Shown: one piece after another, positions 1-37,782 of the stretch
Layout of the letters: each line of letters begins with the position of its first letter
Numbering within the stretch: position 1 is the first letter of the stretch
Position numbers and translations under genes: made by a program
IMG/VR virus record: IMGVR_UViG_3300033571_027679
Location: 1-37,782 of that record
Origin: a virus
Strand: one strand, 5' to 3'
Length of the DNA: 37,782 nt
Notes under the pieces: model-generated
What the model was told of the DNA's origin: nothing
Databases searched by the model: none
Seen by the model: the letters and a program-made list of their open reading frames with translations, nothing else

Positions 1-422
1 GTCAGGTTTATGAACTCCACCTGGTAGTCGTGAAGCTCGAGGCTGCTGATCTTGTCGCCGACGCTGTTCGTCTCTGGAAGCCACTGGTTGAGGAAGTCCT
101 TGTTGACTGCATCCACGCAGAAGCTTGTCTTCTGGCGCAGGTCCTCGACGGCGTATTCAGCGTTAAAGTGCCTGAGCACTGCGGAGACCTCAGGGAGCAG
201 TCCCGTCAGGAACTTCCCCGTGTCGAGCGAGAAGAAGTTGATGTAGCCATCCCACTTCTTCATCTTGTACGCACGGTTGTGGAAGTAGTTCTTCTCCCTG
301 AACCTGAGCCTCTCGTAGAGCTCCTGCCTCAGCTTGAGGTCGTCAGAGAGGAAGAACGAGTAGTCATTGTTTATCCTGAGAATGTTTGTCATCGGAGGCT
401 TTCTTTGGCTCAAGTTTGCCAT
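1..422 (-). CDS. uvsW: UvsW-like DNA helicase, N-terminal part (cut by window edge)
   Basis: This is the first ~140 residues of a protein that continues beyond the left edge. The N-terminal domain contains a KKWDGYINFF segment and then LHDYQ just before the edge. These match the T4 UvsW N-terminal domain (NWDGRIRLL) and the HWYQ-type motif that precedes its helicase core. UvsW is a superfamily 2 ATPase that unwinds branched DNA and R-loops and helps switch replication from origins to recombination. Two starts are possible: ATG at 422, or ATG at 392. From 392 the WDG motif falls at residues 47-49, the same place as in T4 UvsW, so 392 may be the true start. Walker motifs lie outside the window. 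The family call is fairly safe; the start is not. Confidence 0.75.
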   Translation of the reverse strand, partial: MANLSQRKPPMTNILRINNDYSFFLSDDLKLRQELYERLRFREKNYFHNRAYKMKKWDGYINFFSLDTGKFLTGLLPEVSAVLRHFNAEYAVEDLRQKTSFCVDAVNKDFLNQWLPETNSVGDKISSLELHDYQVEFINL

Positions 423-492
423 TCTTTTTCCGGTAGAGGCCGGACTTAATGCCCTTGGTTTTTCTCCTACCGGCTTTTCTTCCGCAACACAT
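364..492 (-). CDS. Possible small basic protein, 42 residues
   Basis: An ATG-initiated frame of 42 codons lies between the exonuclease gene and the UvsW start, beginning MCCGRKAGRRKTKG. It is rich in Lys and Arg and opens with a Cys-Cys pair. A GGGGGT stretch a few bases upstream could act as a ribosome binding site. It overlaps the start of the UvsW-like gene in another frame, by 29 nt if UvsW starts at 392 and by more if it starts at 422. No function is recognised. It fills an otherwise empty gap in a tightly packed region, but the case is weak. Confidence 0.33.
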   Translation of the reverse strand: MCCGRKAGRRKTKGIKSGLYRKKNGKLEPKKASDDKHSQDKQ

Positions 493-511
493 GAACACCC
501 CCGCAGTTTAT

Positions 512-1123
512 CTATCGCACATTGCGGCAGAACTTGTGGCGCAGCAACTGGACGACCATCATCGCATCATCCTTTGCGACGTGCGACACGATTTTGGATA
601 TGCCGGCCCTGTTTGCGCACTCCTGAAGGTCGGGCATGGCGGTGTCTTTCTCGGGGTCGAAGAAAAGAATGGCAGGGTCCATCACCCGCTGGTTGAGGCT
701 GACCCTCCCCCACTGCTTGATCTTGCTTTTCAGGAAGGGTATGTCGAAGCTGCCGACATTCTTGCCTGCTGCGGTGACATAGAAAAGGTCCTTGATCGGG
801 TCGGGCTTCCAGCCGTTCACGAACAGGAAGCCGTTGATGGCCTCTGGTAGTTCCTCAAGCGGCATGTACCGAGTGCCATCATCGTCCTCCTTGATGTTGG
901 ACTTCATGGCCTTGGCGATCCTGAGGAGCAAGTTTGAGTTCATTGCCAGTCCTCCAGGCTGGCCTCTGTAGGCCGTCTTTTTGGTGAACATGCAGTTCAG
1001 GACTGGCAGTTCCTCAAGCGGCTTGGGGTCGGACAGGTCGTCGAGGATTGCGCAGAAGGACAGTATGTCGCATTCTTCAAAATCGAGACCGCCTGTTTCA
1101 ATATCCAACGACATATATCGCAT
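512..1123 (-). CDS. DnaQ-like DEDDh 3'-5' exonuclease
   Basis: A 203-residue protein with the three exonuclease motifs of the DEDDh superfamily. ExoI is DIETGG near residue 7, ExoII is NVGSFDIPFL near residue 123, and ExoIII is HVAKDDAMMV near residue 182 with the His-x4-Asp pair. The family removes nucleotides from DNA or RNA 3' ends using two metal ions held by the acidic residues. No polymerase domain is attached, so it is a stand-alone exonuclease. It could act in DNA repair, proofreading in trans, or degradation of host nucleic acid. The start has a strong GGAGGG ribosome binding site. It lies upstream of the UvsW-like gene on the same strand and probably shares its transcript. Confidence 0.85.
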   Translation of the reverse strand: MRYMSLDIETGGLDFEECDILSFCAILDDLSDPKPLEELPVLNCMFTKKTAYRGQPGGLAMNSNLLLRIAKAMKSNIKEDDDGTRYMPLEELPEAINGFLFVNGWKPDPIKDLFYVTAAGKNVGSFDIPFLKSKIKQWGRVSLNQRVMDPAILFFDPEKDTAMPDLQECANRAGISKIVSHVAKDDAMMVVQLLRHKFCRNVR

Positions 1124-1214
1124 GATGCACCCTCCTTGATTTTTCAGGTTTCATCATAATCTCTAGATCTGCTCTGGGAAAGGCCAATCCAGTCAGGCAT
1201 TCCCATGATTTCAA

Positions 1215-1224
1215 GATATATAAC
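1215..1224 (+). promoter_or_regulatory. Late-promoter-like GATATATAAC motif
   Basis: The sequence GATATATAAC lies only three bases before the ATG of the downstream 81-residue gene. Its first eight bases fit NATAWATA, close to the T4 late promoter TATAAATA recognised by gp55-bound RNA polymerase. The same ten-base pattern, down to AAC, recurs at 36864 before the gp13-like gene. If it is used here, the mRNA would be essentially leaderless, which agrees with the lack of a Shine-Dalgarno sequence. The call rests on motif similarity only. Confidence 0.35.
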
Positions 1225-1227
1225 TGC

Positions 1228-1473
1228 ATGACCTATACGAAGCTTTTCCGGATATTCGTGGGAGACACCGTGTTCACCGAAGACGGTTCTCGTTACACGG
1301 TTCAGGGCATTTACTACGATCTCGACGAGCAGCCAAAGTTTACGATCACCGATGGGTGGCACACAGTCACTGTGACGGAAGACAGGCTTTCCTTGACGAG
1401 GACATCTTTTCTCATGAGTGAAATTGCGCATGTTACCAAAAAGATCGAAGAAATTTCTGGTGGCGATTTATGA
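1228..1473 (+). CDS. Small beta-rich protein, unknown function (81 aa)
   Basis: This protein of 81 residues is not a recognised family. Residues ~11-55 read as a small barrel-like module: VGDTVFTEDGSRYTV, then a Tyr-rich turn, then FTITDGWHTVTVTEDRL. Similar modules occur twice in the next gene, so the two are probably related by duplication. The stop overlaps the next start as ATGA, so the pair should be translationally coupled. No Shine-Dalgarno sequence precedes the ATG. There is no usable in-frame start upstream: the frame opens after a TGA near 1137 and contains no ATG, GTG or TTG before 1228. Confidence 0.65.
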   Translation: MTYTKLFRIFVGDTVFTEDGSRYTVQGIYYDLDEQPKFTITDGWHTVTVTEDRLSLTRTSFLMSEIAHVTKKIEEISGGDL

Positions 1474-2135
1474 AAATCACCTACTGGGGAGGCGGCGAAA
1501 TTCTTTGTGGTGGCAACGCCTTCTGTCACGAGGGTGTGTATTTTCACTACAAGTTCGCAAAGGGAGATACAGCATATCTGAGAAGCATGGCGAATAAGGG
1601 CCAGCTAGTCGCAATCACAATAGCTGACGTACGACTTCTGAACTCACCTTCAACATTCGGCGTGAATGTTCCGATCTACGTCGACCAGTTAAACAGCCTT
1701 TACAACCAAGGCGATCTCGTGACTGAGTCCGAGGCTCAAGACCTGATAATCATATCGCCTTTCATAAACATTGAGGAGCCAATCGTTCTTGGAAACTCCT
1801 CGGACGTTTTTGCACAGAGAATGCAAAAATACAGGACTAGACCCGCTAGGAATCCCGAGTATGTCCGTGGCATGGCTAGCGTTGCTGCGCCTAAGTTTGA
1901 GGTTGGTGAAAGAGTCTGCAGCAGGACTGCTGCGATCCGTGGACAGCTTGATTGCGTGGTTGTCAAAACGATTTACGGGACAACCAACTTCATCTACGAA
2001 GACACTTTGGGAGGACTTTGGAACCAGAGCGAAATAGTTAGCCGAAATACCGCCAAGAATCTTGCTTTGGAATACTGGAACACCGCCAAGACGGACATCG
2101 AGAACGAGCTGCGCAGCGACGCTCCGCCAAGCTAG
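1470..2135 (+). CDS. Protein with two tandem beta-barrel-like modules, unknown function
   Basis: A 221-residue protein of unknown function. Two segments share a pattern: residues ~28-82 (FAKGDTAYLRS ... YNQGDLVTESEA) and ~142-190 (FEVGERVCSR ... GGLWNQSEIVS). Each goes from an x-V/K-G-D/E-x-V/A strand through a short loop to a Tyr/Phe strand and a final Trp/Tyr-Asn-Gln turn. The preceding 81-residue gene has one such unit. The pattern recalls KOW/Tudor/SH3-type barrels, which bind RNA, DNA or protein, but this is only inferred from spacing and hydrophobic pattern. The stop codon sits in a CTAG palindrome shared with the convergent helicase gene. Confidence 0.65.
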   Translation: MKITYWGGGEILCGGNAFCHEGVYFHYKFAKGDTAYLRSMANKGQLVAITIADVRLLNSPSTFGVNVPIYVDQLNSLYNQGDLVTESEAQDLIIISPFINIEEPIVLGNSSDVFAQRMQKYRTRPARNPEYVRGMASVAAPKFEVGERVCSRTAAIRGQLDCVVVKTIYGTTNFIYEDTLGGLWNQSEIVSRNTAKNLALEYWNTAKTDIENELRSDAPPS

Positions 2136-3223
2136 TCAAGGTACGACGGGCGGTACTCCTCGCTGCGCACCCATATCAGGCCGTTGACTGCCCTTGAGGC
2201 CGCCGTGTACGCCCACCGCACATGGTCCCACTTGTCGCACCTCTGCTCGAACACGATCACGTTGCCGAACTGGTCGCCTTGAGCTTTGTGGCAGGTGATT
2301 GCGTATGCATAGTCGAAAGGGTTTGCGTCCTGATCAAACTCAAACTTGTTCGTCTCCTCCCCGAACTGCTTGTGGTCATACTTCACATTCTTGTAGATCA
2401 TGCCGTCGGAGATGAAGTCGAACCTGTAGCGTTTGTGCACCATCGTCACGATTCCCTGCATACCGTTAAAAAGGCGCTCGACCCTGTTGTTGCGCAGGCA
2501 TATGACCTTCTCGCCCTGAACGACATGCGCCGGCTCTATCTTCCTGAATGACCTTACACGCCTGTTGATCTCGCTTCTTGTCTTGTTGAATGCGACTATC
2601 ACCTGATCGACTGCGGAAAGGTGGGAGTCCTCTACGGATGAGGCTGTAACCACTTGAACTTTGGTCGAGCCGTCGAATGATGAGGCTGGCTTGCCAATCC
2701 TGATGTGCTGCGCAAAGTGGGCTATCTCGCCTGCGTTTCTGTGCACGGTCTCTAGCTTGAACATCGGATTTGCCATCACGTTGAACTTCGTCCCTATCGG
2801 TTCAAGCTGCCCGTGGTCGCCGACATAGATGATTGGCTTGCCGAAGCTGACCAAGTCGTCGTGTATCTCCTTGCTGACCATGCTCGCCTCATCGATTATG
2901 AAGCCGTCTATGGTGCTCACGTTTGGGTCAAACCTGCTCGCAAGCTCCCAGTAGGTGTTGTCGTTCTCGTCCTTGTAAGGAACGTAGATTGTCGAGTGGA
3001 TCGTCTTGGCTGACACGCCTTTCTTTCGCAGCACGTTTGCAGCCTTTCCGGTGTAGGCGGCAGCCTGGAAAGTCTGCTGCCTCCTAGAGAGGGCCTCGAG
3101 GAGGACTGATATTATCGTGCTCTTTCCGCAACCGGCGACACCGCCAAAAGTGATTACCTGCTCGTGGTTCATCCTCTCGATGATCCCACGGATGACATTT
3201 TTCTGCTCTTCGGTTAGCTGCAT
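2132..3223 (-). CDS. Dda/RecD-like superfamily 1B DNA helicase
   Basis: This is an ATP-driven 5'-3' DNA helicase by family. It has an N-terminal TEEQKNVI Q-motif region, Walker A GGVAGCGKST (residues ~27-36), Walker B IDEASM near residue 111, a GDHGQL motif III, and C-terminal motifs ITCHKAQGDQF and YTAASRAVNG. At 363 residues it is shorter than T4 Dda (439) but complete across the motifs. T4 Dda helps start origin replication and removes proteins from DNA. The ATG at 3223 is preceded by CCGGAGCGAACG, a good ribosome binding site, so it is preferred over an upstream TTG at 3244. The 3' end shares a CTAG with the convergent neighbour. Confidence 0.85.
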   Translation of the reverse strand: MQLTEEQKNVIRGIIERMNHEQVITFGGVAGCGKSTIISVLLEALSRRQQTFQAAAYTGKAANVLRKKGVSAKTIHSTIYVPYKDENDNTYWELASRFDPNVSTIDGFIIDEASMVSKEIHDDLVSFGKPIIYVGDHGQLEPIGTKFNVMANPMFKLETVHRNAGEIAHFAQHIRIGKPASSFDGSTKVQVVTASSVEDSHLSAVDQVIVAFNKTRSEINRRVRSFRKIEPAHVVQGEKVICLRNNRVERLFNGMQGIVTMVHKRYRFDFISDGMIYKNVKYDHKQFGEETNKFEFDQDANPFDYAYAITCHKAQGDQFGNVIVFEQRCDKWDHVRWAYTAASRAVNGLIWVRSEEYRPSYLD

Positions 3224-3284
3224 CGTTCGCTCCGGCGTTGGCAATTCATTTTGCGGAGATGATCATACCACGCCAGAGGGTCGT

Positions 3285-3467
3285 TCACGAACTCTTGCGC
3301 TTTTTGGGCCTGAAGTCACCCTTGCGATATCTCTCGTTTTCCTTATCGGAGTTTAGCTGGCTGCAGGCTCCCTGAACGATGAAGTCCTTGTGTGGGCCGC
3401 AACCACCGATGTATGGGCCGGTGGCGGCCCCCTCACGCAGACGAAGCCAATCGGAAAATTTCTTCAT
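3285..3467 (-). CDS. Small protein with capsid-targeting-like N terminus (60 aa)
   Basis: A 60-residue basic protein that begins MKKFSDWLRLREGAATG. The start resembles the T4 capsid-targeting sequence (MKTYQEFIAE), and the LRE at residues 10-12 fits the [LI]xE site of the T4 prohead protease. After cleavage about 48 residues would remain, containing two Cys and ending in a Lys/Arg-rich tail (RPKKRKSS). This would suit a small DNA-associated internal head protein, like T4 IPI-IPIII. The ATG overlaps the stop of the upstream 147-residue gene as TGATG, and an AGAGG lies upstream. The role is inferred; no homolog is recognised. Confidence 0.65.
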   Translation of the reverse strand: MKKFSDWLRLREGAATGPYIGGCGPHKDFIVQGACSQLNSDKENERYRKGDFRPKKRKSS

Positions 3468-3910
3468 CACTTCAACCTCTTCAAAAATTTGGCTTTGTAC
3501 TTGTAGCCGTCGGGGTCGCATCCCTCCTCGATGCAGGATGGGTCGGGGAGAACCTCCCGCTCGACAATGACGAAATTAAGGCCCAGCCTCCGATACTGGA
3601 CGACACCTGAATCCTTGTCGATCCACTCGTAGCCATCGTGATCGTCTATGGTGACCTCATTTCCCCTGTCGACAACACGCTCCACCTGAACTTCTTCGGA
3701 CTCCACAAGCTCGTAGGATGGAAGACCGAACCGCAGGGGTGGCGGTTCAGGGAGGGCGTCCAGGCCAGCCAGCAGGCGACGCAGCAGCGAAGAGTGCTCG
3801 ACCGTCTCCTGAGTCACGCCCTTGCCGTTGGCCGTGCAAACCTTGACATACTCGGAAACCCTATCGCACACGAACTCAATCTGACTTGCGGACAGACTGT
3901 CTTGCTTCAT
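3467..3910 (-). CDS. Hypothetical acidic protein (147 aa)
   Basis: An unrecognised 147-residue protein. The N-terminal ~50 residues look helical (SASQIEFVCDRVSEYVKV, then HSSLLRRLLAGLD). The middle is acidic and Val/Glu-rich, and a central stretch DDHDGYEWIDKDSGVVQY suggests beta structure. No enzyme motif, signal peptide or membrane segment is visible. It sits between two genes with capsid-targeting-like starts and is coupled to the downstream one by TGATG. Its own start follows closely on the stop of the upstream proline/glycine-rich gene, with a GGAG inside that stop region. The three probably form one transcript for virion or head-associated proteins. Confidence 0.6.
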   Translation of the reverse strand: MKQDSLSASQIEFVCDRVSEYVKVCTANGKGVTQETVEHSSLLRRLLAGLDALPEPPPLRFGLPSYELVESEEVQVERVVDRGNEVTIDDHDGYEWIDKDSGVVQYRRLGLNFVIVEREVLPDPSCIEEGCDPDGYKYKAKFLKRLK

Positions 3911-3918
3911 GGGTCAGG

Positions 3919-4287
3919 TCACTCCACGCTCTGCTCGCCCTCTGGCTTTCCCTCTTGTTTGCCAGCATCGCTCTCGGGCTTTTCTTCCTCTTCTTTCGTC
4001 CCGAGCAGCTTGCCGAGAACGTCCCAGACATTGTACGCCTTCAGTTTTTTGCTTCCAGAGTTACCGCCGGGCGCACCAGGCATCGGAGGAGCGCCGCCCA
4101 TGCCGCCCCCGCCTCCGGGCATTGGCAAAGGAGGAGGAGCGCCGCCACCGCCACCGCCGGGTGGGGGAGGGGGAAGACCGCCGCCGGGAGGTCCGCCACC
4201 GCCGGGAGGACCGCCGGGCGGCGGCCCGCCGGGAGCATCTGCCTCGGACATAAGCCTAGAGGAAACAAAATTCATAAAGGTTTTCAT
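3919..4287 (-). CDS. Pro/Gly-rich protein with capsid-targeting-like N terminus
   Basis: About 122 residues, beginning MKTFMNFVSSRLMSEADAPG. The first residues match the capsid-targeting pattern seen elsewhere in the window, with MSE as a possible protease site. Residues ~18-70 are almost pure proline, glycine and alanine with a few methionines, in runs such as PPPPPGGGGGG and GGAPPMPGAPG. They look like the FH1 polyproline tracts of formins. The C-terminal ~50 residues return to normal composition (LKAYNVWDVLGKLLG) and end Glu/Lys-rich. An in-frame ATG at 4320 would add 11 residues and has an AGGGG upstream. I chose 4287 because it puts the targeting-like peptide at the N terminus. Probably a packaged virion protein; function unknown. 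Confidence 0.6.
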   Translation of the reverse strand: MKTFMNFVSSRLMSEADAPGGPPPGGPPGGGGPPGGGLPPPPPGGGGGGAPPPLPMPGGGGGMGGAPPMPGAPGGNSGSKKLKAYNVWDVLGKLLGTKEEEEKPESDAGKQEGKPEGEQSVE

Positions 4288-4292
4288 CGATG

Positions 4293-4300
4293 TATTTATG
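4293..4300 (-). promoter_or_regulatory. Late-promoter-like CATAAATA
   Basis: CATAAATA on the minus strand matches the T4 late promoter TATAAATA at seven of eight bases. It lies six bases before the ATG at 4287, giving an almost leaderless message if used, or it falls inside the gene if the start is 4320. The gene has virion-protein features, which fits late expression. Evidence is motif only. Confidence 0.35.
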
Positions 4301-4371
4301 TCAATAAACGGCAAATCCATTTGGGGTTGCCCCTGGCTGAAGGTGAATATAGTCTCTAGCTGGAGGAAATC

Positions 4372-5430
4372 ATGAACAACAAAGTTATGCTGTTTTCCGA
4401 TATACATGTGCATCCACACAAGAGGAGCCAGCAGAGGCTTGACGACTGCCTGAACGCCCTCGGGTGGGTTTTTGATAAGGCATCTGAGGCTGGCGTCAGG
4501 GACATACTGTTCGGAGGGGACCTGTTCCACGACAGACAAAAGATCGAGGTTTACACATACCAGAGGGTTTTCGAGGTCCTGTCCGACAAGCTATCGAGCG
4601 GCCATTTCCGCCTTGTGTTGCTGCTTGGAAACCATGACCTATGGTACAACGACAGGACTACGGTGAGCAGCGTCACGCCGCTATCTGCACTGCCTGGCGT
4701 CACAATCGTCTCCAAGCCAAGCAGGCTGTCCATAGCGGGCTCCAACTGGGACTTCATCCCTTTTACCCACAACCCCGTGGAGACTCTGGAAGAGCTGAAG
4801 GCTATGCCGGGCGAGCCGAAGTACGCCCTTGGTCACATCGCAGTCGATGGCGCCGTGCTGCACGGCACGCAGACCGCTGACGTTGCGATCGAGCATGACG
4901 GGGACATGGTTCGCATATCTCCGGCGCTTTTCTCCCACTACAGGCACACATTCCTCGGGCACTACCACGCAGAACAGCGTGTGAACTTGAAGGTCGAATA
5001 CATAGGGTCACCCCTCCAGCTAAGCTTCGGGGAGGCTTTCCAGCAGAAGCACATAATACTTTTCGATTGCGAAACCGGCGAGCGGGACTACATCGTCAAC
5101 GACTTCAGCCCAAAACACCTGATCATATCGCCGGACGAGCGTGAGAAGTATGACCTGAACGGCAACTTTGTCCAGTTGCGGGTAGACAGCATCAGCTCAA
5201 CCGATCTGGTGTCGGTCAGGCGTGAGATGCAGTCGAGCGCAGGCATGGCCAGTCTGGAGATTCGACAGCAGAAAAAGTTGATTGAGGAGCATGTAATATC
5301 AGACGCCAAAGCTCTATTGAGTCAGGGCGACGAGCTTCTGGCACGCTACGCCCATGAGGTCGGACACAACGGCCTGGATCTTGACAAACTTCTTTCGGTT
5401 GGAAGGGCAATCTGCCAGAAGACGGAGTGA
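4372..5430 (+). CDS. 47: gp47-like (SbcD/Mre11) recombination nuclease subunit
   Basis: Metallophosphoesterase subunit of the gp46-gp47 complex, the phage counterpart of Rad50-Mre11. It resects DNA ends so that recombination can start replication. The phosphoesterase motifs appear in order: FSDIHVHPH (residues ~8-16), GGDLFHDR (~48), GNHDLW (~85), GHIAVDGAV (~154) and GHYHAE (~197). These carry the two-metal ligands Asp, His, Asn and His. It has 352 residues, close to T4 gp47 (339) with normal C-terminal length. The start has a strong TGGAGGAAATC ribosome binding site. The stop overlaps the next start as GTGA, and gp46 follows after one inserted gene. Confidence 0.92.
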   Translation: MNNKVMLFSDIHVHPHKRSQQRLDDCLNALGWVFDKASEAGVRDILFGGDLFHDRQKIEVYTYQRVFEVLSDKLSSGHFRLVLLLGNHDLWYNDRTTVSSVTPLSALPGVTIVSKPSRLSIAGSNWDFIPFTHNPVETLEELKAMPGEPKYALGHIAVDGAVLHGTQTADVAIEHDGDMVRISPALFSHYRHTFLGHYHAEQRVNLKVEYIGSPLQLSFGEAFQQKHIILFDCETGERDYIVNDFSPKHLIISPDEREKYDLNGNFVQLRVDSISSTDLVSVRREMQSSAGMASLEIRQQKKLIEEHVISDAKALLSQGDELLARYAHEVGHNGLDLDKLLSVGRAICQKTE

Positions 5431-6131
5431 TTTTGGACGTCGTTGTGACAGGCATGACGGAAAGGCTTTGGAACCCTTGGGTAGCGAGTTGGTGCCTGTC
5501 TCTAAAGAACTTGGCGAAGACAGAGGCGCATGTTAAGGTCGTGGACCTTGGTCTGACGCAGCCGACTAGGCAAAAGATCCAGTCTTTTGGTTTTGAAGTT
5601 GTCGATGGCCAGTTGAAGTCAGGCATACGGTCATCAACCCTTTCGCACGTCATCCCAAGGATATCCGCAGGTGACAGGTTCTGCTTTTTCGACTTCGACA
5701 TCTGGTTCAACGGCCCAGTCGATTCGGCGTTCGCACTTCTCAAAGACAAGATCGTCGTGTGCCAAAATCTTGATCACGGGTTTCTCGGCCTGACGAAGAC
5801 GTCAGGCAAGAACCTAGCTGCAATCGGCGGCCTGCTCGAGGCTCTGGGCGATCCCGACACCCACAAGAGCATCCACGAAAATTTCGACGCCTTTTTTATT
5901 CGTGTCGAAGACAAGTACAACGTGATTAGCCTGCCAGACATCGAGGAAAAGGATGGCGTCCTAACCTATATTGGCGATGCTGCTGTGGGCATACACCCAA
6001 CCGGTATTTTCAAGCAGTTGCCTTCAAGAAAGCGACTGCTGTTCCACGAGAGGCACAGGGACATGTTCGACGAGCATGTGTCATCCAGAAGGATAGTGCA
6101 CATGAGCTTAAGTAAATCCCGGAAATTCTGA
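5427..6131 (+). CDS. Glycosyltransferase-like protein inserted between gp47 and gp46
   Basis: A 234-residue protein starting at a GTG that overlaps the gp47 stop (GTGA). Residues ~37-57 (VKVVDLGLTQPTRQKIQSFG) recall the V-Y/V-DLGL element of GT-A-fold glycosyltransferases. FFDFDIWF near residue 90 looks like the metal/nucleotide-sugar DxD motif. Later segments (HENFDAFFIRVED, GDAAVGIHPTG) are compatible with such an enzyme. T4 also carries a glucosyltransferase gene (agt) beside gene 47, but that is a GT-B enzyme. Possible roles are modification of phage DNA bases, virion proteins or host surface sugars. The fold assignment is an inference from motifs; the gene itself is clear. Confidence 0.6.
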   Translation: MILDVVVTGMTERLWNPWVASWCLSLKNLAKTEAHVKVVDLGLTQPTRQKIQSFGFEVVDGQLKSGIRSSTLSHVIPRISAGDRFCFFDFDIWFNGPVDSAFALLKDKIVVCQNLDHGFLGLTKTSGKNLAAIGGLLEALGDPDTHKSIHENFDAFFIRVEDKYNVISLPDIEEKDGVLTYIGDAAVGIHPTGIFKQLPSRKRLLFHERHRDMFDEHVSSRRIVHMSLSKSRKF

Positions 6132-6252
6132 GTGTAAATACAGAAAAACATAAACGACTCCGTTGCCCTTGAATTGGCTTTTGGGCGTGGATAAGTTCAA
6201 CTTCTCCTTGCCCCTGACATCTGCTGGCGCTGCGCCGAAAATCGGGTTTTAC

Positions 6253-8295
6253 ATGCGCAACCTCAAAATCAAGTATGCTGCTGCCCACAACTTCCTTCCC
6301 TTCGGCCCAGACGGAATACAGCTAACATTCAGTAACTACAAAAACGTAGTACTTGTCCGTGGCGAGAACCGTGATGCAAGGCAGGTTGACCCATCCCTGC
6401 CGAGCGACGAGCTGCGGGTTAGCAGCAACGGGACCGGCAAGAGCAGCATACAGGAGATCATCGTATACGCCCTGTTCGGCAAGACGGTGAAGAGGCCAGA
6501 GAAGCTTGGCGCAAACGACGTAGTCCACAACAAGGTCGGCAAGGACGCAAGGGTTGAGATTGTTTTCGATGAGTACCGTGTTCTGAGGACACGCAAGGAT
6601 GGCGGCAACGACAAGAAGAACAGCCTGAGGCTCTGGCACAGCCCAGAGGGCAGGTGGGAAAAGGACACAGAGATAACGCAGGGCACAATGGCCCTCACCC
6701 AGAAGAAGATCGAGGAGCTCATCGGGCTGAGCTATGACGCATTCGTCAACATATGCATATTCACGGACGACCAGCGGGCGTGCTTCCTCGAGTGCGAGAA
6801 CAAGCAAAAGAAGGAGATAGTGGAGAACATGCTGTCCCTCGGCATGTACAGGGAGTGGCACGACAACGCCCGTGCGATGCGCAAGGACCTTAAGTCCAAG
6901 ATCGACATCAAGACGAGAGAGTTCGAGATTCTCAAGGGCAACGAGGACGACGCCGTCCGGCGGCTCGCCCTCACCAAAGAAAAGGACGTGAAGTGGCGGA
7001 GCGACAAGAAAGACGAGATAGAGCAAATCAATAAAAAGATAGATCAGCTAGTAAAGCTGCTAGAGACGACAGACTCTGGCTTGGAGATAATCGCTTACAA
7101 CAAGGCGCAACAGACTATTCAGGACATCAACGAGAAGCTTCCTGAGCTCGAGAAGTTGAAATCTGGGCTTGAGCAAAAACTTCAAGTGGCCAAGGAGAAA
7201 GAGTCGCAAATTAAGGACGAGGCGTCCAAGATACAGGATTCATATAGAGAGATATCAGGGATAATTAACGATCTAGTGAGTCGCAGGAAGTCCAAGGACT
7301 CCGAACTGCAGAAGCTCAACGCAAATGTCCCTGGCGCCACATGCGACAAGTGCATGGGTGAGGTTCAGGAGGAGAACATCAAGCTTTACGCCGGCAGGAT
7401 CGGGTCTGACATAAGACTGCTGAACGCCGACATTGAGCGATTCATGGCCGAGGGCAAGAAGCTGGGCGAGCAGGCCAAGTCGCTCAAGGAAAAGCAGGAC
7501 AAGATAAAGACCTTAGTTGATCAGAAGGTTGCGGAAATTAGTGCCGTCGAATCTGACATGAGAAAGCTCAGGGATGACCTTGTCAAGGCAAGTCAGGTCC
7601 GTGAGCCCAAAGTCGATCAGCAGCAATCGCTTATCCAGCAGAAGATAGAGTCATTTAAGCAGCAGGCTTTAGACAAGCAGGCCGAGCTTCTGGCCAAGAG
7701 CCCATTCGCCGACATCATAGAGAATGACGAGATCGAGCTTAAGCGCTGCAAGAGCCTTGCTTCCGAGAAGGACCTCGAGGTTAAAGGACTCGAGTCGGAG
7801 CTGCCATACTTCGACTACTGGATCACCGGATTCGGCGACCACGGCATCAGGAAGTGGGTTGTCGACGGCATCATACCCGAGCTCAACAACCGAATTAACT
7901 ACTGGCTTCAGTTCCTGATCGACAACCGTATCACCTTGCGTTTCGACAACGAGCTGAACGAGACGATAGAAAGAAACCCGGCCGACGGCGACCCATACAT
8001 CTACCACGCCATGTCCACTGGCCAGAGAAGGAGGCTGAATCTGGCCGTCAGTCAATCCTTCGCCCACGTGATGTCCATGAGCTCGGGCTCGCTCCCATCC
8101 ATCGTCTTCCTTGACGAAGTTACAACAAACGTGGACCCGCTGGGCGTGCAAGGCATATACAACATGATCATGGAGCTTGCCGAGGATAAACAGGTCTTTG
8201 TCACGACCCACGATCACGACCTGATCAGGATGCTGGACGGCTGCGACAACATCCACATGGTGCTCGAAAACGGCTTTACTAGGCTCGCATCATAA
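6253..8295 (+). CDS. 46: gp46-like (SbcC/Rad50) recombination ATPase subunit
   Basis: SMC-like ATPase partner of gp47. The N-terminal half-site contains SSNGTGKSS (residues ~57-65, Walker A). A long coiled coil follows, with a zinc hook CDKC at residues 364-367. The C-terminal half carries the signature STGQRRRLNL (~586), Walker B IVFLDE (~616) and the H-loop TTHDHD. At 680 residues it is longer than T4 gp46 (560), mostly in the coiled coil. I start at ATG 6253 because MRNLKIK... aligns with the T4 N terminus; the same frame also extends to a TTG at 6163. Bases 6132-6252 otherwise hold no gene that I can support, only a weak TAAATACA-type AT-rich stretch. Confidence 0.92.
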   Translation: MRNLKIKYAAAHNFLPFGPDGIQLTFSNYKNVVLVRGENRDARQVDPSLPSDELRVSSNGTGKSSIQEIIVYALFGKTVKRPEKLGANDVVHNKVGKDARVEIVFDEYRVLRTRKDGGNDKKNSLRLWHSPEGRWEKDTEITQGTMALTQKKIEELIGLSYDAFVNICIFTDDQRACFLECENKQKKEIVENMLSLGMYREWHDNARAMRKDLKSKIDIKTREFEILKGNEDDAVRRLALTKEKDVKWRSDKKDEIEQINKKIDQLVKLLETTDSGLEIIAYNKAQQTIQDINEKLPELEKLKSGLEQKLQVAKEKESQIKDEASKIQDSYREISGIINDLVSRRKSKDSELQKLNANVPGATCDKCMGEVQEENIKLYAGRIGSDIRLLNADIERFMAEGKKLGEQAKSLKEKQDKIKTLVDQKVAEISAVESDMRKLRDDLVKASQVREPKVDQQQSLIQQKIESFKQQALDKQAELLAKSPFADIIENDEIELKRCKSLASEKDLEVKGLESELPYFDYWITGFGDHGIRKWVVDGIIPELNNRINYWLQFLIDNRITLRFDNELNETIERNPADGDPYIYHAMSTGQRRRLNLAVSQSFAHVMSMSSGSLPSIVFLDEVTTNVDPLGVQGIYNMIMELAEDKQVFVTTHDHDLIRMLDGCDNIHMVLENGFTRLAS

Positions 8296-8351
8296 AAATT
8301 GAAACTTGGTGTTTAGATAACCTTCCCGGAATTTTTTTGTCAGGAGGAAAA

Positions 8352-9326
8352 ATGAGCATTTTCGACAAGAGGGTCGCATTCAAGCCTTTCGAGTATCCCG
8401 AGGTCACCGAGTACAAGAACGCAATCACGCACAGCTACTGGCTGGTCAGCGAGTGGAACTTCATCAGCGACATACATGACTTCAACGTAAAGCTCGATTC
8501 TGTCGAGAAGAGCGCTCTGAAGAACGCCATGCTGGCGATATCGCAGATCGAGATTTCGGTGAAAAAGTTCTGGACGAGGCTGGGAGACCGCTTTCCCAAG
8601 GCGGAGTTCGACCAGGTCGGCGTCACTTTCGGCGAGAGCGAGGTTCGCCACTCCGACGCCTACTCTCACCTCCTCGAGGTTCTGGGCATGAACAAGGACT
8701 TCGACCAGCTCATGGAGAACCCAGTCATCCAGGGTCGGGTCGACTACCTCACCAAGTACCTGAAGGGAGCATCGGACAACAGCAACGAGAACTACACGCT
8801 GGCTCTGACGCTTTTCAGCATATTCATCGAGAACGTGAGCCTGTTTAGCCAGTTCGTCATCATCAAGTCATTCAACAAGTACAAGAACTGCCTCAAGGAC
8901 ATCGACAACGTGGTTCAGGCCACCCAGAAGGAGGAACAGATACACGCCCTGCTCGGCGTGTACCTCATCAAGCAGATACACAAGGAGTTCCCCGGCTGGT
9001 TCAACGAGGAGTTCTACGAGAAGCTCTACAGGGCTTGCAAGAAGGCCTACGAGGCCGAGGAGAAAATAATCGACTGGATTTTCGAGGCCGGCGAGCTTAG
9101 CTTCATGCCCAAGTCGGTCGTCAAGGAATATGTCAAAAAGAGGTTCAACGAAAGTCTTCAGATGATCGGCGGGAAGCCCGTATTCGACGTCGACCAGTCG
9201 AAAGTGGCCGAGCTCAAGTGGTTCGAGGACGAGATTCACGCAGAGGTGAACACTGACTTCTTCCACAAGAAGCCGGTGACTTATTCCAAGAAGACCAAGC
9301 CGATCAAGGCCGACGACCTTTTTTAA
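8352..9326 (+). CDS. nrdB: Ribonucleotide reductase class I small subunit NrdB
   Basis: The radical-generating subunit that, with NrdA, makes deoxyribonucleotides from ribonucleoside diphosphates. Iron ligands and the radical tyrosine are visible: EVRH (E97, H100) with Y104 four residues on, E160 in FIENVS, and EEQIH (E195, H198). The first ligand position appears to be Glu67 in QIEISVKKFW, where E. coli has Asp84. It has 324 residues, in the usual range. The ATG at 8352 follows AGGAGG at 8342-8347, so an upstream in-frame TTG is not the start. It lies just upstream of nrdA, with only a short gap between them. Confidence 0.95.
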   Translation: MSIFDKRVAFKPFEYPEVTEYKNAITHSYWLVSEWNFISDIHDFNVKLDSVEKSALKNAMLAISQIEISVKKFWTRLGDRFPKAEFDQVGVTFGESEVRHSDAYSHLLEVLGMNKDFDQLMENPVIQGRVDYLTKYLKGASDNSNENYTLALTLFSIFIENVSLFSQFVIIKSFNKYKNCLKDIDNVVQATQKEEQIHALLGVYLIKQIHKEFPGWFNEEFYEKLYRACKKAYEAEEKIIDWIFEAGELSFMPKSVVKEYVKKRFNESLQMIGGKPVFDVDQSKVAELKWFEDEIHAEVNTDFFHKKPVTYSKKTKPIKADDLF

Positions 9327-9339
9327 CCCGGAGATTGAG

Positions 9340-10977
9340 ATGAGCGAGTACAGGTGGCTTACAGACCTTTCCCAGCAGTTCTTGGAGAGGGACTACCTCG
9401 TAGACGGCCAGACCGTCGATGAGCGTGTCGACGAGATTTGCAACGCAGCGGAGAAGATACTTGCGAAGCCCGGCTTCGCAGCGAGGTTCAAGGAGCACTT
9501 CAAGAAGGGGTGGTACAGCTTCAGCACCCCGATCTGGACGAACTTCGGCAACGACAGAGGGCTGCCGATCTCATGCTTCGGCAGCTTCATCGAGGACTGC
9601 ATGGAGTCCATCGCCTTCACGTGGGCGGAGGTCGCCATGATGACCAAGCACGGCGGCGGCACCAGCGGGTTCTTCGGCAACCTGCGGGAGCGTGGAGCCA
9701 AGATACGCAAGAACGGCGAGAGCTCGGGCGCAGTGCACTTCATGCAGGCGTTCGACAACCTCATCAACGTCGTCAGCCAGGGCAAGACGAGGCGAGGGAA
9801 CTTCGCAGCTTACCTGAACGTGGATCATCCAGACATCATGGAGTTCCTCCAGCTACGCACGGAGGGATGCCCAATTCAAGACCTTTCTTTCGGAGTCTGC
9901 GTCCCAGACAAATGGATGCAGGATATGATCGACGGCGACTCGGAGAAGCGCAAAGTTTGGGCCAAGATACTGGAGAGCAGGTCGAACCTCGGCTTCCCGT
10001 ACATAGCCTTCATCGACAACGCAAACAACGGTGCGCCTGACTGCTACAAGGACACACGCATCACCCACTCGAACCTATGCAGTGAGATTTTCTTGCCAGA
10101 CGGCCCAGACGAATCATTCGTCTGCGACCTGAGCAGCATGAACATCCTCCACTACGACGAGTGGAAGGACACGGACGCAGTCGAGCTGATGGTCTACTTC
10201 CTCGACGCCGTGATGACAGAGTTCATTGATAAGGCCTCGAAAATCCAGTTTATGGAGAGGACGGTCAAGTTCGCACGCCGTCATCGGGCACTCGGAATCG
10301 GCTGGCTCGGCTGGCACAGCTACCTGCAGAGCAAGATGATCGCTTGGGAGAGCATGGAGGCGAAGATCATCAACACGCAGGTCGCCAAGACCATCCGAGA
10401 CGCCTCCTATGCGGCCTCCGCCAAGATGGCGCAGGAGTACGGCGAGCCAGAGGCATGCAAGGGTTTCGGCCGACGGAACACCACGCTGATGGCGATAGCG
10501 CCCACCAAGTCATCGGCGTTCATACTCGGGCAGGTCTCGGAGGGAATCGAGCCGCACAGGACGAACTACTACATCAAGGACTTGCAGAAGGGCAAGTTCA
10601 CGGTCAAGAACCACGAACTCGAGCAGCTTCTGAGAGCCAAGGGAAAGGACGACGAGGCCACGTGGCAGAGCATACTCATCAACGGCGGCAGCGTCCAGCA
10701 CCTTGAATTCCTGTCGGAGCACGAGAAGGACGTATTCAAGACCTTCGCCGAGATCAGCCCGAAGGAGATCATCATCCAGGCCGGCGCAAGGCAGAAGTTC
10801 ATCGATCAGGGGCAGTCTCTGAACCTGATGATCCATCCCTCCATACCGACGAAAGACGTCAACGCCCTCGTTATCGAGGCGTGGAAGCTAGGCGTCAAGA
10901 GCCTTTACTACCAGATTTCGGTTAATGCGGCCCAGAACTTCTCCCGAAACATACTCGCATGCAAGAGCTGCGAGTAG
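9340..10977 (+). CDS. nrdA: Ribonucleotide reductase class I large subunit NrdA, short form without ATP cone
   Basis: Catalytic subunit of ribonucleotide reductase. Active-site residues are intact: C79 and C262 as the redox pair (SCFGSF, VCDLSS), N245-C247-E249 in NLCSE, the radical-transfer pair Y523-Y524 in SLYYQ, and a C-terminal CKSC that reduces the active site. At 545 residues it is about 200 shorter than E. coli or T4 NrdA. The missing part is at the N terminus, where the ATP-cone allosteric domain normally sits. The enzyme would therefore lack dATP feedback inhibition through that domain. The start follows CCGGAGATTGAG. A terminator lies just after the stop. Confidence 0.95.
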   Translation: MSEYRWLTDLSQQFLERDYLVDGQTVDERVDEICNAAEKILAKPGFAARFKEHFKKGWYSFSTPIWTNFGNDRGLPISCFGSFIEDCMESIAFTWAEVAMMTKHGGGTSGFFGNLRERGAKIRKNGESSGAVHFMQAFDNLINVVSQGKTRRGNFAAYLNVDHPDIMEFLQLRTEGCPIQDLSFGVCVPDKWMQDMIDGDSEKRKVWAKILESRSNLGFPYIAFIDNANNGAPDCYKDTRITHSNLCSEIFLPDGPDESFVCDLSSMNILHYDEWKDTDAVELMVYFLDAVMTEFIDKASKIQFMERTVKFARRHRALGIGWLGWHSYLQSKMIAWESMEAKIINTQVAKTIRDASYAASAKMAQEYGEPEACKGFGRRNTTLMAIAPTKSSAFILGQVSEGIEPHRTNYYIKDLQKGKFTVKNHELEQLLRAKGKDDEATWQSILINGGSVQHLEFLSEHEKDVFKTFAEISPKEIIIQAGARQKFIDQGQSLNLMIHPSIPTKDVNALVIEAWKLGVKSLYYQISVNAAQNFSRNILACKSCE

Positions 10978-10990
10978 GGCATGCGTCAAG

Positions 10991-11036
10991 TGGCACCAAG
11001 GCAACAACTACGGTTGTGCTTTGGTGCCAATTTTCT
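10991..11036 (+). terminator. Rho-independent terminator after nrdA
   Basis: A nine-base perfect stem, TGGCACCAA with TTGGTGCCA, encloses an inner stem of GCAACAAC with GTTGTGC (one bulge) around a TACG tetraloop. The sequence ATTTTCTT follows. The hairpin sits between nrdA and the CTP synthase gene, so it closes the gp47-NrdA transcript or lowers expression of the genes beyond. Confidence 0.85.
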
Positions 11037-11081
11037 TAGACTGTCCAACACTCCTTTAAGCGGGATCAACGGGAGTTCGGG

Positions 11082-12737
11082 ATGTCCTGCAAATATATCA
11101 TCGTGGCCGGCGGCGTCTTCAGCGGGACCGGCAAGGGCGTGTCTGCCGCAAGCATAGGCCTTCTTCTCAAACTCAGGGGGCACAGGGTCGACCTTATAAA
11201 GTTCGACCCGTACCTGAACCGCAACGCCGGGATCCTTGCCCCCAGCCAGCATGGCGAGTGCTTTCTGTGCGACGACGGCACCGAGACCGATCTCGACCTC
11301 GGACACTACGAGCGCATCGCCGGCATAAACATGAGCAAGTTGAACATCTGCACCTCGGGCACGCTCCACAAGGAGCTTGACGAGGAACAGGAAGCTGGCA
11401 AGTACCTCGGCCAGACCATTCAAGTCGTTCCGCACCTGACAAACAAGATCATCGACAGGCTGACACAGATCGGCTGTGACAAGGACGTGGTGGTAGTAGA
11501 GATTGGCGGCACTATCGGAGACAGCGAGAGCGACTCGTTCTTCGAGGCCGTCAGGCAGTTCAAGCAGAAGCTTAAAGACGATGTCCTAGTGGTCATGGTC
11601 GCACCCATACTGTGGGTGCCGACCATCAAAGAGCTCAAAACCAAGCCGCTTCAGAATTCCGTAAAAGATTTGCAGAGCTACGGCCTTCAGCCCGACATGA
11701 TCTTCTGCCGCTGCGACAGGCAGATACCAGAAAAGGTGCTCAATAAGATTTCGCAGTTCACAAACGTGCGCCGTGAGTGCGTTATCGAGGCTCCTGACGT
11801 GAGCACCATCTACAAAGTGCCGCTGGAGTTCTATGACCGCCACGTTGACGACCTGTTCGTTGACCTTTTTCGGCTTGGCAGGAGCTCTTGCAGGATTCAC
11901 AAGTACCGGGACTTCGTCGAACGCTACGACAATCAGGATGTCGAGACCGTCACCGTCGGTATCATCGGCAAGTATGAGAACTGCGACGAGGCGTACATCT
12001 CCCTTAAGGAGGCGCTGACGCACGCCGCCGTTAGCCAGAACATCAAGATCGAGATCAAGTGGATCAACGCCGAGGATCTAGAGAAATACAAAGATAACCG
12101 TGGATTGCACAAGTACTTTGAAGATGTCGATGGGGTGATTGTGCCCGGCGGCTTCGATGCCCGTGGTGTCGAGGGCAAGATCAAGGCGATCCAGTACGTT
12201 CGTGAGAAGAGGATACCTTTTCTCGGCATATGCCTCGGCCTGCAGATGGCCGTGGTGGAGTTTGCAAGGAATGTCTGCGGCATGAACTCGGCGAACAGCC
12301 TTGAGTTCGACAGCACCACCGCACACCCTGTCGTCCACTTCGTGGAAGGGCAAAAGGAGCTCAAGACCAAGTCCGCAAACATGAGGCTGGGCTCCTACGA
12401 GTGCGAGCTCAGCAAGGACAGCCTCGCACACGAGCTTTACGGCGGAAAGGTCGTGTCAGAGAGGCACAGGCACAGGTATGAGGTAAATCCTGAATACATC
12501 GAGACTTACGCAAAGAAAGGCCTCAGGGTCAGCGGCGTCAGCACCGCAGCCAACGGCCAGCCTGGGCTCATCGAGATCATGGAGCTGGACAGGTCACACC
12601 ACCCTTACTTCATAGGCACGCAGGCCCACCCTGAGTTCAAGAGCCGTCTAATGGCCGCAGCCCCGCTGTTCAAGGGACTTATCTCGGCAGCCGTCGCCGA
12701 CAGGAAGATCAGCGAAACCAAGATGCACACGGCATAG
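11082..12737 (+). CDS. pyrG: CTP synthase
   Basis: Makes CTP from UTP, ATP and glutamine. The N-terminal synthase domain shows the loop GGVFSGTGKGVSAAS (residues ~10-24) and the family motifs KFDPYLN, QHGE and DGTETDLDLGHYER. The C-terminal glutaminase domain has the nucleophile motif FLGICLGLQMAV and the catalytic His-x-Glu in AHPEF. At 551 residues it is full length (E. coli 545) and all key residues appear intact. The ATG follows CGGGAGTTCGGG. Positioned after nrdB-nrdA, it probably raises the cytidine pool that ribonucleotide reductase draws on. CTP synthase is uncommon in phages and is seen mainly in large genomes. Confidence 0.95.
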   Translation: MSCKYIIVAGGVFSGTGKGVSAASIGLLLKLRGHRVDLIKFDPYLNRNAGILAPSQHGECFLCDDGTETDLDLGHYERIAGINMSKLNICTSGTLHKELDEEQEAGKYLGQTIQVVPHLTNKIIDRLTQIGCDKDVVVVEIGGTIGDSESDSFFEAVRQFKQKLKDDVLVVMVAPILWVPTIKELKTKPLQNSVKDLQSYGLQPDMIFCRCDRQIPEKVLNKISQFTNVRRECVIEAPDVSTIYKVPLEFYDRHVDDLFVDLFRLGRSSCRIHKYRDFVERYDNQDVETVTVGIIGKYENCDEAYISLKEALTHAAVSQNIKIEIKWINAEDLEKYKDNRGLHKYFEDVDGVIVPGGFDARGVEGKIKAIQYVREKRIPFLGICLGLQMAVVEFARNVCGMNSANSLEFDSTTAHPVVHFVEGQKELKTKSANMRLGSYECELSKDSLAHELYGGKVVSERHRHRYEVNPEYIETYAKKGLRVSGVSTAANGQPGLIEIMELDRSHHPYFIGTQAHPEFKSRLMAAAPLFKGLISAAVADRKISETKMHTA

Positions 12738-12744
12738 ATAACGC

Positions 12745-13320
12745 ATGAACTTCAAAGAGTTTCTCCTTAACGAGCAGCAGGCTTATCTCGGTCAGAAGGT
12801 CGGCGACATACTCACGGCCGTGCAGGAACTGCAGACTGACGCAGCCAACATGGGCACACGGGACCTCGTCCGATACACCCAGCAGATCATCAACCAGATA
12901 AGGCCGATCCTTCACAGCAGTTGGCCCCGTGAGGAGAAGAAGTTCCTGCTGGTGCTCCAGAAGGTCGGCTTCAGCCTAGCCAAGGCAATCGACGAGAAGG
13001 GCGACCTTGCAGGCAAAATATCCGGCTCGGCCAAGGTGCTCGAGAAGCTTGTCGCCGACCTTGGCGTGCCGATATCCAAGATGACTCCGACCGAGCCGTC
13101 CAAGCGTGGTGACAGCAAGGGCACGGACATGTCTGCGGGGGCTGAGGCGTCTGCGGCAAAAGTGCCGGCCGAAGATGGCCCTAAGTCTGCGAACGCAGCG
13201 GCACCAGAACAGCCCGGCAGCGTCGATGCAGTCCCGCAGGGAAGCCCGCCCACTCCGCCGGGCCAAGACATTTACGCACCCGGCCTCGGCGGCAGCAGCG
13301 GGCCTATGGACGCCTTCTGA
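12745..13320 (+). CDS. Virion-type protein with capsid-targeting-like N terminus (191 aa)
   Basis: Unrecognised protein that opens MNFKEFLLNEQQAYLG. Residues 1-10 match the T4 capsid-targeting sequence in length and pattern and end in LNE, a fit to the prohead protease site. Residues ~11-115 are helical with regular hydrophobic spacing. Residues ~115-191 are a low-complexity Ala/Pro/Gly/Ser tail, as seen in other packaged or scaffold-like phage proteins. It starts seven bases after the CTP synthase stop without a clear ribosome binding site, so it is likely translated by reinitiation. Its place among metabolic genes is odd for a virion component. Confidence 0.65.
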   Translation: MNFKEFLLNEQQAYLGQKVGDILTAVQELQTDAANMGTRDLVRYTQQIINQIRPILHSSWPREEKKFLLVLQKVGFSLAKAIDEKGDLAGKISGSAKVLEKLVADLGVPISKMTPTEPSKRGDSKGTDMSAGAEASAAKVPAEDGPKSANAAAPEQPGSVDAVPQGSPPTPPGQDIYAPGLGGSSGPMDAF

Positions 13321-13339
13321 TAAAAGCGTGAGGTGAACC

Positions 13340-14479
13340 ATTTGCGGCATCGCAGGATTTATAGGCGAGTCTAAGTCGCCCGACATAAGCTTCGAGATAA
13401 TCAGCGGTTTGCTCGAGAGGAGCGAGATCCGTGGCGTTGACGCTTCAGGCTACTGGGGCGTGGATAAGCTCGGGGAGGTCTACTACCACAAGGAGCCAAC
13501 GAGGAGCGGGCTCTTCGTCAGGAAGTCGGTCTGGTCAGCCCTGAGGGATCGTCAGACCGACGTGATGATCGTCCACGCACGAGGTGCGTCCAAAGGCGTC
13601 GGCCTGCCATCCGACAACGGCAACAACCACCCTTTCACTAGCTCGGACAGGTCGCTTGCTCTGGTGCACAACGGGCGCATAGACGACTGCGAGTACTCGG
13701 TTCTGAAGAAAAAGTACGCAGTGAAGACCGACTGTGACTCTGAGATCCTGATCCGCATCATCCAGGCGGCGGAGGCAGACCAATCCAGAAACAGGCTCGG
13801 CGGAATATCCGACGTGTTCGGCCTTATCAACCACGGGCATATGGCCGTGGCGGTCGCCGAGAGGGTGTCGGCCGACGAGAGGTCGCTCTGGCTATTCAGG
13901 AACCAGCACAGGCCTCTGTGGCTCGTTGACCTGCGCAGCCAGCTAGGCCAGATATTCTTTATGTCGGAGCCGGCCATCTGGCAGGAAGCGTTGAGTTCCT
14001 GTCCCATAGCGAAGTCTGCGATCGACTCGGTCAAGGTCGTGGAGTTGCCACCTTACGAGATTTGGGAGTTCAACATCGACCAGTCGCAAAGGGTTTGCTC
14101 CCACGTTGTTCGCTACATGGTTCAAAAGGGCAAGGAGAGGCCTTGGGAGATGCAGGGGCCGATAGTGCCGCTGCGGCAAGTTGATCCGCCTTTTCTCGTT
14201 CACACTATGCTGGACGACGACGACCTTATCGACCAGGAGAGATACTCTTGCGATTCCGGACTCAGGCTGGATTTGCTTAATGACAGGTGCGACTCTCTTA
14301 TAGATGCCGTCAACGATGTCAGGCAGGCATCGGAGGCCATGACTCAGGACGGTCTGCTGTCGAAGGATGGCTTTGACTGCATAGTGTCGTCGCTTGACGG
14401 CAAGCTCAGGGAACTGCAGGAGTTGGTTTCGCTGGCGAGGAAAGGTTTTGTCCAACCAGACTCGTCCCGTGCCGGATAG
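13340..14479 (+). CDS. Class II glutamine amidotransferase domain protein with AUU start
   Basis: A 379-residue Ntn-type glutaminase that would release ammonia from glutamine using an N-terminal cysteine. Motifs of the GlmS/PurF/AsnB class are all present: CGIAGFIG (C2), RGVDASG (31-37), HARGASKG (79-86), NNHPF (95-99), HNGRI (110-114) and DSE (133-135). No SIS, phosphoribosyltransferase or synthetase motif is visible after residue ~220, so the acceptor is unknown. The frame opens after a TGA at 13334-13336, and the only codons before the essential Cys are ACC and ATT. AGGTGA lies just upstream. The start is therefore probably ATT (AUU) at 13340; a sequence error is the alternative. Confidence 0.85.
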   Translation: MCGIAGFIGESKSPDISFEIISGLLERSEIRGVDASGYWGVDKLGEVYYHKEPTRSGLFVRKSVWSALRDRQTDVMIVHARGASKGVGLPSDNGNNHPFTSSDRSLALVHNGRIDDCEYSVLKKKYAVKTDCDSEILIRIIQAAEADQSRNRLGGISDVFGLINHGHMAVAVAERVSADERSLWLFRNQHRPLWLVDLRSQLGQIFFMSEPAIWQEALSSCPIAKSAIDSVKVVELPPYEIWEFNIDQSQRVCSHVVRYMVQKGKERPWEMQGPIVPLRQVDPPFLVHTMLDDDDLIDQERYSCDSGLRLDLLNDRCDSLIDAVNDVRQASEAMTQDGLLSKDGFDCIVSSLDGKLRELQELVSLARKGFVQPDSSRAG

Positions 14480-14505
14480 GCAAGGGGATGATCTGAAAGG
14501 AATAG

Positions 14506-15066
14506 ATGCACTCTTTTGAAGAATTCGATGATTTTGTCAATGACGACTTGACCAAACCAAGGAAAAAGCGCAAGAACGGAAAGCGCAAGGGAAACAGGAC
14601 GGAGCTTGACCTCACCAAGGTTCTGAACGCCAGGTTCGGCACGGGCTTCTCAAGGTCGGTGGGTTCAGGCAACAGGTGGAGCCAGGTGAGTCACCTGCCG
14701 AAGCACGCACGGGACGTGTTCTCCGGCGATCTGGTCGTCCCTGTGGGATTCAGGTTCGCAATAGAGAGCAAGGGTGGCTACGACGGGATTGACATCAACA
14801 GCCTATTTGTTCGTGGCAACAGCGAGCTAGACAGCTTCCTAAAGCAGGCTTTCGACGACGGTCGGAGGTGCGGCAGGATGCCGATGCTCTGCTGGAAGAG
14901 GACGAGGAAGCCTTGGCTGGCTTTCGTTCTCACCAAGGATCTTGGCGACCACGACTTCAAGTACACGATAAGGTATGGGGAATGGACCGGAGTGGCCCTC
15001 GAGCACCTTCTCAAGCTCAAGGACCATTTCTTCATCGACGCCTCAGTTGATAAGCCTTCCGCTTAG
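14506..15066 (+). CDS. PD-(D/E)XK-type nuclease, Holliday-junction-resolvase-like
   Basis: A 186-residue protein with a very basic N-terminal stretch (PRKKRKNGKRKGNR). A restriction-endonuclease-like core follows: E33, then SVGSGNRWSQ, then D75 in SGDLVVP and E87-S-K89 in FAIESKGGYD. The E...GD...ExK arrangement matches small archaeal-Hjc-like resolvases and related nucleases that cut branched DNA or DNA ends. T4 uses the unrelated gp49 for branch resolution, so this may replace it. The start MHSFEEFDDF faintly resembles the targeting peptides but has no [LI]xE site nearby. AAGGA precedes the ATG. The last 24 bases overlap the convergent next gene. Confidence 0.7.
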   Translation: MHSFEEFDDFVNDDLTKPRKKRKNGKRKGNRTELDLTKVLNARFGTGFSRSVGSGNRWSQVSHLPKHARDVFSGDLVVPVGFRFAIESKGGYDGIDINSLFVRGNSELDSFLKQAFDDGRRCGRMPMLCWKRTRKPWLAFVLTKDLGDHDFKYTIRYGEWTGVALEHLLKLKDHFFIDASVDKPSA

Positions 15067-15720
15067 CCTTTCCGCCTTCTCGTTGATTGGCGGAAGGATC
15101 AGGCCCACCTTGGCTGCGCCCTGTCGTGCGATGTTGCCGTCAAGCTGCTGGAATCCCTCGAACACGAACGGCACGTTCTGCTTCAGGATGTGCTGGCTGT
15201 ATGCCTGCGCAATCCGCCCGAGGGCAGCCCTTTTCCCGATGGGTGACTTGCCACCGTCGTTAAAGATCAGGTTCACGTCCTCGCCGTCAGAGACGATCAC
15301 GGCGTTCTGATCGAACATCCGCCCCATGTCGGAGATCATCTCCTCGAACTCGCCCTGGTCCATCCTCTGGGGGCGAGGCACGAAATATGACCTCTCGATT
15401 GTATCGACAAGCTTGTCTTGTGGGCACTCGTTGTACGGTATCTGCTCGCCATTCTCGTCCGTGGCGGTGCACTCACGCCAGTGCCCGATGAGCTGGTGCA
15501 CGCCCATCTGCTTGCTGTTCAGGACGGTGCGCAGCTCCCTGTTCTTCTGGATGTTCTCGGCCCTTGAGCGCTTCGATCCGTCTGAGTTGGTGGTCTTGTA
15601 AGCGGTGATTATGGCGAAAGGCATTTTCGCCAAGGACAACATCCTCGTGAGCGAGGCCTCGCAGAAGTCAACGTGTCCATGCTCGCTCGTCTCGCTGAGC
15701 CATTCCTGAAATGTCTTCAT
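15043..15720 (-). CDS. DUF3293-like protein with capsid-targeting-like N terminus
   Basis: The N terminus MKTFQEWLSE is nearly the T4 capsid-targeting sequence MKTYQEFIAE, with LSE at the expected cut point after residue 10. The body (residues ~30-190) resembles the DUF3293-type phage and bacterial family as I remember it. It has FAIITAYK, then ENIQKNRELRTVL, then GHWREC, SYFVPRPQ and FDQNAVIVSDG. The biochemical role of that family is unknown. The protein is 225 residues. The start has a strong GGAGGG. A 180-base structured leader with promoter-like elements lies upstream. Inferred to be packaged in the head. Confidence 0.6.
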   Translation of the reverse strand: MKTFQEWLSETSEHGHVDFCEASLTRMLSLAKMPFAIITAYKTTNSDGSKRSRAENIQKNRELRTVLNSKQMGVHQLIGHWRECTATDENGEQIPYNECPQDKLVDTIERSYFVPRPQRMDQGEFEEMISDMGRMFDQNAVIVSDGEDVNLIFNDGGKSPIGKRAALGRIAQAYSQHILKQNVPFVFEGFQQLDGNIARQGAAKVGLILPPINEKAERLSGRLIN

Positions 15721-15900
15721 TTAACCCTCCGGCCTCCAAGAGGCAGCATTCGCTCAGAGTTATATACATAATTACAAATATAAAAGAATACATGCGGAAA
15801 AAGCATAGAATATGCAGTTTTCGCATATCTGCCTCAAGGCAGGCACGATTCAATCTACCACGATTTGCCAAAACGGCACAGGACTTGCAAAAATCGCAAT
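15721..15900 (-). promoter_or_regulatory. Structured leader/promoter region upstream of the DUF3293-like gene
   Basis: This 180-base gene-free stretch reads on the minus strand as follows. First comes a conserved repeat containing TGGTAGATT. Then come inverted repeats on the plus-strand coordinates: CTGCCT-CA-AGGCAG at 15829-15842, ATATGC...GCATAT at 15810-15828, and GCATA-gaa-TATGC at 15803-15815. The last two share bases and exclude each other. An AT-rich block with GTATATAAC follows, then GGAGGG and the ATG. The alternative hairpins could make this a regulated leader. The AT-rich block resembles the late-promoter-like motifs elsewhere in the window. Confidence 0.45.
15842..15862 (-). repeat. 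Intergenic direct repeat, copy A
   Basis: Copy A reads GGCACG followed by ATTCAATCTACCACG on the plus strand. Copy B at 18923-18948 has the same two blocks with a five-base insertion between them, in the same orientation. The two copies bracket the MoxR/VWA gene pair. Read on the minus strand, the core TGGTAGATT looks like an extended -10 promoter element (TGn then TAGATT), so the repeat may be a shared promoter rather than a recombination site. Confidence 0.6.
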
Positions 15901-17238
15901 TCACTCGAATTCGGCCAAGCTGTAAATGTTGCATCCAGGGTCTATGCAGCCCTTGCTGCCATCGGCCGTCAGGAACCAGTGCCACTTCTCGGGCTTGGAT
16001 GGTCGGATGTTGTCCCCATAGCCGTCCGTTATGACGAAAACCGCATCGGGGTGCTTGATTTTCTCCCTCTGCATCGTCTTGGAGACATGTTCCTCGATGA
16101 TCTTGAATGATGTGCCACCGCCGCCGTAAACCTTCTTGCTCTCCAGAGTCGTCTCCTGAACCATCGTGTCGAAGCAGAAGAGGCGCACTTGGAATCTATA
16201 CTCGGGCAGCGACTCGGCTGCCGTGAAGAACCTGTCTTTCAGATTCCAGCAAGATCCGCTGGTGTCCAAGAAGAACCACACCTTGATCTTGGTTGCCTCC
16301 CTGTCCTCAACCTCGACCTCTGCGTCCGTCGGCAGCATCATGTCCCTAGGGAGCATCGACATCCTGCGGTTGATCTTGATCCACTGCTCGACCTCCTTGT
16401 CGGTCGTCTTGAGATGCCGGATCGCCCACTTCTTGATGATGGTCTCCCATTTCTTCTTGCGCTTGCGTGGGCCCGTGGTGACAAAGCACCAACCGCCAGT
16501 GCCTGATCCGGCATGGGTTCCGCCGTCTTTCCCGTCCTTGGACTTATCGCCGTCTTTCTTGCGCTCCTCATCTTGGAAGTGCTTCTTAATCGTTGACTCG
16601 ATTGCCTTCTTCTCCTCCTCGGATAGGCTGCCGTTGAGCTCCTTGATCACCTTGCCCCAGTTTGAGTCTCCGTCGCCCAGGCCTTCGTGGCCATCGACGG
16701 TCTTGGGCATTCCCGGGCCTACAAGGTCGATGCTTATTGCGTCGAGCATGTTGAAGTAATGCTCGAAAGTCTCGTCTTCGCTTGGCTTCTGGGTGCGATC
16801 CTTGAAAACGGTGTCTATCCAGCAGTAGTTCTCGCTGTTGTCGATCTTGTCCCTCTCGAAGCCGAAGCTTCTTACGAGCGTGTGGTTGACGACAATGTCC
16901 ATGGCGACATTGGCTGCAGCGGAGTTTACCCCTGCGTCCCTTGACCTGGCGCCGTGGTTCAGAACGACGTGCATCGCCTCGTGGCATATCACGAAGAGCT
17001 TGTTGTACAGGTCTAGCGTTGACCAGAAGCCTGGGTTGAACCGGAACCAGATGAACTTGCCCTCGTTGTCGAACTGCACGCATGCGGTCGGTATGGAGTC
17101 GTCAAAGACCGGCTTGCCCATCTCCCACACCTTGTAGAAGACGGCATGGTGCGGCTCGAGGGCACGGCTGATCTCGAACCACTCCTCGTTCGTGATCCTA
17201 GCGTTGGTCTTGCTGCAGTACGCAACGTCTTCGCTCAT
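15901..17238 (-). CDS. DUF2201-type VWA/metallopeptidase-like protein, MoxR partner
   Basis: A 445-residue protein. The N-terminal part carries a zinc-peptidase-like site: HEAMH (H86, E87, H90), with NVAMDIVVNH (D114) as a possible third ligand. A Lys/Asp/Gly-rich linker spans residues ~235-265. The C-terminal VWA-like domain has the MIDAS motif DTSGS near residue 325 and GGGGTS and ITDGYGD downstream. This is the layout of the DUF2201 family, which in bacteria is paired with MoxR AAA+ ATPases and thought to help fold or activate other proteins with metal cofactors. Its ATG lies just after the ATPase stop, with GGGGGAG inside that gene's 3' end, so the two are co-translated. Confidence 0.85.
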   Translation of the reverse strand: MSEDVAYCSKTNARITNEEWFEISRALEPHHAVFYKVWEMGKPVFDDSIPTACVQFDNEGKFIWFRFNPGFWSTLDLYNKLFVICHEAMHVVLNHGARSRDAGVNSAAANVAMDIVVNHTLVRSFGFERDKIDNSENYCWIDTVFKDRTQKPSEDETFEHYFNMLDAISIDLVGPGMPKTVDGHEGLGDGDSNWGKVIKELNGSLSEEEKKAIESTIKKHFQDEERKKDGDKSKDGKDGGTHAGSGTGGWCFVTTGPRKRKKKWETIIKKWAIRHLKTTDKEVEQWIKINRRMSMLPRDMMLPTDAEVEVEDREATKIKVWFFLDTSGSCWNLKDRFFTAAESLPEYRFQVRLFCFDTMVQETTLESKKVYGGGGTSFKIIEEHVSKTMQREKIKHPDAVFVITDGYGDNIRPSKPEKWHWFLTADGSKGCIDPGCNIYSLAEFE

Positions 17239-17239
17239 G

Positions 17240-18871
17240 TCACTCCCCCTGCATCAGGCTACTGCTGAGACCACTGACCAGAATCTTCTCCAGAAGGCTC
17301 ATGAAGTGAGTCTGGGACTCGGAAAGGGCCTGCCTTGCGGAGATGCCCCTGCTGCGGGCTATGTTCATGATGCAGTTGTTGATGATGCCCATGAGGTTGC
17401 CGAAGGGCTTGTTGTTGACGATCGTGGAAAACTGCCACTTCTGCCTCTCGGACTCATCCTTGATGGACTCTATGTTGCTGAAGACGCAGTTCAGGGCTGC
17501 GAGGGTCTCCGTGGCCTGCCGCTCGTCCATTACCTCCGGCATGTGCTTGTCTATCTTCTCGTAGAGGGCTATCCTCTGGGGCACGGTGACGACCTGTGCC
17601 CTGTCGATCTTGCTGAGCTCCTTGGAATAGTCAGACCTAGACTTGGTGAAGTGGAGCGGCAGGGCCTGCTGTGTATCGATGTGGCCAGGCTTGCTCCTGT
17701 AGGCGGCCTGAAGCTCAGGGCTCTCCGTGAGTGCCCTGCGAATCTTCTTGCAGAGCTTGGCGTTCTGGTTCGCATCCATGATGTCGTGGCAAATGCCGTG
17801 GAACACCGGATGCTTGCCAAGGTTCGATATCACGTGGGAGCAGAACTTCTCGTCCGCTTCCATCTGGGACGATATCTTCTCCTTGGGCATGACCGGACCG
17901 AAGAAGCTCAGCAGCCTGTCGCTGGCGAAGATGTACTTCGATGCGCTGTTGTAGTTGTTCTCGTTCTCGAGGAACTTCTTGGCCTCTTCGATGTTCCGTG
18001 TGTTGAGCATCGTCTCTAGGCGCTCCGTCACGGGGCCGTTGTTCAGGGCCGAGGTGAGCTTGCTGACGTTCGACGAGACGGGCAGCACGTCTCGCATGTC
18101 GCCCTTGGCCTTGTAGACATCCAGGGCGTACTGGAGCCTCCTCGGGCTCACGTTGTCCTTCTCCTCCTCGCTGAGCTCCTCCCACCAGCCGATGGCGGAG
18201 TCCGCAAGACGGTTGCCGTATCGGCTGCGGAACCACTCGGCGTTTGGTGCGTAGGGTACGTGAATCTGGACATGGAACCTGTCCTGCTGCGCAGGGTCAA
18301 GCTTCTCAACGTCATAGTCGTTGACGTCGTCGTCGTCCGGGTTGATTGCCGCCCATACGAACCGGAGGTTCGGGAAGGACATCCCGTTGATGCTCTTAAA
18401 CTGGATCAGCTCGAGGACGGCGTTCCTGACCTTCTTGGGCGACCTGTTGAACTCGTCGAAGAAAAGGGCCTCGACTTCGCCCGTGGCGAACTGGTGCGGA
18501 CGAACGAGATCCAGATAGGTGATCCCCTCTTTGGCAGCCAGGGCGTGATCGACAATCTGAGTCGATGCGGCCTCATCGATCTTCCAGTTTGCCATCGCCC
18601 ACTTGACGGCCACGCACTTGCCGAGGCTGGCTATGCTGCGGAGCAGGAAGTATTCAGGGGGCATCTTGTTCTCGGTCCGCTCCCTCGGCACGCCGATGAA
18701 GTCGCACCACGGATCCATCGTGCTTGCTGAGAAGTATCGCCAGTTGAGCTTGTGGCGGTCGAAAACGTCCTTAACCATGGCGGTCTTGCCGACGCCATGC
18801 TTGCCCTTGAAAAGCACGTTGAGGTTGTTGTTGACCCAGAAGTCGAGCTTGGCGTTGATTGATGCGGACAT
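17240..18871 (-). CDS. MoxR-family AAA+ ATPase
   Basis: A 543-residue AAA+ protein. Walker A is GKHGVGKTA (residues ~23-31), Walker B is FFDEFNR (~136-142), sensor 1 is FVWAAINPD, and LDPAQQDRF carries the Arg finger. These are hallmarks of the MoxR group, whose members act as chaperone-like ATPases with a VWA-domain partner. The partner gene follows directly downstream. The C-terminal ~270 residues are helical and not recognised; they are longer than in typical bacterial MoxR (about 300-350 residues in total). A GGAGGTGCCGC ribosome binding site precedes the ATG. No equivalent is known in T4. Possible roles are virion assembly, control of host proteins, or defence against host systems. Confidence 0.85.
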   Translation of the reverse strand: MSASINAKLDFWVNNNLNVLFKGKHGVGKTAMVKDVFDRHKLNWRYFSASTMDPWCDFIGVPRERTENKMPPEYFLLRSIASLGKCVAVKWAMANWKIDEAASTQIVDHALAAKEGITYLDLVRPHQFATGEVEALFFDEFNRSPKKVRNAVLELIQFKSINGMSFPNLRFVWAAINPDDDDVNDYDVEKLDPAQQDRFHVQIHVPYAPNAEWFRSRYGNRLADSAIGWWEELSEEEKDNVSPRRLQYALDVYKAKGDMRDVLPVSSNVSKLTSALNNGPVTERLETMLNTRNIEEAKKFLENENNYNSASKYIFASDRLLSFFGPVMPKEKISSQMEADEKFCSHVISNLGKHPVFHGICHDIMDANQNAKLCKKIRRALTESPELQAAYRSKPGHIDTQQALPLHFTKSRSDYSKELSKIDRAQVVTVPQRIALYEKIDKHMPEVMDERQATETLAALNCVFSNIESIKDESERQKWQFSTIVNNKPFGNLMGIINNCIMNIARSRGISARQALSESQTHFMSLLEKILVSGLSSSLMQGE

Positions 18872-18922
18872 GCGGCACCTCCATGGCTGCTGTGATTTTT
18901 GGCCTTCAGTGCGCCATCAAAT

Positions 18923-18948
18923 GGCACGATTCCATTCAATCTACCACG
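18923..18948 (-). repeat. Intergenic direct repeat, copy B, with promoter-like core
   Basis: Second copy of the repeat at 15842, lying 52-77 bases upstream of the MoxR start. On the minus strand it contains CGTGGTAGATTGAAT. With TTTACA 18 bases further upstream this reads as a sigma70-like promoter (TTTACA, N18, TAGATT, with a TGn extension). Copy A has the same core but no clear -35 element. The rest of 18872-18973 holds no gene. Confidence 0.6.
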
Positions 18949-18973
18949 GCCAGCCCAGAGGTGTAAACAACCC

Positions 18974-19714
18974 TCAGGAATATATCTGGAGGGCGTTCTT
19001 CTCGGAAACGTAGGTGCTGTCGCCCAGAACCGTCTCGAACCAGATGTTGTAGATGCCCTCCTCGAACTGATCAGTGTCGATGAAGTAGAACCCGTATCCT
19101 TGCTCACGGTAGTTCACCAACTGCCTGTCGACGACGAGGCGCAGGTCTTGCTCGGCCGGTACGCAGTCCCCGCAGGCCAGCTCGATGGAGACCCTTAGTT
19201 CGGAGTTCGTTGCGAGGTTCTCGTAATATGGCAGGATGTCAGCGCCCTTGGGGACGTTCGGGGTGACCTGTATCAGCAAATACCGCTTGGAACCCTTCCG
19301 AATCCGGTTCGGGCGGAAGTTGAAGTTGAAGTCGTAGACCGGCGGGGTCGGAGTCGTGAACCATAGCTGGGAGAACACCTTGAAAGTGTTCTCGATCTCG
19401 GCGCTGGCGCACTCGCCCGGCATGAAGGTGACCGACCATACATCTAGATACCTTCCAATGCTGTATGTCGATGGGTCAAGATATACGGTAATCGCATACT
19501 CGCCGGTGGTGAGCAACTGGATTTCGCTGCTCGGGACGGTCTGGACGAGCACCCTGCCGTCAGGGTTTGTAGTCGTGACGGCAGACGGGTCCATGAAGTA
19601 GATCTTCACGTCCTGTATGCTCTGGACGTTGCTCCGGTTGTTGCTGTTGAAGGTGAATAGGCGGAGCGTGAGCTCGTCGCCGCAGGCCGGATTCTGGAAT
19701 CGCTCTTTGCTCAT
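18974..19714 (-). CDS. Virion structural protein, beta-rich (246 aa)
   Basis: A 246-residue protein with no enzyme motifs. Its composition is rich in Thr, Val, Tyr and Asn and it runs as repeated beta strands (DVKIYFMDP, GEYAITVYLDP, DVWSVTFMPGE, RYLLIQVTPN, IYNIWFETVLGD). It looks like two or three immunoglobulin-like beta sandwiches, as in phage tail or capsid accessory proteins. It directly follows the gp26-like hub gene on the same strand, two bases after the end of the frameshift extension, so it is probably a late baseplate or tail component. The exact position in the virion cannot be told. Confidence 0.6.
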   Translation of the reverse strand: MSKERFQNPACGDELTLRLFTFNSNNRSNVQSIQDVKIYFMDPSAVTTTNPDGRVLVQTVPSSEIQLLTTGEYAITVYLDPSTYSIGRYLDVWSVTFMPGECASAEIENTFKVFSQLWFTTPTPPVYDFNFNFRPNRIRKGSKRYLLIQVTPNVPKGADILPYYENLATNSELRVSIELACGDCVPAEQDLRLVVDRQLVNYREQGYGFYFIDTDQFEEGIYNIWFETVLGDSTYVSEKNALQIYS

Positions 19715-19716
19715 GG

Positions 19717-19941
19717 TTATTTGGACCTACTTTTGGCTTTCCTGTTCTGAGCCTCGATGGCCTTGTTCTCGCCCTCTCTCTGCTCCACGAAGCGCTCGAT
19801 CATCCACCGCCGCAGGATTATTGGCATGCGCATGCACCTCTCCGGATCCATGTGCATGTGGTACTGGAAGAAGAAGATCTCCTCCGCCAGCGACTTCCAC
19901 AGCGCTATGCTTGGGTCTTCGTCTTTCTGCGGCGTGGGAAG
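19717..19941 (-). CDS. -1 frame extension of the gp26-like hub gene (74 aa after shift)
   Basis: This frame has no ATG, GTG or TTG in its first part yet reads as a genuine protein. It runs LPTPQKDEDPSIALWKS, then AEEIFFFQYHMHMDPERC, then MPIILRRWMIERFVEQ, with a Lys/Arg-rich end and stop at 19717-19719. It resembles small proteins I recall after gp26 in T4-like cyanophages (pattern MP-hydrophobic-x-R-R). It overlaps the 3' end of the gp26-like gene exactly in the -1 frame, and a slippery run sits at the join. Ribosomes that shift would make a ~445-residue fusion instead of 382 residues. Alternatives are initiation at an internal ATG (a ~46-50 residue product) or an assembly error in the T run. 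Confidence 0.6.
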   Translation of the reverse strand, partial: LPTPQKDEDPSIALWKSLAEEIFFFQYHMHMDPERCMRMPIILRRWMIERFVEQREGENKAIEAQNRKAKSRSK

Positions 19942-21053
19942 AAAAAATTTGCTTCAAGCGGCAGGTCGAGGGTGAACTCGGCGAGGCAGCTTGCGCACAC
20001 GATCTCGACGTTGGTGTCGACGCCGAACGACGGCTCGTTGATGCAGTTCCTGAGGTGGGACACGTCGCTGATTGGCAGGTTCTTCAGCAGGATCTGAAGC
20101 TCGTTCTTGTCGCTAATGCCGTCGATGTCGTTCAGGAGAAGCGCAGTCCGGTACAGCAGGGTGTCATCCGCACCGGAGTCGCCGAACGCCTTGATGCGTC
20201 GCTCCCGGTGCTCCGAAACCTCCTGCTCGTCACGGCCGCTGCTCAGCCTGTAGGAGAAGGGCAGCTTGCTGTTCGGCAGCACATCACGCAGCTCCGGCCC
20301 GTAATCGTCTGGGCAGTAGTCAACGTAAAGGTTGTTGAGGTCAATTGCGGTGTTGAACTTCGTGTCGCACTCGGGGCACTTGATCTCCACCTCGTAGCTG
20401 GGGGAGTAGCTGATGCCACGGAGGTAGATCAGGAGATATGTGCGATCGACCGTCAGCAGGTTCTCGGCACGGAACTGCTCCTTGATGCACTTCTGGAAGA
20501 TCATGTTGATTGCCTGGCCCTTCTTGACCAGACGTGGCGTGGCGAGGATTTGCTCCTCCTCGCCCGTCATTGGCCTAATCGAGACGATGCCGCTGGATGG
20601 GCCGTTCGTCCCGTCGTAGAAGCGACCCTTGGAGGGTAGCTGAATCTCCTCGTAGACGCCGGCGTTGTCCTTCAGGGAGGCCAACAGGTCCTTGAGGTGG
20701 CTCGATCCAGAAATCTGGCTCTGCTGCTGCTGCGGCCTTGCCACGGGGGCCTCGCCGCCTGCGCTCATCTGCCCGAATCCACGCTTGGGGTCGTTGCCGC
20801 TGAGCTGCTGCTCGACAGGGGTGTTCTGCTGGCGTGCTGCAGCCAATGCAGCCTGGAAGGCTGGCGGGACTGCGCCTGAAACCTGGAATGGGGCTGCGCC
20901 CTCGGAAGCCTTCGGGGCGGGGGCTGGGGAGTCGCCACGGACCTGACTCTGAAAATTCTGCACCTGATCGACTGGATTACCTTGGTCCTGACTCACGGCT
21001 TGCTCCTGATTGGGAATGGGTGACTTTCTCGGGCGAAAAACTTCATCGGTCAT
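19905..21053 (-). CDS. 26: gp26-like baseplate hub assembly protein
   Basis: A 382-residue protein. Residues ~1-150 are Gln/Pro/Ala-rich and poorly ordered. The C-terminal ~230 residues match the T4 base plate family (gp26/gp51 type). Key segments are VSIRPMTGEEEQIL, LVKKGQAINMIFQKCI, LLIYLRGISYSPSYEVE, a single Cys pair (CPEC), and FTLDLPLEANFFF near the end. Another Cys pair (CASC) precedes that. These proteins help build the central hub of the baseplate. The ATG at 21053 follows AAGGAGA, so an upstream in-frame start is not needed. The end carries the slippery site described separately. Confidence 0.75.
   Translation of the reverse strand: MTDEVFRPRKSPIPNQEQAVSQDQGNPVDQVQNFQSQVRGDSPAPAPKASEGAAPFQVSGAVPPAFQAALAAARQQNTPVEQQLSGNDPKRGFGQMSAGGEAPVARPQQQQSQISGSSHLKDLLASLKDNAGVYEEIQLPSKGRFYDGTNGPSSGIVSIRPMTGEEEQILATPRLVKKGQAINMIFQKCIKEQFRAENLLTVDRTYLLIYLRGISYSPSYEVEIKCPECDTKFNTAIDLNNLYVDYCPDDYGPELRDVLPNSKLPFSYRLSSGRDEQEVSEHRERRIKAFGDSGADDTLLYRTALLLNDIDGISDKNELQILLKNLPISDVSHLRNCINEPSFGVDTNVEIVCASCLAEFTLDLPLEANFFFPRRRKTKTQA
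19941..19950 (-). other. Slippery sequence for -1 frameshifting
   Basis: On the minus strand the hub gene reads GCA AAT TTT TTC TTC. This contains two overlapping X-XXY-YYZ heptamers in the correct frame: A AAT TTT (19950-19944) and T TTT TTC (19947-19941). A -1 slip here enters the downstream frame that lacks its own start. A CCAC/GTGG pairing downstream might form a stimulatory stem, but that is weak. An indel in the six-T run would give the same appearance. Confidence 0.6.
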
Positions 21054-21070
21054 TTTTTGTCTCCTTCCGC

Positions 21071-21120
21071 CACTCAATTAACGGCGTTCCGGCTGCGCAC
21101 GGCCCGGAAGTAATTAAGTG
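21071..21120. repeat. Imperfect palindrome in divergent intergenic region
   Basis: Between the divergent hub gene and the 119-residue gene, CACTCAATTA (21071-21080) pairs with TAATTAAGTG (21111-21120) with one mismatch. Inside, TTCCGG (21087-21092) pairs with CCGGAA (21104-21109). The arms flank both start regions. It could be an operator for a divergent promoter, or a hairpin in one transcript. No T run follows, so a terminator is unlikely. Confidence 0.45.
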
Positions 21121-21128
21121 AGAGTGAC

Positions 21129-21488
21129 ATGGAAATAAATTTCAAAAACGTGGAGGAACTCATCTTCATGGACCGCACCGTGCAGGCCGTCCTGCCTTGG
21201 TTCAAACACCTTTTTGACCAGTACAACCTGTCCTTCATAGTTCCCGGGATGAAAAGCCTAGCCAAGCGCAGCGTTTTCGAGCTTCTCAACTCACTTGATG
21301 CTAGAAGCGTCGAGGCGCTTATGGCCCACTTTGGCGACACCGTCGTCGTCAGCAAGCTCAGCGACAAGGTCGCCGACAGCTACCAGTTCGAGGCCGAGAA
21401 CGCCGGCAGTATATGCGAGTACAGCGGATACAAGGACTTCTGCATCACTAGGACAGGGGATTTGATAAAGGCATCTTTCTGGAGATAG
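21129..21488 (+). CDS. Hypothetical protein (119 aa)
   Basis: Unrecognised. The first ~85 residues are predicted helical (VEELIFMDRTVQAVLPWFKHLF, then SLAKRSVFELLNSLD). The last ~35 look like a small beta unit with two Cys (GSICEYSGYKDFCITRTGD). No membrane segment or enzyme motif is visible. GAGAGTGAC lies before the ATG. It heads a plus-strand run of four small genes, with one base between its stop and the next start. Confidence 0.6.
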   Translation: MEINFKNVEELIFMDRTVQAVLPWFKHLFDQYNLSFIVPGMKSLAKRSVFELLNSLDARSVEALMAHFGDTVVVSKLSDKVADSYQFEAENAGSICEYSGYKDFCITRTGDLIKASFWR

Positions 21489-21490
21489 TC

Positions 21491-21877
21491 ATGAGCGCAT
21501 GGAATATGTTTATGTATTGCCTGAGCACGATTGGGATGTGCCACATAATTGTTGACGGCAGCATCCTCCAGTGGTTCAGGGACCTGGTCAAGTCAATTAG
21601 CGAAAAGCTGCGGATTCCCCACTTGGGCAACGTCGTCGACTGCTACCTGTGCTGCGGCACGTGGTGCGGCTTCCTGATGGGCTGGGTGTGGCTGGTGTCG
21701 GCCGGAGACTGCAGCACCATAATCTCGTGGCTCAAGATCTTCGGATGCGGCTGCGCCGGTGGGTTCCTGTCGAACTCCGCTGCCGTCTGGCTCAACTACC
21801 TAGAGGCGAACACCATAGTGAGCATGCCCGGAGAGCCGACATTCATCGATACACAGAACACTCAAGATGACAAATGA
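21491..21877 (+). CDS. Inner-membrane protein with Cys cluster (128 aa)
   Basis: A small membrane protein. It has hydrophobic helices at residues ~3-22 (WNMFMYCLSTIGMCHIIV), ~57-75 (CGFLMGWVWLVSAG) and ~78-105 (IISWLKIFGCGCAGGFL). A cysteine cluster DCYLCCGTWCG sits at the mouth of the second helix. The layout resembles DUF1360-like membrane proteins that recur in T4-type phages, whose role is unknown. Its last 11 bases overlap the start of the following zinc-ribbon gene. Confidence 0.65.
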   Translation: MSAWNMFMYCLSTIGMCHIIVDGSILQWFRDLVKSISEKLRIPHLGNVVDCYLCCGTWCGFLMGWVWLVSAGDCSTIISWLKIFGCGCAGGFLSNSAAVWLNYLEANTIVSMPGEPTFIDTQNTQDDK

Positions 21878-22184
21878 GTTTAAGTACTATCTTCATTGCA
21901 GCAACTGCAACCTGAAGAAATACACAAACGGCATGGACCTCGACGACCTCATCGAGATCAAGAGGACTCAGCCGATGCGCTTGGTCCCCAAGGTTGACAA
22001 GTATTCGGGAAAGCTTGTCGTGCCGCCCGACGTAAAGAGGCCCAAGATGTACAGGTGCCCGAGGTGCGGCTTCACTTTGCGTGGGCACACAATTCCGGCA
22101 GTACCAAACCTAGAGGGAAAGAATGAGCAGACCAATAACCCTTCTGGACGTGAAGCAGGCCCTGAGGGACTCCCGCTTCCGTAA
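21867..22184 (+). CDS. Zinc-ribbon protein (105 aa)
   Basis: Two Cys pairs form a likely zinc site: CSNC (residues ~11-14) and CPRC (~64-67), about 50 residues apart with an acidic helix between them. The C-terminal ~25 residues are polar and likely unfolded; they are encoded within a 62-base overlap with the next gene in another frame. Function is unknown; such ribbons bind nucleic acid or protein partners. It follows the membrane-protein gene by an 11-base overlap. Confidence 0.6.
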   Translation: MTNEFKYYLHCSNCNLKKYTNGMDLDDLIEIKRTQPMRLVPKVDKYSGKLVVPPDVKRPKMYRCPRCGFTLRGHTIPAVPNLEGKNEQTNNPSGREAGPEGLPLP

Positions 22185-22503
22185 CAGTCTCCCAGAGTCA
22201 CTGAAGCCGGAGCTTCAGAAGTTCCTGAGCAACCCAGGCTGCGCCTGCAACGTCCCGATCTACCAGAAGGTCCTCAAGGAGGCGAGAAGCCAGCTCTCGG
22301 CTTATTTCCCCAACAGGCCAATAAGCAACGTCGAGGAAGAGGTGAAGAAGCTTGCGGAAAACCACTGGAAGGTAATCAACTGCAGCGCAGGCGAGCTCGA
22401 GTCCGAGCTCAAGAAGCTTCCGCCAGGCAGGAAGCAGATCGCCGTGGCGAGGTTCGAGGACAAGGTGACAGTCGTGGTCAACGAGATAGAGTTGGTCTAC
22501 TAG
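22123..22503 (+). CDS. Conserved phage hypothetical protein (126 aa)
   Basis: A 126-residue protein with the pattern LLDVKQALRDSRFRNSLP, then FLSNPGCACNVPIY and LPPGRKQIAVARFEDKV. I recall this pattern from hypothetical proteins of T4-like phages of aquatic bacteria, with no assigned function. The CAC motif could bind metal. GAGGGAAAGA precedes the ATG, which lies inside the zinc-ribbon gene. The stop shares a CTAG palindrome with the convergent glycosyltransferase gene. Confidence 0.65.
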   Translation: MSRPITLLDVKQALRDSRFRNSLPESLKPELQKFLSNPGCACNVPIYQKVLKEARSQLSAYFPNRPISNVEEEVKKLAENHWKVINCSAGELESELKKLPPGRKQIAVARFEDKVTVVVNEIELVY

Positions 22504-23465
22504 GCCCTGCCAACGTAAACCTTTGATACGCCGGCAAGCGTCTTGCAGGATTCGATCATAGTTTTGGGGTAGTCCCCGTACTTTGACACCTCCATCGGCC
22601 AACAGGAGTCGCTTCGCCTCCTCTCGCCGACGACAAGTGCGTTTGTGTACATTGAAATTGCCCTTGAGTAGTCGCCTGCGTTGTAGAAGACGTCTCCGGC
22701 GACGCACCAGAACTCCGCCATCGCAGGGCACTTGGCCAAGCACGGGATTATATTCTCGAGCGCACGCCTGTAGTCTTTCTTGTGGTAGCACAAAACCATG
22801 CATATGTAGTACTTGATCATGAAGTATGACATCTGCTGCTTCTTTTCGGCGTGCAGGTATGACTCTGCGTAGTTCAGGAAGTTTTCGGCGCTGCCCCGCT
22901 GCAGGTGAGCGCACGCCAGGTAGTAGAGCGGCTCGGCCGACAGGGGCATCGAGGCGTGCCACCTAGTGCATATTTCCACTATGTCTAGGGCTTGGCGTGT
23001 CCCGCTTGAAACGAGAAAGGAGTCTATGTCAGTTGCGACGCAGTCGAGGGTTTCAAAGGCGTGGTTCTTGAACTTGGCGCAGGTATCGTGATGCCAAATT
23101 CTTGCGGGCTTGGTGACGATGTCACCCTGCATCAGGTGTATGTTGAAGGCCTTGTCTTCTCCTGACGCCATGGCTTCCATGATTGCTTCGTGCCCGCTGA
23201 TTATGATCTCCTCCGGCCTGATCCACATATTCCAAGGTGTCTCGGAATGAGAGGCCAACTCGTTCCTGGCTCTGGCTAGGCTATCGTTCAGCGAGATGCG
23301 GTATATCTTGGCGTCAAAAAGCCTGCACTTCTCCCTCGTCGAGTCCTTGCTGCCAAGGTCGCCAACTATGATTTCGCAAGGCAAGGATCGGACGCTCTCA
23401 AGGCATGAGCATATGTCGGACTCGTTGTCCTTAGTCAGTATGTGGACCGTCAGTGGGTTCTTCAT
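22500..23465 (-). CDS. Family 2 glycosyltransferase with C-terminal TPR-like repeats
   Basis: Residues ~1-110 form a GT2-type nucleotide-sugar domain: LTVHILTKDNESDICSCLES, then the GDLGSKDSTRE acidic loop. The usual DxD position reads WIRPEEI, so the catalytic motif is unusual and activity is uncertain. Residues ~165-290 have helical repeats of TPR type (AEPLYYLACAHLQRGSAENF and EFWCVAGDVFYNAGDYSRAI). Similar GT2-TPR fusions occur in bacteria and large phages and are linked to surface glycan or protein glycosylation. The gene has 321 residues and overlaps the upstream small gene by 35 bases. Confidence 0.75.
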   Translation of the reverse strand: MKNPLTVHILTKDNESDICSCLESVRSLPCEIIVGDLGSKDSTREKCRLFDAKIYRISLNDSLARARNELASHSETPWNMWIRPEEIIISGHEAIMEAMASGEDKAFNIHLMQGDIVTKPARIWHHDTCAKFKNHAFETLDCVATDIDSFLVSSGTRQALDIVEICTRWHASMPLSAEPLYYLACAHLQRGSAENFLNYAESYLHAEKKQQMSYFMIKYYICMVLCYHKKDYRRALENIIPCLAKCPAMAEFWCVAGDVFYNAGDYSRAISMYTNALVVGERRRSDSCWPMEVSKYGDYPKTMIESCKTLAGVSKVYVGRA

Positions 23466-23616
23466 TTTCTTTGAATCTACGCTCTAGTAGGTGAGCCACG
23501 GCATCGGCTTCGTCCTGCAGCTTGGCGCTCAGGTAGTAAAGTCTCAGGTCACGATAGTTTTTTGGTACATCAGGATTTTTGATGATATCTAAAAAAATAT
23601 CTTGCAATCTTTTCAT
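23431..23616 (-). CDS. Small helical protein (61 aa)
   Basis: Unrecognised 61-residue protein, MKRLQDIFLDIIKN at the start and charged toward the end (LLERRFKENEEP). The frame extends upstream to an ATG at 23667, but that would overlap the start of the divergent sigma-factor gene. The ATG at 23616 has no Shine-Dalgarno sequence. The 3' end overlaps the glycosyltransferase gene by 35 bases. The position in an operon-like pair supports it; confidence is moderate. Confidence 0.5.
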   Translation of the reverse strand: MKRLQDIFLDIIKNPDVPKNYRDLRLYYLSAKLQDEADAVAHLLERRFKENEEPTDGPHTD

Positions 23617-23629
23617 ATTGTGGTATAGT
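23602..23629 (+). promoter_or_regulatory. Sigma70-type promoter upstream of the gp55-like gene
   Basis: TTGCAA (23602-23607) and TATAGT (23624-23629) are separated by 16 bases, a good match to host vegetative promoters. It lies about 30 bases before the ATG of the late sigma factor, with AAGGAG in between. Early or middle expression of a late sigma factor by host polymerase is the expected arrangement. Confidence 0.6.
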
Positions 23630-23660
23630 TTACCTTGTATGGGTTTGTCCAAGGAGACTG

Positions 23661-24206
23661 ATGGCAACTGAGTATCTGAACAACAAGACTTTCGAGGCTT
23701 TGATCGTTCGCTTCCAGAAAGCCAAGAGGGAGAGGATCAAGTACCAGCTCTTCATGGATGACATCATCGCCACGCAACAGCGGACGATGCGCAGGGGACG
23801 CTTCAAGAAGCCGGCCCTGTGGTGCGAGGTGGAGGAGCTTTTCAAGCAGCTCGCTTTCGACTACGAGAACGCACAGGACGACTTGGCAATTGCCTTCTAC
23901 ACTTTGTCCGAGAACATAGTCCGCTACGCAAAATTTAACCTGATAGATCAGGACGACGCCATTCAGGAGGGCGTCATGATCTGCTTCGAGAAGATTGACA
24001 GGTTTGACCCCAAGAAGGGCAAGGCCTTCAATTACATGACGACATGCATCCTGAACCATTTCAGGCAGCTATACCGCACGGCTAGGAACTACAACGAGCT
24101 TAAAAGAAAGTACCTTGACTTCGTGCAGATACAAATGGATTGCAAGATACCTACCAGCAAGACAAAAAGTCTTTACAAGAGACACAACATCGTAAGCGAC
24201 GCTTGA
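23661..24206 (+). CDS. 55: gp55-like late sigma factor
   Basis: RNA polymerase sigma factor for late phage genes. A sigma region-2 pattern is clear in the C-terminal half: LIDQDDAIQEGVMICFEKID, then FDPKKGKAFNYMTTCIL, then NHFRQLYRTARNY, as in T4 gp55. At 181 residues it matches T4 gp55 (185) and lacks regions 3 and 4, as expected. In T4 it recognises TATAAATA with the help of gp33 and the gp45 clamp. Its presence supports reading the NATAWATA motifs in this window as late promoters. AAGGAG precedes the ATG. Confidence 0.88.
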   Translation: MATEYLNNKTFEALIVRFQKAKRERIKYQLFMDDIIATQQRTMRRGRFKKPALWCEVEELFKQLAFDYENAQDDLAIAFYTLSENIVRYAKFNLIDQDDAIQEGVMICFEKIDRFDPKKGKAFNYMTTCILNHFRQLYRTARNYNELKRKYLDFVQIQMDCKIPTSKTKSLYKRHNIVSDA

Positions 24207-24231
24207 ATCGATATAGTCTGAAAAATATAAT
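24203..24231 (+). promoter_or_regulatory. Consensus sigma70 promoter after gene 55
   Basis: TTGAAT (24203-24208) and a perfect TATAAT (24226-24231) are 17 bases apart, starting inside the gp55 stop codon region. Transcription would start near 24238 and feed the next small gene. This is the best vegetative promoter seen in the window. Confidence 0.75.
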
Positions 24232-24257
24232 TGCACACCCATTTTTTTGGACATAAC

Positions 24258-24530
24258 ATGACCAAGAACTCTAAGAACATTTTCGACCAGATCGAGAACC
24301 AAGAACTCATCCAGAAGCTGATCGATAACGGCTACGGAAATCTTGTTGACGCCTTTCTGTTGAACGACTCGCAGGTCTACACCAAGCGTGGCCGTCTCAA
24401 CAAGTCGGGCGCCTGCAGAGTCCTCAAGTGCAAGCCCAAAGATTTAGAGGATGCCATCAAGGCCTGCCAAGAGTTGCTCCAGAAGGAACTTAAGGTTGAT
24501 GATGGCGGCTCCGACCAGAGCGAGGACTAG
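24258..24530 (+). CDS. Conserved small protein downstream of gp55 (90 aa)
   Basis: A 90-residue protein starting MTKNSKNIFDQ, with a conserved-looking core SQVYTKRGRLNKSGACRVL followed by CKPKDLEDAI and an acidic tail. I recall a similar core in T4-like cyanophage hypothetical proteins; the function is unknown. The layout (helix, basic loop, helix) could bind nucleic acid. A link to late transcription through its place after gp55 is only a guess. An upstream in-frame ATG at 24231 overlaps the -10 element and is not used. The stop shares CTAG with the convergent tube gene. Confidence 0.65.
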   Translation: MTKNSKNIFDQIENQELIQKLIDNGYGNLVDAFLLNDSQVYTKRGRLNKSGACRVLKCKPKDLEDAIKACQELLQKELKVDDGGSDQSED

Positions 24531-25081
24531 GTCCTTACTGCTTGCCAGTAGGCCCTGTCGTATCGAAGAGTGACGTCACAGGTGACCACCTCGCTGGACT
24601 GCATGTCCAGCTCGCCGAACTCAGCGTTCTGACACCAGACGTTTTCGAGTTTCCACCCCTCAATCATCGCCCCGCAGCCGTCCAGCAGGGAAAGATAGCA
24701 AGTAGACAACTTGAATCCTACATTGTAACCCAAACGTCCAATCCTATTGTCAATGGCGTAGCCCCATGCGCCAGTCTGCGGATTGTATATTCTCTTGATC
24801 CACTCAAACACGGGGTGGATATTATTGAAGTCGCCCACTTTTGTGTCGTAAAGTGTTAGATTGATCGGCTTCCAGTCCGGACGACCGGGGAAATACACGG
24901 TTTCAGTCACGTGCAGAGCTTCAATCTCTTTGAACTGAAGCGAGGGCCTAGCGCCCTTGGAATGGAAAAGCACGTTTGCTCCAACGGAGCTGACCTCGGG
25001 AATTTCCAGAATCCACCTATGCTTCCTCTTGAAGCAGGCGTTGTAGGTGTCAAGGGCCCCAAGACCCATCGATGTTGCCAT
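24527..25081 (-). CDS. 19: Tail tube protein, second gp19 paralog
   Basis: A 184-residue gp19-type tube protein. The opening MGLGALDTYNACFKRKHRWI parallels the neighbouring paralog and T4-like gp19. It is followed by ARPSLQFKEIEALHVTETVY, a GRPDWKPINLTLYD strand pair, and the C-terminal GELDMQSSEVVTCDVTLRYD. These proteins stack in six-fold rings inside the sheath. The paralog upstream differs widely in sequence, so the two diverged long ago. A strong terminator lies between them, so this copy may be made at lower level, for example as a special ring at a tube end. GAGGAAAG precedes the ATG. Confidence 0.85.
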   Translation of the reverse strand: MATSMGLGALDTYNACFKRKHRWILEIPEVSSVGANVLFHSKGARPSLQFKEIEALHVTETVYFPGRPDWKPINLTLYDTKVGDFNNIHPVFEWIKRIYNPQTGAWGYAIDNRIGRLGYNVGFKLSTCYLSLLDGCGAMIEGWKLENVWCQNAEFGELDMQSSEVVTCDVTLRYDRAYWQAVRT

Positions 25082-25098
25082 GACTTTCCTCGTATGTG

Positions 25099-25139
25099 AA
25101 AAGAACCCTGTATACCAGCTTTAGCGATATACAGGGTTC
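25099..25139 (-). terminator. Rho-independent terminator between the two tail-tube genes
   Basis: A perfect 12-base stem, GAACCCTGTATA with TATACAGGGTTC (25103-25114 and 25128-25139), has a 13-base loop. On the minus strand TTTTC follows directly. It stops or reduces transcription from the sheath and first tube genes before the second tube gene. On the plus strand only a weak T run follows. Confidence 0.8.
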
Positions 25140-25159
25140 GTTGGGTTTTACAGCTTGCG

Positions 25160-25735
25160 TTATCCGCAACCGAGGCAGGCGCAGGGTGTGAACTGCGATC
25201 CGCATCCGGGCTGGTAGGTGGCGTTGTGGAAGCGCAGGGTCAGCTCGACCGTGACTTCTTCGGAGCTGCTGTAGTCCAAGTCTCCGAAGTTGATCGAGGC
25301 TGGCCAGACGCCTTCCAGCGTCCAGGTTTCCATCGTCACGCCGCAACCATCGTACAGCTTCAGGGTGCCGGTTCCAGCGTAGCCGGAGTTTCCGGCGTCG
25401 CCTTTCCTAGAGCCCTGGTTAAGCTGGGTGGGGTTGGTGAAGTCGTAGATTCCGGCGAGCCAACTGTAGAGGTTGGCGATGCCCTGGGTGTTGCCGATGT
25501 CATAGTAGGTGACAGTGAGCTGCTCCCAAGTGCCCTTGCCGGGAATCCACATCTTGCCGTGGAGGTAGTTGATTTCCGTCTCCTCGATGGTGAGGCTGGG
25601 ACGGTTGGCGACCTTAACGAAGGCCTCCGGGATAGCCGAGGTGCAGTATGGCTTCAGCGAGAACGTCCACCGATACTTCCTCTTGAAGACTAAGTCGTGG
25701 TTGGCAAGCTGCCCCAGACCCATTTGTTGTGCCAT
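25160..25735 (-). CDS. 19: Tail tube protein gp19
   Basis: A 191-residue tube protein. Its N terminus (MGLGQLANHDLVFKRKYRWT) and C terminus (NFGDLDYSSSEEVTVELTLR) fit the T4 gp19 family. It ends in a Cys-containing tail (GCGSQFTPCACLGCG) not seen in T4 gp19, with four cysteines in 15 residues. It follows the sheath gene by 31 bases, the T4 order 18-19. AAGGAGA precedes the ATG. This is likely the main tube subunit, placed before the terminator. Confidence 0.9.
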   Translation of the reverse strand: MAQQMGLGQLANHDLVFKRKYRWTFSLKPYCTSAIPEAFVKVANRPSLTIEETEINYLHGKMWIPGKGTWEQLTVTYYDIGNTQGIANLYSWLAGIYDFTNPTQLNQGSRKGDAGNSGYAGTGTLKLYDGCGVTMETWTLEGVWPASINFGDLDYSSSEEVTVELTLRFHNATYQPGCGSQFTPCACLGCG

Positions 25736-25766
25736 GATAATCTCCTTTGATGGTTCCTGTTAGGCT

Positions 25767-28169
25767 TTAGAAGGATTCGGCGCCAGGCGTGGCGAAGCTG
25801 CCGGTCCTGTGGATAGAGAACTCGATGAACATGAACTCCACCGCACGGGTGGGCTGGATGCCGATCCTGGCCCGGAACTCGTTGCGATCGATTACGTCGG
25901 GAGTGTTGAGCTCCTCGTCGGCCTTGATGATGAAGTCCGTGATGCCACGGCCAACCTGCACCGTTCGCAGGATCGCAGTTGCGATCTCGATGAACTGCTG
26001 GCGGAAGATTTCATCGTTGGGCTCGAACAGCAGGCTGCGGCAGGCAATCCTGATCTGCTTCTCGACGTAGAACAGCATCCTGCGGACGTTGACACGGTCG
26101 AGAGCGGTTGGGGTGCGCTGCAGGGTCTTCTGGCCGAAGACTACGAACCCGCCGACGTCAGCGAACTGAACGATCGGGTTGACGGCGTTGCGGTTGCCGT
26201 ACATCAGGTCACGCTCGGCCAAGGTCGGCCGGTTGTAGACGTCAGTGATGTTCGGAACCTGCCCACGGGTCAGACCGGCAGGGGCGAACCAAGGAGCAGC
26301 CAAAAAGTCGCTTCGGGCGATGACGGCCATGATGCTTCCGCTAGGCGGACACCACACGTCGACTTTGTTGTACGGATCATAGATCTTGACCCAAGGCCAG
26401 TAGAGAGCGCCAAAATCGCTGTCGAACCTGGTGGTGTTCAGCGGGTGGGCGCCGTTCTGCCAGGAGACGATCTCCTTGACGTTCAGGCCGAAAGGAGGAT
26501 CGACGATTGCGAGGCAGTCCTGACGGTACACTTGGCAGAACTGCAGCATCTCGGTGACGACTGCGGTGCTGGAGTGTCCGGGGATTGCGACGAGGTCGAT
26601 GTTGACCTGCTCGGGCTCGCTCAGAGCGTACATGCCGGTGAAGCCGATGGGGCTTCCAAGCAGCAGGGCGTCCTGTGCGTCGGGGTCGGCGGGAATTCCG
26701 TCGGTGCCGCCTGCGAGGTCATAGGTTCCGTCCTCGGGGCTTGCCCCTACAGTCGTATCATCGACCGCACGGATGTAGTCGCTAACCAAGGCGAGGTAGG
26801 TCTCCACATAGAAGCGGCTCGAGCTGTTCTTGGTCAGACCGCCCCACGACTCGACCTGGACGCCGTTGTTGTAGACTTCCATCGTGAACGAGCGACCGTA
26901 GATGTCATTCGTAATCACGACTTGGGTGTAGTTTCCGTCGATTCCCGGCGAGTCAGCGTTAAGGATGAAGGTCACTTCGCCGGTGGTGTTGTCGTCGCCG
27001 ATCACCTTGCCGAAGGTCTCGATGCCGACTGCGCCAGTCTGGCCTTCGGGCGTGACACCGACCTTTGTGGTGGTCGGCAGGCCCAAGGCCACGGCCAAGG
27101 TGCTTTCAGCCTTGACCAGAAGGCGGGCGTCAACGCCGTGGCTGTTGGTCACGAAGCTGATTGTGTTGCCGACTCCGGGTGCGGATACGGTGCCGAGGAT
27201 GGCTGTCCAGCCGCCTGGCAGGGTTCCGCCGTTCTCGGTCTTCTGGGCGTTGATGTAGTTCACAAGGTCTTGGGTGCTTGCGAAGTAGTCGGTCGGGTAG
27301 CTTGCGCTGCCGAACTCGATAACCTGCACGACTTGGTCAATCAGGACGTTGTCGGTGCCGTCGAGTACGATTTGGATGTTTGCGCCAGTGATGGCGGTGA
27401 AGTCCCAGTAGCCGTTGGCGTCGGTGGACACCTGCGGGTAGCCGTTGGCGTCGCCTTCGGCTGCAGCACGCTCCATGTCCGTTCCGAGCCCGGTGGGGTT
27501 GTCACGGATGCTCAAGGGATCGCTGACCGATCCGCCGTAGATGGCGTTCTGGACGGACACGAACTCCAGAGAGGAGGATGGTCCATAAGCCCAGATGGTC
27601 TTGACGCTAATGGTGTTCGTTGCGCTCTCGTAGAACTCGATGCCGTCGTTCTCGGCGTCGATCTGAGCGTTAAGGGCAGCCACCAAGTCGTCGACGTTGT
27701 AGGTGTCGGCAAGGACGACCAGAGTCTTGTCGGACAGCGACCCGTTCAGCTTCCAGCGGAAGAAGCTATCTTCGGCGAAGGTGTAGGGGCCAGCGGTGGC
27801 TGACTCGATCTCGATCAGGCTGCCAGCGGCTGGCACGTCGACGGTGGCGGTGAGGGCCTGCTCGTCGCTGACGGGATCGTCGTCGGCGACACGGACAACG
27901 TACAGCTCGTTGGCGACCAGAAGGTACTGGTCGGCAGCGTAGATGAGGAACGGGTCGCTCGTGTCCGGATGCGGGTTGCCGAATACGGTGTGGAGCTGGC
28001 GGCTGGTTGAGATTGGTGTCGGAAGGTTAATTGGACCCTTGGAGGCGAATCCGATCAGGCCCGCCCTGTGAGCCGATTGCTCAGGAGCAATGAAGCTCAG
28101 GTCTTTTTCTGCAATTCTAACACTCGGGCTGATAGTGTTAGAAGGGGGAAACCCTGTAAGAATCGCCAT
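25767..28169 (-). CDS. 18: Contractile tail sheath protein gp18
   Basis: The contractile sheath subunit, 800 residues (T4 gp18 has 659). The N-terminal ILTGFPPSNTISPSVRIAEKD is typical of T4 sheath proteins. The conserved C-terminal core contains WCPPSGSIMAVIARSD, then APAGLTRGQV, then VFGQKTLQRTPTALDRVNVRRM. It ends EFSIHRTGSFATPGAESF. The middle (~120-480) is the variable outer region with many Val/Thr/Gly strands. AAGGGAG precedes the ATG. Tube gp19 follows in the same transcript. A long open frame on the opposite strand across this gene is a base-composition shadow. Confidence 0.93.
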   Translation of the reverse strand: MAILTGFPPSNTISPSVRIAEKDLSFIAPEQSAHRAGLIGFASKGPINLPTPISTSRQLHTVFGNPHPDTSDPFLIYAADQYLLVANELYVVRVADDDPVSDEQALTATVDVPAAGSLIEIESATAGPYTFAEDSFFRWKLNGSLSDKTLVVLADTYNVDDLVAALNAQIDAENDGIEFYESATNTISVKTIWAYGPSSSLEFVSVQNAIYGGSVSDPLSIRDNPTGLGTDMERAAAEGDANGYPQVSTDANGYWDFTAITGANIQIVLDGTDNVLIDQVVQVIEFGSASYPTDYFASTQDLVNYINAQKTENGGTLPGGWTAILGTVSAPGVGNTISFVTNSHGVDARLLVKAESTLAVALGLPTTTKVGVTPEGQTGAVGIETFGKVIGDDNTTGEVTFILNADSPGIDGNYTQVVITNDIYGRSFTMEVYNNGVQVESWGGLTKNSSSRFYVETYLALVSDYIRAVDDTTVGASPEDGTYDLAGGTDGIPADPDAQDALLLGSPIGFTGMYALSEPEQVNIDLVAIPGHSSTAVVTEMLQFCQVYRQDCLAIVDPPFGLNVKEIVSWQNGAHPLNTTRFDSDFGALYWPWVKIYDPYNKVDVWCPPSGSIMAVIARSDFLAAPWFAPAGLTRGQVPNITDVYNRPTLAERDLMYGNRNAVNPIVQFADVGGFVVFGQKTLQRTPTALDRVNVRRMLFYVEKQIRIACRSLLFEPNDEIFRQQFIEIATAILRTVQVGRGITDFIIKADEELNTPDVIDRNEFRARIGIQPTRAVEFMFIEFSIHRTGSFATPGAESF

Positions 28170-28173
28170 AGTC

Positions 28174-28395
28174 TTATTCTCCCTTTCGAGTCATATTTGT
28201 GATTTTCCTGATGGCAATCAATCCATCGTTTGCTGCTCTATCTATGTATTCAGTTGATCTTTCATCTTCTAAATGGTAAACATTTTTTCCCGAACCGACT
28301 CCGGGCAAATTCAGGGTTGTGAAAGACCTTGAGGCCCTCCGAGACCTCACGATCAGTTGTACCGGAAACCTCTTCTTGTTCGTGATCTCTAGCAT
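28174..28395 (-). CDS. Small conserved-looking protein upstream of the sheath (73 aa)
   Basis: Unrecognised basic protein of 73 residues, with two beta-like segments (RFPVQLIVRSRRASRSF and KNVYHLEDERSTEYI) and a helical end. It overlaps the 3' end of the gp15-like gene by seven bases and ends four bases before the sheath start, so it belongs to the tail gene transcript. AAGGA precedes the ATG. Its small size and position suggest a tail assembly or minor structural role, which is inferred only. Confidence 0.6.
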   Translation of the reverse strand: MLEITNKKRFPVQLIVRSRRASRSFTTLNLPGVGSGKNVYHLEDERSTEYIDRAANDGLIAIRKITNMTRKGE

Positions 28396-29381
28396 TGCAG
28401 TTCCTTCACTGACTCTTCGATTCTCGCCAACACCTGCGTGATGTCTTGATCTGTGATGCCATCGACGAAGTCCACCTTCATCTTCAGCACGGCTTTCTTT
28501 CTCTGGATGGGCTGGGCTACGTATGTCTGAGCCGTCATGTTGAACTCATACTTGACGATCCTGATCGCTTGATCTCCAGGCTCGTTGTTTATGTTGTTCG
28601 CTATCGAATCAAGCTTGACAATTGTCTCCCATGGCACGCCAGTCACCCGTATGTATGCCACCTGGCTGAATTTTGAAAGCACCTGCTCTAGAATTTGGTT
28701 CATGTCCTCTCGGTACATGGTCCATGCCGTGAGCGTGTAGCCGAGGTTGACTGGGATTCCTCTCGCCATGCCGAAAATAGTGTCTCTGTCGTACTTCTCG
28801 CTGACCGTCAGGCCAGGCTTCCCGTCGGCCCTCTGGAACAGGTTCAGCGCCTGGTGGTATGTGTACCTTGCGAGGTCGTAGTCGATGCTGGTCTGGGTAA
28901 GGGCAAGCATGGGCAGCTTGATGCGGTTGACCACGAGGGTCTCGTCCTTGCGGACGTTGTCTTGGATGATTGCCGCAACCGCCTTCTCCGGCGGTCCCAT
29001 CATCACCGGGACGGGCCAGGCCTTGCCGTCCTCGTCAATGACGACGACCGTCCTGAACATGTCTATCATGGCCTCGTCCGTGCCACGGATCGACTTGGAG
29101 TATCTGTACAGGACGTCTCTCGATGGGCTCTGGACATCGTTCAGAATCTGGCCACGCTGGACAGGGTCGCAGTCCACACGGGCCCCGTAGCCCGTTTTGT
29201 TCATCGTTTGGTCTTTGAGCCAGTTTAGGCTCTCGTCGTTGATGGATCTGCGGTTCTCGCTCGACACGTCGCCGGCGTCGCAGTAGGGTGGGGCAGGGTC
29301 GAGGTTGGGATCAGGCCGGCTTGCCTTCGGGTTGCACTGATCGTAGTCTTTCTGCTGTTGGTTGACGTTTTCTTCTGACAC
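28389..29381 (-). CDS. 15: gp15-like tail sheath stabiliser/tail completion protein
   Basis: About 330 residues. After a polar N-terminal segment there is WPVPVMMGPPEKAVAAIIQD, then RIKLPMLALTQTSIDYD. Then comes the pattern IPVNLGYTLTAWTMYREDMNQILEQVL, followed by GDQAIRIVKYEFNMTAQTYV. The EDMNQILEQ block, placed after a Y/L-x-Y-x-L strand, matches T4 gp15-type proteins. These cap the tail at the neck and hold the sheath. Distant members are common in T4-like cyanophages. The GTG at 29381 has GGAGGG five bases upstream and avoids overlap with the divergent gene; an in-frame ATG at 29417 is less likely. Confidence 0.7.
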   Translation of the reverse strand: MSEENVNQQQKDYDQCNPKASRPDPNLDPAPPYCDAGDVSSENRRSINDESLNWLKDQTMNKTGYGARVDCDPVQRGQILNDVQSPSRDVLYRYSKSIRGTDEAMIDMFRTVVVIDEDGKAWPVPVMMGPPEKAVAAIIQDNVRKDETLVVNRIKLPMLALTQTSIDYDLARYTYHQALNLFQRADGKPGLTVSEKYDRDTIFGMARGIPVNLGYTLTAWTMYREDMNQILEQVLSKFSQVAYIRVTGVPWETIVKLDSIANNINNEPGDQAIRIVKYEFNMTAQTYVAQPIQRKKAVLKMKVDFVDGITDQDITQVLARIEESVKELQC

Positions 29382-29404
29382 GTTCCCTCCACGGTTAGTT
29401 ATCC

Positions 29405-30268
29405 ATGAGCGAGCCAAATATCCCCATCTCGTACAGGACCTGGTATCAGGGCATCCCGCCTAGGCCGATTAAGCTCCAGATTCCTGGGTGGAGCGGCGTC
29501 CACAACCAAAGGAGTAACGGGGACAAGGCCCAGCCTTGGCACTGCGTGCCATTCGTCGAGGCATCCACATACGGTCTTGAGCTGTGCTACTCATTTGACA
29601 CCGAGGCCACAGTCAGGATCGAGGACGGCAACCTCGTTGTTGACGGCGACTTCACGGAGGAGAACAAGCGAGTTCCCGGCATATCCCTGCCGCCTTTCGC
29701 AGCTTTTGCCCCAGGCCACTTCGGCATGCCATCTTGCCTTGATATCAAGGTGCCAGAGGACCACATACTGCGTATTGAGCCACACCCAAGGTTCTTCACG
29801 GACGAGACAAACACCGTTCCTTGCCCAATCCCCGGGCACATTGCGACCAACTGGTGGACGAAGTTCTTCTTCGTGGTGTTCAAAAACCCGATGCCCGGCC
29901 AGTCGATCAAGTTCAGGAAGGGTGAGCCTTACGCACAGATATTCGTGATGCCGAGAAAATGCGTCTGGGATATTCGGGAGATGAACATAGCCGAGATCAA
30001 CGGGAGGCACACCTTCGACGAGGCCATGACGGATGTCGCAAAGCACTTCGTGACGAAGGACTGGGTTGACCACAAGGGCAAGAATTTCGATGACAAGTAT
30101 AAGGTTTTGAACAACATAGCGGTGAAGGGAGGAACGTCTGCCGTCGTCAATTTCGTCGATGAAAACAGGCGCAAGGTTGCCGGCAAGAAAAAAATCCAGA
30201 TCAAGAACCGCTATGTCAAGAAGCGGAGGTCCGATGAAGGCGTTCAGAATCCAGAAGCCGAAAAATAA
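29405..30268 (+). CDS. DUF6065-like protein (287 aa)
   Basis: A 287-residue protein with RPIKLQIPGWSGV near the start, then QPWHCVPFVEASTYGLEL, HFGMPSCLDIKVPEDHIL, and WWTKFFFVVFKNPMPGQ followed by GEPYAQIFVMPR. This order resembles the family I know as DUF6065, found in phages and bacteria, with beta-rich structure and no assigned function. The C terminus is strongly basic (KKIQIKNRYVKKRR). It is plus-strand among minus-strand virion genes. No strong ribosome binding site is visible. The last 35 bases contain the start of the next gene. Confidence 0.65.
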   Translation: MSEPNIPISYRTWYQGIPPRPIKLQIPGWSGVHNQRSNGDKAQPWHCVPFVEASTYGLELCYSFDTEATVRIEDGNLVVDGDFTEENKRVPGISLPPFAAFAPGHFGMPSCLDIKVPEDHILRIEPHPRFFTDETNTVPCPIPGHIATNWWTKFFFVVFKNPMPGQSIKFRKGEPYAQIFVMPRKCVWDIREMNIAEINGRHTFDEAMTDVAKHFVTKDWVDHKGKNFDDKYKVLNNIAVKGGTSAVVNFVDENRRKVAGKKKIQIKNRYVKKRRSDEGVQNPEAEK

Positions 30269-30515
30269 GCGTGAGTTCTATGTCGCCGGAGAGATGGTTG
30301 CGTCATTCCGCAAGCCTGTTCTGCCGAGGAGGCTGCTGACGAAAGTCAGCAAGCCTCTCCTCTACGACCGCAAGACTACTTTTGAGGTGGAGCTTGCTGC
30401 TGTTGCTGCTGCGGCTGGGCTGGCTGCTGTCCCTGTTGCGGGGCGGGCTGCTGACCCTGCTGTTGACCCTGTTGTTGACCCTGTTGGGGCTGCTGCTGAG
30501 GGGCTCCCGGCTTAG
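30234..30515 (+). CDS. Small basic protein, antisense overlap with neighbour (93 aa)
   Basis: A 93-residue frame beginning MKAFRIQKPKNKREFYVAGE. GGAGGT sits five bases before the ATG, one of the best ribosome binding sites in the window. The first ~55 residues have normal composition. From residue ~48 on, the frame runs opposite the Gln/Pro-rich gene on the minus strand for 140 bases and becomes Ala/Val/Pro-rich, as expected from that antisense sequence. The N-terminal part probably is real; the tail may be a passive consequence of the overlap. Function unknown. Confidence 0.5.
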   Translation: MKAFRIQKPKNKREFYVAGEMVASFRKPVLPRRLLTKVSKPLLYDRKTTFEVELAAVAAAAGLAAVPVAGRAADPAVDPVVDPVGAAAEGLPA

Positions 30516-30792
30516 GTTTCTCCATGTTCGCCAGAAGGTCTGTGAACGTCTTCTTCATTTTCGGGTCTGCGACCTTAGCTGCGTTTGCCTTGAGCGTGTC
30601 CATGATCGCTTGGGTTGCCTTGTCCGGTATGGGCGGAGACGTGCCCTGTCCTGCCTGCGCAGTGTTGGCGGGCTTGGCCTGCTGCTGAGGCTGCTGGGCC
30701 TGGTTCTGGGCCGCCGGCTGCTGGTTCTGGCCGGCAGGCGCCGGCGCCTGCTCCCTGAGCATCTTCTGGTAGAACTCGTAGAATGACTTCAT
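30376..30792 (-). CDS. Gln/Pro-rich protein with capsid-targeting-like N terminus (138 aa)
   Basis: Starts MKSFYEFYQKMLREQAPAP. The opening fits the capsid-targeting pattern, with LRE at residues 12-14 as the protease site. The next ~35 residues are Gln/Ala/Pro-rich. A short helical block follows (KATQAIMDTLKANAAKVAD, then FTDLLANME), and the last ~50 residues are Gln/Pro repeats of the GQQQGQQ type. It is probably a packaged internal protein or a scaffold-like component with mostly unfolded sequence. GAGGTGAG precedes the ATG, within the end of the upstream gene. Confidence 0.65.
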   Translation of the reverse strand: MKSFYEFYQKMLREQAPAPAGQNQQPAAQNQAQQPQQQAKPANTAQAGQGTSPPIPDKATQAIMDTLKANAAKVADPKMKKTFTDLLANMEKPKPGAPQQQPQQGQQQGQQQGQQPAPQQGQQPAQPQQQQQQAPPQK

Positions 30793-30800
30793 GACTCACC

Positions 30801-31343
30801 TCAAACGATTTTGATTTTCAAATCCGGCTCTTTCTGCGTGACCTTGCCGTCTCCCGTGACGACATCCTCTTGGAACCTTTGACATATCAGCTCGATCCTC
30901 AGGGCGCCCCACATCTTGAACTCGCCCAGATTCCTTTGCACTATCACCCAGTTTTCCCTGAGGTGCGGCGTGAAAAGCCTCGAGCCTATTTTTGGTGGGT
31001 GGCCGACCGCCTTGAGCACCGACCTGTAGTTCAGCTCGAACTTCATCTCGTCAGGGGCGTCGATGCCGAACTGGTTCACTAGGTTCTGCGACGGTATTGG
31101 GTCGTAGGTGCACCATAGCTGGACAGGGTTGTTCGAGAAAAGCTTGTTCCGAGCCTCAAGGTAAATCGGGTCGATCATGTTCTGGGTGATGATGACCTCG
31201 TAATAGTATATTGGCGACCCGCCCCTTCTGATGGCCTCCTCATCCCATAAGTTGAAGAGGTCGTGGGTGCGGTCCAGAGGGTCGTACATCTGGATGCTGC
31301 CACGCAGCTTGTACGGCGTTCCATCGCAGTTCTTGAGGGTCAT
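30801..31343 (-). CDS. Conserved virion protein, likely neck/tail (180 aa)
   Basis: A 180-residue protein. The opening MTLKNCDGTPYKLRG resembles the N terminus of the 222-residue protein encoded at 32992 (MALKNKDGSVYRLSG). The body has YYYEVIITQNMIDPIYLEAR, then WCTYDPIPSQN, then HPPKIGSRLFTPHLRENW and VIVQRNLGEFKMWGALRI. I recall a similar order in T4-like cyanophage structural proteins near the neck genes; the T4 counterpart is unclear. It is co-directional with the two targeting-peptide genes around it, starting two bases after the upstream stop. Confidence 0.6.
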   Translation of the reverse strand: MTLKNCDGTPYKLRGSIQMYDPLDRTHDLFNLWDEEAIRRGGSPIYYYEVIITQNMIDPIYLEARNKLFSNNPVQLWCTYDPIPSQNLVNQFGIDAPDEMKFELNYRSVLKAVGHPPKIGSRLFTPHLRENWVIVQRNLGEFKMWGALRIELICQRFQEDVVTGDGKVTQKEPDLKIKIV

Positions 31344-31345
31344 TC

Positions 31346-32377
31346 TTAATCCTCGTCTTCTTCTTCTGCAACTGCGCTTGAGAACTTGCGCAAGTTGTAT
31401 ATGTCACCCATCGATTGCAGTACTGACAGGGTCGCTTTGGGAATCTCCTTCATGGCCTGCCTCACACGGTTCTCTGTGACCTGGAAGCCGAGCGGGAAGC
31501 TCCCGTCCGGCAGAGCCTTGTACTTTTCTATGACCATCGTGCTCGGGACGTCCTCGCCAATCAGGTCGTCCTGAACCATCTTGATTGCAAGGGTGAAGTT
31601 CTGCTTTTGGTTCTCCTTGGTCGCCTTGGCACGGCTTTTGGTCAGAGCCTCTATGATCTTCTTCTGGAGCTCGCTCAGGCGCATCCCGCTGCTCGGGTCG
31701 TCGATCACGCCCGGCTCACGCATCATGGTTCTGCTCGAGCCGTCTGACTTCTGCGCCATCTGGCTGACGGGTATGGCGGACCTCGGTATGTCCCTGTGCC
31801 CGTGTGCGACTATGAACTCCGACTTCTCCCTGAATGACGGCTTTCGTCCCCCGGCCGTGAGCACAGCGTACGCATCTTTGGCCTTGTCTTGATCTGGGAA
31901 TCCGGAGAAGTCGTTCTTGTTGCTAAGCTGATTCCATATTGACTCAACCCACCTGCCGCCAGATTTACGCCTGATGTCGACGAGCTTGTTCTTGATCGCC
32001 TGACCGATCACGCCGAGCACGGCCCTCTCGTATTCGGATTCATCGGGGATGGTCGCCTTGAACCTGGCAAAGCTGTCGACAAGCGAGCTGGGCTGCTTGT
32101 GCAGGTCAAACATGATCTCGCTCGTGATCGTCGTCACTGCGTCATCGAGGTCAAGTCCGGCTGCGACGCCCGACGACATGGTGCGCCGAACTAGGTTCGT
32201 TATCATGCCCTTGTAGTCGTGGTCGAACCCGGTTTTCGTCTTTATGAACTGGTTTACGTCCGTCGGCAGGTCGGAACCCACAGCTTCGCTCAGGATGCGC
32301 TCGGCGGGCAGGTAAACCTCCCGGTAAAACCTGCGCCATTCGCTCTTGAAAAGCCAATCCGAGAAATTGCTTATCAT
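31346..32377 (-). CDS. Sigma-factor-like protein with capsid-targeting-like N terminus
   Basis: A 343-residue protein beginning MISNFSDWLFKSEWRRF, with ERILSE at residues ~26-31 as a possible prohead protease site. Residues ~60-145 look like sigma70 region 2: LVRRTMSSG, GLDLDDAVTTITSEIMFDL, then a helix AVLGVIGQAIKNKLVDIRRK like the ECF pattern of a helix ending in ID-x-RR. Near the C terminus, QVTENRVRQAMKEIPKATL recalls a region-4 helix-turn-helix. If the peptide sends it into the head, it could be injected with DNA and act on host polymerase early. The sigma similarity is my reading of the pattern and is not proven. GAGGTGACC precedes the ATG at 32377. Confidence 0.6.
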   Translation of the reverse strand: MISNFSDWLFKSEWRRFYREVYLPAERILSEAVGSDLPTDVNQFIKTKTGFDHDYKGMITNLVRRTMSSGVAAGLDLDDAVTTITSEIMFDLHKQPSSLVDSFARFKATIPDESEYERAVLGVIGQAIKNKLVDIRRKSGGRWVESIWNQLSNKNDFSGFPDQDKAKDAYAVLTAGGRKPSFREKSEFIVAHGHRDIPRSAIPVSQMAQKSDGSSRTMMREPGVIDDPSSGMRLSELQKKIIEALTKSRAKATKENQKQNFTLAIKMVQDDLIGEDVPSTMVIEKYKALPDGSFPLGFQVTENRVRQAMKEIPKATLSVLQSMGDIYNLRKFSSAVAEEEDED

Positions 32378-32423
32378 GGTCACCTCGATGGTGTATCTAC
32401 ATAAGTCGTTTGTGTTTTTCAAA

Positions 32424-32455
32424 AGAAATGGGCCCGTGAAAAATCACGGGCCCAT
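32424..32455 (-). terminator. Strong terminator after the 140-residue virion gene
   Basis: A perfect 12-base stem at 32428-32439 and 32444-32455 (core GGGCCCGTGA with TCACGGGCCC) has a four-base loop. Reading the minus strand, TTTCTTTTG follows it. It ends the transcript of the gene at 32471 and separates it from the sigma-like gene downstream. The region 32378-32470 holds no gene. Confidence 0.88.
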
Positions 32456-32470
32456 CCAGTCGTCTTCTTG

Positions 32471-32893
32471 TTAGTCGAGCGTAAGTTGTGGGACTATCTC
32501 GATCTCGCCACCACCTGCTGGTAGGGTGAACGGAGCCGTGGAGAATCTCTCCACCCACAGAAGGTCAGATGTGACACTCGTCATGAAGTAGCCGTAGCAG
32601 GTAACCGCTGTGGTGAAAGTGAATGTCTGTGCGCTGTAGGTTGCGACGTTCGTGCCTGCCGTGTTAGTGCCAACCGTCCAGCTTGGGCCGGTCAGCGTGA
32701 TAGCGGCGTAGCCGGCCTGAGTGGCCTCGGTCACGTCAGTGTATGCAGTGGCCTTCGTCGGCGTCAGGTTGTTGGTGTAGAGGTGCAGTATTTTGTTGTA
32801 TCCGGAGTCTGTCGCCCCGCCGTCGCCTCTGATGAAGCCGACTATGAACTTAAGGAACAGAACGTCCGCTGTGTTTGGAACTACTAGAGCCAT
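32471..32893 (-). CDS. Small beta-rich virion protein (140 aa)
   Basis: A 140-residue protein starting MALVVPNTADVLFLKFIVG. It continues with HLYTNNLTPTKATAYTD, then AGYAAITLTGPSWTVG and ATYSAQTFTFTTAVTCYGYF, and ends in GGGEIEIVPQLTLD. The Thr/Ala/Gly-rich beta pattern with LYxNNxTP and YGYFxT is common in small structural proteins of uncultured tailed phages, where it may decorate capsid or tail. AAGGGAGAAC precedes the ATG at 32893, so the longer frame from 32956 is not used. It is a single-gene transcript between a promoter-like CTATATAAAA and a strong terminator, suggesting high expression. Confidence 0.65.
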   Translation of the reverse strand: MALVVPNTADVLFLKFIVGFIRGDGGATDSGYNKILHLYTNNLTPTKATAYTDVTEATQAGYAAITLTGPSWTVGTNTAGTNVATYSAQTFTFTTAVTCYGYFMTSVTSDLLWVERFSTAPFTLPAGGGEIEIVPQLTLD

Positions 32894-32931
32894 GTTCTCC
32901 CTTAGCCTTGTATTCGGCGACGTAAGGTCGA

Positions 32932-32942
32932 TTTTATATAGA
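32932..32942 (-). promoter_or_regulatory. AT-rich promoter-like CTATATAAAA (minus strand)
   Basis: TCTATATAAAA lies ~40 bases upstream of the ATG at 32893, in the right place for a late promoter of the small virion gene. It fits the TATAWA core but not all of NATAWATA. It is back to back with a plus-strand motif 25 bases away. Confidence 0.4.
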
Positions 32943-32964
32943 ACAATTTTTTCCAAAATTGGCC

Positions 32965-32972
32965 GATAAATA
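32965..32972 (+). promoter_or_regulatory. Late-promoter-like GATAAATA
   Basis: GATAAATA differs from the T4 late element TATAAATA at one base and lies 20 bases before the ATG at 32992, with GAGGTG in between. Distance and strand fit a late promoter for the 222-residue gene. This is the clearest late-type site in the window. Confidence 0.55.
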
Positions 32973-32991
32973 ATGCCTGAGGTGCGTCAAC

Positions 32992-33660
32992 ATGGCTCTC
33001 AAGAACAAAGACGGTTCCGTTTACAGGCTCTCCGGCCCAAATCCAGCTATGAAGACCCAGGCGACATGGGGCTCCTTCACTCTACACAACATGAAATGGT
33101 CATCCGAAAGATTCTCCAATCTTTCAGGCCAGATGCCGGAGGTTGAGAATCAGCGCTCCGAGCCCCAGCCGGTTGAGGTGGCAGACGACTTCGTAAACGA
33201 GCTGGAGAAGACCAAGTCGTCAATAAGAATTGTCGTGCCGGAGAAGTCCAAAAAGGCCAAGCTTGAAGACAGTGCGACCGATGACGACGCTCCGTTGGTC
33301 GAGAGGAAGGTCGAGGTTCACGAGGACAGCCGAGCTGACGAGCCGGCCTCTCCTGAGATAGACAAGGTTTTCATACACTGCCTGCCGGCTAAGGTAAGCA
33401 CCAAGAGGGATAGCCTGTACGGCGACGTATACAAGACCGTCAGGTACGAGGACCCCTTCTCTTTCGAGGGGGTCATCATATCCGAGAGCGACCTTGGGCT
33501 TGAGGTTTGGACTGACGCCGACATCAAGCGTGACTCTGTCCTGTACCCGAAGATCAACAGCAAGAGGTGGTGGAAGGTGCAGTCCTCAGAGCCCAAGGCT
33601 ATGGGCAGGCTTCTGACCTGCATGCCGAGCGACTACCAGCCTTCTTTCAAGCAGGACTAG
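32992..33660 (+). CDS. Conserved T4-like hypothetical protein (222 aa)
   Basis: A 222-residue protein opening MALKNKDGSVYRLSGPNP, followed by MKTQATWGSFTLHNMKW. The middle (~45-120) is charged and Ser/Glu/Pro/Val-rich. The C-terminal ~100 residues look folded: KVFIHCLPAKVSTKRDSLYG, then YEDPFSFEGVIISESDLGLE and INSKRWWKVQSSEPKAMGRL. Proteins with this N-terminal LKNKDGxxYxLxxPNP pattern occur near neck genes in T4-like phages as I recall, without a known role. The stop shares CTAG with the convergent 90-residue gene. Confidence 0.65.
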   Translation: MALKNKDGSVYRLSGPNPAMKTQATWGSFTLHNMKWSSERFSNLSGQMPEVENQRSEPQPVEVADDFVNELEKTKSSIRIVVPEKSKKAKLEDSATDDDAPLVERKVEVHEDSRADEPASPEIDKVFIHCLPAKVSTKRDSLYGDVYKTVRYEDPFSFEGVIISESDLGLEVWTDADIKRDSVLYPKINSKRWWKVQSSEPKAMGRLLTCMPSDYQPSFKQD

Positions 33661-33929
33661 CCGTTCTGCTGGGAAGGCACTATGCGTGCCGTGACTCCGA
33701 GCTTCTTGAGCTGATCTGCGTGATCCGAGACGCTCTTCATGTAGCCGGCCTCATAGGTGTCCGTGACCATTTTGAAGAACGCTTGAACGTCACCCTCGGT
33801 GACCAGCATCTGGCTCAGCCTGTCTATGATTGGCTCGTTCGGTTGGTATCTCTCCTTCAGAACCTCGAACAGAGCCTTCTTGACATAGTGCGACTTTGTG
33901 TTGCTGAGGTAGTCAAGCCATCCAGCCAT
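33657..33929 (-). CDS. Small helical protein after the giant internal protein (90 aa)
   Basis: An unrecognised 90-residue helical protein (MAGWLDYLSNTKSHYVKKAL, then YEAGYMKSVSDHADQLKKLG). The start overlaps the stop of the 964-residue gene as TAATG, so they are co-translated. The stop lies in a CTAG shared with the convergent gene. It may be a partner or chaperone of the large protein, judged by coupling only. Confidence 0.6.
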   Translation of the reverse strand: MAGWLDYLSNTKSHYVKKALFEVLKERYQPNEPIIDRLSQMLVTEGDVQAFFKMVTDTYEAGYMKSVSDHADQLKKLGVTARIVPSQQNG

Positions 33930-36823
33930 TACTGTATCCCCCTGTCACGCATCGAGGACTCAAGCGTTTCAATTGCACGCTTGTAGTCGTCCTCGGAGTA
34001 TGACTCCTTGTTGTCCACGAGAAACTTCTTTAGCTTGCGAAGGGCGGTTGGTATCGCCACACGGTGGTAGTTCTTGTTCATGGCGAGTTGGAAGTTTGCC
34101 TGGGGAGTCTGCTCACGACGCAGTTGCTGCCACGGCGTGGCCGTGACGGTGAGATTCCTAGGCTGCCCGGGCCTTGTCGCCGGAGCCGTCCTGATCTGCA
34201 TCTTCTTGTTGATGGCGTCCTGCGTCGCACGCAGGATTTTGGCCAGGTCTTGCTGCACGTCGGAAGCTGTGTTCCGAAGCCACCTAAACTCCGACTGGAG
34301 CTTCTGCTTGACGTCCGACAGGACAAAACGGCTCATGCCGCCGGCTGCTGGGGCGTATTTGGTCTTCATCTGCTCGTCTTGGTCGTTACCGCCGAGACGG
34401 CGAAGATCCTCATCGTAGCTCTGGTCGGCATACATCTTGGCGTAGTCTGTCTCGTCATCGATTCTTGCGTCAGAGGACAGCTCCAGCTTGCCGGTCTGGC
34501 CTGCAGCCTTGAGCTGTGACATGGCCTGAACCACCAGCGGATGACGCTGAAGGCTGGCAACCATCTTCTCGCTCTTCATGCCTGCCTCTATCCAGCTCTC
34601 GACTTGGTCGTCCGCAAACTGTCTTGCCTTCTCGGGGCTGAAGTCGGAATCCTTGGCGTGGACGTAGGTGTACAAAGCTTGCAGTATGTCGGCTGACTGC
34701 TCGGCGATCTGCTTCTTCTCGCTGACGATCCTCATGAGCTGCGCTGCGACATCGGGGCCAAGGTCAACACGGCTCTTGGACAGGGCGTCGACGCTCTGCT
34801 GGTCGGCCTCGTGGGCACGACGCCTTAGGACGGAGATTTCCTCTACCATCTTGCGGTAGTTGTGGAGCTTCCTGTCCTGCCCGTGCTCCAAAGGCCTTGC
34901 CTGTATGCTTGCGAACATCTCACGTGCTTGGTCGGTGAATGCCCTCAGCCTCCTGCTGCCGCCGCCCCAGTTCTTCTGCGCATAAAGGGATGTCTTGCTC
35001 TTGACGTAATCCTTCCTCGATCCCTTCTCGAGCAGGTCCTTGTTGTCGATGTCGAGCAGGATCGTCTGGTAGATGATCTGATGTATCTCAGGGACGCTCT
35101 GCAGCATCAGCGTGCTCTCGAACTCCGTGTTTCCGCCGCATCTGCCGCTCTCAACGCAGTCGAGGATTCCTCCAACGATGTCGTCGTACAATCCGGAGCC
35201 CTGCTCGGAGCTGAGGTTGTAGCCACGGCCTTCCTCGCCAGTCCTCGGGGCCACCCTGTATCCAACCTCCTGCTGGTCGCCGAAGATTTCGCCGTACTTC
35301 TTCTTGAAGCCCGGCGTGTGCTTCACCATGTGCTTGATGCTCTCGGTCCCGTAGTTCAGGTGAATCGACCCCTTGCCCTGCACGGACTTGCCGTACTGCT
35401 CGTTGCCGTCAACCTTGATGAAGTCCTTGGAGAAACCACGGAGCTTGTCCTCGGGATGAATGAGCACCTTGCGGGTCTTCTCTCGCCCGAACTCATCCTT
35501 GTACTTCTCGACCTTATAGTCGCTGGAGTTAAGCTTCCTGTAGAGGTGCGATGAGTTAACGACAGGAATCCATGACTCCTTCTCGACCACCCTATCGCCC
35601 TGCTTGACCTGAACCTTCTCCTTGCGGTAAGGGAGGAAAAGTGGCGGGTTCTTGATCTTTCCCCTTGCGTCGATGGTTGCGGAACGCTTCTCGTCGGGAA
35701 CTCCGGGGACGGGAGGCCCAAACAGCTTCTTGTTCCTCGCCATCTTCAGTAGCTGGGCCTCTGTTCGTCGCTTGGCTTCGGCACGCAGCTTCGGTTCAGT
35801 ATCGAGCCTCTCGGCCATGCGGCCGTCAGTCCTCCTCGCCTTGCGCAGCTTACTCATGATCCTCGCCAGTATCTTCGTCCTGTGCCATCCGACCGTGTGG
35901 GTGTCTTCCATCCCTGAAGGCATCCACTTGATGTCCGATCCGGCTGGCAGGTCGCCGAACATGCTGTGCGAGTTGAGCACAAGGAAAGACTTTAGCCTCT
36001 CGTGAAGGTTGTTGAGTTTCGGGAACCTGAGCCCCGATGTGCTGTCGCCGAAAACGCTCTCCTGATCAGGGTTGTTCGGGTCGAAGTCTATGGCCTCGAT
36101 CGGATTGCTCATGTCGAAGCCATACTCGCCCTGACCGGAGAGGCCGCTATCGGCGTGGTGCTCTATGCCTCCTGTCTGCTCCAGCTTGTGGTAGAACCTG
36201 TTGAGGAAGGGCTTGGCCATGATCGTTATAAGCTGCCTCGACCTGTTGCCACGCCTCTTGTCGGTCTCGGGGTCGTAGCTCGTGTCACGGAACGTGAACT
36301 CCTCGGGGTCGTTGCCTCCTGGCAGGTGGATGTTCTTGGCCTTGATGTGGTCGTGTGCGACCTTTTCTGCTATGTCGAGAATCTCCCTGTTTGGCAGCGG
36401 CCTGTCGCCGTGAGTCACGGAAGCAGGGTAGTCGCTGCGGAGCTCCTCGATCTTCCTCCTCGAAATCCTTGCTCCCTCTTCCAGCTTTCGCAGCTTGTGC
36501 CAAGCCTCGTCGGTCTGAGTTCTCAGCGCCTCGTATATCGCCTGCTTGAGCTGCTCGAAACCCAAGGTTATCTTGATCTCGTGCATCTTCTTGAGTCTCT
36601 CGAATAGCTTGCGGTAGCGCACATGCATAGCTTGGCCCCAGTACTCGTGGGGGAACTGCCGCAGGAACTCGATGTCGTCTGAGTCGATGTGCACAGCCTT
36701 TCTTGGCTTGTCCTTGTACTCGGCCATCTCGTTGAGAATGCCGAACTGCCTCTTGGCGAACAGCCTCACGGCGCCGTCCGCTAGGAGGTTCGAGTATAGG
36801 AACTCCCTGAAGTTAGTGATCAT
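33929..36823 (-). CDS. Giant protein with capsid-targeting-like N terminus (964 aa)
   Basis: The longest gene in the window, not recognised. It starts MITNFREFLYSN, matching the targeting-peptide set, with GILNE at residues ~28-32 as a possible protease site. The sequence is highly charged and mostly helical. A beta-containing middle (~380-480) contains PPLFLPYRKEKVQVKQGDRV. A coiled-coil-like block (~640-720) and a disordered stretch near 870-900 follow. No enzymatic motif is obvious. T4 packages the large ADP-ribosyltransferase Alt with a similar N-terminal signal; this may be a functional analogue with a different activity. AAGGTG precedes the ATG at 36823. It is divergent to gp13. Confidence 0.65.
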   Translation of the reverse strand: MITNFREFLYSNLLADGAVRLFAKRQFGILNEMAEYKDKPRKAVHIDSDDIEFLRQFPHEYWGQAMHVRYRKLFERLKKMHEIKITLGFEQLKQAIYEALRTQTDEAWHKLRKLEEGARISRRKIEELRSDYPASVTHGDRPLPNREILDIAEKVAHDHIKAKNIHLPGGNDPEEFTFRDTSYDPETDKRRGNRSRQLITIMAKPFLNRFYHKLEQTGGIEHHADSGLSGQGEYGFDMSNPIEAIDFDPNNPDQESVFGDSTSGLRFPKLNNLHERLKSFLVLNSHSMFGDLPAGSDIKWMPSGMEDTHTVGWHRTKILARIMSKLRKARRTDGRMAERLDTEPKLRAEAKRRTEAQLLKMARNKKLFGPPVPGVPDEKRSATIDARGKIKNPPLFLPYRKEKVQVKQGDRVVEKESWIPVVNSSHLYRKLNSSDYKVEKYKDEFGREKTRKVLIHPEDKLRGFSKDFIKVDGNEQYGKSVQGKGSIHLNYGTESIKHMVKHTPGFKKKYGEIFGDQQEVGYRVAPRTGEEGRGYNLSSEQGSGLYDDIVGGILDCVESGRCGGNTEFESTLMLQSVPEIHQIIYQTILLDIDNKDLLEKGSRKDYVKSKTSLYAQKNWGGGSRRLRAFTDQAREMFASIQARPLEHGQDRKLHNYRKMVEEISVLRRRAHEADQQSVDALSKSRVDLGPDVAAQLMRIVSEKKQIAEQSADILQALYTYVHAKDSDFSPEKARQFADDQVESWIEAGMKSEKMVASLQRHPLVVQAMSQLKAAGQTGKLELSSDARIDDETDYAKMYADQSYDEDLRRLGGNDQDEQMKTKYAPAAGGMSRFVLSDVKQKLQSEFRWLRNTASDVQQDLAKILRATQDAINKKMQIRTAPATRPGQPRNLTVTATPWQQLRREQTPQANFQLAMNKNYHRVAIPTALRKLKKFLVDNKESYSEDDYKRAIETLESSMRDRGIQ

Positions 36824-36863
36824 CTTGACACCTTGTGCTCTGGCCAATGTTCATCGTCTCAAG

Positions 36864-36873
36864 GATATATAAC
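36864..36873 (+). promoter_or_regulatory. Late-promoter-like GATATATAAC before gp13
   Basis: GATATATAAC lies 30 bases upstream of the gp13-like ATG in the divergent intergenic region. It is identical to the motif at 1215 over ten bases. AAGG follows closer to the ATG as the ribosome binding site. The strand and distance fit a late promoter for neck genes. Confidence 0.5.
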
Positions 36874-36902
36874 AACATCCCGCTCCGTTTTTAAGGTTCC
36901 AG

Positions 36903-37775
36903 ATGAACAACAACGTGCTCTACATCCCGAGGCCGACTCAGGACCAGTTCAACCAGCTTTCGTGCGGACAGGGCTGCGATAACATAGGCCCAACGGAGCC
37001 GCTGGACCGTGTGGGGCCGAGAAGGAACAGGGACAAGGTCCGTGAGCAGATCAAGGACTACGTGCTGACGATGCTTGGGGCGCCCGTTCTGCCGCTGGAG
37101 TTGGACGACCAGCAGCTTGAGAACTGCGTTGACTTCGCCCTGCAGATTTTCGAGGAGTACGCCCCGATGGAGTACTTCCAGTACTACACCTTCTACACCG
37201 TGCCGGGTCAGAGCGTGTATGAGATGCCGGTCGATGTCGGCTACATCAGGGAGATCGCCTACAAGGAGACTGCCAACTACGCCTTCTCGGCGAGCGACCT
37301 AGGTGGCGTCATACCCCTTGAGTACATGGGGGCCGGCGCATACGGCTCCATCGCAGGCGGCATCAACCCGCAGCAGCCCGTCTGGGGCAAGATGAGCGAC
37401 TGGGTGCTTTACAAGCAGTACGAGGACATGTACAACCGTGTCTCGGGCCAGCAGGGCGGCTGGGAGTGGCTTGCTGGATACAGGCACGTCAAGCTGTACC
37501 CTATTCCATACAGGACATACCCAGTTGTGGTGAAGTACATCCAGCGCAAAACCGACTTCAAGCAGGTCACCCAGGCCATGCAGGAGGGAGCACTCGCCTT
37601 CGCCAAGATCATACTCGGCAGGATCAGGACGAGGATTGCAAACCCCCCTGGGCCCAACGGTGGCGTCCAGTTGGATGGCAACACCATCCTAGCGGAGGGC
37701 CTCCAGGAGAAGAAGGACTGGGAGGAGAGGCTCCTCATCAGGTTTGGCGATGTTCTCGGACCGAGGATGATGTGA
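36903..37775 (+). CDS. 13: gp13-like neck protein (head closure)
   Basis: A 290-residue protein that matches T4 gp13 at both ends. IKDYVLTMLGAPVLPLELDD, followed by NCVDFALQIFEEY, parallels [20 protein letters not shown] in T4. The end, GVQLDGNTILAEGLQEKKDW, parallels [20 protein letters not shown]. In T4, gp13 and gp14 close the filled head and form the site for tail joining. The length is close to T4 gp13 (309). The stop overlaps a following ATG as TGATG at 37775, so another gene (perhaps gp14) begins in the last eight bases of the window and runs out of it. Confidence 0.8.
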   Translation: MNNNVLYIPRPTQDQFNQLSCGQGCDNIGPTEPLDRVGPRRNRDKVREQIKDYVLTMLGAPVLPLELDDQQLENCVDFALQIFEEYAPMEYFQYYTFYTVPGQSVYEMPVDVGYIREIAYKETANYAFSASDLGGVIPLEYMGAGAYGSIAGGINPQQPVWGKMSDWVLYKQYEDMYNRVSGQQGGWEWLAGYRHVKLYPIPYRTYPVVVKYIQRKTDFKQVTQAMQEGALAFAKIILGRIRTRIANPPGPNGGVQLDGNTILAEGLQEKKDWEERLLIRFGDVLGPRMM

Positions 37776-37782
37776 TGAGGAA

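Follow-up and report, generated by a model that had tools for sequence, protein, structure and literature searches.

A T4-type capsid-targeting N-terminus is probably shared by many unrelated proteins of environmental giant phages

Our analysis of a 37,782-nucleotide stretch of DNA of an uncultivated T4-type phage (IMG/VR record IMGVR_UViG_3300033571_027679, positions 1 to 37,782; hereafter the window) indicates that seven of its proteins begin with a common sequence that is most probably a capsid-targeting sequence of the T4 internal-protein type, placed on an enlarged set of cargos and linked to packaging, cleavage and ejection. We assign this reading, which rests on sequence and on analogy with T4, a probability of about 0.86. 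In T4, such a label directs proteins into the head, and they are injected together with the DNA. What can be read from the sequences directly is the tag, the fact that it is specific for gene starts, the enrichment of a cleavage site, the unrelatedness of the bodies, an association with late promoters, and the protease in relatives. A first-pass annotation had already proposed a T4-type capsid-targeting sequence with a gp21-type site on many unrelated cargos, and this is now supported by the recovery of T4 proteins with a profile blind to T4, by the [LI]xE enrichment, by the tag/body junctions, and by the S77 protease of the relatives.

All seven starts reported in that annotation are real (genes of 60, 122, 191, 225, 138, 343 and 964 aa), and they indeed share an N-terminal pattern. 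With the expression ^M.{0,2}[KTSN]F.[ENDKQ][WF][LVYIFMC], slightly wider than the original one, 7 of the 862 ATGs with 12 open codons after them in the six frames were matched, which are precisely the seven gene starts; the pattern is thus specific for gene starts, being found in 7/43 hand-curated genes vs 0/819 other ATGs (Fisher p 4.7e-10). This motif was defined after inspection of the window, and the independent test therefore lies with the relatives and not with the window. When the proposed N-terminal profile was built without the window and applied to it and to its relatives, the seven genes scored 12.3-19.3 bits and the rest of the 43 curated genes at most 3.3 bits. The hand gene set was used for window scoring because our own simple gene caller undercalls the window (27 genes vs 43 by hand). 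The gene at 14506-15066 (MHSFEEFDDF), which encodes a PDDEXK/RusA-like nuclease, was rejected as an eighth candidate with only 1.5 bits. The tagged genes and nearby elements are the following:

3285-3467, minus strand: tagged 60-aa protein, 16.4 bits
3432-3467, minus strand: its tag MKKFSDWLRLRE, 12 residues, predicted cut after LRE (ends at 12)
3919-4287, minus strand: tagged Pro/Gly-rich 122-aa protein, 12.3 bits
4243-4287, minus strand: its tag MKTFMNFVSSRLMSE, 15 residues, variant site MSE ending at 15
4293-4300, minus strand: octamer CATAAATA resembling a late promoter, 5 nt ahead of the ATG of 3919-4287, on which T4 geometry would place +1
12733-12740, plus strand: octamer CATAGATA resembling a late promoter, 4 nt ahead of the ATG at 12745
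12745-13320, plus strand: tagged 191-aa protein, 19.3 bits
12745-12774, plus strand: its tag MNFKEFLLNE, 10 residues, LNE ending at 10
15043-15720, minus strand: tagged S-AdoMet-lyase/DUF3293-like protein, 225 aa, 15.7 bits
15691-15720, minus strand: its tag MKTFQEWLSE, 10 residues, LSE ending at 10, spacing as in T4 IPII/IPIII
30376-30792, minus strand: tagged Gln/Pro-rich 138-aa protein, 12.9 bits
30751-30792, minus strand: its tag MKSFYEFYQKMLRE, 14 residues, LRE ending at 14
31346-32377, minus strand: tagged 343-aa all-helical protein, possibly sigma-like, 12.3 bits
32285-32377, minus strand: its predicted propeptide, ending at LSE, residue 31
33929-36823, minus strand: tagged 964-aa protein, 16.7 bits
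36728-36823, minus strand: its predicted propeptide MITNFREFL...GILNE, 32 residues, LNE ending at 32, followed by MA and the conserved body

Among 13 related contigs from IMG/VR, the motif stands at 65/2888 called N-termini vs 4/13233 internal Met (p 6e-44). A leave-one-genome-out profile of nine columns gave at least 5 bits to 202/2886 N-termini (7%; 17 expected by chance, a false discovery rate of 8.5%), with 6-30 per contig, and at least 10 bits to 120/2886 N-termini vs 12/12717 internal Met. Each of the five relatives with contigs >200 kb has 21-30 tagged N-termini at 5 bits, mostly of unknown family. The contigs are related, so that these counts are not independent, and their genes were called with our own simple caller; 20 large records were checked for S77, and 13 were fetched and studied, leaving out G011, G013, G014, G016, G017, G018 and G020. 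Small tandem tagged-looking genes were also seen in the relatives. A pattern scan of IMG/VR yielded 44 stretches, which come without a computed chance expectation and only illustrate spread; the idea that all of them are tags was rejected, as L300, L315 and others look unrelated by eye (MKTFDEWFEEN). The claim that the tag favors F and W rather than Y was dropped, since the expression itself required F and [WF].

Among 228 T4 genes, a profile without any T4 sequence gave its four highest scores to 61.1, ipIII, ipII and ipI; the scores of ipI-III are modest (6.9-7.6 bits), and 7/882 internal T4 Met also pass 5 bits. MKTYQEFIAE is present in ipII and ipIII. The annotation had attributed the same start to Alt, which is incorrect, as the 682-aa T4 reading frame 123454-125502, which we take to be Alt, starts with MELITELFDE, at -10.9 bits. 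Since T4 packages Alt (PMC9026906, available in part), the motif is not necessary for packaging. According to the accessible portion of the same source, residues 4 and 7 of IPIII are needed for targeting and residues 8 and 10 for processing, which correspond to F4, W7, L8 and E10 of MKTFQEWLSE; the T4 propeptide comprises 10-19 residues, and positions 4 and 7 are aromatic in IPIII (PMC9026906). An N-terminal propeptide is predicted in all seven window genes, two of them being longer than the T4 range (31 and 32 residues). The likeness to IPI-III covers the N-terminal pattern and its spacing, the L/I-x-E site, the unrelated bodies, and the S77 protease in the lineage. The number of such proteins is only three in T4, apart from Alt (PMC9026906, in part), vs 6-30 tagged N-termini per contig at 5 bits in these distant T4-type phages, and the present lineage also differs by cargos of up to 964 aa (window) or 1208 aa (G015), by enzymes among them, and by leaderless-type late boxes. 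For T-evens, Silas et al. state that at least 10 are reported (PMC12373910, in part).

Another close case is that of the inner-body and ejection-protein propeptides of phiKZ-type giant phages, which also inject many head proteins, and in which a gp21-related protease cleaves some of these after Glu (PMC5694885 and PMC13282480, both in part). In SPN3US, however, several propeptides are longer than 100 residues, with cleavage at A-x-E, and the paralogs gp53 and gp54 are the only proteins for which the available text describes a common N-terminus (PMC5694885). The phages studied here, in contrast, belong to the T4 type: they have gp15 and gp18, and relatives have gp23.

As to the cleavage site, the translations bear out that six of the seven window tags have [LI]xE, with MSE in the gene starting at 4287, and that two of the peptides, MNFKEFLLNE and MKTFQEWLSE, are exactly ten residues long. 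The motif [LI]xE ends at residues 10-20 in 39/92 tagged vs 402/2698 untagged proteins (p 5e-10), and no enrichment of LxD, LxQ or LxK behind the tag was found in the same comparison. The commonest spacing from the second aromatic residue to Glu is 3 (19/96 tagged proteins), the same as in T4. The site lies at the tag/body junction and is kept there in five ortholog sets. Thirteen orthologs of the 12745-13320 protein, 12 of them flagged as tagged, all have [LIMF]xE at the same point (the start of the G009 copy is unresolved), and ten orthologs of the 3919-4287 protein have hydrophobic-x-E at the junction, nine being flagged as tagged by script, after exclusion of five low-complexity cross-hits. 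E31 is invariant in the seven sequences of the 343-aa family (alignment A1), and x-E|MA recurs at the same point in the nine relatives of the 964-aa protein with a readable N-terminus, which six further rows lack; in the model of the window protein, pLDDT is <50 over residues 1-40. The 30376-30792 protein is tagged, by a looser pattern, in 18/20 distinct ortholog rows, including one probable cross-hit (L073), and the only two orthologs found for the 60-aa protein (G001 92783 and G006 78785) are both tagged. On the other hand, 23/96 tagged proteins have no [LIMF]xE in the 44 residues past the second aromatic residue, and in only 50/92 does an [LI]xE end between residues 10 and 40; the modelled cleavage is therefore not universal.

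The search for a gp21-like protease, which the annotation had recommended, was positive in the relatives: S77 is present in all 8 studied contigs with a gp23 capsid gene (8 of 13). Among the 20 records, 9 were without an S77 match at E 0.001, and G005 had a match under the cut-off only. The capsid proteins of the relatives have [MIF]NE (including MNE) aligned with LTE65 of T4 gp23, the cleavage position in T4. Neither a gp21-like protease nor head-shell genes were found in the window; since it is a 37.8 kb fragment without head-shell genes, the absence of a protease, named beforehand as a refutation, cannot be applied to it, and in each of the 8 studied relatives with the capsid gene this refutation fails.

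We propose that M-x-x-F-x-E-[WF]-[LI]-x-E would dock a protein onto the assembling prohead core, that the docked protein would be enclosed in the prohead, and that the S77 (gp21-type) protease would cut after the Glu of hydrophobic-x-Glu and free the mature body, which would be packaged along with the DNA and, on infection, ejected into the host. The system would be much enlarged in this lineage, to a large number of unrelated bodies, some of them enzymes. The steps of core binding, packaging, cleavage and ejection, like an anti-host role, are inferred by analogy with T4; for this lineage, data on virions, proteomics and cleavage are lacking.

Alternatively, the tag might dock onto another part of the virion or its assembly, such as the tail lumen, the neck or a membrane assembly site, with the Glu motif being incidental. 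Core binding is only inferred, and several tagged genes lie among neck/tail genes (30376-36823), but the same profile selects the three internal head proteins of T4, the Glu site is specifically enriched, at the tag/body boundary, and the profile detects no tag on the tail genes gp18, gp19-like and gp15 of the window; we consider this alternative improbable. A leader copied by duplication or recombination, without any sorting role, would agree with the T-even internal proteins, which are encoded at hot spots where anti-defence genes change and have only the leader in common (PMC12373910, in part), and with the tandem genes mentioned above. However, the 96 tagged bodies fall into 76 clusters and are never alike within one contig, as the annotation's statement on unrelated bodies implied, and the tag is kept where ortholog bodies have diverged to ~20-30% identity. 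The third-position GC of the tag also follows that of its gene (r 0.74), so that it is the peptide that is kept, and mere copying is thus very unlikely.

The tag could also be a signal for translation or transcription at the 5'-end, for example a constraint of leaderless mRNA, and a late-promoter hexamer is in fact found 3-8 nt before the ATG in 40/96 tagged vs 148/2419 untagged genes (p 8e-22). For the window octamer 5 nt before its ATG, the T4 late-promoter geometry would place +1 on the ATG (PMC1524935, in part), and in a large minority of tagged genes the position of the promoter-like sequence would let the mRNA start at the ATG and be leaderless. But only two of the seven window genes have a late-promoter-like octamer, the other five having none within 8 nt and yet the same peptide, and codon choice follows genome GC; we give this explanation next to no credence. 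That the motif is a chance amphipathic N-terminus might be suggested by the background in phiM12, Syn9, HTVC008M and SP-15, where 12/856 genes (1.4%) reach 5 bits, but the 7% in the relatives and the 7/43 window genes practically rule out chance for the whole set, not for single low-scoring matches. A capsid-targeting sequence remains the explanation that we prefer.

The 15043-15720 body, annotated as DUF3293-like, does match DUF3293 (5.4e-4), but S-AdoMet_lyase (PF23780) is closer, at 4.7e-6, with a score of 27.0 bits that falls slightly short of the curated cut-off (28). Two tagged G007 proteins share this family likeness, through a DUF3293 match at 2.5e-17 in one and a sub-cut-off S-AdoMet_lyase match at 0.0016 in the other, whereas the window protein differs from the family by its sub-cut-off score and its head tag, and the homologs L401 and L402 are untagged. 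Single-sequence searches of viral contigs gave 21 pattern-matching stretches for the SAM-lyase-like protein and 2 for the 964-aa protein, none confirmed; the former had one weak match (E 0.1) in a phage collection, and the model of the latter had no fold match in PDB and BFVD at E 0.001. Searches with eight proteins gave one weak match in PADLOC and only weak matches under cut-offs in NCBIfam, and PDB sequence searches with alignments A1, A2 and A4 gave nothing convincing. The label sigma-like for the 343-aa protein is suggestive at best: Foldseek found sigma32 as best match (E 0.14; mean pLDDT of the model 65), VIA-align aligned 78 residues with sigma28 at Z 6.6, short of what the tool rates as safe, and no Pfam sigma match was found at E 0.1. 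The matches not being significant, we do not call it a sigma factor. Its gene occupies a cargo slot that evolves fast and lies upstream of a conserved gene; 83 subject sequences match this neighbor, and of 21 distinct upstream frames listed, 4 looked wrong and were dropped and 17 were kept, at least 2 of them doubtful (L036, L066). Tagged proteins of relatives include Acb1-like, SAM-lyase-like, Nudix and papain-like proteins. ADP-ribosyltransferase likeness of L286, L306 and G005 59117 was seen by eye only and not accepted, L286 and L306 being without a Pfam match at E 0.01. Pfam and PHROGs tallies refer to 132/177 tagged proteins (strict, or at least 8 bits), leaving out 30 proteins <80 aa, 6 crossing slice borders and 9 removed by hand; the consensus of the 132 is MxxFxxWL plus just two scattered Pro.

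A wider reading, which we hold tentatively and at somewhat less than even odds, is that environmental T4-type giant phages possess a general head-delivery system with a portable label, in which each virion would be preloaded with ~10-30 kinds of effectors, many made late from leaderless messages, and that the tag predicts injected proteins including T4 gp61.1. The effectors would comprise an Acb1-like 2H phosphoesterase and SAM-lyase-like proteins (counter-defence), papain-like proteases, Nudix hydrolases, nucleotidyltransferases, DNA-binding proteins and possibly also, in the conserved hypervariable slot, a sigma-like factor. Injected proteins are the first phage proteins that a host meets, and the tag may offer a route to those preloaded against hosts; if we are right, a nine-column profile yields a list of candidate injected proteins from any T4-type genome. 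The three internal proteins of T4 block type IV restriction enzymes (PMC12373910, in part), and a 2026 review, as far as its text was available, states that Tad1 alone has so far been described as an anti-defence protein of jumbo phages (PMC13282480). In related giant phages, as many as ~30 proteins per phage appear to bear the label. The cyanophage P-SSM2, of which 160 of 252 kb were examined, has 5/171 called genes at 10 bits or more, and other T4-type phages stand at few or none (Syn9 2/160, phiM12 0/237, HTVC008M 0/177).

The seven starts that the first-pass annotation had picked out in the window are real and encode the peptides described, and a regular expression for the motif matches 7 of the 862 open ATGs in all six frames, these being exactly the seven gene starts. 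The remaining genes of our hand-curated set of 43 all score at most 3.3 bits with a profile trained without the window. By far the best explanation for the shared N-terminus is a capsid-targeting and cleavage tag of the T4 type; packaging, cutting, and injection of the tagged proteins are inferred by analogy. It is established that the internal proteins of T-even phages have nothing but the leader in common, enter the host by injection, and inhibit type IV restriction enzymes (PMC12373910, PMC9391042, PMC3012670, PMC9026906). Residues 4 and 7 of the T4 IPIII tag are assigned to targeting and residues 8 and 10 to processing, with gp21 cleaving after L/I-x-E (PMC9026906), and the window's MKTFQEWLSE has F4 and W7 at the targeting and L8 and E10 at the processing positions. 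The leader of the T-even internal proteins was already known, and what is new is the enlarged, partly enzymatic cargo set together with the promoter arrangement. A full-text literature search, whose scope excluded bioRxiv preprints and most subscription journals, found no description of such a tag on this scale outside the T-evens.

The window, a virus record of 37,782 bases, also encodes a T4-type tail sheath, which matches the sheaths of other phages in tblastn, as well as a head-tail adaptor and a tail-sheath stabiliser resembling gp15, and inspection of translations added what we take to be gp19-like, gp46/47-like, ribonucleotide-reductase-like, and CTP-synthase-like genes. Relatives were collected from IMG/VR via sheath and tube proteins, and 13 contigs, between 76 and 533 kb long, were chosen from 20 large records, with genes called by one simple script. 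The strict motif is present at 65 of 2888 N-termini in these contigs, compared with 4 of 13233 internal methionines, and even a minimal search for only an aromatic residue at 4 and at 7, an aliphatic residue at 8, and Glu at 10 gave 16 of 2888 versus 2 of 13233. When alternative ATG starts were permitted, 96 tagged proteins resulted, the window's seven included, and they occur in 12 of the 13 relatives (none in contig G010). A nine-column profile, always trained without the contig being scored, reached at least 10 bits at 120 of 2886 N-termini (2.7 expected) and at least 5 bits at 202 (17 expected), so that the profile search of window and relatives bears out the N-terminal pattern first noticed in the window alone. 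At the 5-bit threshold, G010 has the fewest tagged N-termini (6) and G008 the most (30). Scanning IMG/VR contigs for MK[S/T-type]FxEWLxE, written as an exact DNA pattern, yielded 44 stretches, some of them probably unrelated; three (L293, L309, and L323) contain two tagged frames each, and in about a dozen a late box was seen by eye just 5′ of the frame. The relatives may be members of the uncultivated Far-T4 phages (PMC4360716). By eye, small tagged-looking proteins of the type MKTF.QWAE...KRAGIA.WAYPD.Y.RSHYPD were seen in at least 10 of the 13 relatives, often in tandem (for example G006 40698-41230, G007 386410-386943, and G008 198299-198810); they are of unknown family and possibly a conserved head protein.

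The predicted cleavage site follows the tag. The Glu of the first [LIMF]xE motif lies most commonly three residues past the second aromatic residue, as in T4 (19 of the 96 tagged proteins), with spacings of four residues in 11 and five in 14, and 23 of the 96 have no [LIMF]xE in reach of that residue. Among tagged proteins, 39 of 92 have an [LI]xE whose Glu falls at residues 10-20, against 402 of 2698 untagged ones, and when residues 8-35 were shuffled within the tagged proteins the count averaged 11.5 and never exceeded 22, versus the 39 observed; LxD, LxQ, and LxK showed no enrichment behind the tag in the same tagged/untagged comparison. Within individual ortholog families the position of the site is retained. 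In the 964-aa family, a hydrophobic-x-E immediately precedes MA and the conserved body in all 10 sequences with a readable N-terminus (LNE, MQE, IDE, LDE, LAE, FSE, LDE, FNE, FLE, and FLE), and the stretch from tag to site varies in length. Orthologs of the gene at 12745-13320 have [LIMF]xE where the tag ends (13/13), those of 3919-4287 a hydrophobic-x-E where the low-complexity body begins (10/10), and the 31346-32377 position has [LI]xE at an invariant Glu in 7/7 aligned proteins, the others being at most 26% identical to the window protein. The model of the 964-aa protein draws helices within residues 1-40 but gives this stretch a pLDDT below 50, and confidence is higher in the body that follows; the picture is consistent with a removable leader without demonstrating one.

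The required protease, predicted as gp21-like in the first-pass annotation, is indeed encoded by relatives: a prohead protease of the S77 type (PF03420) is present in all eight studied contigs that have a gp23-type major capsid gene. Of the 20 relative records, 11 have a PF03420 match at E 0.001 and 10 have one at the curated cut-off; three of these ten (G012, G013, and G014) appear to be near-copies. The family was above cut-off in 6/6 cultured comparators. Contigs G001, G002, G003, G005, and G015 gave neither an S77 match over cut-off (G005 has one below it, at 4e-4) nor a gp23 (phmmer, E 1e-3), and therefore probably lack the head region. In the five contigs for which gene order was listed, a gene for a long protein is followed by S77, then by a protein of ~300 aa at the gp22 position, and then by gp23; the exception is G006, where an extra gene separates S77 from the gp22-position gene and the script caller did not pick up S77. 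At the position of LTE65 of T4 gp23, the cutting site in T4, the relatives' capsid proteins align MNE (5), INE (2), or FNE (1). Judged from these residues, the protease of this lineage may accept M and F at P3, and M at P3 would make the MSE site of the window gene starting at 4287 reasonable.

As a blind test, 228 called T4 genes were scored with a profile containing no T4 sequence. The top four were 61.1 (17.7 bits), ipIII and ipII (7.6 each), and ipI (6.9), followed by e.7 (5.9 bits). The profile recovers the three T4 internal proteins bearing a capsid-targeting sequence, and proposes gp61.1 as one more. Taken as bits, the scores of the three ip genes are only modest, since the 5-bit level is also passed by 7 of 882 internal methionines of T4; what carries weight is their rank. 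Since it outscores ipI-III, gp61.1 may, on its N-terminus, be an unrecognised internal protein:

T4 gene 61.1, NC_000866 18966-19130 (locus L396): hypothetical protein, 54 aa, MKTFKEFIKE..., adjoins 61.2

The first-pass annotation had also attributed MKTYQEFIAE to Alt, and this could not be upheld: the frame that we take to be Alt begins MELITELFDE and, packaged in T4 as the protein is, was not picked up among the 228 genes. In other cultured phages, at least 10 bits were reached by 5 of 171 genes in the examined part of P-SSM2, 2 of 160 in Syn9, and 1 of 282 in SP-15, and by none in phiM12 (0/237) or HTVC008M (0/177).

The tag acts as a module, and neither duplication nor a signal at the DNA level is a likely explanation for it. 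The 96 tagged bodies fall into 76 clusters, none of which joins two bodies of one contig, in agreement with the initial view that the bodies are unrelated. Third-position GC of the tag tracks that of the gene body (r 0.74), and therefore it is the peptide that is conserved. The SAM-lyase-like body has homologs in L401 and L402 that start differently and lack the tag, and the L401 alignment starts at CEASL. Among 132 tagged proteins of relatives, Pfam at E 0.001 identified 31 families, each in at most two proteins, including the following.

Tagged proteins of relatives with Pfam matches
G007: DUF3293 and S-AdoMet_lyase
G002, and G005 in L318: NUDIX
G008 262132-262686 (L279:2132-2686): 2'-5' RNA ligase/Acb1-like; Acb1 3e-9, over cut-off, 2_5_RNA_ligase2 scoring better
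G007 and G008: papain-like peptidase C39/C70
G002: DUF6036 nucleotidyltransferase
G004: DnaJ
G009: ParB_N
G005: GP88

The Acb1-like protein of G008 is a candidate for a preloaded anti-CBASS enzyme. Tagged bodies are slightly basic (charge per residue +0.025 vs −0.011). The window's own cargos are a SAM-lyase-like protein, two low-complexity proteins, proteins of 60, 191, and 964 aa, and a helical protein at 31346; the conserved 191-aa and 964-aa proteins gave no family match of weight, and a fold search with the latter no match. The 31346-32377 position is a cargo slot whose tagged protein is highly variable in sequence and length: the next gene downstream shares 87-92% identity with each of its 14 best hits, and 17 of the 21 listed relatives have a plausible frame in the slot, of 171 to 1090 aa, every one of which matches a loose tag pattern. 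The body of the window protein had been called sigma-like, and its model does resemble sigma region 2, with sigma factors making up many of the top Foldseek and VIA-align rows, but the likeness is not significant with either.

Many tagged genes also share a promoter arrangement. The T4 late box is TATAAATA at −13 to −6 (PMC1524935), and we searched for the hexamer TANATA, modelled on its end. It ends 3-8 nt before the ATG in 40 of 96 tagged versus 148 of 2419 untagged ATG genes, and its distance to the ATG peaks sharply at 4-5 nt (relatives G001-G019). At this spacing the transcript start would fall on the ATG, implying leaderless late mRNAs; a large minority of tagged genes would, by this sequence criterion, be expressed late and apparently leaderless. 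Within the window, the five other tagged genes have no late hexamer within 8 nt of the ATG, and the geometry is found at the tagged genes 3919-4287 and 12745-13320 and at an untagged gene at 1228. Immediately 5′ of 12745 lies the CTP-synthase-like gene (11082-12737, named by inspection), near the ribonucleotide-reductase-like genes. At 15901-18871, neighbouring genes resemble, by inspection only, a VWA-domain protein and a MoxR-type AAA ATPase.

Follow-up and report, generated by a model that had tools for sequence, protein, structure and literature searches.

A conserved, very probable -1 frameshift site in a gp26-like phage gene points to a tail-assembly chaperone made in two forms

Comparison with related loci suggests that a gp26-like gene of a contractile-tailed phage encodes a tail-assembly chaperone (TAC), and that a minority of the ribosomes translating it slip by -1 at U_UUU_UUC to produce a longer protein, TAC-NC. 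We put the probability of this reading at about 0.88. In the sequences compared, the two frames each encode protein, and constraint is seen on the slip site. A programmed -1 frameshift had been proposed in an earlier note on this DNA, which was made from the sequence alone, and the comparison lends it strong support through the conservation of the heptamer (60 of 62 distinct contexts), the frozen codons of the slip site and the selection acting on the extension. The device is very probably a slip back of the ribosome, which would make the locus a further clear case of an already known form of gene control and not a new mechanism. Frameshifting would also account for the extension, a coding stretch likely to be overlooked by annotation pipelines.

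Layout of the gene, the slip site and the extension

The window, by which we mean the whole 37,782-base virus record that was analysed, carries a T4-type contractile tail set composed of the sheath, two tube proteins, a sheath stabiliser and a connector protein. The protein encoded by the 0-frame gene (Table 1) is variable and of low complexity over residues 1 to about 130, and its conserved domain comprises residues 136-377. In profile searches, this protein matched PF12322, T4_baseplate (gp26), with an E-value of 1.5e-16 and 61.2 bits, above the curated cut-off of 24.5, as well as phrog_150, baseplate hub (E 2.7e-21).

The 3' end of the gene reads CTT GAA GCA AAT TTT TTC TTC CCA CGC CGC AGA AAG ACG AAG ACC CAA GCA TAG. 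The stretch AAATTTTTTC, located at 19950-19941 on the minus strand, occurs only once in the window when both strands are counted. The layout described in the earlier note was reproduced in full: the gene continues for 11 codons after the TTC of GCA AAT TTT TTC and then stops at TAG, the -1 frame is open for 74 codons (LPTPQKDEDPSIALWKSLAEEIFFFQYH...KSRSK), and its stop lies two bases ahead of the next ATG, at 19714. The extension was also said to lack a normal start at its beginning; indeed, a stop closes the -1 frame four codons ahead of the extension, and this frame offers its first ATG, GTG or TTG only 28 codons inside the extension, past the conserved core. An in-frame heptamer of the X_XXY_YYZ type followed by a -1 frame that remains coding past the 0-frame stop is the arrangement of a canonical -1 site.

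Table 1. Features of the gp26-like locus and its surroundings in the window
Feature	Position	Strand	Basis or remark
0-frame gene, gp26-like / TAC-N, 382 aa plus stop	19905..21053	minus	ATG at 21053; PF12322 and phrog_150 profile matches
AAGGAG ribosome-binding site 5' of the ATG at 21053	21061..21066	minus	motif picked by eye
Slippery heptamer T_TTT_TTC, near-universal site	19941..19947	minus	sequence and relatives
Overlapping heptamer A_AAT_TTT, 48/62 distinct contexts	19944..19950	minus	sequence and relatives
-1 frame extension, 74 codons, TAC-C-like, mostly helical domain	19720..19941	minus	frame, selection, predicted fold
TAA stop of the -1 extension	19717..19719	minus	
Next gene, 246 aa, family unknown, conserved neighbour in the clade	18974..19714	minus	

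From this layout and the comparisons below, we infer the following course of translation. Most ribosomes would terminate at the 0-frame stop and release the short gp26-like form, TAC-N, of 382 aa. In a minority of cases, the tRNA-Phe molecules on UUU and UUC would slip back by one base and both re-pair with UUU, and the slipped ribosomes would go on to synthesize the long form, TAC-NC (...EANFF-LPTPQK...RSK), of 445 residues. In phage lambda, which has the gpG and gpGT proteins, the short form coats the tape measure and the C-terminal part recruits the tube protein. By analogy with lambda G/GT, coating of the tape measure would fall to TAC-N and recruitment of the tube protein to the helical C-terminal domain of TAC-NC.

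Conservation of the slip site and the overlap

A search with the hub protein retrieved 47 viral contigs. The slip site and the -1 extension are spanned by 47 sequences, including the window and a 595 kb phage record (L001); one contig (L011) stops short of the site, and another (L053) belongs to the other type considered below. The 595 kb record carries the -1 arrangement at the site GCG GGT TTT TTC, and the row GAG CAG TTT TTC in the list of distinct contexts is a mis-hit within the same record, not its real site. The second search was conducted with the extension alone, using peptide patterns that exclude the slip site, and 80 of 122 confirmed loci were kept. Of the 133 loci of the profile search described below, 79 (L056-L134) were retrieved via the extension alone and independently of the slip site.

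A profile search detected the extension in 130 of 134 sequences (the 133 loci and the window), and in 126 of them it occupies the -1 frame. An in-frame T_TTT_TTC is found no more than 90 bases from the end of the hub gene in 124 of these 126 loci. This count is free of any requirement for the site, whereas the 58/60 obtained in a separate site search is conditional, since that search required TTT TTC. Many loci represent the same contig retrieved twice; after the removal of repeats, 62 distinct contexts are left, 60 of which contain T_TTT_TTC. The remaining two (L112 and L113) are near-identical to each other and read C_TTT_TTC, a less favourable slip site with five T.

The earlier note had proposed aligning relatives as a check, and both the overlap and T_TTT_TTC proved to be conserved at these frequencies. 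It had also pointed to two overlapping heptamers, both of which exist in the window, but near-universality is limited to T_TTT_TTC. Conservation thus marks T_TTT_TTC as the functional slip site, because A_AAT_TTT is less conserved (48/62). The same note took as evidence against a frameshift any relatives in which the two parts are separate genes lacking the heptamer. Such cases are seen only outside the clade, namely in T4 and in the wider family, where the extension lies in another frame. Judged by these sequence comparisons, the arrangement is neither a chance occurrence nor a sequencing slip.

Codon-level constraint at the slip site

Multiple alignment of 34 distinct hub ends contains 78 invariant residues, 76 of which could be encoded by more than one codon. 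Just two of these 76 columns use a single codon, and they are the TTT and the TTC of the slip site. At the remaining invariant phenylalanine positions, TTT and TTC both occur (for example, in 13 and 21 hub ends), with the exception of the phenylalanine directly 3' of the site, which falls inside the overlap and is encoded by TTC in 33 of 34. The base preceding the slip site is T in 34/34 hub ends, although the residue concerned is N, S or G. The odds of two frozen columns hitting the slip pair by random placement are 1 in 2,850, which is a rough value given that the sequences are related. Since the C of TTC doubles as the first base of the Leu codon in the -1 frame, some of the constraint on this C may arise there; the constraint on the T of TTT and on the T preceding it is left unexplained by this Leu codon. 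This pattern of codon use indicates that selection constrains the slip site at the level of its nucleotides.

With respect to possible stimulators of frameshifting, no consensus RNA structure near the slip site was found by RNAalifold in 32 distinct contexts. A 6-bp stem predicted by the same program about 75 nt downstream (total -4 kcal/mol) is positioned over the conserved EEIFFF codons and was rejected as a stimulator. The 60-nt region downstream of the site demonstrates only a slight gain in folding (median z -0.84 vs -0.28 for the control, mononucleotide shuffles). Anti-Shine-Dalgarno matches near the site are no higher than background, and thus no internal Shine-Dalgarno signal was identified there. 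A stimulator, if present, may be weak or host-specific.

Evolution of the extension as a protein

The description of the extension as protein-like in the earlier note is in agreement with its substitution pattern. The median pN/pS is 0.29 (463 pairs among 31 distinct sequences past the hub stop, with L001 excluded) and 0.24 for the 30 pairs involving the window, both values being rough because synonymous changes are near saturation. Differences at codon positions 1, 2 and 3 of the -1 frame number 9,400, 5,704 and 15,748, respectively, and thus affect mainly third positions. The other two frames of the extension contain on average 3.6 and 3.1 stops per sequence. The predicted structure consists of helices at residues 10-29, 33-38 and 41-73, with a mean pLDDT of 87.7. 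Taken at the level of sequence, these features indicate that the extension evolves as a protein in the -1 frame.

Foldseek returned no significant match for the extension in the PDB, and a scan of genome contigs with the extension gave 349 pattern matches, 0 of which were confirmed. The Pfam family DUF6760 is weakly matched by 19 of the 46 members of alignment A5 (46 extension sequences; best E 3.7e-4). DUF6760 may be a stand-alone form of this C-terminal domain.

Alternative explanations

Two separate overlapping genes would be an alternative to the frameshift, with the 74-codon frame translated alone from an internal start through re-initiation or leaky coupling. In the stretch from the last -1 stop to the conserved core, an ATG is available in 20 of 61 distinct contexts and only a GTG or TTG in 15 more, and Mel-JY01, which does not belong to the clade, has an annotated second gene that overlaps the end of the hub gene. 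However, 26 of the 61 contexts have none of these start codons (one locus, L023, was left out of the count because its core differs by one residue), and the first one in the window comes only after the conserved helix. These two observations make a separate start for the extension unlikely, and the freezing of TTT TTC in the upstream frame would then be needless; overall, we regard independent translation as very improbable. The same low probability is assigned to transcriptional slippage, in which RNA polymerase would add a U on the six-T run so that some messages encode the fusion in one frame. The T run is present and the resulting proteins would be the same, but the codon phase is fixed as T_TTT_TTC, which is needed for slippage of the ribosome and not of the transcript. 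Moreover, the run is reduced to five T in the two exceptional loci, and even six T is short for transcriptional slippage.

A sequencing error or a decayed gene, i.e., a one-base error in the T run that splits an ordinary gene, deserves attention since homopolymer runs are error-prone and one base more or less changes the frame. Against it, dozens of contigs assembled separately, as well as a deposited genome record, show the same run length and the same overlap, which brings the probability of such an error close to nil. Slippage of the ribosome at T_TTT_TTC is the explanation that we retain.

Proposed assignment to tail-assembly chaperones

The designation of the gene as a hub gene in the earlier note holds as far as membership in the gp26-like family (PF12322) is concerned, but probably not for its role. 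'Hub' is an annotation label, and the predicted fold, the probable frameshift and the gene position in relatives point to tail-assembly chaperone (TAC-N / TAC-NC) as the better name. The predicted hub domain has a mean pLDDT of 90.7, and a Foldseek search of the PDB gave no significant match for it. Realignment of 652 Foldseek candidate chains placed B. subtilis YqbN (3klu; Z 6.9, 79 residues, rmsd 2.9), which we take to be a member of a TAC family, at rank 1, followed by the HK97 tail assembly chaperone (2ob9; Z 5.9, 100 residues, rmsd 6.2) and a PICI protein (5ir0; Z 5.4, 85 residues, rmsd 5.7), with unrelated chains at Z 4.6 and below; these top ranks are supportive of a TAC-N fold, but all of the scores are lower than 8, a range in which Z can reflect a common arrangement. 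The best viral predicted-structure match to the hub domain is the 'baseplate hub subunit' of SP-15 (E 7.7e-20). Sequence searches of the PDB with two profiles brought up zinc-finger proteins, designed proteins and further hits, all of them apparently due to chance.

Similar to TACs, the locus has the architecture for a short and a long form that share the N-terminal part and would differ by a frameshift at the 3' end, and this architecture is conserved. A further attribute of TAC genes, common although not invariable, is an order in which the tube gene, the TAC gene and the tape measure gene are directly next to each other. This order was found in SP-15 and LIS04, where the gene lies between the tail tube gene and the annotated tape measure; a location after the tube gene and ahead of the tape measure is presumably that of lambda G/T. 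The window and its clade do not have this order. In the window, the gp26-like gene has no tape measure gene beside it and is separated from the tube gene by a block with plus-strand genes. This block (21129-24206) includes a sigma-factor-like gene (23661-24206), and its order is conserved across much of the clade.

On the other side, the 246-aa gene is next in every neighbourhood pattern listed for the clade, often followed by ATPase and VWA-like genes. In the window, the ATPase gene (phrog_1297) adjoins the VWA-like gene (phrog_1314, labelled HNH endonuclease; 'VWA-like' is our own label) at 15901-18871 on the minus strand. In many relatives, this pair follows the cassette in the place of the tape measure. 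The proposed renaming would correct 'baseplate hub' to 'tail-assembly chaperone' across a widespread family.

The other frame at the same codon pair in the wider gp26 family

The wider set was composed of 87 loci, i.e., 80 viral relatives of greater distance (the best 80 of 454) together with SP-15, LIS04, GXN1, LR756508, Mel-JY01, L053 and L001. Seven loci were dropped, including L001, which is of the -1 type, and six with a short or cut +1 frame (L207, L157, L211, L181, L166 and L200). In the remaining 80 loci (78 distinct; from the best 80 of 454), the +1 (= -2) frame continues without a stop for 130 bases or more beyond the end of the hub gene. Among these 78 contexts, 77 match the extension profile A5 with E 1e-3 or better, a count in which the 29 such +1-frame sequences used to build the profile (L053 included) match by construction. 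Members of the wider family, such as SP-15, LIS04, GXN1 and Mel-JY01, thus resemble the clade of the window in having a homologous hub domain and extension with the same Phe-Phe join, but their extension is in the +1 (= -2) frame and the join is mostly TTT TTT TGG.

The sequence TTT TTT TGG forms the join in 62 of the 78 distinct contexts (from the best 80 of 454). Its variants in this set are TTT TTT TAC (3 contexts), TTC TTT TGG, TTT CTT TGG and TTC TTT CGT (2 each), TTC CTT TGG and, in L004, TTT CTA TTC (1 each), and TTT TTT followed by CAC, AGT, CGC, CCC or CGG (1 each). Most variants fit a P-site YUU slipping onto the following U/C better than a -2 slip; LIS04 (AGT) does not. A -2 slip is probably the less likely of the two, because re-pairing in the variants TTC TTT TGG and CTT TGG is better after a +1 slip. 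Such a +1 slip of a P-site YUU can be likened to the CUU U of prfB. Ahead of the core, the same 78 contexts (from the best 80 of 454) contain an ATG in 28 cases, only GTG or TTG in 21 and no start codon in 18, with 11 being unscorable. The +1 shift in the wider family is put forward as a proposal since the start-codon evidence is weaker there.

We slightly favour an evolutionary scenario in which the direction of frameshifting has switched within the gp26/TAC family, with -1 at U_UUU_UUC in the clade containing the huge phage and +1 in most other relatives. Both directions would appear to use the same Phe-Phe codon pair and to join the same two protein domains, so that nature provides homologous codons at which -1 recoding can be compared with probable +1 recoding. 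Among the literature titles and abstracts listed, none described a +1 shift for the gp26/TAC genes of such phages related to T4, which is not a proof of absence. The switch in direction is possibly the new part of this work, as far as the overlap with the literature can be gauged from the title of Vladimirov et al. (2022) and the papers citing it.

Relation to known systems

The origin of a long TAC form by frameshifting is textbook knowledge. In lambda G/GT and P2 E/E', a -1 shift near the 3' end of the TAC-N gene reportedly adds a C-terminal part, similar to the arrangement in the window. In these phages the tape measure gene is said to adjoin the TAC gene, whereas in the window it does not.

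The TAC genes of T4-like phages were identified by Vladimirov, Gautam and Davidson (2022; Virology 566:9-15), a study known here by its title and citing papers, and they are alike in combining a gp26-type TAC-N with TAC-C; the remark in the earlier note that such a device was not known for the T4 gp26 family is thereby superseded. Genes 26 and 51 of T4 itself are divergent, unlike the single, probably frameshifted locus of the window. The 2022 study reportedly describes frameshifting as conserved in several T4-like groups, with T4 using genes 26 and 51 separately.

A paper citing the 2022 study describes polyT frameshift signals in T4-like TAC-N genes, the -1 device in other myovirus TACs (section 3.8.3) and a conserved -1 shift at the polyT motif GTTTTT, with an extension of more than 200 bp, in the TAC locus of Adele, Vandenendeviridae / Andersonviridae (PMC12846349). 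By description, the Adele locus resembles that of the window in belonging to contractile phages and in having a -1 shift at polyT. In PMC10885494, some T4-like phages are reported to possess a short gene and a separate longer fusion gene, and PMC3004832 lists T4 gp26 and gp51 among the hub assembly chaperones.

Using hhalign, T4 gp26 was matched by alignment A3 with E 3.2e-6 and a probability of 88 percent, and by the wider alignment A4 with E 4.8e-5 and 68 percent. The hhalign comparison with T4 gp51 gave no significant match, the extension being aligned to gp51 residues 222-245 at a probability of 0.3 percent. The gp51 test with phrog_634 resulted in weak matches for five of 46 TAC-C members (best E 0.0064) and no match for the window's own extension. 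By eye, the end of T4 gp51, DEIFTFYQINH...MIPAERGFVLKLIEKDKQ, is extension-like, although its profile comparison with the extension is not significant. T4 gp26 ends with ...KEFFELL, just beyond the Phe pair. Both T4 genes lie in the T4 locus L055, at 7480-8229 and 6803-7429.

Follow-up and report, generated by a model that had tools for sequence, protein, structure and literature searches.

A leader-bearing, predicted sigma-like protein family in a variable head–neck gene slot of T4-like phages, and its possible role as injected cargo

Introduction

Could a T4-like phage carry a sigma factor in its head and deliver it with its DNA? The question is raised by a gene at 31346-32377 of a 37.8-kb virus fragment from a T4-like myovirus (37,782 nucleotides; the window, meaning the whole stretch of DNA that was analysed), for which a sequence-only reading had proposed a virion-packaged, sigma-like product. 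Known transcription control from the virion consists of a modifying enzyme, as with Alt of T4, or of a whole polymerase (N4, phiKZ-like). If true, a sigma in the virion would be a third and cheaper route, by which host RNA polymerase is reprogrammed without a packaged polymerase; it would offer an account of how early transcription could be under the control of some large T4-like phages as early as the first minute of infection, and it would be a new kind of cargo for the known T4 packaging route. T4 proteins enter the prohead by means of a capsid-targeting leader some ten residues long (PMC7697877), gp21 cleaves after L/I-x-E (PMC9026906), and the internal proteins of T4, which start MKTYQEFIAEA and MKTFKEF (T4 record AF158101), have little in common past the leader (PMC3012670). 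Jumbo T4-like phages encode sigma factors to recruit the host polymerase, according to the jumbo-phage passages of PMC7824862, and a packaged sigma factor is not described in those passages. No report of a virion-packaged sigma factor was found in a search of the open-access literature.

Methods

Relatives of the gene were collected by synteny, 44 loci via the tail-sheath-stabiliser and more via the neck protein. Sequence profiles were compared by hhalign with references made from five E. coli sigma factors and from RpoE relatives. Two AlphaFold2 models were made: the first from the window protein and 12 relatives (13-row alignment), the second, as a control, of the member from locus L098 from eight members, with the window protein and its nearest relatives left out. 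Models were compared with PDB chains by Foldseek and VIA-align.

Results

The gene and its surroundings

Intact and 343 codons long, the ORF is read from the minus strand, with its ATG at 32377, its stop ending at 31346 and the sequence GAGGTG just 5' of the ATG. The sequence-only reading had thus identified a real ORF, and the segments that it quoted lie in the product at residues 74-92 (GLDLDDAVTTITSEIMFDL), 131-138 (KLVDIRRK) and 299-312 (QVTENRVRQAMKEI). It had also stated that a normal gp55 is encoded elsewhere in the window, which was confirmed by a Pfam Sigma70_r2 match above the cut-off. As the gene lies between a head gene and a neck gene, its position is called the slot.

31346..32377, minus strand: slot gene, leader plus sigma-like domains, 343 aa (ORF and held-out HMM test)
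32421..32454, minus strand: strong intrinsic terminator at the boundary of the upstream head gene and the slot gene (MFE -28.3 kcal/mol, z -6.6, then a T-rich run)
32471..32956, minus strand: head161, upstream head/neck gene, phrog_240-like (PHROG match E 1.1e-4), slot border
30801..31343, minus strand: neck180, downstream neck gene, 180 aa, other slot border (69-93% identical in relatives)
23661..24206, plus strand: ordinary gp55-type late sigma factor (PF04542 E 5.5e-9 at 23922-24086)

Other genes in the window encode tail sheath, tail tubes, sheath stabiliser, an SbcCD-like nuclease, ribonucleotide reductase and a Dda-like helicase. Two adjacent tail tube paralogues lie at 24527-25081 and 25160-25735, both on the minus strand, and a 551-aa protein at 11082-12737 (plus strand) has a near full-length match to phrog_28378 (E 4e-166), the function of which is not annotated. 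Among the closest relatives of the window are an uncultured phage of 595 kb and contigs as long as 533 kb, and the lineage of the window therefore contains very large phages.

A divergent family

The single window protein gave no useful match in Pfam, PHROGs, PDB sequences, INPHARED (tblastn) or IMG/VR, and no sigma match in the first three; the slot protein is without any curated-family match. The motifs picked out by eye are by themselves not significant, and the sigma likeness needs the family and structure prediction. With the relatives at hand, 13 slot proteins were found to form one family, each being recovered by an HMM of the remainder when held out in turn (the member from L002 was weak in this test, 0.015, once its leader was removed). 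The window protein was recovered by an HMM from the 12 others with E 2.4e-16, and with E 8.9e-12 when its first 12 residues were removed; against the family HMM it scored 41.3 bits, compared with 4.5 bits for the best of 200 shuffles. It is not a chance ORF. A fourteenth member (L004) lies outside the profile, yet gives E 2e-4 over both domains, with the best decoy at 0.11, and one contig (L084) carries two tandem copies of the slot gene. Identity to the window protein is 15-22% across the 13 aligned members, in which the F and W of the leader are invariant. As judged by sequence comparison, these slot proteins, at least 14 in number and highly divergent, form a new family, and their genes lie between two neck/head genes of related large phages. 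No stretch of the family is conserved enough for a family-based scan of IMG/VR, and the neck protein was not found in the bacterial and archaeal genomes searched.

Leader and predicted prohead protease site

The sequence-only reading had described the N terminus as targeting-like, and the family bears this out. The F-x-x-W leader is present in 14/14 members, and L/I-x-E occurs within residues 9-44 in 13/14 (shuffle P 0.005; 26% of sequence windows elsewhere). In the strict form, L/I-x-E followed by A, G or S, the site is found in nine of the 14 members, whereas 3% of sequence windows in other parts of these proteins carry it; when V is also allowed in the following position, 13 of 23 distinct slot proteins carry it against 3.5 expected, a count reached by 0 of 5000 shuffles. 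In the window protein the predicted cut after residue 31 lies just ahead of the folded part, which starts at about residue 38-41, and the leader (pLDDT 47-54) is probably outside that part, given its low model confidence.

32285..32377, minus strand: N-terminal leader, residues 1-31 (MISNFSDWLF...ILSE), capsid-targeting-like; motif common to all members, big972 and PQ138
32282..32293, minus strand: predicted prohead protease site LSE↓A, residues 29-32 (ILSE↓A, cut after 31), from the T4 gp21 motif and enrichment tests
33929..36847, minus strand: big972, large leader-bearing protein, likely start MITNFREFL, then LNE↓MA
30376..30792, minus strand: PQ138, P/Q-rich, leader-bearing (MKSFYEFYQKMLREQ)

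A leader of similar type, F-x-x-F/Y, is carried by 22/24 relatives of big972 and by 11/13 relatives of PQ138. It was absent from sheath, sheath stabiliser, head161 and a 73-aa protein in the relatives compared; leader and site together were practically absent in neck, sheath, gp3-like and other tail/neck genes, and three other neighbour genes had one or two chance-like leader matches each. About half of the p287 proteins match the leader pattern via a fixed KYRTWY, with no protease site after it (one exception in 21), and were not counted. A T4-type prohead protease (PF03420, Peptidase_S77) was found in 7/15 related contigs, including two that carry the slot family (L029 and L094).

In big972, which is variable, the leader NFREFL is followed in nearly all relatives by xxE-MA, a probable protease site, and by its sequence this protein, too, is a candidate head-core component or injected cargo. 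PQ138 reads MLKE↓AAP in some relatives; it is a probable processed head-core protein, either cargo or scaffold.

Variability of the slot

Where the neck protein is 69-93% identical to that of the window, identity of the slot protein falls to 22-31% (not counting four partial alignments). The slot is empty in 18 of 50 distinct loci, and the slot gene is therefore dispensable; many other loci hold one ORF with the same N-terminal pattern. Fast divergence beside a stable neck protein is expected of a host-facing effector, and this divergence, together with absence from collinear loci, favours an accessory role directed at the host over a structural role.

Very long leader-bearing slot proteins (~960-1090 aa) were seen at L017 5198-8068, L023 3646-6915, L027 4427-7327 and L055 6053-9004. 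Sigma likeness could not be demonstrated for these or for the slot occupants of middle length (440-580 aa), nor were the longer occupants linked to the family with confidence; the exception is the L023 protein, a short part of which matches the family's C-terminal domain (E 2.8e-5; weaker in another test). Other inserts, judged by eye, were UDP-galactopyranose-mutase-like (L175 3223-4368, also L174 and L177), homing-endonuclease-like (L111 8711-9589) and methyltransferase-like (L108 9306-9965). With such varied inserts between head and neck genes, the slot looks like an insertion hot spot.

The products of 32992-33660 (plus strand) and 30801-31343 (minus strand) have similar N-termini (MALKNKDGSVYRLSGPNP and MTLKNCDGTPYKLRGSIQ, respectively) although encoded on opposite strands, and the same was seen in relatives; the common N-terminus is possibly a duplicated docking peptide.

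Likeness to sigma factors

The following features were assigned to the folded part.

31955..32269, minus strand: sigma region 2-like domain, residues 37-141 (holds GLDLDD... and KLVDIRRK), from VIA-align to sigma28; no significant sequence-profile support
31397..31678, minus strand: sigma region 4-like domain, residues 234-327, from hhalign and the region 4 match of the L098 model
31442..31483, minus strand: QVTENRVRQAMKEI, residues 299-312, aligned by hhalign with RpoS region 4.2 (GLTRERVRQI)

When the family was compared by hhalign with the five E. coli sigma factors, both domains were aligned in order with a score of 28.4 (best column shuffle 13.5, best block shuffle 22.8; 0/150 of each as high). 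The C-terminal half gave E 5.9e-4 with the sigma alignment, again with 0/150 shuffles as high, and the N-terminal half was not above shuffles in the HMM-HMM comparison. The second alignment by itself was not significant against the sigma profiles (8/150 block shuffles as high). In Pfam, the best match of the family consensus was Sigma70_r4 (E 0.0046; 16.9 of 24.1 bits), followed by two general helix-turn-helix (HTH) families and ECF sigma (0.011; 16.1 of 21.1 bits), all under the cut-off, and the window protein had no match over the curated cut-offs of PF04542, PF04545 and PF07638. Because these scores lie under the Pfam cut-offs, the slot protein is called sigma-like and is not placed in the Sigma70 family. 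When PDB sequences were searched with the family profile (hmmsearch), the matches were designed helical bundles and NusA, and no sigma factor was among them.

In the first model (pLDDT 74.8 overall, domains mostly 80-94), a disordered linker connects two confidently predicted helical domains. In a Foldseek search of 350,542 PDB chains, nearly all of the 50 matches listed for it were sigma factors (sigma32, sigmaS, primary sigmas) that matched both domains in colinear order, with 0.077 as the best E; neither model reached a structural E below 0.001. By VIA-align, window residues 37-141 lie on sigma28 region 2 at 2.6 A over 76 residues with Z 7.0, which is under 8, and between helical proteins a Z of less than about 13 may come from a common arrangement. 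Whole-length rows of the first model had a large rmsd because the domains are arranged differently. In region 4 of the window protein, the two HTH helices are separated by an insertion.

Foldseek gave mixed matches for the L098 model. By VIA-align, 47-48 of its best 50 among 988 aligned chains (1000 candidates) were sigma factors, although these numerous PDB entries represent a single family and not many independent matches. The model leads with region 4 of the ECF factor SigL (Z 8.0), lies on SigW region 4 at 2.2 A over 63 residues, and matches RpoE over both domains (Z 6.9) and AlgU also over both; these Z values fall under the same caution. From the VIA-align rankings, region 2 was assigned from the first model, region 4 from the L098 model and their order from both. 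Among predicted structures of viral proteins, Foldseek gave nothing informative: two phage proteins annotated as sigma ranked 6th and 28th, with E ~1 and ~3.

Sigma regions 2 and 4 had both been claimed from the sequence, with structure comparison as the proposed check. The region 4 likeness is supported in prediction by fold and sequence profile alike; the region 2 likeness comes from the predicted fold and was not borne out by sequence. The structural check was in favour to the extent that sigma factors dominate the matches, with the best E as given above, and the predicted models did not show the outcome named beforehand as adverse, a fold with no relation to regions 2 and 4 of sigma.

Discussion

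Taken together, the data partly support the packaged-sigma idea, by a predicted sigma-like two-domain fold in sigma order and a T4-style leader with a protease site. The slot protein would be a T4-type head-internal cargo, the leader of which would bring it into the prohead core, where a T4-type prohead protease, as the motif suggests, would cut after ILSE31. The mature protein, with its two predicted sigma70-like domains (37-141 and 234-327), would stay in the head, be ejected with the DNA and, in what is the least certain step, bind core RNA polymerase and direct or bias it toward phage early promoters before phage expression; the separate gp55 would serve late transcription. A constant leader on a variable body fits the T4 internal proteins (PMC3012670). 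To this full chain, a packaged, cleaved and ejected sigma-like protein that steers host RNA polymerase, we give somewhat less than an even chance, and the general form of the proposal, that T4-like large phages load a cleavable sigma70-like factor into the head, inject it and reprogram the host polymerase at time zero, we put a little under that level. Most single statistics are sub-threshold and region 2 lacks sequence support, which speaks against the sigma reading, and some slot occupants of other phages have the leader and are not demonstrably sigma-like.

The same cargo might act as a packaged mimic, which occupies core RNA polymerase or promoter DNA and shuts down host transcription, or might be a DNA-binding internal protein, in either case without initiation. 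Very fast divergence and dispensability fit such an effector directed against the host, sequence support is best for the domain that reads the -35 element while region 2 is weak, and T4 Alt provides a precedent of a packaged protein acting on RNA polymerase (PMC9026906). A pure decoy would not need both domains, however, and each of the two model sets predicts the pair in sigma order; we regard this explanation as unlikely, though the likeliest of the rivals.

It is quite unlikely that the product is a head-core or neck assembly protein with helical domains of chance sigma likeness, for example one that couples packaging and late transcription. The gene does sit between head/neck genes, and T4 gp55 interacts with the terminase gp17 (PMC3012670), but the gene is missing from over a third of the distinct loci in otherwise collinear neck clusters, and its low identity beside a well-conserved neck protein is unlike a structural part.

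The sigma likeness might also be an artefact of a helical AlphaFold2 model, the protein being an unrelated helical cargo with a generic HTH; most tests are indeed sub-threshold, and with the consensus other HTH families score nearly like Sigma70_r4. Against this, the HMM-HMM score was above all 300 shuffles, and sigma factors, a hypothesis fixed beforehand, top both structural rankings, from alignments that are disjoint as to the window protein and its nearest relatives (the first also contained the rows of the second). This explanation is improbable.

Least probable of all is an ordinary second sigma that acts unpackaged in the same infection and has a leader by incidental likeness: jumbo T4-like (group 2) phages do encode more than one sigma type (PMC7824862), but the leader F and W are invariant while the rest is mostly < 30% identical, the same leader type is found on two neighbouring gene families, and the protease site is enriched at the leader end.

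With its leader and variable body, the slot also offers a way to look for further injected effectors in large uncultured phages: an F-x-x-W/F leader, then L/I-x-E, between neck genes.

Among known systems, the T4 internal proteins IPI, IPII, IPIII and Alt are alike to the slot protein in a short N-terminal leader, an L/I-x-E site, a variable body and the occurrence of a T4-type protease in the lineage, and Alt, once injected, in addition acts on the RNA polymerase of the host (PMC9026906). The slot protein, a putative head protein, differs by its F-x-x-W leader, by the ~20-34 residues to the site and by its cargo, which is predicted to be sigma-like, whereas that of T4 is an ADP-ribosyltransferase or nuclease inhibitor. 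With the Sigma70 factors (sigma28, sigma32, sigmaS, RpoE, SigL, SigW) it shares the predicted order of region 2-like and region 4-like helical domains and an HTH that aligns with region 4.2; it departs from them in its sub-cut-off sequence scores, a long low-confidence linker, the HTH insertion (in the window) and the head-targeting leader. The T4 gp55-type late sigma is likewise phage-encoded, in a T4-like phage thought to use the host polymerase, but the window has its own gp55, with which the slot family shows no HMM-HMM similarity. In Staphylococcus phage fRuSau02 a sigma was detected with particles by mass spectrometry, and was judged unlikely to be structural, host RNA polymerase having been co-isolated (PMC5618024). 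With the virion RNA polymerases of N4 and phiKZ-like phages the slot protein would share immediate control of transcription from the virion; those phages package a polymerase, whereas the slot protein would be a specificity factor for the host enzyme.
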